Shown here piece after piece: positions 1-37,335 of a DNA stretch of 37,335 bases. Source of the stretch: Paracoccaceae bacterium. Its GTDB lineage: Bacteria > Pseudomonadota > Alphaproteobacteria > Rhodobacterales > Rhodobacteraceae. Each line of letters opens with the position of its first letter. Within the stretch, counting starts at the first letter, position 1. The stretch covers positions 1 to 37,335 of the forward strand of contig JAFIEO010000055.1 of NCBI GenBank assembly GCA_020832445.1, in the 5' to 3' direction. Position numbers and translations under genes: made by a program. Below the pieces are notes generated by a model. That model was not told the origin of the DNA and made no database searches. It saw only the letters and a program-made list of their open reading frames with translations.

Positions 1-6
1 TGGCAA

Positions 7-30
7 GCTGTGGCACGCATGTGCCACAGC
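7..30 (-). terminator. hairpin downstream of the GTA cluster, possible terminator
   Basis: A perfect 10-bp inverted repeat (GCTGTGGCAC at 7-16 and GTGCCACAGC at 21-30) with a 4-nt loop lies 50 bases beyond the stop codon of the last GTA gene. Read on the minus strand it is not followed by a T run, so it may end transcription with Rho or only protect the 3' end of the message. The hairpin is seen directly; its role is inferred. Confidence 0.4.
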
Positions 31-79
31 GGGGCGGGCGGGTGGGCCATCTGCGCGCGGGCCGGAGGGCAACATCCCC

Positions 80-3000
80 TCATAGCGTGACATCCAGCCG
101 GGCAAATGGCCCCGGCCCCACCACATCTGACAGTTGCGCAACCTCGACCCCGAATGACACGCCTGCCCCGTCGGCCTGCTGCGCGGCCAGTGCGTAGCTC
201 CAAAAGGGGCTGTCCACCACCTGTTTGCGCAGCACCTGCCCGCCCTGCACCACGCGCACAGCGTAGCGTTCTGCCACCTCCGACAGCGCCACATCCGCCA
301 CGCCCCAGCTATCCCCGCCACGCCGCGTGCGCCGTACCCAACTAAGTGCCACATCGCCCCCCGCCTGCACCTGTGCGCGCAGATGCGCAGGCCGGTAGGG
401 CCGCAGCCCCACCCCCGCGAACACAACGCTTTGGTCACGATGGCTGGAATCAGTCAGCGGGCGGCTGGCAGGGCCAATCCTGTAGGTCCGCTCCAGCCCC
501 AGCGCATCCAGCGGCAGGCCCAGCTGCGCCAGCCGGTCGTCCACCATCACCACAACCGCGCCTGCCGGCCAGACCTGCGGCATCACCCCGTCCGTCCCCT
601 GCTGGCCGCGCAACCGCAGGCGCAGGTCATAGGTGTCGGGCGCCACCAGTTCAGCCTCGGAAAACTGGAACACCTCCCACTCCGCACCCGTGCCTATGGC
701 CATCAGGTTCGCGCCCGACAGCACATCATCGGGTGCAAGCGTTTCCAATTCGCCCGATACCATCTGCACCCGCAGCGCAGGGCCGCGATCCCACAACCCT
801 GCGGGCGCGGCAAACAGCGCGGTTTGCGTGATCCCTACCCGCGCGGGCGCGCCGATCATCGCATCCAGCTGAAACGCGCCCCCCGCCCCGGCAAGATGCA
901 CCGCCACCGCCCCGCCCCATGGCTGCGCGGTCACTGCCAGCCATGGCGCTTGCGGCACTTCCTCGCCGGTGATCAGCGGCAGGTCAAGAAACAGCGCCTG
1001 CACCGGCGCGGGCGCCTCAAAACCTGTCAGCATGTCCCCTTCGCGGCCCGTATCGCCCCAACCATACAGGCCCGGCTCCACGCGGGTGGCTTCAACTTCG
1101 CGCGCATCGGACAATGTGGCGCGGTCGATCCGCCACAACCCCGACACCGCATCCGGCCCGTCATCACTGTCCAGCGCGACTACATCGCCCGCGCCAAGCG
1201 CGCTGGAGGGGGGCAACGCAAACCGTGCCGTATCGCGCGCCACGCGCGATTCCGCCAGCCAGCGCTGCGCGGTCAACTGCGCCTCTCCCGCGGTCATAAC
1301 CAATGGCAGGTCGGACCCCGCCGCGCGCAACGCGCTGTCATCTGGAAAGGCCGCCTCGGCCAGCCGCAGGTCGAAATCCGCGCCTTCCTCGACATAGCCC
1401 AACCGGATGCGCCCGGTCAGATCGGCCTGCGGGGCGCGCACCAGCGTCAGATCGCCCCCCTGCCCCTGCACCAGATCATCGCGCGTCAGTGTCGCGCGCG
1501 GCCGTGCATGGCGCATGGCAAAGACCAGCTTGCCGTCGCGTTCTGCCGCGTCCACGCCATAGGCCAGCATCAGCGATTGCACCATCGCGCGCGCACTGTC
1601 GGTGGAGGGGGCTGCAAACCCGCGCACCACGCCATGCACGCGCGATACATCCACATGCGGCACGCCCGCTGCCGCGCAAATGGCGGCAATCACCGCATCC
1701 AGCGGCTGGCCTGTTGCGCGGCCCGTCAGCCAATGGCCCAGCGCCCAGTTCGCCCCGTCTGACCACAGCGTGCGGTTGCCCGGAAACCACGGATAAGGCC
1801 GCGCATCCCATGCCCATGCATGCGCGCGCGACATATCGACCATTGGCCCGTTATACAGCTCCGACACAGGGTTATGCGCGGGATCGGCCCAGTGATCGCC
1901 CATCGCGCGAAAATACTGCATCTGGATCGCATCATCGCGCCAGCCGCGTGAAAAATAGGGCAAGGCGCTTTCGCTGGATTTCGGGTCGACAAACACATTG
2001 GGCTGGTTGGTGCCCCGGTCAATGGCCGCGCAGCCATATTCGGTGAACCAGAACGGCTTGGACCGTGGCACCCATGCGGTGGGCTGCGCGCTGCGCACAC
2101 CGTTCACGCGGTCATGATGGTCATTGCCCCACCACCCTGCCAGATCCTTGTAGCGCCAAATCCAGTGTTCCTGCCATTCTGACGCATCCACAATCGGGGT
2201 GCGGTTTTGTGCGGCGCGGTCGGTGTCGCTGGCATAATACCACGCATACCCTTCGCCACCCGCGACATTGGCCTTCAGATAGTCCAGATTATGCACATCC
2301 CCCCAATGCGCATCCAGATGGTCGGTGCCGTCCCGCCAGTCCGACAGCGGCATGTAATTGTCGATGCCGATGAAATCTATGTTGTCATCCGCCCATAGCG
2401 GGTCCAGATGAAAAAACCTGTCGCCATCCGCCGTGATATAGCCGAAATATTCCGACCAGTCAGCGGCATAGGTCAGCTTGACATCCGGCCCAAGGATGGC
2501 GCGGACATCCGCCGCAAGGGCAATCAGCGCGGCGACCGCGGGAAAGCTGTTATCCGCGCCCCGAATCTGCGTCAGGCTGCGCATTTCCGACCCGATGCAA
2601 AACGCATCCACCCCCCCCGCCGCCGCGCACAGCGCCGCCTGATGCAGGATGAAACGCCGGTAGCGCCACTCAGGCGGGCCGGAATAGCTGACGCTGCCGC
2701 CTGATATGGTGAAATCACTGGCCTGCGCGGTCCCGAAAAACGCGGCCACTTCTGCCGCTGCATCTGCCGTGCCGTCGGTGCTGCCGCTCTCGCCCGGGGC
2801 CTTGGACGTAGTGATGCGCCCGCGCCACGGCAAATGCGGCTGGGTGGGCGCGTCCGACCACGGGTCCGGCAAGGTGTTGCCGGGCAGAATATCCATCAGG
2901 ATAAACGGGTAATAGACCACCTTTTGCCCGCGCGCCTTCAGTGCCGCAATCGCCTGACGCACGGATGCATCGGACGGGGTTCCGCCATAGATCGGCCGCC

Positions 3001-4018
3001 CGTCAATGCGGGGCACTTGCGGGGTTTGGGCGGCTGTGCGCCCCGCCACAACCCAGGGTGCGGCAGGGGCCACGCGGTCGGAATATTCGACCTTGGGTTC
3101 AATCCGGCACACGCCCGCGCGCAAATCATCGCCAAACCATGACACAATCAGCAGGCTTGATCCGCAATTTGGCAATTCGCGCGCCAGCCCGTCCAGCGAG
3201 GCCAGCAGATCAACGCGGCCCGTGGGGGAATTCAGGTTTTCCGGCACTTCCTTTGGCCGGTTCAGCAGCGCGGGGCCTTTGTGCGTATAGACAGGCGTGG
3301 TGGACAGCGCGAAATCCCCGCTGCCGGGCATCAATGCCACCGCGCGCAGGTGGTCGGCCAGCGTCTGGGGGTCTGCGGCAGGCGTGGCGCGGATCACTTC
3401 AAAACTGAATTGCGGCACGCGGTTGCCATAGGCACCAAGGGCCAGATCCTCGATCACGACATAGGCAATCCCGCGATAGGCCGGTGCCCGCCCTGCCCCT
3501 TGGACGGCATCAATCAGCGGGTCGGGCAACTGGTCCTCACCCCCTATATAGATGCGCAGGTTCAGGTCCGCAGGCGTTATTTCCTGCCCGTCCGCCCAGA
3601 TGCGCCCGACCCCCAGAATGGGGCCTTCGCACAGCGCCACCGCCAGCGACACTGAATAGCTGTAGGTGCGCACTGTGGGTTGCGGCGGCGTTTTGCTGCC
3701 GCCACCACCGCCACCGCTGGTGCGCCTGCGTTCCACAAAATCGCTGGCCCAGATGACCTGACCGCCCAGCCGCACCCGCCCCCAGACCTGCGCCACGGGT
3801 GTGCCGTCAGATGCGCCGGTCAGCCGCAGGCGTTCAATGCGCCCCCCTTCGATTAATTGCGATCCGCCCCCCGCGCCCCCCATCAGGCGCTGGTCGATCA
3901 TGCGCCCCACGGTCGCGCCCACCGCGCGCCCGATGACCATGCCCGACAGGCCGAAAACCGCCCCGCCGAAACCTGATCCGATGGCCGCACCGGCCGCTGC
4001 AAGCACTATGGTTGCCAT
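80..4018 (-). CDS. GTA host-specificity / baseplate megatron protein (orfg15-like)
   Basis: This 1312-residue protein is the large tail-tip protein that ends RcGTA-type clusters and is thought to contact the recipient cell. The N-terminus (about 1-45) is glycine/alanine-rich and hydrophobic, and a run of six glycines at about 102-107 looks like a flexible linker. Residues about 440-740 resemble the GTA TIM-barrel domain (glycoside hydrolase-like), with acidic motifs GSEM (476-479) and FTEYG (658-662) where such barrels carry their glutamates. The rest resembles phage tail protein and the orfg15 C-terminal region. It is the last gene of the leftward operon and starts 18 bases from the stop of orfg14. 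Length and order match RcGTA. Whether the barrel cleaves a glycan cannot be told from sequence. Confidence 0.93.
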   Translation of the reverse strand: MATIVLAAAGAAIGSGFGGAVFGLSGMVIGRAVGATVGRMIDQRLMGGAGGGSQLIEGGRIERLRLTGASDGTPVAQVWGRVRLGGQVIWASDFVERRRTSGGGGGGSKTPPQPTVRTYSYSVSLAVALCEGPILGVGRIWADGQEITPADLNLRIYIGGEDQLPDPLIDAVQGAGRAPAYRGIAYVVIEDLALGAYGNRVPQFSFEVIRATPAADPQTLADHLRAVALMPGSGDFALSTTPVYTHKGPALLNRPKEVPENLNSPTGRVDLLASLDGLARELPNCGSSLLIVSWFGDDLRAGVCRIEPKVEYSDRVAPAAPWVVAGRTAAQTPQVPRIDGRPIYGGTPSDASVRQAIAALKARGQKVVYYPFILMDILPGNTLPDPWSDAPTQPHLPWRGRITTSKAPGESGSTDGTADAAAEVAAFFGTAQASDFTISGGSVSYSGPPEWRYRRFILHQAALCAAAGGVDAFCIGSEMRSLTQIRGADNSFPAVAALIALAADVRAILGPDVKLTYAADWSEYFGYITADGDRFFHLDPLWADDNIDFIGIDNYMPLSDWRDGTDHLDAHWGDVHNLDYLKANVAGGEGYAWYYASDTDRAAQNRTPIVDASEWQEHWIWRYKDLAGWWGNDHHDRVNGVRSAQPTAWVPRSKPFWFTEYGCAAIDRGTNQPNVFVDPKSSESALPYFSRGWRDDAIQMQYFRAMGDHWADPAHNPVSELYNGPMVDMSRAHAWAWDARPYPWFPGNRTLWSDGANWALGHWLTGRATGQPLDAVIAAICAAAGVPHVDVSRVHGVVRGFAAPSTDSARAMVQSLMLAYGVDAAERDGKLVFAMRHARPRATLTRDDLVQGQGGDLTLVRAPQADLTGRIRLGYVEEGADFDLRLAEAAFPDDSALRAAGSDLPLVMTAGEAQLTAQRWLAESRVARDTARFALPPSSALGAGDVVALDSDDGPDAVSGLWRIDRATLSDAREVEATRVEPGLYGWGDTGREGDMLTGFEAPAPVQALFLDLPLITGEEVPQAPWLAVTAQPWGGAVAVHLAGAGGAFQLDAMIGAPARVGITQTALFAAPAGLWDRGPALRVQMVSGELETLAPDDVLSGANLMAIGTGAEWEVFQFSEAELVAPDTYDLRLRLRGQQGTDGVMPQVWPAGAVVVMVDDRLAQLGLPLDALGLERTYRIGPASRPLTDSSHRDQSVVFAGVGLRPYRPAHLRAQVQAGGDVALSWVRRTRRGGDSWGVADVALSEVAERYAVRVVQGGQVLRKQVVDSPFWSYALAAQQADGAGVSFGVEVAQLSDVVGPGPFARLDVTL

Positions 4019-4035
4019 TCTATGCTACTCCGTTT

Positions 4036-4485
4036 TCAGCCCTTTGGCAGGGCGGGAAAGTCAAACCGCGCCACGATACGCCGCGCCCATGGGGCAGAAA
4101 GCGGCGCCTCAATCACGCCGGCGCGCGGGCAGGCATGCACAAATGCAGCCCCCCCGCGCGATTGCAGGCCCAGATGTTTGGCCATGGCATTGGGCCCCAT
4201 GCGAAACAGCAGCACCTGCCCGTCTGCGGGCCGCGGCGTATCCGCCAGATGGGTGCGCAGGGCGTGCAGCAGCGGCTCCACCCCTGCCGGTTCGGACCAA
4301 TCGGGGACATAGGGGGGCACATCCGGCCCCGCACGCCCGTACAGCGCGCACCACACACCGCGCACAAGGCCCAGACAATCCGCCCCCGCCCCGCACAAAG
4401 CCGCGCGGTGCCGGTAGGGCGTGCCAATCCAGCCGCGCGCCAGATCCAGCGCACGCGCATTCAGATGGGGGGCGGGGTCCATCAC
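4036..4485 (-). CDS. GTA NlpC/P60-type cell wall peptidase (orfg14-like)
   Basis: A 149-residue protein of the phage NlpC/P60 peptidase family found between orfg13 and orfg15 in GTAs. It probably cleaves peptidoglycan peptides as the tail tip crosses the envelope. The nucleophile region GADCLGLVRG places the likely catalytic cysteine at residue 37, after the family's WIGTPYRH element (19-26). The AKHLGL segment near residue 107 supplies the likely histidine. It has no signal peptide, as expected for a particle component. The start may be either of two adjacent ATGs (4485 or 4482). It begins one base after the stop of orfg13, so the two are probably translationally coupled. Confidence 0.93.
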   Translation of the reverse strand: MMDPAPHLNARALDLARGWIGTPYRHRAALCGAGADCLGLVRGVWCALYGRAGPDVPPYVPDWSEPAGVEPLLHALRTHLADTPRPADGQVLLFRMGPNAMAKHLGLQSRGGAAFVHACPRAGVIEAPLSAPWARRIVARFDFPALPKG

Positions 4486-4486
4486 C

Positions 4487-5365
4487 CTAGCCCCTGATCC
4501 TGCCGCCGCGATTAGGCTGGCCCTGACGGGGATAGGCCGTCATCCAGTCATCGCCCGGAATATGGGGAAAGCCCCGAAAATTCAGGAAATTGGCGAATTT
4601 CAAGCGGCAGGTGTCCGCCTGCTTGTCGCAGCCTGCGTCCAGCCGCACCATGTCGCCCGCAACAAGCGGCGCACGAATGCTGTCCCAAAGCGTGATGATG
4701 CGCGCACCATCTGCGCCCGTCTGGTCGTGGCGCACAAGCCCTGTCAGCCCCGCCGCCTGCCCAGTCTGAACCGTGACGCGGCCATGTTCAAACCAGCCCG
4801 CACTAACCGACGCGACAGCCGCGAAACGCAATTCCGCCCCGCTCACGGCCACCAGTGGCACCTGCACAAAATACCCCGGCGTGTTCAGGTCAAACCGGCA
4901 TGCCCCGTCGCCCAGCACCGCCGCACAGGCCGCGTGATAAACGCGCCCCCCTTGGGTGTTCAGCGCCTCGGACAGCCCGCGCAATTCGGCGCGAAATGCC
5001 CCGCCCGCGCGCGTAATCTCGCCCAAACTGCCGCGAAACAGGATCTGGCGTTGCGCGACATCCGCCCAGTTCACCTGCCAGATGACCAGCCCTGCCCCGT
5101 CATAGCGCCCCGCCATGATGTCCCCCTCGGTCAGGCCCGCATCCCTCAGCGCGCCCACCGCTTCGGAATTGTCCACCGCCAGCCCTGTGACCTGCTCCAG
5201 CGCGCGTGCGCTCAGGCCCGCATTTGCAGCGAATGTCACGCCATCGAAGGCAAGATCGGCATCATGATCGGTAAAGCCCAGAACCACACCATCGGCGCGG
5301 GTGACAGACCATGCGCGCGCAATCGTGGTGGCCCCGCTGTCCAGATGGGTTTGCAGGCCGGTCAT
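4487..5365 (-). CDS. GTA baseplate hub protein, DUF2163 family (orfg13-like)
   Basis: A 292-residue protein of the DUF2163 / BR0599 family, which occurs as orfg13 in GTAs and is a tail-hub component in the particle. The N-terminal half holds the DUF2163 core. The C-terminal part carries the cysteine-containing signature seen in the family (CAAVLGDGACRFDLN, then a later CDKQADTC and PGDDWMTAYP near the end), consistent with a metal or cofactor site, although no ligand is known to me. The ATG overlaps the stop of orfg12 by four bases (5362-5365), so start choice is firm. No signal peptide or membrane segment is seen. Confidence 0.92.
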   Translation of the reverse strand: MTGLQTHLDSGATTIARAWSVTRADGVVLGFTDHDADLAFDGVTFAANAGLSARALEQVTGLAVDNSEAVGALRDAGLTEGDIMAGRYDGAGLVIWQVNWADVAQRQILFRGSLGEITRAGGAFRAELRGLSEALNTQGGRVYHAACAAVLGDGACRFDLNTPGYFVQVPLVAVSGAELRFAAVASVSAGWFEHGRVTVQTGQAAGLTGLVRHDQTGADGARIITLWDSIRAPLVAGDMVRLDAGCDKQADTCRLKFANFLNFRGFPHIPGDDWMTAYPRQGQPNRGGRIRG

Positions 5366-5994
5366 AAGCGCACCTCGATCACCGGCACTTTGGGCACTTC
5401 GCCCGCGCGGAAACTGGCCACGGAAATCTGCAACATATCGGTGTCAAACCGCACCGGCACGTCGAATTCGAACCCGGCGCGGACTTCCACACCATTTTCC
5501 GGCGGGCGCTGGAATGTGACCACACCGCTGGTGGTATCCACGGTGTAATCATCGCCCGCCTGCAACGCATCCTGCCCCAGTGCGGCCAGAACACTGCCCG
5601 CAACGGGTTTCACAACCGCGCGCCAATAGGTCTGCGCGCCCGACGCATAGGCCTTGCGCAGCGAAAAACTGCGCGACTGCCCGTCCCCATGGCCCAGCAA
5701 CTGGTCATAGGCGGTAACGTCCACCGATGCAGGCGCAGACCGGAAATCGCCCCAATCCTTCCAGCGGAAGGCATGCAGCATGCCGTGGCGCGCCTCAAAG
5801 AACGCGATCAGCGTTTCCAGATCATCCAGCGCGCGCAGCCCCGTGCCCGCGTCATAGCGCCTGCGCGATACCGACCACGGGCTGTTGCGTTCTTCAAACC
5901 CGTTGGCAAGGCGCACGATTTCGGTGCGCCGCTCCGGCCCGCCCAAGGCGCCGAAACTAAGCGCAGGCGGAAATCTGATGTCGTGAAATGCCAT
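5362..5994 (-). CDS. GTA distal tail protein, DUF2460 family (orfg12-like)
   Basis: A 210-residue protein starting MAFHDIRFPPALSFG, a typical beginning of DUF2460 proteins, which are orfg12 of GTAs and form the distal tail ring between tube and baseplate. The family hallmarks GGPERRTEIV (about 18-27) and SRRRYDAGTG (about 43-52) are present, along with a central segment about RHGMLHAFRWKDWGDF. It lies 24 bases after the tape-measure stop and overlaps orfg13 by four bases. Length equals the usual size for the family. The assignment is strong; the structural role comes from knowledge of RcGTA. Confidence 0.93.
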   Translation of the reverse strand: MAFHDIRFPPALSFGALGGPERRTEIVRLANGFEERNSPWSVSRRRYDAGTGLRALDDLETLIAFFEARHGMLHAFRWKDWGDFRSAPASVDVTAYDQLLGHGDGQSRSFSLRKAYASGAQTYWRAVVKPVAGSVLAALGQDALQAGDDYTVDTTSGVVTFQRPPENGVEVRAGFEFDVPVRFDTDMLQISVASFRAGEVPKVPVIEVRL

Positions 5995-6018
5995 GATGCG
6001 GCGTCCTTCCTTGTGGTG

Positions 6019-6678
6019 TCAGCGGTTGCGCTGGCCTTGGGCCAGCAGGCGCTGCATTTGCGCGGCAATCTGGGTCTGGCTGCGTTCAAACCCTGCCACA
6101 TCGGGGGTGGTGACATTGATGGTGACAGTCATGCCGCCCCCGCCGCCCCCTGCTGCACGCACGCCCAAACGCCCGTCGGGGCCACGCGACAGCGGCATGA
6201 TGGCTTCTGGTCCGGCCTCGCCCATCAGGCCTGTGCCCCCCCCGCGCATGGGAAAGGCCGTCGCCTGAGAGACCACACCGCCCTTGGCGAATGGCATCAC
6301 GCGGCCCGCACTGAACGCGCCCCCTGCCGCAAACGGCATGACCGACCCCATCATCCCCGCCACCCCTTGGGCCAGCGCGGACCCAAACGCGTTTTGCACA
6401 GGGCGCATGGCGGTGTTGTAGACCGATTGCGACATGCTTTGCGCCACACCGCGCAGCGCGTCCTGCAAGCGCATCCCGTCAAACACCACCCCGTCAAAGG
6501 CACGGCGCAGACCGGACCCGAAATTGCGCGACAGCGTGTCAACTTCGCGCCCTGTGAATGTCAGGCTGCGGCCCAGTTGGGCAAGTTCGGCGTCAAAATC
6601 CGCAACCAGTCCGGCAGACTGGCCAAGGCGCGATTCAAGCGCGTCAATCTGGGTTTCAAAATCGGAAATGCGGCTCAT
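6019..6678 (-). CDS. GTA tail tape measure protein (orfg11-like)
   Basis: A 219-residue tape-measure protein. It is short because GTA tails are short. The N-terminus (about 1-60) is predicted helical. The middle is glycine/alanine-rich and hydrophobic (about 105-145). The C-terminal half holds the family signature GGTGLMGEAGPEAIMPLSRG (about 146-165), followed by a glycine run and a glutamine-rich tail. It sets tail length and is later ejected. The start overlaps the stop of orfg10.1 by four bases (6675-6678). Motif and position make the call secure. Confidence 0.9.
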   Translation of the reverse strand: MSRISDFETQIDALESRLGQSAGLVADFDAELAQLGRSLTFTGREVDTLSRNFGSGLRRAFDGVVFDGMRLQDALRGVAQSMSQSVYNTAMRPVQNAFGSALAQGVAGMMGSVMPFAAGGAFSAGRVMPFAKGGVVSQATAFPMRGGGTGLMGEAGPEAIMPLSRGPDGRLGVRAAGGGGGGMTVTINVTTPDVAGFERSQTQIAAQMQRLLAQGQRNR

Positions 6679-6884
6679 GATTGCGGCCCTTTCACTTGGT
6701 CGGGGTAACGCGCGGCCAGATCTTCCAGCCGTGCGCGGGTCAGCGGCGCAGGGGCGCTGTCCAGCCCCAGCATGATCATCAATTCCACCGGGGTCAGCGC
6801 CCAGAAATCGCGCGGGTGCAGGCGCAACCGGTGCAGGCCAAGGCGCATCAGCGCGGGCCAGTCAAAGGGGGGCGGGCCACTCAT
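6675..6884 (-). CDS. GTA tail assembly chaperone-like protein (orfg10.1, rcc01693 family)
   Basis: A 69-residue protein starting MSGPPPFDWPALMRLGLHRL. Proteins of this size between orfg10 and the tape measure belong to a small GTA/phage family (rcc01693-like) and correspond to the downstream partner of tail assembly chaperones. The segment LHPRDFWALTPVELMIMLG is typical. The frame continues upstream to 6965 without a stop, but homology and the four-base overlap with orfg10 (6881-6884) favour the ATG at 6884. It also overlaps the tape-measure start by four bases. Confidence 0.88.
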   Translation of the reverse strand: MSGPPPFDWPALMRLGLHRLRLHPRDFWALTPVELMIMLGLDSAPAPLTRARLEDLAARYPDQVKGPQS

Positions 6885-7201
6885 GGCGGCGGCGTGAAGG
6901 CATGCGCCAGCAGGCTGGCGGCCACGCGCGCAGCACCCTGCAGCCCGCCGTCGATATCCGCACACATCAGGTCAGCCGCGCTGCCCTGCCAGCCGCCCCC
7001 CCGCAACCCCGCCACCACCAGCGCCAGCACATCGCGGCTGGAAAACTGCCCGCCTTCGAACCGTTCAACCAGCGCCAGAATGGTGTCGGTGCCCATGGCG
7101 GTTTCCAGTTCAGCCAGCGCGCCAAGCGTCAGGCGCAGCACATGGGGTTGCCCGTCAATGGTCAGCGTCACCTCGCCCGCGAAAGGGTTGGCCATGATCA
7201 T
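6881..7201 (-). CDS. GTA gp10 family protein (tail assembly chaperone)
   Basis: A protein of about 106 residues of the GTA-gp10 family, starting MANPFAGEVTLTIDG after two possible extra residues. It is predicted to act with orfg10.1 on the tape measure during tail assembly and may not be in the finished particle. The motif RLTLGALAELETAMG (about 23-37) is characteristic. Two in-frame ATGs are possible: 7201 overlaps the orfg9 stop as ATGA, and 7195 gives the commonly seen MANPF start. No cofactor or catalytic motif is visible. Confidence 0.9.
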   Translation of the reverse strand: MIMANPFAGEVTLTIDGQPHVLRLTLGALAELETAMGTDTILALVERFEGGQFSSRDVLALVVAGLRGGGWQGSAADLMCADIDGGLQGAARVAASLLAHAFTPPP

Positions 7202-7611
7202 GCCGCCACGAAATCTAGCCGGCCGGCAGATGCCAGCGACACTTCAAATGTGGCCTCGCCGTTATGGCTGCCTGCGTAATCAAGGCCGGTAATCATGAAC
7301 GGCCCTTCGATGGTGCCGAAATCAGGGATGATGACCTGAAAATCCGGCGTCTCGCCCTGAAAGAAGATGGCGCGCGCGCGTTCATCCGTGCCCGCATCGC
7401 GAAACACCCCCGCGCCCGATATGCTGGCCGATTTTGCGCCAGCGCCCCCCAGCAATTCGCGCCAGCCCCCTTGCGATGACAGGGACGTGACATCAATCGT
7501 TTCGGCGTTGAAGGACACGCGCGTGGCGCGCAGCCCTGCCATTGTTTCAAACTGGCCATCACCAGTCATGTCGACCTTGATCAGCAGGTCCTTGCCGTTT
7601 TGTGCGCCCAT
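7198..7611 (-). CDS. GTA major tail tube protein (orfg9-like, TP901-1 family)
   Basis: A 137-residue major tail protein of the phage TP901-1 family, starting MGAQNGKDLLIKVD. It polymerises into the tail tube. Residues about 25-50 (MAGLRATRVSFNAETIDVTS) and about 88-100 match the conserved tube-protein pattern. The open frame extends 17 codons further, but a strong ribosome site (GGAGG, seven bases before the ATG at 7611) fixes this start. High expression would suit a multi-copy structural protein. The stop overlaps the next gene by four bases. Confidence 0.93.
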   Translation of the reverse strand: MGAQNGKDLLIKVDMTGDGQFETMAGLRATRVSFNAETIDVTSLSSQGGWRELLGGAGAKSASISGAGVFRDAGTDERARAIFFQGETPDFQVIIPDFGTIEGPFMITGLDYAGSHNGEATFEVSLASAGRLDFVAA

Positions 7612-7636
7612 GGCGATACCTCCGGGGAATGGAAAA

Positions 7637-8053
7637 TCAGGTGTTGTCTTCGACCCGCGCACGAAAGCGCAGGTCGATGCGGCGGGTCAGGTTGCCTTCC
7701 AGCTTGCGGGCCTGCGCGCGGTCAAACCACAGCGCGACCAGACGCCCGCGCGCCAGCGCAGGCAGGGGGGGCGTGTCCAGCACATCGCAAATGCGCGCGG
7801 CAATGTCCTTGGCGGCCAGAAAGCCGGTGGCGTTGGTCACCACTGCAATGGTCAGGCGGTGTTCTGCCGCCGCGCCCGTTTTGTCGGACCGGTCAATCGC
7901 GTCTTCGGTGCCGATCAGCGCATAGGTTGCGGGCGGCGTGGCGGGGGGGATGGCGTCATAGATCGCGCCCTGCAAGGCCGCCTGCAACGTGGTGTCATTG
8001 GCCAGATGCTGGAAAATCGCGGCTTGCAGCGCAGGTGCCATGGCGTAGCTCAT
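7637..8053 (-). CDS. GTA tail terminator protein, DUF3168 family (orfg8-like)
   Basis: A 138-residue DUF3168 protein, starting MSYAMAPALQAAIFQHL. In phages and GTAs this family occupies the tail-completion position, where it caps the tail tube at the head-neck junction. The segment YALIGTEDAIDRSDKTG (about 42-58) followed by HRLTIAV is the usual core. It overlaps the orfg7 stop by four bases (8050-8053), so the start is well supported. A 25-base gap with a strong ribosome site separates it from the tail tube gene. Confidence 0.9.
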   Translation of the reverse strand: MSYAMAPALQAAIFQHLANDTTLQAALQGAIYDAIPPATPPATYALIGTEDAIDRSDKTGAAAEHRLTIAVVTNATGFLAAKDIAARICDVLDTPPLPALARGRLVALWFDRAQARKLEGNLTRRIDLRFRARVEDNT

Positions 8054-8394
8054 GCGGGGGCCTCCTCAATCGCGGTGCAGATCAGGTAGCGGCCTTGCGC
8101 GTCCGCTTCCGCCACCGCCAGAATGCGGAAAATGCGCGCGCCTTCGCGCAGGCGCTGGTCAGGGCGGGGGCGGCGGCCGGACCCGTGGGGGGCCGCGCGC
8201 AATGTGATGCGCAGCCGTACTTCACCCAAAGGGCCAAGCGCTGCCAGACGTTCGCGCCCGCTGCCTGCACGGATTTCAGCCCAAAGCGTGCCAAGGGCCT
8301 GCCATGTGGTGGAAAACCCGCCCGCGCCATCGGGCACAGTCACAGGCGATTCCAGCACCAGCGCGCGGGTCAGTTGGGGGGCGCGCGCATTCAT
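8050..8394 (-). CDS. GTA head-tail adaptor / head closure protein (orfg7-like)
   Basis: A 114-residue head closure protein of the SPP1 gp16 / TIGR01563 type. It joins the connector to the tail. The N-terminal LVLESPVTVPDGAGGFSTTW (about 13-32) is the diagnostic strand-turn-strand of the family, and a later segment near residue 80, GSGRRPRPDQRLREG, precedes the C-terminal strands. Four-base overlaps link it to both orfg6 (8391-8394) and orfg8 (8050-8053). Length is normal. Confidence 0.9.
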   Translation of the reverse strand: MNARAPQLTRALVLESPVTVPDGAGGFSTTWQALGTLWAEIRAGSGRERLAALGPLGEVRLRITLRAAPHGSGRRPRPDQRLREGARIFRILAVAEADAQGRYLICTAIEEAPA

Positions 8395-8978
8395 GCCCTG
8401 CCCCCCATGCGAATGTCGCGCCAGCGTTCCAGCAGCGCGCGGATGCCGAAATCCATATCCTGCGCGCCGCCTGTGTCGCGGTGCTCATAATATTGCGCGG
8501 CCAGCAACAGCACGGCCTGGCGCAGATCGGCGGGAATATCATCCCATGCCGCGCCAAACCCCGCCGAAAACGCAATCTGCGCGGTCCCGCGTGTGGGAAT
8601 GGTGGGCAATGCAGTGCCTGCGGCAACAATGCGCGGGCGCGCCCCGTCTGCTTGCAGGATATAGCGGTCAGCGGGCACAAGGGTTTGCGCGCCCAGACGG
8701 TCGCGCAGCGTCAGGGCGGAAACTTCGGCAACGGGGGCGCGGGGCAAAACCTGCGCATACTCATCGCGCCAGCGTGTCAGGCGCAGCGTATAGTCGCGCA
8801 GGAACAGCGCGCGCGCAACGCGCCCTTCCACAGTTTCCAGCGCAGCGCGCAGGTATTGCTCCAAAAGCGTATCTTCGGTCGCGCCATCGGCAAATCCCGA
8901 AGACAGGCGCAGATGATCCCGAAACGCCGCCACAGGCAGGGCAGACAGGGGAATGGGGCTTGTTGCTTGCAGGTCCAT
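8391..8978 (-). CDS. GTA head-tail connector protein (orfg6-like)
   Basis: A 195-residue head-tail connector (gp6-like / phiE125 gp8 family), starting MDLQATSPIPLSALPVAAFR. It forms the adaptor ring under the portal. The helical core around residues 22-60, ending in the segment LRAALETVEGRVARALFLRD, is typical. The frame stays open upstream to 9080, but that extension (34 codons, cysteine/proline-rich) looks non-coding, and the ATG at 8978 fits family length. The 208-base space before the capsid gene is unusual inside an otherwise tightly packed operon and carries hairpins reported separately. Confidence 0.9.
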   Translation of the reverse strand: MDLQATSPIPLSALPVAAFRDHLRLSSGFADGATEDTLLEQYLRAALETVEGRVARALFLRDYTLRLTRWRDEYAQVLPRAPVAEVSALTLRDRLGAQTLVPADRYILQADGARPRIVAAGTALPTIPTRGTAQIAFSAGFGAAWDDIPADLRQAVLLLAAQYYEHRDTGGAQDMDFGIRALLERWRDIRMGGRA

Positions 8979-9037
8979 GACAGCAGCCTTTGCGCAGGGG
9001 TCAAAAATGGGGAAACGGGGGCACGCGGCGCGACCTG

Positions 9038-9051
9038 CCTGCATATGCAGG
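9038..9051. promoter_or_regulatory. 14-bp perfect palindrome CCTGCATATGCAGG between orfg5 and orfg6
   Basis: This exact palindrome sits in the 208-base gap between the capsid gene and the connector gene. It could be a protein-binding site for an internal promoter or a very short hairpin. No flanking -35/-10 pair convinced me. The palindrome is seen; any function is conjecture. Confidence 0.3.
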
Positions 9052-9150
9052 GGCGCGGAATGGGAACACCGGACAGACAAGGCCCGCCGCCGCGCGCCCC
9101 CTGCCCGGCCCCGTGCCGCATATCTGCGACAGGGCGGGTTGGGGGCAGGA

Positions 9151-9173
9151 CTGCGCGAAAGCGGGTCGCGCAG
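9151..9173 (-). promoter_or_regulatory. hairpin just downstream of the capsid gene
   Basis: A perfect 7-bp stem (CTGCGCG 9151-9157, CGCGCAG 9167-9173) with a 9-nt loop begins 13 bases after the capsid stop codon on the coding strand. There is no T run. Such hairpins inside operons often stabilise the upstream message or partly end transcription, which would raise capsid dosage over downstream genes. The structure is seen; the role is inferred. Confidence 0.4.
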
Positions 9174-9186
9174 CCCCGAACAGCAC

Positions 9187-10389
9187 TTAGCTAAGGGCGA
9201 ATTTCAGCAGTTTGATCGCCTTGAAATCCGACACATCGCCGCCCACGCGTTTGGTGGCATAGAACAGAACATGCGGTTTCGCGCTGAACGGGTCGCGCAA
9301 CACGCGCATGTCGGGGCGTTCGGCAATGGTATAGCCCGCCTCGAAATCGCCAAAGGCGATGGCGCAGGCTTCATCGGCAATGTCGGGCATATCTTCGGCC
9401 ACCAGCACGGGATAGCCCATCAGGCGCGCAGGTTCGCCCGCCGCCAACCCGTCCGACCACAAGAAGCGGCCATCGGCATCTTTCATCTTGCGCACAGCAC
9501 CCGCAGTTTTGGAATTCATCACAAAGGCTGCATTAGCGCGGTAAGTGGCGCCCAGCGCATAGACCAGATCGACAATCGCATCGGCGGCATTGGTGATGGC
9601 AAAATCGCCCGCAGCGCCTGTGGCGATATAGCCCAGATTGCCCCATTCCCACAATTCATCAGGAATATCGGAATGGGTCAGGAACCCGCGCGGTTTGTCC
9701 ACCCCGTCCCCGTTGATGAAGGCCGCAGCTTCCGCACGGGCAAATTTTGATGCAATGCGCGCAGCCAGCCACCCTTCGATGTCAAAGGCGCTGTCGTCCA
9801 GCAGGCGCTGGCTGGCCTTCGGCATGGCTGACAATTCATGCAGGCGGATGGGAATGCGGTCAATCGCGGGGCTGTCGGATTCGGCCACGGCACCACTTTC
9901 GCTGGCCCAGCCTGTTGACACATCGCTATGATCCACCAGCACATCAAACGATGATGCCTCGACCGTGACGACAGCGGCAATCGCGCGGATGGATGCGGTT
10001 GCGTGCAGCACACCGCGAATGGCCTGCGCGGTTTCAGGGTCGATCAGATAACCGCCCTCGGCGGCGACCTGGGTGTTCAGACCCTTGGTTTCCATGTCCA
10101 GCGTGCGCATGGGCGCATCATCGCCTGAACGCAGATAGGCATCGAACGCCTTGTGATGCAGGGTTGCGCCTGCATCTGCGCAGCTAAGCACGGGGCGGGT
10201 GGGGGAAAGGGCAGTCTTGCGGTCCAGCATGGTCAGTCGCTCTTCCTGTTGTTGGAATTTACGGATAATTTCGGCCTGAAAGGCGCCGAATTCGGTGGTG
10301 AAATCGTGCAAGGCGGTTTTCAGCTCGGGCGCGTCCGGGGCGGGTGTGCCGGTCCGGCCCGCAGCCAGTGGCGCGGGGTCGTCTGTCAT
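9187..10389 (-). CDS. GTA major capsid protein, HK97 fold (orfg5-like)
   Basis: A 400-residue major capsid protein of the HK97 family. Residues about 20-60 form a charged helical delta-domain scaffold (segment AEIIRKFQQQEERLTMLDRK), which the neighbouring protease would remove, probably near residue 100. The mature region begins around GLNTQVAAEGGYLIDPETAQ, the usual P-loop/N-arm start, and the segment EAAAFINGDGVDKPRGFL is a strong family signature. A frame extension to 10434 exists, but AGGAG six bases before the ATG at 10389 defines the start. Length matches RcGTA capsid. Confidence 0.95.
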   Translation of the reverse strand: MTDDPAPLAAGRTGTPAPDAPELKTALHDFTTEFGAFQAEIIRKFQQQEERLTMLDRKTALSPTRPVLSCADAGATLHHKAFDAYLRSGDDAPMRTLDMETKGLNTQVAAEGGYLIDPETAQAIRGVLHATASIRAIAAVVTVEASSFDVLVDHSDVSTGWASESGAVAESDSPAIDRIPIRLHELSAMPKASQRLLDDSAFDIEGWLAARIASKFARAEAAAFINGDGVDKPRGFLTHSDIPDELWEWGNLGYIATGAAGDFAITNAADAIVDLVYALGATYRANAAFVMNSKTAGAVRKMKDADGRFLWSDGLAAGEPARLMGYPVLVAEDMPDIADEACAIAFGDFEAGYTIAERPDMRVLRDPFSAKPHVLFYATKRVGGDVSDFKAIKLLKFALS

Positions 10390-10481
10390 GTCGCTCTCCT
10401 GCGAAAATGAAATGAATGTGCGATCAGGGGCCAAGGTAGCGGATGCGCCCCAAGATCAGGTGAAGCGTGCGCGCGCAGCCC

Positions 10482-11012
10482 CTACAGGCGCGCAACACTT
10501 GCGCGCGCATCGCGCATACTGGCGGTGGCGGCGTGCAGCCCCGCCAGCAGGTCGGATTTCGCGCTAAGGCGCGCCTGTGTCTGCATGGGAAATGTCACAA
10601 GGCTGACTTCCCACAAATCCAGCTCAACCAGATTGCGCCCGCCGGTGGCCAGCGCCTGCGCGCGCACCGTGCGGTAGCCGATGGACAACCCGTCCAGCGC
10701 GCCCGCCTGCACCAGCGCGCCCGCTTCGCGCGCGCGCGCCACATCGGGCAGCAGGCGGCCCTTGACGAACAGGCCATGGGCATCCTCGAACACCTGATCC
10801 CAGATGCCGATGGGTTGGGCGGGGTCATGTTGCCACAACATGCGCACATGATCGCCCCGCGCGGCCAGTCGTTGCAACGATGCGGCATAAGCACCGGGCA
10901 GGACCGTGTCGCCGCCCTTGTCGCGCAGCCCGAACACACTGGCATAGCCTGCGATACTTTGCCCGTCGCTAAGCGTCAGGCCGGTTTCGGGTTTGCAGAA
11001 CTTGTATTCCAT
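10482..11012 (-). CDS. GTA prohead protease, HK97 family (orfg4-like)
   Basis: A 176-residue prohead maturation serine protease (HK97 gp4 / U35 type), starting MEYKFCKPETGLTLSDG. The likely catalytic histidine is H62 in LWQHDP and the serine is S110 in LDGLSIGYR, both in the standard contexts. It removes the capsid scaffold during head maturation. The ATG at 11012 has a GGGGG ribosome site four to eight bases before it; an upstream frame extension to 11099 lies over orfg3.5 and looks non-coding. It stands 92 bases before the capsid gene. Confidence 0.93.
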   Translation of the reverse strand: MEYKFCKPETGLTLSDGQSIAGYASVFGLRDKGGDTVLPGAYAASLQRLAARGDHVRMLWQHDPAQPIGIWDQVFEDAHGLFVKGRLLPDVARAREAGALVQAGALDGLSIGYRTVRAQALATGGRNLVELDLWEVSLVTFPMQTQARLSAKSDLLAGLHAATASMRDARASVARL

Positions 11013-11023
11013 AATGCCCCCTT

Positions 11024-11266
11024 TCATTGGGTTGCAGCCAGAAGTGCCAGCGCGCCATGCACCAGCACACCTGCGGCCACAGCATAGACCGCCAGCCACA
11101 AGCGCCGCTCCAGCCGCTCGACCGCGCTTTCCAGCCGCGTCATGCGAAATTCCAGCGCTTCCTTGCGCGCCTCGAACACGCGTTCCTGCGCGTCGATGCG
11201 CAACTGGGCCGCTTCAAAACTATCATACAGATAGCGCGACCCGCCGATCTGGCGGCGCGCACTCAT
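11024..11266 (-). CDS. GTA head formation protein (orfg3.5-like, rcc01685 family)
   Basis: An 80-residue protein with charged helix/coiled-coil character (about 15-55, SFEAAQLRIDAQERVFEARK onward) and one hydrophobic C-terminal segment (about 56-78). This is the layout of the small rcc01685 protein (orfg3.5) that lies between portal and protease genes in RcGTA and is needed for head formation. It overlaps the portal stop by four bases (11263-11266), which supports the start. It may sit in the membrane or act transiently during assembly. Confidence 0.88.
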   Translation of the reverse strand: MSARRQIGGSRYLYDSFEAAQLRIDAQERVFEARKEALEFRMTRLESAVERLERRLWLAVYAVAAGVLVHGALALLAATQ

Positions 11267-12507
11267 GCCCCCTCGACGCGGGCGGGCAGGCCCAGAAGGG
11301 CACGTTTTTCAGCGTCACTCAGGAAATCGGCCTGACCGATGCGGCGCCATTGCTGCTCGCGTTCTTCTGCCAAGGCAGGCACCTGATCCAGATCGGGTTT
11401 CAGTGTCACGGCACCGGGCACAAACCCCGACAGCCAATGCGCCACCGCGGCACTGACACGCTGCGCCATGGGCAGGACCGTCAGGCGGTAAAAGGCGCGG
11501 TTGGCTTCTTGATAATTGGCATAGGTGGCATCCCCCGGAATGCCCAGCAACATGGGCGGCACCCCGAAGGCGATGGCGATTTCGCGCGCCGCCGCTTCCT
11601 TGGTGCGGTGAAATTCCATGTCGGACGGCGAAAAGCCCATGGGCTTCCAGTCCAGCCCCCCTTCCAGCAGCATGGGCCGGCCTGCGTTGCGCGCGCCCTG
11701 ATGGTTGGTTTCAATCTCCGATTGCAGGCGGTCGAACTGCTCGGCACTCATGCTGCCCTGCCCGTCCGGCCCACGATAGATGATCGCACCGGACGGGCGC
11801 GCGGCATTGTCCAAAAGCGCCTTGGACCAGTTCGACGCGGCATTGTGCACATCGACCGCACGCGCGGCTGCCACCAGCGGCGACAGGCCGTAATGATCAT
11901 CATGGGGATGAAAGGACCGGATATGACAGATGGGTGCCAGACCATCGCGCACATGAAAGCGGTGTTTGCGCGCCCCCACGGTGTAGTCCCACGCGACGGG
12001 CCAGCCATCGGGGCCGGGCACCACGCTCATGCGCTCTGATCGCAGGACATGCAATTCCTGCATGCCGCCATCGGGGCTTGTCACGGCTTCAACATAGGCA
12101 TTGCCCGACAGCAAAAGCTGCGAATAAAGCGCATCAAAGAATTCGGCCCGCCCCTGTGCGGGGTTGGGCTGGGTGATCAGATCCAGCAGCGGGTGCACCT
12201 CGTAGCGGCGCGCGCTGTCCTGCACCACCAGCGGCAGGGCACTTGCGGCCTCTGCGATCAGTCGCACGGCGCGAAACCCGATCGGGTTGCCCAGAAACCC
12301 AGCGCGCGCCAGTGACACACCATCGCGCATGCCAAAGGACACGGCCCCGCTGCCCGCGACCCCCAGACTGGCGGTTTTGGCCCCAATGCGGCCCGCCGTC
12401 AGCGGCCCCACGGCAGATGCCTTTGCCTCGGTCAGGTCGCCTGCGCCAGTCAGATCGCCTGCGGCGGCGCGCTCGGGTGGCTGTGATTTGCGAAAGATAT
12501 CAAACAT
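11263..12507 (-). CDS. GTA portal protein, HK97 family (orfg3-like)
   Basis: A 414-residue portal protein of the HK97 gp3 type. The ring of this protein forms the DNA entry channel and docks the terminase. After a short variable N-terminus (MFDIFRKSQPPERAAAGD), residues about 70-110 hold FLGNPIGFRAVRLIAEAASA, followed by YSQLLLSGNAYVEAVTSPDG, both classic portal segments. The C-terminal part contains FGVPPMLLGIPGDATYANYQ, the family signature. The ATG at 12507 has GGAG ten bases upstream; the longer frame to 12639 is rejected as it is low-complexity and unlike portals. Confidence 0.94.
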   Translation of the reverse strand: MFDIFRKSQPPERAAAGDLTGAGDLTEAKASAVGPLTAGRIGAKTASLGVAGSGAVSFGMRDGVSLARAGFLGNPIGFRAVRLIAEAASALPLVVQDSARRYEVHPLLDLITQPNPAQGRAEFFDALYSQLLLSGNAYVEAVTSPDGGMQELHVLRSERMSVVPGPDGWPVAWDYTVGARKHRFHVRDGLAPICHIRSFHPHDDHYGLSPLVAAARAVDVHNAASNWSKALLDNAARPSGAIIYRGPDGQGSMSAEQFDRLQSEIETNHQGARNAGRPMLLEGGLDWKPMGFSPSDMEFHRTKEAAAREIAIAFGVPPMLLGIPGDATYANYQEANRAFYRLTVLPMAQRVSAAVAHWLSGFVPGAVTLKPDLDQVPALAEEREQQWRRIGQADFLSDAEKRALLGLPARVEGA

Positions 12508-12668
12508 GTCGGATATGCTCCATTCCTTGGCCGTTTCATCTTGCCAAAAATACTCAATGACGGCGGTCGGGGGCGGCGGTCGGATCTTGCGTCTGCGGCA
12601 TCCGCCCTGCCCGCCTGAGTCAGGCTGTGTGAAAACCACCCTAACGCGAAGGCATGAACCCCCGCTTA

Positions 12669-14051
12669 TTACAGCGTACGCACCTTTGGCCGCGACCAGC
12701 GCGCGGCGGGGGCCAGCACCAGATCATGCAAGGCCCAGACCAGCGCATCCACACGGTCGGGGCTGCCGGTGCCTGCAAAGCCCTGCGCCGTCATCTGCGC
12801 CATCTGGTCCTCCAGCGGGCCAAGGGGGGCTGCATGGAACACCCGCCCCTGTTCATAAAGGGCGGCCACAGGTTCGGCGCGCAGCACCTTGCCACGACTG
12901 GCATGCACGGCGCGAAACGGCACCAGCGGGTCGATATGGCGCAGCACCTCTCCCACCAGATTGCCGCCCTGGTTCACCTCGGCCACGATGCGGTCGCCGC
13001 CATGGCGGTGCAGCGCGTCAATGGCCGCACGCGCCCATTCGCTGGGCGATGTGGCGCGCAGGCTGGCATCTTCCAGCACATAGGCGCGCCAGTCGGCCGG
13101 CGGGCCTTCGGTCACGGCCCCCACAACCACAATTCCGCACAGGTCGGACCCTGCATGCGCACTGACCGCAGGATCGACCGCCACCACGATGCGCGAGCAG
13201 TCCGGCGCATGGCCCACCCGCGCCCCTTCCAGCAGGGCTTGCGGCCATAATGTGCCTGCCGCATCTTCCAGCAACTGCCCGTCCAGTTCCTGCCGTTCCA
13301 GCCGCGTGCCGCGGTAACGGTGGCGGATTTCTTCCAGAAAGGATGGCGCCAGCCATGCGCGGTTTGCTTCTGTCGCGGCATGGGTCAGCACTGTCGACGG
13401 CGCGCGCAAAATACCCTTCAGCGTGGCCTGATTGCGCGGGGTGGTGGTGACAAGCTGGCGCGGATGGGTGCCCAGACGCAGCGCAAATTGCAACATGTCC
13501 CATGCCTCTTCTGCCTTGGGCCATTTGGCCAGTTCGTCACACCATGCAGCGTCAAATTGCGGGCCGCGCAGGGCCTGCGGGTCAGACGCGCTGAAACACT
13601 GCGCAACGGCCCCGTTGGGCCAGACCAGCCGGCGTTTGGTCGCTTCCCAATGCGGCATGCGGTCGGCGGGGGAACAGGCCATGATGCCGCTGTCGCCAAA
13701 GACCATCACATCGCGCGCCTGATCATAGGTTTCGGCCACCAGCGCCACACGCCGCGCGGCCCCTGCATCCAGCGGGCGCGCCCCTTCGACCTGCGCGCGC
13801 ACCCATTCGGCACCTGCGCGCGTTTTGCCCGCGCCGCGCCCGCCCATGCACACCCATGTGCGCCAGTCGCCCGCAGGGGGCAGTTGGTGGGGGGCGGCCC
13901 AGAATTCGAACAGCCATGGCAGGGCTGCCAGCGCATCATCACTCAGGCTGTCCAGAAATTCCGCCACGGTTTCCGGCGGCGCGCAGGCAAGCCAGTCTGC
14001 GGGCGATTTCGTCCCTTGCGGCCCCAAGGTCAAGACTGGTGGCGCGGGCAT
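12669..14051 (-). CDS. GTA terminase large subunit (orfg2-like)
   Basis: A packaging ATPase/nuclease of about 460 residues. With the ATG at 14051, the Walker A motif GGRGAGKT is at residues 70-77, Walker B is in FDAAWCDELAKWP around 165, and the RNase H-like nuclease begins with VAVDPAVSAHAGSDLCGIVV, giving its first acidic ligand. It fills heads with random host DNA in GTAs. The start is uncertain: the ATG at 14051 overlaps orfg1 by 113 bases, while a GTG at 13967 would overlap by only 29 and give about 432 residues. Homology favours coding from at least EFLDSLSDDA. The downstream space to the portal gene is 161 bases with no gene. Confidence 0.92.
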   Translation of the reverse strand: MPAPPVLTLGPQGTKSPADWLACAPPETVAEFLDSLSDDALAALPWLFEFWAAPHQLPPAGDWRTWVCMGGRGAGKTRAGAEWVRAQVEGARPLDAGAARRVALVAETYDQARDVMVFGDSGIMACSPADRMPHWEATKRRLVWPNGAVAQCFSASDPQALRGPQFDAAWCDELAKWPKAEEAWDMLQFALRLGTHPRQLVTTTPRNQATLKGILRAPSTVLTHAATEANRAWLAPSFLEEIRHRYRGTRLERQELDGQLLEDAAGTLWPQALLEGARVGHAPDCSRIVVAVDPAVSAHAGSDLCGIVVVGAVTEGPPADWRAYVLEDASLRATSPSEWARAAIDALHRHGGDRIVAEVNQGGNLVGEVLRHIDPLVPFRAVHASRGKVLRAEPVAALYEQGRVFHAAPLGPLEDQMAQMTAQGFAGTGSPDRVDALVWALHDLVLAPAARWSRPKVRTL

Positions 14052-14298
14052 CTTCGCCGCCCTTGAGTTTCTGGATATTGGCACGTTCATGATAGGCAAT
14101 CTCCAATGCCTTGCGCAGGCTGCGGAACTCTTCGGCCAGTTCCTTGCCTGCCAGCGCAGCGGGCATATCATCATAGGTTTCAAGAATGCGCGTCAGCCGC
14201 GCGATGGAATGGTTCAGCAACTGCTCGGAATAGGACACCATGTTTTCAGGTGTCGGCCCCCCGTCGGCCCGCGTATCGGGCTGCGTGTCGTTGTTCAT
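13939..14298 (-). CDS. GTA small terminase subunit (orfg1-like)
   Basis: A 119-residue protein starting MNNDTQPDTRADGGP. It matches the orfg1 type of GTA small terminase, which recruits DNA to the large subunit but lacks the sequence-specific cos/pac recognition of phages. Two helices (about 20-55 and 60-90, including ALAGKELAEEFRSLRKALE) carry most of the charge. It is the first gene of the operon and overlaps the large terminase gene. The open frame continues upstream to 14472 through a promoter/leader region and is not expected to be coding. The ribosome site is weak (AGG in GCAGGCAAAACC). Confidence 0.88.
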   Translation of the reverse strand: MNNDTQPDTRADGGPTPENMVSYSEQLLNHSIARLTRILETYDDMPAALAGKELAEEFRSLRKALEIAYHERANIQKLKGGEDARATSLDLGAARDEIARRLACLRAAGNRGGISGQPE

Positions 14299-14300
14299 AA

Positions 14301-14407
14301 GGTTTTGCCTGCCTCTCTGGCCCCTGCACGGGGCGGGAACACAGCACGTTGTGCCCCGCCCGACCCGGACCCCGCCAAACACGGAAGCATCAGAATAAGG
14401 CAAAACC
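14301..14407 (-). promoter_or_regulatory. structured 5' leader of the GTA operon
   Basis: Between repeat copy A and orfg1, the leader holds two inverted repeats. A 9-bp pair (GGTTTTGCC 14301-14309, GGCAAAACC 14399-14407) brackets a strong local hairpin at 14331-14361 (GGGCGGG, two bases, CACA, six-base loop, TGTG, one base, CCCGCCC). The outer pair would place the weak ribosome site of orfg1 near a paired region, so the leader could tune translation or transcription of the whole GTA cluster. No clear sigma-70 promoter was found here, consistent with an activator-dependent promoter, as is known for RcGTA. Function is inferred. Confidence 0.4.
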
Positions 14408-14467
14408 CTGTGCGCCCCGCTAAGGGCGCGTGCGCTGCTTGTTGTGGGGGGGAGGACGTCGGAGTTT

Positions 14468-14641
14468 CCCAAGGCGCGGAATCAAGGGCGCAGCCCGCCG
14501 CGCCATCGGCGGGCCGTCCCGCGGCCTGCCGATTTGGCAAGTGACACACCAAGCCATTGGTGCCGGAGTATGCAGCCTGCATAAACTGCATTCCTATAAG
14601 GTCGGATCGGCAGACCCCGGCCCACCGATAGCGCGGGCTTT
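14468..14641 (-). repeat. structured intergenic repeat, copy A
   Basis: One of four ~175-bp related elements in the window. Arms GCGCCATCGGCGGGCC (14500-14515) and GGCCCACCGATAGCGC (14619-14634) pair, followed inward by TGCCGAT (14527-14533) with ATCGGCA (14606-14612). Inside are three small hairpins: CCT-ATA-AGG (14593-14601), TATGC...GCATA (14569-14583) and TTGG/CCAA (14534-14552, 9-nt loop). Strand is given as minus because G.U wobbles occur only on that strand. It lies between the permease stop and the GTA leader, which together fill the gap 14299-14768. No gene is seen in this gap. Confidence 0.85.
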
Positions 14642-14768
14642 ACCCAAGGGTGAAGGGCAGGTTCAGGCCAGTTCCGCCCAGCCTTGCGATTCCGTCCGAC
14701 ATGACAATGCCATATGCGCAGCTCAAACCCGGCCACATGCCGCCAAACCCCTGCCGCGCCACCCCAGC

Positions 14769-16604
14769 CTATAGCGGCCAGAAAATCGGGATGAAAAATG
14801 CCGCCACGACCGCCAGAACAATGTTCATGGGAATCCCGACCCGAAGGAAATCTGTGAATCTGTAACCGCCCGGTCCGTAAACAAGCGTGTTGGTCTGATA
14901 TCCGATCGGGGTCGCAAAAGATGCGGATGCCCCCATCATGACCGCCACGACCAGACCCCGCGGATCAATGCCGAGCGCCAGCCCCAAGCCAATGACAATC
15001 GGGGTCAAAATAACTGCGACCGCGTTATTTGTTACCAGTTCTGTCAGGAAGCTCGTCAACGAGTAGACGGCGAGCACCAGTAAAACAGGCGGCAACCCAG
15101 ACATGTAAGGGGCGAGCGTTGTCACAATCAGCGCCACCGCGCCCGATGCCTGTAGCCCCGCCCCAACCCAAAGCATCGCGAAAATAAGCGCCAGCAATCG
15201 CCCGTCAATGAAGCCAAACGCCTCATCTGCGTCAATGCAGCGCGTCAGCAACACCACCGCCACCCCCGCGAAGGCCATCAGCGAAATCGGGGCCAGATTC
15301 AACGCCGAGAAAATGACAATCGCCATCAAGGTGGCAATGACGATGGGCGCATGCCCGCGCCGGTAGGCGCGTTCGGATGTCAGCGTGATATCCCCCAGAT
15401 TCATGTCCTGCGCCAGCCGCTGGATGTCTTCGGGCGTGCCTTCCAGCAGCAGCGTGTCGCCCACACGCACCACCAGATTTTCGAAATTCGTGCCGATATT
15501 CTGGTTCCTGCGATGCACGGCCAGCGGATAGACCCCGTAGCGTCTGCGCAACCGCATGCCCCCCAGCGCGCGGCCCACCATTTTGCAATCGGGGGGGATC
15601 AGCACCTCGACGGTGGTGGTCTGCACTGATGACAGGCGGTCGACATCGCGGGCAGTGTCTATGCCGGGCGACAAGATACCCGCCTCGCGGGCTTCTTCGA
15701 CCTGGGCCACATCCTTGTTGGCCTTCAGACCCAGAACTTCGGAAATCTGGGTGCGCAACACCACACGGTCGCCCGCCTGCAAGACCACCGCGCCCATGTC
15801 CCAGCGCAACGACGTGTCCCCGCGCAACACGTCAATCACCCGCGCCCCTTCGCGCTTGAACAGGTCCACATCGCCGATTTTGCGACCAATCAACCCCGAG
15901 GTTTCGGGAATCGCCACTTCGGTAAAGAATTTGGTGCGCCCGCGATCGGCCATGATATCGCTCATGGAACTGCGTTCGGGCAGCAGGTGACGGCCCACCA
16001 GCACCAGATAGGCCACCCCCACCACGGCCATGATGGCGCCCAGTTTGGTAATCTCGAACACTGAAAACGGGGCCAGCCCGTTGGCGCGTGCCACCCCGTC
16101 CACCAACAGGTTGGTGGATGTGCCGATCAAGGTCAGCGTGCCGCCCATGATGGACAGGTAACTTAGGGGAATCAGCAGCTTGGAGGATGTGGTTTTCAGC
16201 GTCTTGGCCAAAGTGATGAACACGGGGATCATGACCACCACAATCGGGGTGTTGTTCACAAACGCAGACAGGCCCAGCACGGTCAGCGTCAGAATGGACA
16301 GGGTCAGCACGGGGGCGGTTTTCACATGTTTGATCGCCAGTTGCGTGATCCAGTCCAACGCGCCCGTGCGCACCAGCGCGCCCACAATGATGAACAGCGC
16401 GCCGATGGTCCAGGGCGCATGATTCGACAGCGCCGCAAAGGCTGCATCGCGCGGCAAAATGCCCAGGATCAGCATCGCCACCGCGCCGCCAATGGCTGTC
16501 ACCTCGACTGGATATATTTCTTTCATGAAGGCAATGAACATGCCCACAACAATAGCCAAGGCAATAATGGCCTGCGCAGTCTGGCCCAGTTCCAAACCCA
16601 GCAT
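14769..16604 (-). CDS. SLC13-family anion permease with two RCK_C domains
   Basis: A 611-residue inner-membrane permease of the SLC13 / divalent anion symporter group, of the type with two central TrkA-C (RCK_C) domains. Hydrophobic helices occupy about 10-215 and about 420-611. The two half-site motifs are FVNNTPIVVVMIPVFI with GTSTNLLV in the first half and VTNNAVAVILTPIVIG with GYQTNTLV in the second, the pattern of Na+-coupled transporters. The soluble middle (about 225-400) contains repeated IGRKIGDVDL- and VGRALGGMRL-type segments of RCK_C domains, which may sense a ligand. Substrate (sulfate, dicarboxylate or other anion) cannot be decided. GGGGG lies four bases before the ATG, and a weak promoter TTGCAA-17-AATAAG lies at 16651-16679. 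An upstream extension to 16679 was rejected. Confidence 0.9.
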   Translation of the reverse strand: MLGLELGQTAQAIIALAIVVGMFIAFMKEIYPVEVTAIGGAVAMLILGILPRDAAFAALSNHAPWTIGALFIIVGALVRTGALDWITQLAIKHVKTAPVLTLSILTLTVLGLSAFVNNTPIVVVMIPVFITLAKTLKTTSSKLLIPLSYLSIMGGTLTLIGTSTNLLVDGVARANGLAPFSVFEITKLGAIMAVVGVAYLVLVGRHLLPERSSMSDIMADRGRTKFFTEVAIPETSGLIGRKIGDVDLFKREGARVIDVLRGDTSLRWDMGAVVLQAGDRVVLRTQISEVLGLKANKDVAQVEEAREAGILSPGIDTARDVDRLSSVQTTTVEVLIPPDCKMVGRALGGMRLRRRYGVYPLAVHRRNQNIGTNFENLVVRVGDTLLLEGTPEDIQRLAQDMNLGDITLTSERAYRRGHAPIVIATLMAIVIFSALNLAPISLMAFAGVAVVLLTRCIDADEAFGFIDGRLLALIFAMLWVGAGLQASGAVALIVTTLAPYMSGLPPVLLVLAVYSLTSFLTELVTNNAVAVILTPIVIGLGLALGIDPRGLVVAVMMGASASFATPIGYQTNTLVYGPGGYRFTDFLRVGIPMNIVLAVVAAFFIPIFWPL

Positions 16605-16936
16605 TCTACCCCCTGACGCCCCGAAATTTCCGGTCTGGCCGTTGCCGCAACTTATTGCGGGTCCGCCGCGCCATTGCAAGCCCGCGCGATATATCCAAGG
16701 GGGCGCACAGCCATCGGCCCTGCATGACAGCTACATTTCTGGGCAATCTGGGGCATGGCGAAGGGTGCCTGCGTGACCTTTGGGCTGTGGCACGCGCGCG
16801 GGGGTGGGGCGTGGCCGATATGCTACTGGCCGCGCTGGGGTGGCGGGGTGGAGGCCTTTGCGGTCATTCATTTACTTTGAATTCCGATTGCCTATAGTGC
16901 TTTAGGCACGCTGAAGTTGTTGCCGAAGGGGCGCGG
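16605..16936. other. 332-bp intergenic region between divergent permease and LRR genes
   Basis: This stretch should hold the promoters of both divergent genes. I see a candidate permease promoter (16651-16679, minus) and a candidate LRR promoter (16871-16898, plus). A 57-codon open frame (16724-16897, plus) exists but has no recognisable similarity and no good ribosome site, so I do not call it. No tRNA, repeat copy or mobile element is visible. Confidence 0.5.
16871..16898 (+). promoter_or_regulatory. candidate sigma-70 promoter of the LRR gene
   Basis: TTTACT (16871-16876) and TATAGT (16893-16898) are separated by 16 bases, and the stretch is distinctly AT-richer than its surroundings. Transcription would start near 16905, about 30 bases before the ATG at 16937. 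The match is moderate and the call is by inspection only. Confidence 0.4.
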
Positions 16937-17989
16937 ATGAGCGACGCAGACATTGCCTATAAAAAGGCCCAAATAGAAATCGGGCGACTCAAGGAGGCGG
17001 GCAAGGGGATATTGCGGTTGGAAGGCGAAGCGTTCCGCGCCCTCGACCGCCTTCCGCCGGAACTAGCAGAGCTGACAGGTCTGCGGGTTATAAGGTTGTG
17101 TGGTACACAGGTCAGCGACCTCGAGCCACTGCAAGGCCTGACAGGTCTGCTTAAGCTTCATTTCGATCACACGCAGGTCAGCAGCCTCGCGTCGCTGCAA
17201 GGCCTGACAAGCCTGCAGACGCTCGTCGCCAGCAACACACAGGTCAGCGACCTGCGCCCTATTGCGCAATTGGAGAGCCTTGCAGCAACCTCGGACATTA
17301 TGGGCCTTAGCTTCCACAGTACCCCAGCCACCCAGCGTGATGCCCATCTGGCAGCAATGGCGGAAATTGAGGGCCCGCGAGGGCGCGCTCGCCAAACATT
17401 AGACTATCTGCGCAGCCTGCCGCCTTGGCCCGCCCCTTACACTCCCGACGACAGTTCGCCACAACCGATTGGTGGCGAGCCTGAAACGACGAAAGTCAAA
17501 GCCGCTAAGGCACATATCGAGAATTTACTGAATAATCCGATGCTCACCCGTCTAAGCGCGCAGCAATTTGCAGGCCAGATCAGGACGGCCTTGCATGGCA
17601 TAAATGATCTGCCTGAAGCCCTGTTAACCATGTTGGAATTTGCGGATGCGCTGGAGATGATCGCGCCTGCCACCGAGCGAGTCACTGCCCCACTCGGCCG
17701 CGCAAAGCTTGAATTGCGCATTGCGCATCTAGAAGCAACACTAGAGCGCCTTCATGAGCAATTGGAGGACAAAACCAAAGCCCTAGAAGCGGCCAAGGTA
17801 TTGGCAGGCAATGGCGCGTTTGGGCGAAACTTCACAGAAGAGGCCGGAAAGCAAACCGCGAAACTAGTGTTTTTGATTCCCAAGGCTGTTATGTGGGTAG
17901 GTATTTACCACGCAGCCACACATTTACTAGGAGCGGGCAATCCGGTGCTTCAAGCGTTTTCGTCTTTTATGAGTAACGGCGCTAAATAA
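16937..17989 (+). CDS. leucine-rich repeat protein with coiled coil and C-terminal hydrophobic segment
   Basis: A 350-residue protein of unknown function. Residues about 38-112 carry short bacterial leucine-rich repeats of 22 residues with the pattern TQVSDLxPLxGLTxLxxL; the DNA repeats with a 66-bp period (ACACAGGTCAGC-type units start at 17105, 17171 and 17237). Residues about 195-250 are helical. About 255-290 looks like a coiled coil (LELRIAHLEATLERLHEQLE). About 308-335 is hydrophobic (LVFLIPKAVMWVGIYHAATH) and could be a membrane anchor or pore-like helix. There is no signal peptide. Base composition is lower in GC than the neighbours, and the gene stands alone between two copies of the structured repeat, suggesting recent acquisition. 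LRRs usually bind proteins; the partner is unknown. Confidence 0.8.
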   Translation: MSDADIAYKKAQIEIGRLKEAGKGILRLEGEAFRALDRLPPELAELTGLRVIRLCGTQVSDLEPLQGLTGLLKLHFDHTQVSSLASLQGLTSLQTLVASNTQVSDLRPIAQLESLAATSDIMGLSFHSTPATQRDAHLAAMAEIEGPRGRARQTLDYLRSLPPWPAPYTPDDSSPQPIGGEPETTKVKAAKAHIENLLNNPMLTRLSAQQFAGQIRTALHGINDLPEALLTMLEFADALEMIAPATERVTAPLGRAKLELRIAHLEATLERLHEQLEDKTKALEAAKVLAGNGAFGRNFTEEAGKQTAKLVFLIPKAVMWVGIYHAATHLLGAGNPVLQAFSSFMSNGAK

Positions 17990-18001
17990 GCGAACGTCCG
18001 C

Positions 18002-18078
18002 ACAGTCCCGCGCTGCCGCCATCCGGCCTGTATCCTCTCATGCAGCGCTGTCGAGAGGGCGCGGGAAGTGTGGACTGT
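18002..18078 (+). promoter_or_regulatory. long inverted repeat downstream of the LRR gene
   Basis: ACAGTC plus CCGCGC (18002-18013) can pair with GCGCGG (18059-18064) and GACTGT (18073-18078), giving a two-part stem with an asymmetric internal loop, 13 bases after the LRR stop codon. No T run follows. It could act as a 3' barrier between the convergent LRR and phosphoesterase genes. With repeat copy B it accounts for the gap 17990-18372, in which I see no gene. Confidence 0.4.
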
Positions 18079-18114
18079 CCTCTTGCGGCTCTCAGGGCGG
18101 TGCGGGCGTTTGTT

Positions 18115-18289
18115 AAAGCCCGCGCCAGCGGTGGGTCGGGGTCTGCCGATCCGGCGTTTGAGGCGCGCAGTTTATGCGAGCTGCATATTCCCAAGATCAT
18201 AGGCTTGGCATGACATCAGCCAAACCGGCAGGCCGCGGGAAGGCCCGCCGATGGCGCGGCGGGCTGCGCCCTTTGCCCCGCGCCTTGGG
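18115..18289 (+). repeat. structured intergenic repeat, copy B
   Basis: Same family as copies A, C and D, in the convergent space between the LRR gene and the phosphoesterase gene. It begins AAAGCCCGCGCC and ends CGCGCCTTGGG. The outer arms pair with two G.U wobbles on the plus strand, the inner stem is TGCCGAT with ATCGGCA-like ACCGGCA, and the internal hairpins are a weak GCG...CGC, TATGC...GCATA, and TTGGC with GCCAA (18205-18223, 9-nt loop). A 3' alternative stem GGCGCGG/CCGCGCC overlaps the outer arm. Confidence 0.85.
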
Positions 18290-18372
18290 GTTTTCCCGAT
18301 GTCTGCAAAAGGGCAACTTAACCAGCCTTGCGATTTATGACCGCGCCCCTGCGCGACATGCGTCCGCCCCAA

Positions 18373-19227
18373 TCAGCCCGAAACCCCTGCCACGCCCGAC
18401 AGGTCCAGCGCGGATGGTCCCGCCTGCGGCAGCCGCCCGCCGATGCGCACCATTTCAATGCGGGTGGCCTGCCCTGTGCGGTCATCGGTTTCAATATAGG
18501 TGCCCGACACAGTGACCGCCCCTTGCGCGGGTTCGAACCTTGCGCGCGGCATGCCGGTGATAAAGCGGCGCATGGGTTCGTCTTTTTGCATGCCGATCAC
18601 GGAATCATAATCGCCGCACATGCCCGCATCGGACTGAAACGCCGTGCCGCCTGCCAGAATCTGGGCATCGGCTGTGGGGATATGGGTGTGCGTGCCCACC
18701 ACAAGGCTGGCGCGCCCGTCGCACCACAGCCCCATGGCGGCCTTCTCGGATGTGGCTTCGCAATGAATATCCACAATCGCGGCCTGCACCATGCCGCCAC
18801 GCGGATGGGCGCGCAGCACCGGATCAATCGCGGAAAACGGGTCGCTATAGGGCTGTTTCATGAACACCTGCCCCAGCGCCTGCGCCACCAGAACACGCCG
18901 CCCGCCCGCTGCATCAAACACCCGCGCGCCCGCACCGGGGGCACCGGATTTGGCAATATTCAGCGGCCTGATGATGCGTGCTTCCTGCGCGCAGAATTCG
19001 CGCATGGTTTTCTGGTCGAACGCATGATCGCCCAATGTGATGACATCAGCGCCCGCCTCCAGCAGCGCTTTCGCGTGTTCAGGCGTCAGCCCCATGCCGC
19101 CTGTGGCGTTTTCGCCATTCACAACCGTGAAATCCAGCCGCCAGTCGCGGCGCATAACCGGCAAAAGCGCGGCTACCGCTGCGCGCCCTGCCCGTCCCAT
19201 AACATCGCCCAGAAACAATATTCGCAT
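18373..19227 (-). CDS. YmdB-family metallophosphoesterase (TIGR00282 type)
   Basis: A 284-residue cytoplasmic metallophosphoesterase. Metal-site motifs appear in order: GDVMGRAGR (7-15), VNGENATGG (about 37-45), LGDHAFD (about 65-71), DIHCEATSEK (about 150-160) and GTHTHIPTAD (about 178-187), followed by GMCGDYDSVIG, the family signature. Members such as Bacillus YmdB hydrolyse cyclic nucleotides in vitro and affect global gene expression; the substrate in this lineage is not known to me. The start ATG at 19227 is the only one giving the Rossmann-like MRILFLGDV beginning. It stands alone on the minus strand, convergent with the LRR gene. Confidence 0.9.
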   Translation of the reverse strand: MRILFLGDVMGRAGRAAVAALLPVMRRDWRLDFTVVNGENATGGMGLTPEHAKALLEAGADVITLGDHAFDQKTMREFCAQEARIIRPLNIAKSGAPGAGARVFDAAGGRRVLVAQALGQVFMKQPYSDPFSAIDPVLRAHPRGGMVQAAIVDIHCEATSEKAAMGLWCDGRASLVVGTHTHIPTADAQILAGGTAFQSDAGMCGDYDSVIGMQKDEPMRRFITGMPRARFEPAQGAVTVSGTYIETDDRTGQATRIEMVRIGGRLPQAGPSALDLSGVAGVSG

Positions 19228-19284
19228 GCGCGCATCTCATAGGGCTGTGCGCCCATCAGGGCAAGGCGAAACCGCATGCATGCG

Positions 19285-19755
19285 TCAGCGCGCGGACACC
19301 TGCAAGCGCACCAGTTGGGTCAGCGGCACGCCAAGCGCGCGAAACCCGTCCAGCGACAACTGGCTGCCCGCACCCGCAGGCGCACCTGACGGGCGCAATT
19401 CGACCAGTGCTGTGGTTCCGTCCGGTGCCTGAATGCGCCCCGGCATCACTTGCGTGACCAGCCCCGTGCGCAGCCATAATCCTGTTTCCGTGGGCGCACC
19501 AAGTCCGGCCAATGTGTCGCCAAGCGCCTGTCCGGGTACCGCAGCCGCAACGGCCGTGGGCGCTGTGGCATCACCATCCGGTTCATCATCAGGGCGGGTC
19601 ACAGGGCGCACGGTCTGCCCATCAGCGGCCTGCGCCACGGCGCGCGCTTCGCCCCGGTCAGCGGCAGAGCGGCCGAACGGGCCGGGAAACTGCGCGCAGG
19701 CCGACACCACCAGCACAGGCAGCAAAAAGATTACAGGATGCGGCATATATTTCAT
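19285..19755 (-). CDS. small putative lipoprotein, function unknown
   Basis: A 156-residue protein starting MKYMPHPVIFLLPVLVVSAC. The hydrophobic signal and lipobox (VVSAC, cysteine at residue 20) predict export and lipid attachment. After a low-complexity acidic/alanine linker (about 30-75), a folded C-terminal part contains GAPTETGLWLRTGLVT (about 86-101) and SLDGFRALGVPLTQLVRLQV. Similar short proteins occur in related bacteria, but I do not know a function. The frame extends 12 codons upstream to 19791, but the signal peptide fits best from 19755. A candidate promoter (GAACAA/AGTCTA on the plus strand, 19763-19791, read on minus as TTGTTC-17-TAGACT) would start transcription almost at this ATG, giving little or no leader. 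Confidence 0.72.
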   Translation of the reverse strand: MKYMPHPVIFLLPVLVVSACAQFPGPFGRSAADRGEARAVAQAADGQTVRPVTRPDDEPDGDATAPTAVAAAVPGQALGDTLAGLGAPTETGLWLRTGLVTQVMPGRIQAPDGTTALVELRPSGAPAGAGSQLSLDGFRALGVPLTQLVRLQVSAR

Positions 19756-19838
19756 AATATTCAGTCTAATGTGAATGATGAGAGAGAACAATCATCTTCG
19801 CGCTTGCCGCACGCATCAGTGATGGTTACCTTCACTTC

Positions 19839-20843
19839 ATGACAGCACCCCTTATTGACCCGTTTGCCCGTCCGATTTCATACCTGCGTGTCTCGGTCAC
19901 GGACCGTTGTGATTTCCGCTGTGTCTATTGCATGGCTGAAAACATGACCTTCCTGCCCAAGAAGGAACTTCTGACGCTGGAGGAACTGGACCGCATGTGT
20001 TCGACCTTCATCCGGCTTGGGGTCGAGAAACTGCGCATTACCGGCGGCGAGCCGCTGGTGCGCAAGGGAATCATGACATTCTTCCAGTCCATGACGCGCC
20101 ATCTGGATGCAGGCACCCTGCGCGAGCTGACGCTGACCACCAATGGCAGCCAGTTGCGCCGCTATGCGCAGGATCTGGCCGATTGCGGGGTGCGGCGGGT
20201 GAATATTTCGCTCGATACGCTGGATGACCAGAAATTCGCCGATATCACCCGCTGGGGCCGTCTGCCGCAGGTGCTGGACGGTATTGACGCAGCCCAGAAT
20301 GCGGGACTGCGCGTCAAGATCAACGCGGTCGCGCTGAAGGGGTTTAACGAGGATGAATTGTTCAGAATGGTCGAGTGGTGCGGCAGCCGCGACATGGACC
20401 TGACCTATATCGAGGTTATGCCAATGGGCGATCTGGGCAATGAGGACCGGCTGGACCAATACTGGCCCCTGTCGGACCTGCGCGCGCGGCTGGCCGAACG
20501 CTTTACCCTGACCGATCTGGCCGAACGATCGGGTGGGCCAGCGCGCTATGTGCGGCTGGAAGAGACGGGCCAGAAAATCGGCTTCATCACGCCGCTGACG
20601 CATAATTTCTGCGAAAGCTGCAACCGCGTGCGGCTGACCTGCACGGGCGAGTTGTATATGTGCCTTGGTCAGGAAGATATGGCCGATCTGCGCGCGCCCC
20701 TGCGCGCCAGCGACGATGATGCGCTGCTGGAACAGGCCATCCGCAATGCCATTGCGCATAAGCCCAAAGGCCATGATTTCGACTATTCCCGCCAGAAGGT
20801 CGACGGACAGATGACCCGCCACATGAGCCATACAGGCGGGTAG
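19839..20843 (+). CDS. moaA: GTP 3',8-cyclase, molybdenum cofactor biosynthesis
   Basis: A 334-residue radical SAM enzyme that converts GTP to 3',8-cyclo-GTP in the first step of molybdopterin synthesis. The N-terminal [4Fe-4S] site is C24-x3-C28-x2-C31 in CDFRCVYC, followed by the SAM-binding [10 protein letters not shown]. The second C-terminal cluster is C258-x2-C261-x13-C275 in [11 protein letters not shown]. The chain ends in the conserved double glycine (SHTGG) that reaches into the active site. All key residues are present and length is normal. It is divergent from the lipoprotein gene, and repeat copy C follows its stop codon by 34 bases. No other moa gene is in the window. Confidence 0.97.
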
Positions 20844-20877
20844 CGGGTCGAGTCTGGCCAGAAGGTCGCGTTGAGTG

Positions 20878-21053
20878 CCCAAGGCGCGGAGCAAAGGCCG
20901 CAGGTGGCCCGCGCCATCGGCGGGCCGTCCCGCGGCCTGCCGATTTGGCTGTTGGTGCTCCAAGCCTTTGAAGTAAGTATATGCCGCCTGCATAAAGTGA
21001 ACTTCACTCGCGGCGGATCGGCAGACCCCGGCCCGACCGATGGCGCGGGCTTT
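20878..21053 (-). repeat. structured intergenic repeat, copy C
   Basis: Same family, here between moaA and eda. Outer arms GCGCCATCGGCGGGCC and GGCCCGACCGATGGCGC pair with a single bulged base, and TGCCGAT pairs with ATCGGCA. Internal hairpins are AGTGA-ACT-TCACT (20996-21008), TATGC...GCATA, and TTGG/CCAA (20945-20963, 9-nt loop). The right flank (tttgtccatgccccaaca) also matches the flank of copy D in inverse orientation. The rest of the gap 20844-21213 shows no gene. Confidence 0.85.
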
Positions 21054-21213
21054 GTCCATGCCCCAACACCCCCTTCAGCCCCAATCCCCCCCGCCAAACG
21101 GCCTGTTTCCCCCCGATCCGGTTGTCCCGCACCACCCCAGCCTTGCGCGGGCGCGTGCTTCGCGCTATTGCCGTTAGCGCAATCACCCCCTTTCGCCGCC
21201 GCAGGAGCGACCA

Positions 21214-21855
21214 ATGACCCCCACCGAACAAAGCGAACGCGCCCTGAAACTGTGCCAGCTGGCCCCTGTCATTCCGGTTCTGGTCATTCATGATCTGGCC
21301 CATGCACGCCCCTTGGCCGAAGCACTGGTCGCGGGCGGCCTGCCGGTTCTGGAAGTGACGCTGCGCACGGATTGCGCGCTGGACGCCATCGCACAAATGG
21401 CACAGGTCGAAGGGGCCGTTTTGGGCGCGGGCACAGTTCTGACGCCAGCGCAGATGGAAGCGGCGCGCAATGCAGGCGCAATTTTTGCGGTATCACCGGG
21501 GTCAACACCGGCGCTGCTGGACGCGGCGCGCGTGAACGACATGGCGCTGCTGCCCGGTGCGCAAACCTGCTCGGAAGTGATGGCGCTGCTAGAGCAGGGC
21601 TACAGCGTGCAGAAATTCTTTCCCGCCGAATCCGTGGGCGGGGCGGGCGCGCTGAAATCCATTGGCGGGCCATTGCCACAGGTCACCTTCTGCCCCACAG
21701 GCAGCATTACACCCGCGCTTGCGCCCGATTACCTGAAACTGCCGAATGTCGCCTGCGTGGGCGGCAGCTGGGTTGCGCCCAAGGCCATGATGGACGCGGG
21801 CGACTGGGCGGGCATCACAGCACTTGCGCGCACAGCCGCCACCCTGCCCCGCTAG
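21214..21855 (+). CDS. eda: 2-dehydro-3-deoxy-phosphogluconate (KDPG) aldolase
   Basis: A 213-residue class-I aldolase of the Entner-Doudoroff pathway, splitting KDPG to pyruvate and glyceraldehyde 3-phosphate. The catalytic glutamate is E47 in LEVTLRT, and the Schiff-base lysine is K134 in VQKFFPAES. The phosphate-binding and glycine motifs GAGTVL (71-76), SPGSTP (94-99) and CVGGSWVAP near the C-terminus are intact. GGAG in 'cgcaggagcgacc' precedes the ATG. It could also act on related keto-deoxy acids. No edd is present nearby. It is separated from moaA by repeat copy C, so it is probably transcribed on its own. Confidence 0.95.
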   Translation: MTPTEQSERALKLCQLAPVIPVLVIHDLAHARPLAEALVAGGLPVLEVTLRTDCALDAIAQMAQVEGAVLGAGTVLTPAQMEAARNAGAIFAVSPGSTPALLDAARVNDMALLPGAQTCSEVMALLEQGYSVQKFFPAESVGGAGALKSIGGPLPQVTFCPTGSITPALAPDYLKLPNVACVGGSWVAPKAMMDAGDWAGITALARTAATLPR

Positions 21856-21873
21856 ATTTGCGACAGCGCAACA

Positions 21874-21895
21874 CCGCGCCGGAACGCTGGCGCGG
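21874..21895 (+). terminator. hairpin downstream of eda, possible terminator
   Basis: CCGCGCC (21874-21880) and GGCGCGG (21889-21895) form a perfect 7-bp GC stem with an 8-nt loop, 18 bases after the eda stop. No T run follows, so termination would be Rho-assisted if it occurs. Confidence 0.4.
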
Positions 21896-22042
21896 CCACC
21901 GGTGTCGTATTGGCAACACCCTGTCGCCCAAATGCACCGGCGCGTGCCTGCCTGCCCATGTGCAGGCTGGACGCGACACGCTATAGCTGCGTATCACTGG
22001 GTTGAGGCAGGCCAAAAACAGGCAACCACAACAGGTTGCATA

Positions 22043-22762
22043 ATGAACTTTTTATCCCGACGCGGGTTTATCACCACAGGCGCAGCTGCGTCAGCATTTG
22101 CATTGGGTGCATGCGAGACCACCACCGCTACCGCCCCTGCGGCCAGCCCGCGCATGACCGATGACGGCCGCGTCATTGCCACCACGCGCGCCGAACCCAT
22201 GTCTGCGGTTGCCGAACGCTACGGGATTGCGCCCATCAGCTATGAAGCGCGCCCAGACGGTGCCCATATGCTGCGCGCCACCGGCATGAGCATTATTCCC
22301 GCCGAGTTTCACCGCGATGTGGTGCCCTACCCCACCCGCTACGCCCCCGGCACAATTGTAATCGACAACCCCGAACGCAAGCTGTTTCTAGTGCTGCCCG
22401 ACGGGCATGCGCTGCGCTATGGCATTGCGGTCGGGCGCGAAGGGTTCACATGGCGCGGGACGGGCACGATATACCGGCGCGCGCATTGGCCGACATGGAC
22501 GCCCACTGCAAACATGATCCGGCGTGACCCGGACCTGCGGCGCTTTGCGGGTGGTATGCCGGGCGGGCCGCAAAACCCGCTGGGGGCGCGCGCGCTGTAT
22601 CTGATGAGTGGGGGACAGGATCGGGGTTACCGCATTCACGGCACACCGGAATGGTGGCTGATCGGGCAATATGTGTCATCGGGCTGTATTCGCATGGTCA
22701 ATCATGACGCGATCGACCTGTATAACCGCGTGCCCAACGGAACCCGCGTTGTGACGATCTGA
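22043..22762 (+). CDS. L,D-transpeptidase (YkuD family), lipoprotein
   Basis: A 239-residue L,D-transpeptidase that cross-links peptidoglycan stems or attaches proteins to them in the periplasm. The N-terminus has a twin-arginine-like start (SRRGFITTGAAASAFALGAC) with a lipobox cysteine at residue 24, so a Tat- or Sec-exported lipoprotein is likely. The catalytic YkuD domain covers about 110-239. Its histidine is H199 in YRIHGTPEWW and its cysteine C215 in SSGCIRM, the usual spacing. The frame is open upstream to 21824, but the first 73 codons lack coding character and the signal peptide defines the ATG at 22043. A short terminator hairpin follows at once. Confidence 0.93.
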   Translation: MNFLSRRGFITTGAAASAFALGACETTTATAPAASPRMTDDGRVIATTRAEPMSAVAERYGIAPISYEARPDGAHMLRATGMSIIPAEFHRDVVPYPTRYAPGTIVIDNPERKLFLVLPDGHALRYGIAVGREGFTWRGTGTIYRRAHWPTWTPTANMIRRDPDLRRFAGGMPGGPQNPLGARALYLMSGGQDRGYRIHGTPEWWLIGQYVSSGCIRMVNHDAIDLYNRVPNGTRVVTI

Positions 22763-22779
22763 AGCCGGGTGCGGCTTTT
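22762..22779 (+). terminator. short intrinsic terminator of the L,D-transpeptidase gene
   Basis: AAGCCG (22762-22767), loop GGTG, CGGCTT (22772-22777), then TT and a G: a 6-bp stem overlapping the last base of the stop codon with a short T run. It sits in the 26-bp space between convergent genes. The stem is short, so termination may be partial. Confidence 0.5.
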
Positions 22780-22788
22780 GCCCAACGG

Positions 22789-23208
22789 TCAGAATATGCC
22801 GTTCTCGCGCTGCACCGCGCGAATATAATCAATGATGCGGGCGATCTGCCCCTCGGTCAGGTCGGGTTGGCGCGGCATGTTGCCATAGTCCCAATGATGG
22901 GCCTGCACCCCCAGTTGCACAGCTGCGTAAAACGCCCCGTCCGGGTGGTGCGATGTCTCGTAGATGATATGCACCAGCGGCGGGCCAATACCTTCGGCGC
23001 CCGCGCCATGATCCCCGTGGCAGGTGGCACAGTTCTGCGCGAAAAGCGTGGCACCTGCGGCCTGCGTGTCGGTAAATTCGGCAGGCAACACCACATCGAC
23101 CATGGCCGCCGCTGTGACGGGCACGTCAGCGCGCGGCCATGCCCAGACGGCCAGCAGCGCCACCACACCCACAATTGCGGCAATCACCCCTACGCGCTGA
23201 GCGGCCAT
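22789..23208 (-). CDS. membrane-anchored mono-heme cytochrome c
   Basis: A 139-residue class-I cytochrome c. Residues about 5-24 form one membrane anchor or uncleaved signal. The heme motif CATCH is at 60-64, and the likely axial methionine is M111 in DYGNMPRQP, the normal spacing. It would carry electrons at the periplasmic face; the partner is unknown and no oxidase or dehydrogenase gene is adjacent. The ATG at 23208 lies inside the end of the upstream amidotransferase gene (19-bp overlap), suggesting co-transcription. Longer starts in the same frame (to 23307) would add a basic arginine-rich stretch and are rejected. Confidence 0.88.
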   Translation of the reverse strand: MAAQRVGVIAAIVGVVALLAVWAWPRADVPVTAAAMVDVVLPAEFTDTQAAGATLFAQNCATCHGDHGAGAEGIGPPLVHIIYETSHHPDGAFYAAVQLGVQAHHWDYGNMPRQPDLTEGQIARIIDYIRAVQRENGIF

Positions 23209-23963
23209 GCCCTGCGCCCGTCTGCCCATGCGCGCACCGCGTCGCCAAACGCCTCGAACAGGGGGCGCGACACGGGGTCCGCACCTGCCTGCCATTCGGG
23301 GTGCCATTGCACCGACAGCGTGAACCCTGCCGCCCCCTCGATATAGATTGCCTCTGGCGTGCCATCAGGGGCTTGGCCATCAATCACGACGCGTTGGCCC
23401 GCCGTCTTGATGCCCTGCCCGTGCAGGGTGTTTGTCATCACTTCCGGCGCGCCCATCAGCCGGTGAAACACGCCGCCTTCGCAAAAGCGGACCTTGTGGC
23501 GCAGGGCAAATTTTTCCTCCAGCGTGCCATCAGGGGGCATGCGGTGGTTCATCCGCCCCGGCAAATCACGGATTTCGGGGTATAGCGTGCCGCCCATCGC
23601 CACATTCACTTCCTGAAAGCCGCGACAGACCCCCAGAAACGGCTGGCCACGTTCCACACAGGCGCGCACCAGTGGCAAGGCAATCGCATCACGCGCACGG
23701 TCGAAATCGCCATGGGCGGGGGTCGGATGCTCGCCATATTCTTCGGGGTGGACATTGGGCCGGCCGCCGGTCAGCAAGAACCCGTCGCACACATCCAGCA
23801 ATTCCGCCACAGACACAAAGCGCGGGTCAGACGGCACCAGAAGCGGCAGGCAACCCGACACTTCGGCCACCGCTTCGGAATTCATGGTCCCGCCAGCATG
23901 GGCGGGGTATTGATCATTGATCAGAAAAGCATTGCCAATGATCCCGACGACTGGTCTGCGCAT
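23190..23963 (-). CDS. class-I glutamine amidotransferase-like hydrolase (peptidase C26, gamma-Glu-GABA hydrolase type)
   Basis: A 257-residue cytosolic hydrolase of the PuuD / peptidase C26 family. The nucleophile elbow FLGVCRGFQEVN gives the cysteine at residue 113, and H221 with E223 in VQWHPEWQ completes the triad. The oxyanion region LLTGGRPNVHPEEYG (about 63-77) is typical of gamma-glutamyl hydrolases rather than of synthetase-linked amidotransferases. Possible substrates are gamma-glutamyl-GABA or other gamma-glutamyl amides. No other putrescine pathway gene is nearby, so the substrate is open. The ATG at 23963 begins MRRPVVGIIG, the standard start; the upstream extension is rejected. 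Confidence 0.9.
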   Translation of the reverse strand: MRRPVVGIIGNAFLINDQYPAHAGGTMNSEAVAEVSGCLPLLVPSDPRFVSVAELLDVCDGFLLTGGRPNVHPEEYGEHPTPAHGDFDRARDAIALPLVRACVERGQPFLGVCRGFQEVNVAMGGTLYPEIRDLPGRMNHRMPPDGTLEEKFALRHKVRFCEGGVFHRLMGAPEVMTNTLHGQGIKTAGQRVVIDGQAPDGTPEAIYIEGAAGFTLSVQWHPEWQAGADPVSRPLFEAFGDAVRAWADGRRAWPLSA

Positions 23964-24058
23964 CGCGTATCCTGTTGCAGTGATGACCCAGTGTAGCAAA
24001 CCCCGACAAAAGGTCGAGGGGGCAGGCCATAAAACACCCACAACCGCCAAAGATTTGA

Positions 24059-24607
24059 TCAATCGGGCCGCGGCCACGCGCCGCGATGCACTTCAAAGAT
24101 ATAAACCTGCTCCGCGTGGCAACGTTGGGCAGAACATGTGCCGGTATAGCTTCCGGTCTGCACAAACCCCAAGCGGTGCAGCAACGCCATAGATGCGGGG
24201 TTGTCGTGATAGACATCCGCGCGCAGGCCGGGCAGTGTGAAACGCGCGAATATCAGATCAATAAACCCCGACAGACAGGGCCGCATGATGCCTTGCCCCT
24301 GATACTCAGGATCAAGGAAATAGGCGATCTCGCTGGTCTTGCCCTGTGCAAAGCCCACAGTGCCTGCCAGCACGCCATTGCCCGTGTCAATCGCCAGCCG
24401 GAAAGGCGGGGTGTTGCGCGGGGCCAGTTCTGCGACCAGCGCCTGCGCCGCTTCCAGCCGCCAGTCCGCCGGAAAGGAAAACAGCATCCGCCCGACCTGC
24501 GGGCGCGTGACAATCGCGCGCCACGCGCCCGCGTCCTGCGGCTGCAAGCGGCGCAGATGCAGGCCCGGAAGGGCGGGATGCTGTATGGGTATTGGCAGCG
24601 GCAGCAT
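24059..24607 (-). CDS. GNAT-family N-acetyltransferase (RimJ/RimL-like), first of two
   Basis: A 182-residue GNAT acetyltransferase. The acetyl-CoA binding motif A is visible as FLDPEYQGQGIMRPCLSGFI (about 97-116, Q/R-x-x-G-x-G type), followed by VYHDNPASMALLHRLGFVQT, the usual motif B that ends the fold. N-terminal LHLRRLQPQDAGAWRAIV is also typical of the RimJ/L branch. Substrate is unknown; N-termini of proteins, amines and antibiotics are all possible. It lies 22 bases after a second GNAT gene on the same strand. Two GNAT genes after rpmA is an arrangement I associate with Rhodobacteraceae, where obgE often follows; obgE is not here. Confidence 0.88.
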   Translation of the reverse strand: MLPLPIPIQHPALPGLHLRRLQPQDAGAWRAIVTRPQVGRMLFSFPADWRLEAAQALVAELAPRNTPPFRLAIDTGNGVLAGTVGFAQGKTSEIAYFLDPEYQGQGIMRPCLSGFIDLIFARFTLPGLRADVYHDNPASMALLHRLGFVQTGSYTGTCSAQRCHAEQVYIFEVHRGAWPRPD

Positions 24608-24629
24608 GTGTCACCCGCCCCCCCCGTGA

Positions 24630-25178
24630 TCAGGCAGACATGCGCCGGATATAGGTCCATGTCGGCACGTTTGCGCGCCGCGCCACGCAATAGGCTTCCG
24701 CATCGCCCAGATAATCAAAGGCGGCATTGGTCAGCACATGCGCAGACGCCGTGTTGTCCTGAAACACTTCGGCAAACAGCGTGCGCGATTTGTGCGGGTT
24801 GGCCTTGATCACACAACCCAACGCTTCGGACGCGTAACCTGCATTCCAGAACGCAGGCGCCACCCAGAACCCGATCTGGCTTTGCTGGCGGTCCAGCGGC
24901 TTCAGCGACAGCAGGCCCAGCACATGCGCGGACCCCGTGGCCGACCCGTCCATGACCCACACATCCTCGTCGCGTTTGGGCGACAGGGCGCGTTCGATGA
25001 ACTGCTCTGTCGCGCCGGGCGGCAGCGGGTGCGGGATGGACCGCGTGCCTTCGGCGACACGCTTGTCGCCCGAATGCATGGCCAGAAGCGCCGAATCGGA
25101 TTTCTGCAAGGGACGCAGCACCAGCCGTTCCGATGTCAGGATCGGTTGATCTGCAAGAATCAGGGTCGTCACGGTCAT
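24630..25178 (-). CDS. GNAT-family N-acetyltransferase (RimJ/RimL-like), second of two
   Basis: A 182-residue GNAT protein: ILTSERLVLRPLQKSDSALL at the N-terminus, the CoA-binding region GFWVAPAFWNAGYASEALGC (about 111-130), and VFQDNTASAHVLTNAAFDYL as motif B. A very good ribosome site (GGAGGAG, four bases from the ATG at 25178) fixes the start; 13 further codons upstream are not needed. It follows the rpmA terminator, so it may start its own transcript. Similarity to its neighbour is of the family kind only, not a recent duplication. Confidence 0.88.
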   Translation of the reverse strand: MTVTTLILADQPILTSERLVLRPLQKSDSALLAMHSGDKRVAEGTRSIPHPLPPGATEQFIERALSPKRDEDVWVMDGSATGSAHVLGLLSLKPLDRQQSQIGFWVAPAFWNAGYASEALGCVIKANPHKSRTLFAEVFQDNTASAHVLTNAAFDYLGDAEAYCVARRANVPTWTYIRRMSA

Positions 25179-25244
25179 TCCACTCCTCCAAATAGGTCGT
25201 TTGCACGGCCGCTGCACTCTCCTCCAGGCGCGGGATGCCAGAAA

Positions 25245-25280
25245 AGAAACAGGGCCGGCATTGCTGCCGACCCTGTTTCT
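25245..25280 (-). terminator. intrinsic terminator of the rplU-rpmA operon
   Basis: On the minus strand AGAAACAGGGTCGGCA, loop GCAA, TGCCGGCCCTGTTTCT form a 16-bp stem with one G.U pair and a GNRA tetraloop, followed by TTTC. It starts 24 bases after the rpmA stop codon. On the plus strand the same position would be an A.C mismatch, so the structure belongs to the rpmA transcript. Confidence 0.88.
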
Positions 25281-25304
25281 ACATCTTAAATGTAAAAGTT
25301 CGGC

Positions 25305-25574
25305 TTACTCTGCTGCGTCCACCATCGGGCTAATGGATACATAGCTGCGACCCTTCAGACCCTTGGTAAAGGTCACTCGCCCTTCGGACAGTGCAAAAAG
25401 GGTGTGATCGCGGCCCATGCCCACGCCATCGCCGGCCCAATGCTTGGTGCCGCGCTGACGCACGATAATGTTGCCGGGAATAGCGTGCTGCCCACCATAA
25501 AGCTTCACGCCAAGGCGGCGACCCGCAGAGTCGCGACCGTTACGGGAGGAACCGCCTGCTTTTTTATGTGCCAT
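25305..25574 (-). CDS. rpmA: 50S ribosomal protein L27
   Basis: An 89-residue bacterial L27. The N-terminus [20 protein letters not shown], which reaches toward the peptidyl transferase centre, is of the ordinary uncleaved type. The core [19 protein letters not shown] and [16 protein letters not shown] follow. Length is normal. It lies six bases after the rplU stop with a GGAG ribosome site (AAGGAGTAATCCCTC), the universal rplU-rpmA arrangement, and is followed by a clear terminator. Confidence 0.98.
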
Positions 25575-25580
25575 GAGGGA

Positions 25581-26288
25581 TTACTCCTTATCAGCTGCGA
25601 ATTGTTTGGCCTGGTCAATCCAGCCATCACGTTCGATCCGGCCTTTGAATGACAGTTGATCATCCATATAGGCAATCTCGGCGGTATTCCAAGCGGCAAT
25701 CTGGTCAAAATGGAACACGCCATTTTGATTCAGCAGACCTTCCAGCTTGGGACCGACGCCGGAAATCTTTTTCAGGTCGTCTGCCTTGCCGTCGCGCGCT
25801 TCACTCAGCAGGTTGGCGGGCTTGGACCCTTCGACTGCGGGCGCGTCTGCATCTGCCTTGGCGGCTTTCGGCGCTTTCGCAGCTTTTGGGGCTTTCGCAG
25901 GGGCGGCCGCTTCGATCGCGAAGCCCGACACAGACCCTGTGCCGATGGCAGCCATCACGCCGGTTTTATCCGCGCCGGATGCCAGAATGTCGGTCACGCG
26001 CACCAGTGTCAGTTTCTGGCGGTGGCCTTTGGTGCGCTGCGAGCTGTGCTTGCGGCGACGCTTGACATAATGGATGACCTTGTCGGCCTTGATCTGGTCG
26101 ATCACTTCGGCCTGCACGGCTGCACCGTCAACAACAGGCGCGCCGATCACAGGCGCATCACCGCCCAGCATCAGAATTTCGTTGAACTGGACTTTTTCAC
26201 CAGCTTGTGCGGCAATACGTTCCACGCGCAGCACATCGCCTGCCTGCACACGGTATTGCTTGCCACCAGTTTTGAGGACCGCAAACAT
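25581..26288 (-). CDS. rplU: 50S ribosomal protein L21 with C-terminal helix-hairpin-helix extension
   Basis: A 235-residue protein, over twice the usual ~103. Residues 1-102 are a complete L21 (MFAVLKTGGKQYRVQAGDVL, then KVIHYVKRRRKHSSQRTKGH for 23S rRNA binding). About 128-158 is an alanine/lysine/proline linker. About 168-235 form a helix-hairpin-helix-like domain with LKKISGVGPKLEGLL and FHFDQIAAW, like the domain seen in several DNA/RNA-binding and respiratory-complex proteins. I believe similar extended L21 proteins occur in related alphaproteobacteria. The extension would lie at the ribosome surface and could bind nucleic acid or another protein; its function is unknown. It heads the rplU-rpmA operon. 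Confidence 0.95.
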   Translation of the reverse strand: MFAVLKTGGKQYRVQAGDVLRVERIAAQAGEKVQFNEILMLGGDAPVIGAPVVDGAAVQAEVIDQIKADKVIHYVKRRRKHSSQRTKGHRQKLTLVRVTDILASGADKTGVMAAIGTGSVSGFAIEAAAPAKAPKAAKAPKAAKADADAPAVEGSKPANLLSEARDGKADDLKKISGVGPKLEGLLNQNGVFHFDQIAAWNTAEIAYMDDQLSFKGRIERDGWIDQAKQFAADKE

Positions 26289-26325
26289 CGGTCTGTTCCT
26301 TCATCATTTGCCGCGCCCTGTGGCC

Positions 26326-26380
26326 CCCGCGTGTGTGCGGGCGTTGATCTGCCTCGGGCGGCGTGCCCGCATTTGCGGGC
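26326..26380 (-). promoter_or_regulatory. two tandem hairpins in the rplU leader
   Basis: CCCGC/GCGGG (26326-26341, 6-nt loop) and GCCCGC/GCGGGC (26365-26380, loop ATTT) lie in the ~130-base leader of the rplU transcript. They could form an autoregulatory L21 leader as in other r-protein operons, but I know of no described leader of this form. Inference only. Confidence 0.35.
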
Positions 26381-26424
26381 AATACCCATACCCCGCGCGG
26401 ACCGCATGCCCGAACGGAAGCTGT

Positions 26425-26453
26425 CCTATGCGGGAATCGGGGGCAGGTGTCAA
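26425..26453 (-). promoter_or_regulatory. candidate rplU-rpmA promoter
   Basis: On the minus strand a perfect TTGACA (26448-26453) is followed after 17 bases by CATAGG (26425-26430). A perfect -35 with a weak -10 is common for strong alphaproteobacterial housekeeping promoters. It would give a leader of about 130 bases. Confidence 0.6.
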
Positions 26454-26527
26454 GCGGGAGAGTGGGGGGATGGGGGAGTTCGTAACCGAATAGGGCTAAC
26501 CGCATGTCACGCGATCTTGCGCGACAA

Positions 26528-26791
26528 TTATGCCTCTTTTATCGAAACTACGGTGCCACGCTGATCGTTCATTGCATGCCATCTTTGTCGAGCTGTTCCC
26601 ACAGCTTTGAGACCGGGTGTAGGCCTCCCGTCTTTGCCATCGTCCATTTTGACCCAAGCACCTCGCCAACCATCGACTTCGAGTTCGATGAGTTCGCCTT
26701 GTGACAGACAGAGGATCTTGTTTTTCAGTGGTTCGTTACCATGGATATGTTTAACCCAGAGGGCGTGATCGCGAACTTCAACATGGCTCAT
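26528..26791 (-). CDS. hypothetical protein of 87 residues
   Basis: I do not recognise this protein. It starts MSHVEVRDHALWVKHIHGNE and has no signal peptide or membrane helix. It alternates charged and aromatic residues, as in a small beta-rich fold (segments ILCLSQGELIELEVDGWRG, AWVKMDDGKDG), and ends MNDQRGTVVSIKEA. GGAG lies seven bases before the ATG at 26791, a TTGACA lies at 26869-26874, and base composition is lower in GC than the flanks. It stands alone between the rplU promoter and nagA. It is probably real; function is unknown. Confidence 0.7.
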   Translation of the reverse strand: MSHVEVRDHALWVKHIHGNEPLKNKILCLSQGELIELEVDGWRGAWVKMDDGKDGRPTPGLKAVGTARQRWHAMNDQRGTVVSIKEA

Positions 26792-26934
26792 AAATGCACT
26801 CCATAGGGGACTCACGGCTTACACTAAACCACCCCACACCACCCCCGTTAACCCAGCATAGCCCCACCTGTCAACATGTAGTTTTCTTGTCGCGCGATTC
26901 GATAAATTCAAAGTCGGCTAAGAGTTCCGCCCCC

Positions 26935-28104
26935 CTACCCCGCCACTTCACGCACATCCTCTGCCAACGCCACACGTTCCCCCGCCTGCCACACAGCCCG
27001 CAGCGACCAGTCGGGCGACAGCAGGACCAGATCGGCGCGGGCGCCGCGCGCGATGCGCCCGCGATCTGTGGCGCCGATCAGGTCGGCGGGGATGCGGGTG
27101 GCCATGGACAGGGCGCGGGCGGCGTCTACGCCAAGGCCCGCCAGACAGGCCAGTGATTGCGGCAGCGAAATATCTGCCCCCGCAAGCGTTCCGTCCGCCA
27201 GTGTCAGCCGCCCGTCCGCGCGCAGGATGCGCCGCCCCCCAAGGGTGATTTCGCGCAGATCCGTGCCTGCAAAGCCCATGGAATCACTGACCAGATACAG
27301 CCCGTCCGGCGCTTTCATCTGCAACGCCACCGCCATGCATTCGGGCGCGACATGCACGCCATCGGCAATAATGCCTGCCACAAGCGGGCTGGTCAGCGCC
27401 GCGCCCAACAGACCGGGGGCGCGGTTTTGCAGCGCGCCCATGGCGTTATACAAATGCGTGACGCTGCGCGCCCCTGCCCTGTGCGCGGCCAGTGCGGTGG
27501 CCGCGTCGCAGCCCGAATGCCCAAGGCTGACGATTGCGCCCGCTTCCGCCAGGGCCGCGATCTGGGCAGGCGTGGCCGCTTCGGGCGCAAGGGTGACCAT
27601 CAGCGCGGGCAGTGTTTGGGCGGCGTCGCACAGCAGGGCCAGATCGTCGTCATTCATGGGGCGGATAAGGCCCGCGTCATGTGCGCCCTTGCGCGCGGGG
27701 TCCAGATGCGGTCCTTCCAGATGCAGGCCCGCAAAGCCCGCCACGCCTGCGCGCGCAGCATCCAGCCCTGCGGCAATCACCTGCCGTGTCACATCAGGGG
27801 TGTCGGTGATCAATGTGGGCAGGATGGCGCAGGCCCCCAGCCGTGCATGCGCGGCGCAGATGCGCGCCAGCTGGCCCGCATCCGTGCCCGCACCCACCAT
27901 GACGCCCGCGCCGCCATTGACCTGCACATCCACCAGACCGGGGGCGAGAATGCCCGCGCCCAGATCCTGCGCAGGCGCGGGCAGTGCATCCCCGTCCGCG
28001 TGCAGGCCCAGAATGCGCCCCTGCGCCGACAGGCTGACGGCGGCATTGGCATGCATCCGCGTACCGTCAAAGATATGGGCCGCTTTCAGAACCTGTATCG
28101 CCAT
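26935..28104 (-). CDS. nagA: N-acetylglucosamine-6-phosphate deacetylase
   Basis: A 389-residue amidohydrolase that removes acetate from GlcNAc-6-phosphate to give glucosamine 6-phosphate. The N-terminal barrel motif reads LVDVQVNGGAG as in NagA. Metal ligands are E130 in HLEGPHL, H196 in SLGHSG and H217 in VTHLYN, and the catalytic aspartate is D274 in LVSDSMGF. H251 in DGVHVAPE binds substrate. All are present and length is normal. Its ATG shares one base with the SIS gene stop (TGATG), so the two are tightly coupled. It ends the leftward catabolic operon. Confidence 0.96.
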   Translation of the reverse strand: MAIQVLKAAHIFDGTRMHANAAVSLSAQGRILGLHADGDALPAPAQDLGAGILAPGLVDVQVNGGAGVMVGAGTDAGQLARICAAHARLGACAILPTLITDTPDVTRQVIAAGLDAARAGVAGFAGLHLEGPHLDPARKGAHDAGLIRPMNDDDLALLCDAAQTLPALMVTLAPEAATPAQIAALAEAGAIVSLGHSGCDAATALAAHRAGARSVTHLYNAMGALQNRAPGLLGAALTSPLVAGIIADGVHVAPECMAVALQMKAPDGLYLVSDSMGFAGTDLREITLGGRRILRADGRLTLADGTLAGADISLPQSLACLAGLGVDAARALSMATRIPADLIGATDRGRIARGARADLVLLSPDWSLRAVWQAGERVALAEDVREVAG

Positions 28105-29126
28105 CAGACAGTCTCGGTCACTTTGCGCAAATGGCGCGGGGTGTCGGGGGTCAGCCCGCGCCTGCGCGCCAGCCCTTCTATGAAGCCATAGAAGGACACA
28201 ACCCGCAACAACGGATCGACCAGCGGGTGCAGGGCCGCAGGCGCAGGCAGGGCCACCAGATCCGGCAGATCAGCGGTGACAAACACATCCGCGCCTTGTT
28301 GGTGCAGCTTCTGCGCAGTGGCGGCGAACCCGTCGCGCGCCGCATCTTCGCAGATCATGCCCAGCACCGGAAAGCCGCGTTCGACCAATGCGGCAGGGCC
28401 ATGCAGCACTTCTGCGGCGGAATAGGCTTCGGCATGGATGGCGGATGTTTCCTTGAATTTCAGCGCCATTTCGCTGGCAATCGCATAGCCCGCCCCGCGC
28501 CCCAGCACGAACAGCGCAGGCGCGCGCACCAGCCTGTCGGACAGCGCGCCCCAATCGCAGGCCAGCGCCTGTTCGCAGGCATCTGGCAGCGCGGCCAGCG
28601 CGTTCGACAATTCGCGGTCATCGCGCCATGCGGCCAGAAGCGCCAGCCCCCCCACCACCGAGGTGACGAAGCTTTTGGTGGCCGCAACACTGCGTTCCGG
28701 GCCGCAATGCAGCGGCAGGCAATAGCTGCTGCCCTGCGCCAGATTGCTGTCGGGGTTATTGGTCAGCGCCACGGTAATCGCGCCCGATGCGCGCGCCGCA
28801 CGCGTCATTTCCACGATATCGGGGCTTTGGCCCGATTGCGAAATCGCCAGCCCCAATGTGCGCGGCAGCCGCAGCTTGGCGTTATAGACCGACGCGACCG
28901 ATGGCCCCACCGAGGCCACGGGAATACCCGCCAGTATTTCGCAGGCATATTTGAAATAGCTGGCCGCATGGTCCGATGATCCGCGCGCCACGGTGATCAC
29001 CAGTTGCGGGTCAAATTCGCGCAGATTGTCGGCGATAAGGCGCAGGCTTTCGGCATTGCCCTTCAGGCAGGCCGCGACACTGGACGGGATTTCCGCAATT
29101 TCCTGTGCCATCAGGGTCTGTGTCAT
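28104..29126 (-). CDS. SIS-domain glucosamine-6-phosphate deaminase/isomerase (NagB-II type)
   Basis: A 340-residue protein with two SIS sugar-isomerase domains, equal to the isomerase half of GlmS without the amidotransferase half. Such stand-alone proteins often work as NagB-II, turning glucosamine 6-phosphate into fructose 6-phosphate and ammonia. Motifs: ITVARGSSDHAASYFKYA (about 44-61), ISQSGQSPDIVEMT (about 95-108), ATKSFVTSVVGGLAL, and in the second domain FVLGRGAGYAIASEMALKFK with AEVLHGP. Placement between the kinase and nagA fits the step after deacetylation. AgaS-type activity on galactosamine 6-phosphate is the alternative. It overlaps both neighbours. Confidence 0.9.
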   Translation of the reverse strand: MTQTLMAQEIAEIPSSVAACLKGNAESLRLIADNLREFDPQLVITVARGSSDHAASYFKYACEILAGIPVASVGPSVASVYNAKLRLPRTLGLAISQSGQSPDIVEMTRAARASGAITVALTNNPDSNLAQGSSYCLPLHCGPERSVAATKSFVTSVVGGLALLAAWRDDRELSNALAALPDACEQALACDWGALSDRLVRAPALFVLGRGAGYAIASEMALKFKETSAIHAEAYSAAEVLHGPAALVERGFPVLGMICEDAARDGFAATAQKLHQQGADVFVTADLPDLVALPAPAALHPLVDPLLRVVSFYGFIEGLARRRGLTPDTPRHLRKVTETV

Positions 29127-30013
29127 AAAGATGTTTCCTTTTGTCTTGCGCCATGGCGGGCTTGCCAGATGGCACCATCAAGTGCGGTTCCTTTGGGGGC
29201 TGTGCGGTGCAGATATGCCCCGCCCTGCGCCATGATCCGATCCAGCAGCACAGGCCCCAGCCCGCCTGTGGGGGCCACCGGCATATCATGCGCGCCGGCC
29301 TGCAAATGGGTGATGGCGCGCAGCAGATAGGCGCAGCCCCGGTCCAGAATTGCACCTGCAACCGGACAATGCACGCGGTCATGTTGCAGCACCAGCGGCG
29401 CAAGGGTGGCATAATCGGCCGGACGCGCGCGCGCCGCAAAACTTATGACATCCGGCAGCGCGCCGAACCTGTCCCAGATCATGCGCACAAGCGGGCCGTC
29501 CGGCGCAATGCCATCGCGGGCATGCAGCGCTGCACGCAGCGCTTCGCGCCCGATCCATGCGCCACCCCCCTCATCGCCCAGTGCCAGACCATAGCCGCCC
29601 AGCCGCTGCATCTGCCCGCCGCGCTGGCAGGCCAGCACCGATCCGGTGCCCACGGCCAGCACTATGCCGTCCTCCTGCCCGAACGCGCCCTTCAATGAGA
29701 TGTCGATATCGCCCATGACGGACACCTGCGGGTAGGGCAAGGCGTGCAGCAAACGCTGCGCCGCGCCCGATTCGCTTGCGCCCGCCAGCCCCAGCACAAT
29801 CTGTGCATCTGTCGCGGCCCCGTCGGGCAGCATGGCCTGCGCCATCGTAAATGCCCGCGCCAATGCGGTTGAGATTTCGCGCAACGCACCATCAGGGTCG
29901 CTGGACACATTGGCCGCACCACCGGTGACAACCTGCGTGCGGCGCCCGTCTGCCAGCTCTGCCTGTGCGCGGCAGCCTGTGCCACCACCATCCAGCCCAA
30001 TGAAAATGCGCAT
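29123..30013 (-). CDS. BadF/BadG/BcrA/BcrD-family amino sugar kinase
   Basis: A 296-residue sugar kinase of the ASKHA fold. The phosphate-1 motif is MRIFIGLDGGGTGCRA (1-16), and GTGSVLACQRGGQMQRLGGY with LGDEGGGAWIGREAL marks the N-acetylglucosamine kinase branch of the BadF family. It would phosphorylate incoming GlcNAc, MurNAc or glucosamine at position 6 after ABC import, replacing PTS phosphorylation. The frame is open to 30097 but the ATG at 30013, with GGGGG upstream, gives the family start. It is the first gene of the leftward operon and overlaps the SIS gene by ATGA. Confidence 0.9.
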   Translation of the reverse strand: MRIFIGLDGGGTGCRAQAELADGRRTQVVTGGAANVSSDPDGALREISTALARAFTMAQAMLPDGAATDAQIVLGLAGASESGAAQRLLHALPYPQVSVMGDIDISLKGAFGQEDGIVLAVGTGSVLACQRGGQMQRLGGYGLALGDEGGGAWIGREALRAALHARDGIAPDGPLVRMIWDRFGALPDVISFAARARPADYATLAPLVLQHDRVHCPVAGAILDRGCAYLLRAITHLQAGAHDMPVAPTGGLGPVLLDRIMAQGGAYLHRTAPKGTALDGAIWQARHGARQKETSL

Positions 30014-30033
30014 TCCCGCCCCCTTTGCCATGC

Positions 30034-30061
30034 ATAATACCAAAAGAATACCATATGAAAA
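30034..30061 (-). promoter_or_regulatory. promoter of the kinase-SIS-nagA operon
   Basis: On the minus strand TTTTCA (30056-30061) and TATTAT (30034-30039) are 16 bases apart. The spacer contains one copy of the 16-bp operator-like element. Transcription would start about 10-15 bases before the kinase ATG region. It is identified by inspection. Confidence 0.5.
30039..30054. promoter_or_regulatory. operator-like 16-bp element, left copy
   Basis: ACCAAAAGAATACCAT occurs here on the plus strand and again, exactly inverted, at 30219-30234. Within it ATACCA recurs at an 11-bp spacing (30037-30042 and 30048-30053). TGGTAT/ATACCA half-sites resemble those bound by HutC-type GntR amino-sugar regulators, so it is the likely site for the regulator encoded at 36381-37115. 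Confidence 0.6.
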
Positions 30062-30211
30062 GTGGTTTCTTGCGCACACGACCACTGCAAAAGCCATGAT
30101 GGCGCGATATTACAACGTTAAGAGCACCACATTACTACATGAAAAGATTGATTTTCCGCAGATAGGGCAGGTTCTTAAGGGCGCATTTCACTACCTAGCA
30201 GTCGAATTTTC

Positions 30212-30242
30212 TAGACAAATGGTATTCTTTTGGTTCTATATA
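30212..30242 (+). promoter_or_regulatory. promoter of the ABC transporter-murQ-gntR operon
   Basis: TAGACA (30212-30217) is followed by AT-rich -10 candidates TCTATA (30235-30240, spacer 17) or TATATA (30237-30242, spacer 19). The operator-like element fills the spacer. Transcription would begin about 65 bases before the binding-protein ATG. The -35 is good and the -10 is uncertain. Confidence 0.5.
30219..30234. promoter_or_regulatory. operator-like 16-bp element, right copy
   Basis: ATGGTATTCTTTTGGT is the exact reverse complement of the element at 30039-30054. A further TGGT...ACCA half-site pair extends to 30245. The two copies are 164 bases apart and each lies between the -35 and -10 of one of the divergent promoters, so a repressor could silence both operons at once. 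Confidence 0.6.
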
Positions 30243-30314
30243 CCACAGGGGACGCGAAAAGAAACGGATCGCCGGTCCGGCATGCTGCCCCCCGCCACAA
30301 CAAGGAGGACTGCA

Positions 30315-31568
30315 ATGACGACCCGCAAAACCCTGATCCTGTCGACAGCCATTGCCCTATGCGCAACGGGCACAGTTGCACAAGATGTCACGCTGACAAT
30401 CGAAAGCTGGCGCAATGACGACATTTCCATCTGGCGCAACCAGATCATTCCCGCGTTTGAAGCCGCGCATGAGGGCATCAAGCTGGATTTCCAGCCGATG
30501 GCGCCTGCACAATACAATTCCGCGCTGAATTCCAAACTTGATGCGGGCACCGCAGGCGACATTATCACCTGCCGCGCCTTTGACGCATCGCTGCAACTGT
30601 TTGAACGCGGCCAGCTGTCCGACCTGACCGGTCTGGACGGGATGGAAAACTTCTCGGATGTGGCGAAATCGGCATGGTCTACGGATGATGGCAGCCAGAC
30701 ATTTTGCGTGCCGCTGGCATCCGTCATCCATGGGTTCATCTATAATACCGAGATTTTCGAGGAACTTGGCCTTGAAGTTCCCACCACCGAAGATGAATTC
30801 TTTGCCGTCCTGGACGCGATTGACGCGGATGGCGGCTATATCCCCATGGCCATGGGCATCAATGACCAGTGGGAAGCCGCGACCATGGGCTATGCCAATA
30901 TCGGGGTGAATTTCTGGGGTGGCGAGGCAGGACGCGCGGCCCTGATCGCGGGCGAAAGCAGCCTGACAGATGATGCATGGGTGGAACCGTTCCGCCAGCT
31001 GGCCCGTTGGGCACCCTATCTGGGCCGCGGGTTTGAATCGCAAAGCTATCCTGACAGCCAGAACCTGTTCACGCTGGGGCGTGCGGCAATCTATCCGGCC
31101 GGATCATGGGAAATTGCCGGATTCCGCGAACAGGCCGATTTTGAAATGGGGGCATTCCCGCCGCCTGTCCCCGCGGGGACTGACGGCTGTTTCATCTCGG
31201 ATCATACCGATATGGGAATCGGGCTGAACGCAGCATCCGCAAATCAGGAAGAAGGACGTGCCTTCCTAAGCTGGCTGACCGGCAGCGAGGCATCAAGCCT
31301 GCTGGCCAACGCCATTCCGGGCTTCTTCCCGCTGTCCAGCGCCGAAGTGACACTGGAAGACCCGCTGGCGCAGGAATTCATTGGCTGGCGCGAGCAATGC
31401 GAAAGCACCATCCGGCCCTTTCACCAGATCGTTTCGCGCGGCACGCCGAACCTGTCGAACGAAAGCTGGACCGCTGCGGCAAATGTGATGCGCGGCACAT
31501 GGACACCGGAAGAAGCGGGCGAAGCGCTGCAATCGGGCCTGTCATCGTGGTATGCGCCGCATCAATAA
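30315..31568 (+). CDS. ABC transporter sugar-binding protein (family 1 extracellular solute-binding)
   Basis: A 417-residue periplasmic binding protein of the CUT1 sugar type. Residues 1-22 form a Sec signal peptide ending TGTVA before QDVTLTIESW. The fold motifs IWRNQIIPAFEAAHEGIKLD (about 37-56) and SWLTGSEASSLLANAIPGFF (about 315-335) are those of MalE-like proteins. AAGGAGG lies six bases before the ATG at 30315; the much longer upstream frame is discarded. It is the first gene of the rightward operon. By context it should bind GlcNAc, chitobiose, MurNAc or muropeptide sugar; the exact ligand cannot be read. A strong hairpin follows the gene. Confidence 0.93.
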   Translation: MTTRKTLILSTAIALCATGTVAQDVTLTIESWRNDDISIWRNQIIPAFEAAHEGIKLDFQPMAPAQYNSALNSKLDAGTAGDIITCRAFDASLQLFERGQLSDLTGLDGMENFSDVAKSAWSTDDGSQTFCVPLASVIHGFIYNTEIFEELGLEVPTTEDEFFAVLDAIDADGGYIPMAMGINDQWEAATMGYANIGVNFWGGEAGRAALIAGESSLTDDAWVEPFRQLARWAPYLGRGFESQSYPDSQNLFTLGRAAIYPAGSWEIAGFREQADFEMGAFPPPVPAGTDGCFISDHTDMGIGLNAASANQEEGRAFLSWLTGSEASSLLANAIPGFFPLSSAEVTLEDPLAQEFIGWREQCESTIRPFHQIVSRGTPNLSNESWTAAANVMRGTWTPEEAGEALQSGLSSWYAPHQ

Positions 31569-31577
31569 GTGCCATTT

Positions 31578-31604
31578 GCGGCCCCTGAGTTGATCAGGGG
31601 CCGC
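31578..31604 (+). promoter_or_regulatory. intercistronic hairpin after the binding-protein gene
   Basis: GCGGCCCCTGA (31578-31588), loop GTTGA, TCAGGGGCCGC (31594-31604): a perfect 11-bp stem starting 9 bases after the stop codon, without a T run. Hairpins at this place in sugar ABC operons usually protect the binding-protein message, so that it is made in excess over the permeases. Confidence 0.7.
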
Positions 31605-31632
31605 GTCATTCCCGCCACTACCGGAGGGTTCC

Positions 31633-32571
31633 ATGCCCCAGCCCCGCCGCCGCGCACCGCGCAGCCCCGTCCGCTGGCATATTGCCGTGTTTCTGGCCCC
31701 TGCTGTGCTGATCTACACTGCGATCATGATCATCCCGCTATTTGGCACGCTGAATCTGTCGCTGTTCACACGCGGCGAAGGGGGGGCGCGCGAATTTGTG
31801 GGGCTGGCCAATTTTGCCACGCTGTTTGGCGATCCGCGCTGGTCGGGGGCGTTCTGGAACGCAACAGGGAACAACCTGTGGTTTTTTGTCATTCATATGC
31901 TGGTGCAAAACCCCATCGGCATTGCGCTGGCGGCAATCCTGTCCACGCCGCGCCTGCGCTTTGCGGCCTTCTACCGCACGGCAATTTTCATTCCCGCAAT
32001 CCTGAGTTTCGTGATCGTGGGGTTTGTGTGGAAACTGATCCTGTCGCCGCTTTGGGGGGTTGCGCCCAATTTCATGGACGCGCTGGGGGTGGGCAACTGG
32101 TTCGCGCCATGGCTGGGGCTGGAGCGGTCCGCCCTGACCACGCTGGCGCTGATTTCAGTCTGGCAGTTCGTGGGCATTCCGTTGATGCTGATCTATGCCG
32201 CGCTTCTGTCCATCCCTGATGAAGTTCTGGAAGCCGCCGAAATGGATGGCATCACCGGCGCATCGCAGTTCTGGAAGATCAAGCTGCCGCTGATCCTGCC
32301 CACGATCGGCATCATATCCATCCTGACATTTGTCGGCAATTTCAACGCGTTCGATCTGATCTATGTCACCCAAGGGGCACTGGCCGGGCCAAATTACGCA
32401 ACCGATATTCTGGGCAGTTTCCTGTTCCGCACCTTCTTCGGGTTTCAGTTGCAGCTGGGTGATCCGCATATGGGCGCGACTGTGGCCACGGTGATGTTCT
32501 TCATCATTCTGGCGGGTGTGTCGCTGTATCTGTTCGGCGTTCAGACGCGGCTGCGCCGCTACCAGTTCTAG
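31633..32571 (+). CDS. ABC sugar permease, MalF-like
   Basis: A 312-residue CUT1 inner-membrane permease. A basic N-terminus (MPQPRRRAPRSPVRW) precedes the first helix (about 17-38), and five more helices follow. The cytoplasmic EAA loop is EVLEAAEMDGITGASQFWKI (about 197-216), the docking site for the ATPase, followed by KLPLILP. A GGAGG ribosome site (ACCGGAGGGTTCC) precedes the ATG. It forms the transport channel with the next gene product; the nine-base spacing between them supports a single unit. Confidence 0.95.
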   Translation: MPQPRRRAPRSPVRWHIAVFLAPAVLIYTAIMIIPLFGTLNLSLFTRGEGGAREFVGLANFATLFGDPRWSGAFWNATGNNLWFFVIHMLVQNPIGIALAAILSTPRLRFAAFYRTAIFIPAILSFVIVGFVWKLILSPLWGVAPNFMDALGVGNWFAPWLGLERSALTTLALISVWQFVGIPLMLIYAALLSIPDEVLEAAEMDGITGASQFWKIKLPLILPTIGIISILTFVGNFNAFDLIYVTQGALAGPNYATDILGSFLFRTFFGFQLQLGDPHMGATVATVMFFIILAGVSLYLFGVQTRLRRYQF

Positions 32572-32580
32572 GGGGTCGTC

Positions 32581-33417
32581 ATGTCTGCACGCGCCAATAT
32601 CCTGCGCAGTTCCGCCGCCCATGCGATCCTGATCGCCTATACGGTGCTGGCATTGTATCCGGTGGTGCTGATCGTCATCAATTCGATGAAATCACGCCGC
32701 GCCATTTTCAACGACCCGCTGTCGCTGCCCACGCGCGAAACATTCGATCTGGTGGGGTTTCATACGGTGCTGGAGCAGGGCAATTTCCTGCTGTATTTCC
32801 AGAATTCCATGATTGTCACTGTGGCATCGCTGTTTTTCGTGCTGCTGTTCGGGGCAATGGCGGCGTTTGCGCTGGCCGAATACCGCTTTCGCGGCAATCT
32901 GCTGATGGCGCTGTATCTGGCGCTTGGCATCATGATCCCCATCCGGCTGGGCACAGTGGCTATTCTGGAAATCATGGTTGCGGCAAATCTGGTCAACACG
33001 CTGACGGCGCTGATCCTTGTCTATACCGCGCAGGGCCTGCCGCTGGCGGTGTTCATCTTGTCGGAATTCATGCGGCAGGTGTCGGATGATCTGAAGAATG
33101 CCGCGCGGATTGACGGGTTAAGCGAATACCGCATCTTCTTTACCATCGCGCTGCCGCTGGTGCGCCCTGCCATGGCGACCGTGGGCGTATTCACCATGAT
33201 CCCCATCTGGAACGACCTGTGGTTCCCGCTGATCCTTGCACCGGGGGAAGCCACCAAGACACTGACACTGGGCAGCCAGATTTTCCTTGGCCAGTATGTC
33301 ACCAACTGGAACGCGGTTCTGGCGGCGCTGACACTGGCAATCTTTCCGGTGGTGGTGCTGTATCTGATCTTCTCGCGTCAATTGATCCGGGGCATTACAA
33401 AGGGGGCCGTGAAATGA
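32581..33417 (+). CDS. ABC sugar permease, MalG-like
   Basis: A 278-residue CUT1 permease with six predicted helices. The EAA loop reads LKNAARIDGLSEYRIFFTIA (about 171-190), followed by LPLVRPAMATVGVF, the MalG pattern. It pairs with the MalF-like subunit and the ATPase encoded at 34460. Its stop overlaps the oxidoreductase start as ATGA (33414-33417), so that enzyme is made together with the transporter. Confidence 0.95.
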   Translation: MSARANILRSSAAHAILIAYTVLALYPVVLIVINSMKSRRAIFNDPLSLPTRETFDLVGFHTVLEQGNFLLYFQNSMIVTVASLFFVLLFGAMAAFALAEYRFRGNLLMALYLALGIMIPIRLGTVAILEIMVAANLVNTLTALILVYTAQGLPLAVFILSEFMRQVSDDLKNAARIDGLSEYRIFFTIALPLVRPAMATVGVFTMIPIWNDLWFPLILAPGEATKTLTLGSQIFLGQYVTNWNAVLAALTLAIFPVVVLYLIFSRQLIRGITKGAVK

Positions 33418-34439
33418 TCCGTGTTCTGGTGACGGGGCTGGGCCAGATGGGCCTTAGCCATGCGCTGGCTTATGCCAAACTGCCCGAGTTTCAGGTTGTG
33501 GGGCTGGTGAACCGGTCCGATGTGGCCCTGCCCGATGCGCTGGCGCATCTGGACATTGACCGCGATTTCGACGCAGCACTGGCACGGCTGAAGCCCGATA
33601 TGGTGGCCATCGCCACCTATTCCGACAGCCATGCGGCCTATGCGATCAAGGCTATGAAGGCGGGTGCACATGTGTTTGTCGAAAAGCCGCTGGCCACGAC
33701 TGTGGCCGAGTGTCAGGCCGTGGCCGATACCGCCGCGCGCACGGGTCGCAAGCTGATGGTGGGCCATATCCTGCGCCATCACCCGACATGGATTGCGCTG
33801 ATTGCAGCGGCGCGCGACATGGGGCCGCCCTATGTGTTTCGCCTGAACCTGAACCAGCGTTCAAGCGGGCCGGCATGGGATATTCATAAAGCGCTGATGC
33901 AATCGACCCCGCCCATTGTGGATTGCGGCGTGCATTATGTCGATGTCATGTGCCAGATCACCGATGCCGCCCCCGTGGAAGTGCGCGGGATGGGCCTGCG
34001 CCTGTCAGATGAAATTGCGCCCGATATGTATAATTACGGGCATTTTCAGGTGATTTTCGCAGACGGGTCTTGCGGGTGGTATGAAGCGGGCTGGGGCCCG
34101 ATGATGTCAGAGACCGCGCATTTCGTCAAAGATGTGATTTCACCGCAAGGGGCCGTGTCCCTGCGCGCGCCCCAAGGCGTGGGGTCCGCCGATGTGGAAG
34201 GGCACACAGCCGCCGACCATCTGATCCATGCGCCCGCAGGACAGGGTGAATCCGTCACCACATTCGCGGACAGCCCCGGCCATCAGGGCCTGTGCGACTT
34301 GCAGGCCGCCGCGATGGCGCGCGCCATCGCGCAAGATCACGACATGTCGCGCCATATCAACGATGCCGTGCGGTCTGTCGCCGTCTGTCTGGCCGCGGAT
34401 GAAAGCGTGCGCACGGGCAAGACCGTGCGCATCGCATAA
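33414..34439 (+). CDS. Gfo/Idh/MocA-family oxidoreductase
   Basis: A 341-residue NAD(P)-dependent enzyme. The nucleotide-binding motif is [20 protein letters not shown] (4-23), with a glycine pattern GxGxx[13 protein letters not shown] (about 89-100) carries the invariant EKP lysine, and [11 protein letters not shown] (about 173-183) supplies the catalytic histidine region. It sits inside an amino-sugar transport operon, so the substrate is probably an N-acetylated sugar or a glycoside thereof. The same fold includes NAD-dependent glycosidases (GH109) that act by transient oxidation, so a glycosidase is possible as well as a plain dehydrogenase. The ATG at 33414 overlaps the permease stop. 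Confidence 0.9.
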
Positions 34440-34459
34440 CCAATACCAAGGAGGGCCTG

Positions 34460-35461
34460 ATGGGCAATCTGACACTTGATAAAGTCTGCAAGTCCTTCGG
34501 CACGGTCGATGTGATCCGCGAAGTTGACCTGACGGTGAATGACGGCGAATTCTGTGTCTTTGTCGGCCCCTCGGGGTGCGGAAAATCCACGTTGCTGCGC
34601 ATGATCGCGGGGCTGGAAGACATCACATCCGGCGAGGTGAAGATTGACGGGGCGGTGGTCAACACCACCCCGCCATCACAGCGCGAAATTGCGATGGTGT
34701 TTCAATCCTACGCGCTTTATCCGCATCTGAATGTGCGCGACAATATGGGGCTGGGGCTGAAACAGGCGGGCCAGCCGCGCGCGCAAGTCACGCAAACGGT
34801 AGATCGTGCGGCAAAAATGCTGGATCTGGACGCCTATCTGACGCGCCGGCCTGCGGAATTATCGGGCGGGCAGCGCCAGCGCGTGGCCATTGGCCGCGCC
34901 ATTGTGCGCAAGCCCAAGCTGTTTTTGTTTGACGAACCGCTGTCCAATCTGGATGCGGCGCTGCGCGTGCAAACCCGCATTGAGATTGCCAACCTGCACC
35001 GCGAGTTGGGCGCGACCATGATCTATGTGACCCATGATCAGGTCGAGGCCATGACACTGGCCGACCGGATTGTGGTGTTGCGCGACGGTCGCATTGAACA
35101 GGTCGGCGCCCCGATGGAGCTGTATAAAAACCCCGCGAATGAATTCGTCGCGGGCTTCATCGGGTCGCCCAAGATGAACTTTCTTGACGCGCCCGCGCTG
35201 GGCGTGGCGGGCAAAAGCCTTGGTATTCGCCCCGAACACCTGACCTTGTCGCAGGATAAGGGCATGATCGAAGGGCGCATTAGCCATGTGGAACAACTGG
35301 GCGGTGAAACGCTGATTTACCTACGCGCAGACCCGCATGGCCTGATTACCGTGCGCCTGTTTGGTGAACACGCCGCCGAGATCAATGACCGCGCCTTTGT
35401 GACCCCCGACATGGCCCGCGCGTTTCATTTTGGCGCAGATGGACAGCGCCTGAGCATGTGA
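34460..35461 (+). CDS. ABC transporter ATPase, MalK/UgpC type
   Basis: A 333-residue ATPase that powers the importer. Walker A is GPSGCGKST (36-44), the Q-loop glutamine is Q82 in VFQSYALYP, the signature LSGGQ is at 134-138, Walker B ends in FDEP (157-160), and the switch histidine is H192 in YVTHDQ. A C-terminal TOBE-type regulatory domain (about 235-333) is typical of MalK/UgpC. AAGGAGG precedes the ATG (ACCAAGGAGGGCCTG). Database labels often read 'glycerol-3-phosphate', but context points to an amino sugar. It is the last transporter gene before murQ. Confidence 0.95.
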
Positions 35462-35496
35462 TAAACCCGCAAAACCGACATAAAAGGCCCGTATGC

Positions 35497-36384
35497 ATGA
35501 CCGAATTTTCCGACCCCCGCTACCGTGATCTGGACCGCTGGGACAGCCTGACCGCCCTGCGCGCCATCTGGGAAAGCCAGATGGCCGCGATTGCCAGCAT
35601 TGGCCCTGCCCTGCCCGCGCTGGCCGATCTGGTCGAGGGGGCCTTGCCCCGCCTGCGCGCGGGCGGGCGGCTGGTCTATGCGGGCGCGGGCACATCCATC
35701 CGCATTGCCGTGCAGGATGGCACCGAACTTGGGCCGACCTTCAACTGGCCCGACGCGCGCACGCAGTATCTGATTGCGGGCGGTGAAGCGGCGTTGAAGC
35801 TGGGCATTGAAGGCGCGGAAGACGACGCAGATGATGCCCGCGATCAGGTGGCGCGCGCAGGTATTGACGCGCGCGATGTTGTCATCGGAATTGCCGCAAG
35901 CGGGCGCACCCCCTTTACGGTGGCGGCGGTGGCGCGCGCGCGCGCGGCGGGCGCGCTGACCATCGGGATTGCGTGCAATGGCGGCACCCCCCTTCTGGAC
36001 GCAGCGGAACATGCCATCACCACTGAAACCGGCGCCGAAGTGCTGGCAGGGTCCACCCGCATGAAGGCAGGCACGGCGCAAAAGGTGGTTCTGAACATGA
36101 TTTCCACGCAGATCATGGTGCGGCTGGGCCATGTGCATGATGGGCTGATGGTCGATATGCGGCCCCAGAACATCAAGCTGCGGGGGCGCGCGCAGGCTAT
36201 GGTCCAGCGCATTTCGGGTGTGCCTGCGCAGGCGGCCACAGCCGCGCTGGAAAAATGCGACTGGCAGGTGAAACCGGCAGTGCTGGTCGCCATGGGCGCG
36301 ACCCCTGACGGCGCGGATGCCGCACTTGACCGCGCAGGCGGCATATTGCGCGACGCCATGGCCGCACAGCAGGCCGCGTCATGA
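35497..36384 (+). CDS. murQ: N-acetylmuramic acid 6-phosphate etherase
   Basis: A 295-residue SIS-domain etherase that splits MurNAc-6-phosphate into GlcNAc-6-phosphate and D-lactate. YAGAGTSIRIAV (61-72) is the phosphate-binding loop. The catalytic acids are E77 in DGTELGPTF and D109 in EGAEDD, matching E83 and D115 of the E. coli enzyme. LAGSTRMKAGTAQKVVLNMI is the family signature. The usual CPPTF is LGPTF here, with the glutamate kept. A GTG at 35458 would add 13 residues and overlap the ATPase gene; the ATG at 35497 fits family length. Its presence is the best evidence that MurNAc is a substrate of this locus. It overlaps gntR by four bases. Confidence 0.93.
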   Translation: MTEFSDPRYRDLDRWDSLTALRAIWESQMAAIASIGPALPALADLVEGALPRLRAGGRLVYAGAGTSIRIAVQDGTELGPTFNWPDARTQYLIAGGEAALKLGIEGAEDDADDARDQVARAGIDARDVVIGIAASGRTPFTVAAVARARAAGALTIGIACNGGTPLLDAAEHAITTETGAEVLAGSTRMKAGTAQKVVLNMISTQIMVRLGHVHDGLMVDMRPQNIKLRGRAQAMVQRISGVPAQAATAALEKCDWQVKPAVLVAMGATPDGADAALDRAGGILRDAMAAQQAAS

Positions 36385-37115
36385 GTTTGCACCACGATCT
36401 TCTGGCCTCGCGCGCAGAAGACACGCCCATCTATGTCCGGCTGGCCGCGATTTTGCGCGAGAAGGTCCAGCAAGGGGAGTTTGCGGTGGGCGATGCGCTG
36501 CCATCCGAGCGCGACATTGCCGAACGCATGGCGGTGTCACGCGTCACGGTGCGCAAGGCGATTGACCTGTTGATGCGCGAAGGCGTGCTGTCGCGCAAAC
36601 ACGGGTCCGGCACCTATATCGCGCCGCGCATTGAACAGCCGTCCTCCATGCTGGCGGGGTTTTCCGAAGATCTGCGCAGGCGCGGGCTGGTGGCGGGGTC
36701 TGTCTGGCTGGAAAAATCGACCGACACCGCATCGCCTGATGAGGTGATTGCCTTCGGGCTGGCAGTGAATGCGCGCGTCAAACGGTTCCGGCGCATTCGC
36801 ACGGCAAATGGCGAACCGCTGGCGCTGGAGCATGCCATCATTCCCGAAACCTACCTGCCTGATCATGACAGTGTGGAGAATTCGCTTTATGCGGCCCTTG
36901 ATGCAGTGGGCAACAAGCCGGTCACGGGGCTTCAGCGCGTCACGGCATCGCTTGCATCTGAGGAAGAGGCGCAGAACCTTGGTGTGCCCAGCGGGGCGGC
37001 AGTGTTGCGGATTGAACGACGCGGCTACCTGAGTGACGGCACCATGGTGGAGTTAACAAGATCGGCCTATCGCGGGGACCGTTATGATTTTGTCAGCGAA
37101 TTGCGCGAGATCTGA
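36381..37115 (+). CDS. GntR-family regulator with UTRA domain (HutC/NagR type)
   Basis: A 244-residue transcription factor. The winged helix-turn-helix covers about 14-80 (ALPSERDIAERMAVSRVTVR followed by GVLSRKHGSGTYIA). The UTRA effector domain covers about 90-235 with FGLAVNARVKRFRRIRTANG and the C-terminal VELTRSAYRGDRYDF. Relatives such as NagR/DasR bind GlcN-6-P or GlcNAc-6-P and repress amino-sugar genes. The likely sites are the two inverted 16-bp elements at 30039-30054 and 30219-30234. As the last gene of the operon it should be autoregulated. Repeat copy D follows 32 bases after the stop. Confidence 0.93.
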   Translation: MSLHHDLLASRAEDTPIYVRLAAILREKVQQGEFAVGDALPSERDIAERMAVSRVTVRKAIDLLMREGVLSRKHGSGTYIAPRIEQPSSMLAGFSEDLRRRGLVAGSVWLEKSTDTASPDEVIAFGLAVNARVKRFRRIRTANGEPLALEHAIIPETYLPDHDSVENSLYAALDAVGNKPVTGLQRVTASLASEEEAQNLGVPSGAAVLRIERRGYLSDGTMVELTRSAYRGDRYDFVSELREI

Positions 37116-37147
37116 CACGGGCGTGACGGGGATGTTGGGGCATGGAC

Positions 37148-37322
37148 AAAGCCCGCGCTATCGGTGGGCCGGGGTCTGCCGATCCGACGTGTGAGACACG
37201 CAGTTTATGCAAGCTGCATACCCCTACCTTAATGGCTTGGCGTGCCGCTGGCCAAATCGGCAGGCCGCGGGACGGCCCGCCGATGGCGCGGCGGGGGGCG
37301 GCCCTTGGTCCCCGCCAGTTGG
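37148..37322 (+). repeat. structured intergenic repeat, copy D
   Basis: Same family as A-C. It begins AAAGCCCGCGCTATCGG and ends near TTGG at 37319-37322; the last 40 bases are more diverged than in other copies. The outer arms pair with two G.U wobbles on the plus strand. Internal hairpins are CGTGT-GAG-ACACG (37188-37200), TATGC...GCATA, and TTGGC-9 nt-GCCAA (37237-37255). The left flank from about 37127 also resembles the flank of copy C. It fills the region after gntR; no gene is seen there. Confidence 0.83.
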
Positions 37323-37335
37323 AAAATACCACCCC

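Follow-up and report, generated by a model that had tools for sequence, protein, structure and literature searches.

An abundant intergenic hairpin element of Rhodobacteraceae with copies that are replaced, often inverted, at fixed sites

Copies of the element are replaced at fixed sites

The 37,335-nt window analyzed here, which comprises an entire contig of the draft genome of a Roseinatronobacter-like bacterium, contains four copies of an abundant intergenic element. Its sites are common to close relatives, and the copies at these sites have been replaced, often in inverted orientation. The interpretation given in the initial annotation is partly supported; what goes beyond it are the true ends of the element, a core present across the family, and the replacement at fixed sites. 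We tentatively favor the reading that this is a DNA hairpin element, neither coding nor autonomous, whose sites are fixed and whose copies are exchanged there in either orientation.

The element flanks are ~96% identical between the genome under study and Roseinatronobacter sp. S2, and two sets of sites were compared. When 100 copies were placed on stretches of S2, 41 lacked a located flank, 15 had one, and the 45 sites with both flanks were used; the S2 regions of this set were mostly picked around elements and its occupancy is therefore biased, whereas a second set, from 800 kb of contiguous S2 sequence, is unbiased. Among the 45 sites, 27 had the same orientation, 17 were inverted and one was counted as empty. 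An identity of at least 0.88 was reached by 18 of the 27 same-orientation pairs (one with 0.879, rounded) versus none of the 17 inverted pairs, whose mean identity of 0.76 equals that of random paralogues (0.758). The 800-kb set, with both flanks located for 16 copies and one flank for six (three of these near contig ends), provided six further sites, five in the same orientation (one above 0.88) and one inverted; the same 800 kb held 13 S2 elements without a matched site in our genome. Over 50 sites, the copy was changed wholly or partly at 30 and unreplaced at 20, including L092, which falls below 0.88 solely through an internal deletion in the S2 copy. Inversion was found in 18 of the 30 replaced copies versus 0 of the 20 unreplaced ones (Fisher p 8e-6); the other 12 replaced copies had the resident orientation.

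All sites for which both flanks were located in S2 keep a copy or a deletion remnant, the three sites counted as empty being remnants of internal deletions. The comparison of occupied and empty sites proposed in the initial annotation thus revealed occupied sites in S2, but an intact empty site was not demonstrated. A scan with a loose pattern gave many chance-like matches and nothing convincing. Internal deletions that spare the arms occur, as do inversions of genome segments flanked by a copy on either side.

At replaced sites, the match running inward from the outer ends had a median of 6 nt, equal to that of unrelated sites. At L095, L057, L027, L029, and L033, 19–36 nt of a resident arm were retained, and at L025 and L033, both in the same orientation, 150–178 nt are common with S2, so that replacement was partial. 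Replaced copies had only slightly closer paralogues than unreplaced ones (p 0.03 in our genome, p 0.41 in S2).

Ten sites were compared between S2 and HJB301, of which four had the same orientation, four were inverted and two were counted as empty. At L095, our genome has the state of HJB301 and S2 deviates. A second genus considered for the replacement test, that of G009, is represented by one genome. On Pseudosulfitobacter plasmids (~97.6% identical), site S3 holds a different element in opposite orientation, which is suggestive of a further replacement; these plasmids also show an inversion with elements at its ends.

Four copies in the window

The alignment of 102 copies placed the four elements at 14443..14670 (copy a, plus strand), 18076..18315 (copy b, minus strand), 20855..21082 (copy c, plus strand), and 37119..37335 (copy d, minus strand, clipped by the contig end). 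The initial annotation had described four repeats that align end to end with two in each orientation, and the alignment bears this out; its repeats are real but were drawn too narrowly, their ends falling 23–39 nt inside the true ones, or 13 nt where the contig stops. The neighbors it had named, a permease, an LRR gene, moaA and gntR, are as stated. Copy a is a full element with a decayed left end (covariance model match with E 1.4e-33) and is found on the 3′ side of a CitMHS-type permease gene, ~260 nt upstream of a gene for a terminase. Copy b lies between the LRR gene (stop at 17989) and a convergent YmdB-like gene (stop at 18373), copy c 3′ of moaA, and copy d 3′ of a GntR/UTRA regulator gene. 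Copies a and c have counterparts in S2 at the same sites with 97 and 98% identity, respectively, that of copy a also in the same orientation. At the outer end of copy b, a patch of ~35 nt is replaced relative to S2, as judged by eye. The last ~35 nt of copy d are unlike S2, which may reflect poor sequence at the contig end. One terminator-like pattern adjoins copy a at 14400–14420.

Copy number, ends and relations between copies

A covariance model search yielded 137 matches, 21 of which overlapped a match on the opposite strand, leaving at least 116 copies in the genome; this is a lower bound, with 150 of 4097 candidates scored. The expectation that very many copies would be found was thus correct. 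Searching the whole genome for a 33-nt pattern of the right arm, three mismatches being allowed, gave 104 matches versus none with the reversed control, so the repeats are not due to chance.

The unit measures 228–240 nt and is bounded by TGGCC and GGCCA (copies a–c; d is clipped), the points where conservation begins and stops in the 102 aligned copies. Among 96 copies of at least 205 nt from our genome, TGGCC was present with at most one mismatch in 75, GGCCA in 69, and both exactly in 25. These terminal inverted repeats are MITE-like. They are not general, since in other genera TGGCC and GGCCA were each found near only 6 of 48 copies. Matching flanks showed no clear excess for k of 2–10 in 53 copies with clear ends, and the absence of a target-site duplication claimed earlier agrees with this result.

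Copies within the genome contain mosaic alleles. In the two most similar pairs, the agreement spans the unit between its TGGCC and GGCCA ends. Among the 10 similar pairs listed, none stays alike beyond the element, and in most of them the agreement ends within one arm. Identical stretches of 141 nt are common to two pairs of loci.

The arms form a covarying hairpin

The two arms (~65 nt each in a unit of 170–230 nt) are inverted, imperfect copies of each other, and a single strand can fold into one long hairpin, in which covariation links strands 1 and 4 as well as strands 2 and 3. In copy a, covariation supports strands 1 and 2 (ATCGGCGGGCCG ... CGGCCTGCCGAT) at 14505..14533 (plus strand), where the local 1–2 hairpin is also well kept, and strands 3 and 4 (ATCGGCAG ... 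GGCCCACCGATAGCGCGGGC) at 14606..14638 (plus strand), which match the right-arm pattern. They are preceded at 14473..14504 (plus strand) by a first hairpin, GGCGCGG...CCGCGCC, also backed by covariation, with an inner GGGC-GCA-GCCC stem that is GGCC/GGCC in copies other than a. Among 96 copies of our genome, one pair of this inner stem reads C-G in 44 copies and is reversed to G-C in 42, and 44 diverse copies showed seven double changes at one pair of the first-hairpin stem and two at each of two others.

The long hairpin had 93.6% of its cells paired and 91 double-change cells, a level reached by none of 500 shuffles, with double changes in 12 of its 33 pairs. A fold into local hairpins is backed too, with 89.3% of cells paired; its 1–2 helix was paired in 94.0% versus 92.1% for the 1–4 helix of the long hairpin, and its 3–4 helix in 73.9%. 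Because both folds share strands, the element may be bistable. Some unpaired stretches are conserved, e.g., ATAAAGCGC. Folded as DNA, copy a was unexceptional (z −1.3, one copy), and L005, folded as RNA, reached z −5.3 on one strand and −4.5 on the other (one copy). Of 1435 pair cells, 13 were G-T versus 33 A-C. The arms covary with few G-T wobbles and orientation is independent of gene direction, which makes a DNA hairpin more probable than an RNA.

Copies lie at gene 3′ ends

The element is located at gene 3′ ends, with a median distance of 43 nt to stop codons. The initial annotation had placed all copies downstream of stop codons; the position at 3′ ends holds, and the statement is better recast as a bias toward convergent gene pairs, as 68 of 90 copies with usable flanks lay in convergent, 22 in tandem and none in divergent gaps. 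The corresponding numbers for 163 background gaps were 16, 131, and 16. In our genome, neither convergent (37/31) nor tandem (12/10) gaps showed a preferred orientation, whereas in relatives, 19 tandem-gap copies were oriented with the gene versus 10 against it, about six of these coming from our own genome. Among 144 neighbor proteins, which formed clusters of at most three, no recurrent gene was found that could be a candidate mover. The genome would tolerate a long hairpin between converging genes and may even retain it as a 3′ boundary acting in both directions.

Weighing of explanations for the exchanged copies

Most replacements would be single events in which an occupied site receives an entire copy, carried out by a putative trans-acting recombinase or transposase or by repair after hairpin breakage; the inverted ends could render the two orientations equivalent. 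Homologous patching of parts of copies presumably proceeds alongside, since retained resident arms, partial replacements and similarity ending in one arm point to homologous exchange. We consider it possible, though doubtful, that RecA-type gene conversion among dispersed copies, combined with an independent inversion of the hairpin through recombination of its two arms, accounts for the exchanged copies. The mosaic alleles, the patches at site b, L025, and L033, the 141-nt identical stretches, the difference in one arm seen in most of the similar pairs and the retention of resident arms at a handful of sites all favor conversion. However, independent flipping should also reach unreplaced copies, none of which is inverted, and 229 nt of homology should prefer the resident orientation, a preference not seen in the 12:18 ratio. 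An artefact of draft assembly as the source of inverted contents is hardly credible: the assembly has 99 contigs, several ending inside copies, but the overlap of exactly 141 nt seen in two pairs of contig ends suggests that the graph word was too long for ~76% identical copies to be confused. Moreover, inversions were also seen at 4 of 10 sites between HJB301 and S2, a complete genome from Nanopore and Illumina reads, and at L095 it is S2 that differs.

A structured RNA, either a 3′-UTR element or an sRNA spread through the family, is improbable, and the dispersed regulatory RNA proposed in the initial annotation is weakened accordingly. The conserved structure with its double changes, the conserved unpaired stretches, the RNA folding of L005 and the lean of tandem-gap copies in relatives are as such an RNA would have them, but the G-U tolerance on one strand is not borne out by the G-T and A-C counts (though a minus-strand RNA is conceivable), orientation is unbiased in our genome and switches at shared sites, and Rfam gave no match at gathering score. 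Slightly less probable still is a two-way transcription terminator under selection without mobility of its own. The convergent-gene bias, the short distance to stop codons and the fact that no site with both flanks is wholly lost in S2 agree with it, yet none of eight predicted terminators (GC hairpin plus T run; 14000–21400; 7.4 expected by chance) lay inside copies a–c, the L061 copy of one relative follows an apparent terminator, as judged by eye, and the copy number together with patchy presence among genera requires copying.

Distribution and relation to known repeats

Among 120 genera sampled from the family, 51 have a core of ~170 nt built on the same plan; elsewhere in the class, 2 of 141 sampled genomes have it. 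We found no earlier description of this abundant family-wide intergenic element. The comparison with Rfam suggested earlier gave no match in the window at gathering score, and 11 loci of relatives matched only the unrelated SorX. The similarity of copy a to Guanidine-II (13.6 of 32 bits) was far below threshold. As to carriage by phages, two element queries had no match in a phage collection. Mobilization by a RAYT (Y1 transposase, PF01797) was rejected: our genome has no match, in line with the earlier remark that a transposase is missing, and among 16 element-bearing genomes 13 were unmatched, 14 lay below the curated cut-off and two over it. One further weak match occurred in S2, and 5 of 14 control genomes were matched. 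The earlier suggestion of a MITE-like element moved in trans fits the data; the mover was not found. It is possible, though doubtful, that the element represents a class of mobile DNA which, throughout the Rhodobacteraceae, spreads mainly by overwriting resident copies at fixed sites, as entire units in either orientation and through a dedicated non-RAYT enzyme, and less by taking up new sites.

Structured RNA motifs such as SAM/SAH in Rhodobacterales are likewise lineage-restricted and recognized by covariation (PMC2864571). The element differs from them in its many copies per genome, its two orientations and the lack of a recurrent neighbor gene. It resembles MITEs in being short, non-coding, high in copy number, equipped with terminal inverted repeats and, if moved at all, moved in trans, but no target-site duplication was detected (53 copies) and other genera do not share the end repeats in general. 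REP/REPIN sequences are also high-copy extragenic palindromes arranged as inverted pairs with a long hairpin, lie between convergent or unidirectional genes and persist in lineages. Their units of 20–40 nt, however, are shorter than the element's arms, and they carry a GTAG/CGTC foot tag, whereas the element has no fixed tag beside the palindrome: GTAG reached 4 of 44 rows in its best column, and CGTC, present in 24 of 44 rows, belongs to the loop that separates strands 1 and 2. Unlike REP/REPIN, the fixed sites of the element are overwritten in either orientation. The element separates the inheritance of sites from that of copies, which are usually confounded in bacterial repeats, and comparing a single pair of closely related genomes yields dozens of natural replacement events, so that the ways in which palindromic repeats stay alike (transposition, gene conversion, hairpin repair) become countable. 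ERIC/IRU, Bru-RS, and RIME are mosaic intergenic palindromes of 100–250 nt in other hosts, and by description the element is like them in size and mosaic palindromic build.

Element Ends and Copy Number

The four repeats of the window, copies a (14443-14670, +), b (18076-18315, -), c (20855-21082, +), and d (37119-37335, -), align over their whole length and lie in two orientations, as the initial annotation had claimed. Its expectation of very many copies in the genome (4.08 Mb, 99 contigs; the window is contig C92) was also borne out: a covariance model gave 137 matches at E ≤ 1e-6, 21 of which overlap a stronger match on the opposite strand, leaving at least 116 copies, a lower bound as 150 candidates were scored and some copies at contig ends lie outside these. 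A right-arm pattern matched 104 times, its reversed control never. From 108 stretches of this genome, many of them overlapping (the window and the pattern and search loci), 102 distinct copies were obtained and aligned with 150-nt flanks. Conservation was sharply limited by TGGCC at the start and GGCCA at the end, and most copies measured 219-233 nt, six being truncated by contig ends. Short alternative internal alleles, e.g., TGATGGCA or CAGCGACA, and the end alleles TTTTGC or GAAG were reassorted between copies. Around some copies an extra outer inverted module was present; in the flanks of loci from this genome and from Roseinatronobacter sp. S2, GGTTGAAACATCCGG-like sequences occurred in 19 of 218 (shuffled, 1) and CAAGGCTGGTTGA-like sequences in 23 of 218 (shuffled, 3).

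Conserved Sites With Exchanged Contents

Flanks were matched between this genome and S2 after masking of the elements. Both flanks were matched at 45 sites. At 44 of these both genomes had an element, the two copies running the same way at 27 and opposite ways at 17. Same-orientation pairs had a mean identity of 0.906, and 18 of the 27 reached at least 0.88, as the flanks do; inverted pairs averaged 0.76, equal to random paralogues (0.758), none of the 17 reaching 0.88. Among the junctions of 26 sites, many showed flank identity up to the TGGCC or GGCCA end, beyond which the copies differed; at some, divergence included the nearest flank. Since the first S2 regions had mostly been chosen around elements, the test was repeated on two contiguous 400-kb S2 stretches, which held 16 two-flank sites, with elements in the same orientation at 10, inverted at 4, and with 2 counted empty; six of the 14 with an element had been absent from the first set. 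The three S2 sites counted as empty all proved to be remnants: an inverted copy with an internal deletion, as judged by eye (L016), terminal arms alone (L096), and an internally deleted copy (L080).

Merging both site tables by hand gave 50 distinct occupied sites. Twenty were unreplaced, none of them inverted, and 30 were wholly or partly replaced, 12 in the same and 18 in inverted orientation. Inversion goes with replacement (Fisher p 8e-6 with L092, which has an internal deletion, among the unreplaced sites; 1.2e-5 with L092 counted as replaced), and the replaced sites did not depart from 1:1 (p 0.36). The 45-site set had nine same-orientation sites that fell short of 0.88. Of these, L025 and L033 were clearly partial replacements, sharing 150-178 nt, and at six the shared length was no more than random pairs mostly have. 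Within the window, copies a and c were unreplaced relative to S2, and in copy b about 35 nt at the outer end had been replaced. At 22773-23186 this genome shows the end of a cytochrome c gene, a place taken by an element in S2 and Roseinatronobacter sp. HJB301.

An overlap of exactly 141 nt was found for two pairs of contig ends, suggesting an assembly word of 141, which is too long to confuse copies about 76% identical. The pattern also recurred where our genome was not involved, between S2 and HJB301 (10 sites: 4 same, 4 inverted, 2 counted empty); our genome compared with HJB301 gave 7 same, 5 inverted, and 2 counted empty among 14 sites. At L095, our genome agrees with HJB301, S2 alone being inverted, which places this change in the lineage of S2, reported as a complete Nanopore plus Illumina genome (N50 3,479,920 bp; PMC10508151).

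Mode of Replacement

At replaced sites, the match reaching inward from the outer end had a median of 6 nt, as at unrelated sites, so that in most replacements the exchanged unit was the whole element. The means were slightly raised (for inverted sites, 9.4 versus 7.0 at unrelated ones) because some sites retain 19-36 nt of arm. The two most similar pairs of copies in our genome agreed over their full length; the likeness ended within one arm in most of the 10 similar pairs listed and extended beyond the element ends in none.

Inverted contents might arise by flipping and, independently, conversion, but this predicts copies that are flipped yet unreplaced, and none was found among the 20 unreplaced sites. 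Homologous conversion as the source of the replacements predicts that the resident orientation is favored, which was not seen. On these two grounds we prefer a single orientation-blind event that would write a whole copy into a site, with homologous patching operating alongside it; an enzyme and repair of a broken hairpin are both candidate agents. Internal deletions joining CCGAT to GGCGCGG (S2 loci L325 and L363) and inversions bounded on each side by a copy, in an HJB301 segment and in Pseudosulfitobacter plasmids (strains H46 and SC33-90), fit hairpin-forming, recombining DNA.

Structure of the Element

For 44 copies drawn from Roseinatronobacter and other genera, RNAalifold predicted one long hairpin (rod), pairing arm strand 1 with 4 and 2 with 3. 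As drawn by hand, the rod had 93.6% of cells paired and double changes in 12 of 33 pairs (91 cells), a covariation reached in none of 500 shuffles. Slid versions dropped to 29-46% pairing, a control biased towards the rod because the rod was derived from the same alignment. The rival fold of local hairpins (1-2 and 3-4) had 89.3% of cells paired. The rod-only pairs of columns 72-161 and 55-172 failed in 0 and 3 of 44 copies, the pair specific to the 3-4 hairpin (161-172) in 24 of 44. Since the 1-2 hairpin (94.0% paired) was no less well conserved than the 1-4 helix of the rod (92.1%), both folds may be relevant.

Among 1435 cells, 1330 were Watson-Crick, 13 G-T, and 33 A-C pairs. The excess of G-U over A-C expected of a plus-strand RNA was not seen; read on the minus strand, G-U accounts for 33 of 1435. 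Because G-T was no commoner than A-C, we take the rare wobbles to reflect constraint or correction acting on the DNA. Folded as DNA, copy a was no better than shuffles (z -1.3); folded as RNA, the element at locus L005 was better than shuffles on both strands.

Genomic Position and Orientation

Ninety copies of our genome were classed by neighboring genes, called by simple codon usage. Convergent gaps held 68, tandem gaps 22, and divergent gaps none, versus 16, 131, and 16 among 163 background gaps; the median distance to a stop codon was 43 nt. Orientation was unbiased (convergent, 37 versus 31; tandem, 12 codirectional with the genes and 10 opposed). The bias was weaker in a set of 72 copies drawn mainly from relatives, with about six of our own and rougher gene calls (32 convergent; 29 tandem, 19 with and 10 against; 11 divergent). 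None of eight terminator-like patterns lay inside copies a to c (7.4 expected by chance).

Distribution and Comparison With Known Elements

Among 84,980 named genomes, from which records close to the window may be missing, the exact right-arm pattern matched only HJB301 (35 stretches). The left-arm pattern matched four of 11 genomes, S2 (94), HJB301 (61), and two further Roseinatronobacter species, G179 (11) and G411 (6), and had no match in the remaining seven. G179 and G411 share two occupied sites with the same neighboring genes (L172/L175 and L179/L188). Partial matches were obtained in 83 of 394 family genomes searched at the DNA level, and these represented an element of about 170 nt with the same plan. 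A profile from 44 sequences recognized 48 of 48 loci, from which those sequences had been drawn and some of which are one place fetched twice. With strict filters that lose weak matches, the covariance model R1 found the element in 51 of 120 genomes, each of a different family genus and our own among them; copy numbers per bearing genome ranged from 1 to 22 or more, 22 being the scoring ceiling; in a class sample filtered likewise, two of 141 were positive besides our own (one of the same family, one weak). The Pseudosulfitobacter plasmids (L364-L366) carry a divergent type in the same kind of gaps, scoring 28-29 bits with the family profile. In genome G152, a SorX sRNA gene (Rfam RF02784; L069 2857-2931, -) lies near a copy.

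REPs and REPINs are palindromes that occur in high copy number near 3′ ends and are moved by RAYTs, excision having been seen in some cases; the available sections of these accounts mention neither this host family nor replacement in opposite orientation (PMC3733652, PMC3116915, PMC8049555). No RAYT-type Y1 transposase was matched in our genome; 2 of 16 element-bearing genomes had one over the cut-off. The portions available of PMC2864571 and PMC4809877 contain no such element. No description was found in the open-licence literature, a scope that makes this absence weak evidence of novelty.

Neighborhood in the Window

In HJB301, the segment corresponding to 14768-21053 (L153 4501-20000) is inverted relative to its neighbors, with element copies at both junctions, two in tandem at one. 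The LRR gene and copy b (16937-18315) seem to be missing at the matching HJB301 place, which holds about 185 nt. Copy a lies just upstream of a gene-transfer-agent-like cluster (80-14183, -) encoding a GTA TIM-barrel/tail protein (Rcc01698-like C-terminus), DUF2460, baseplate hub, capsid, prohead protease, portal, and terminase.
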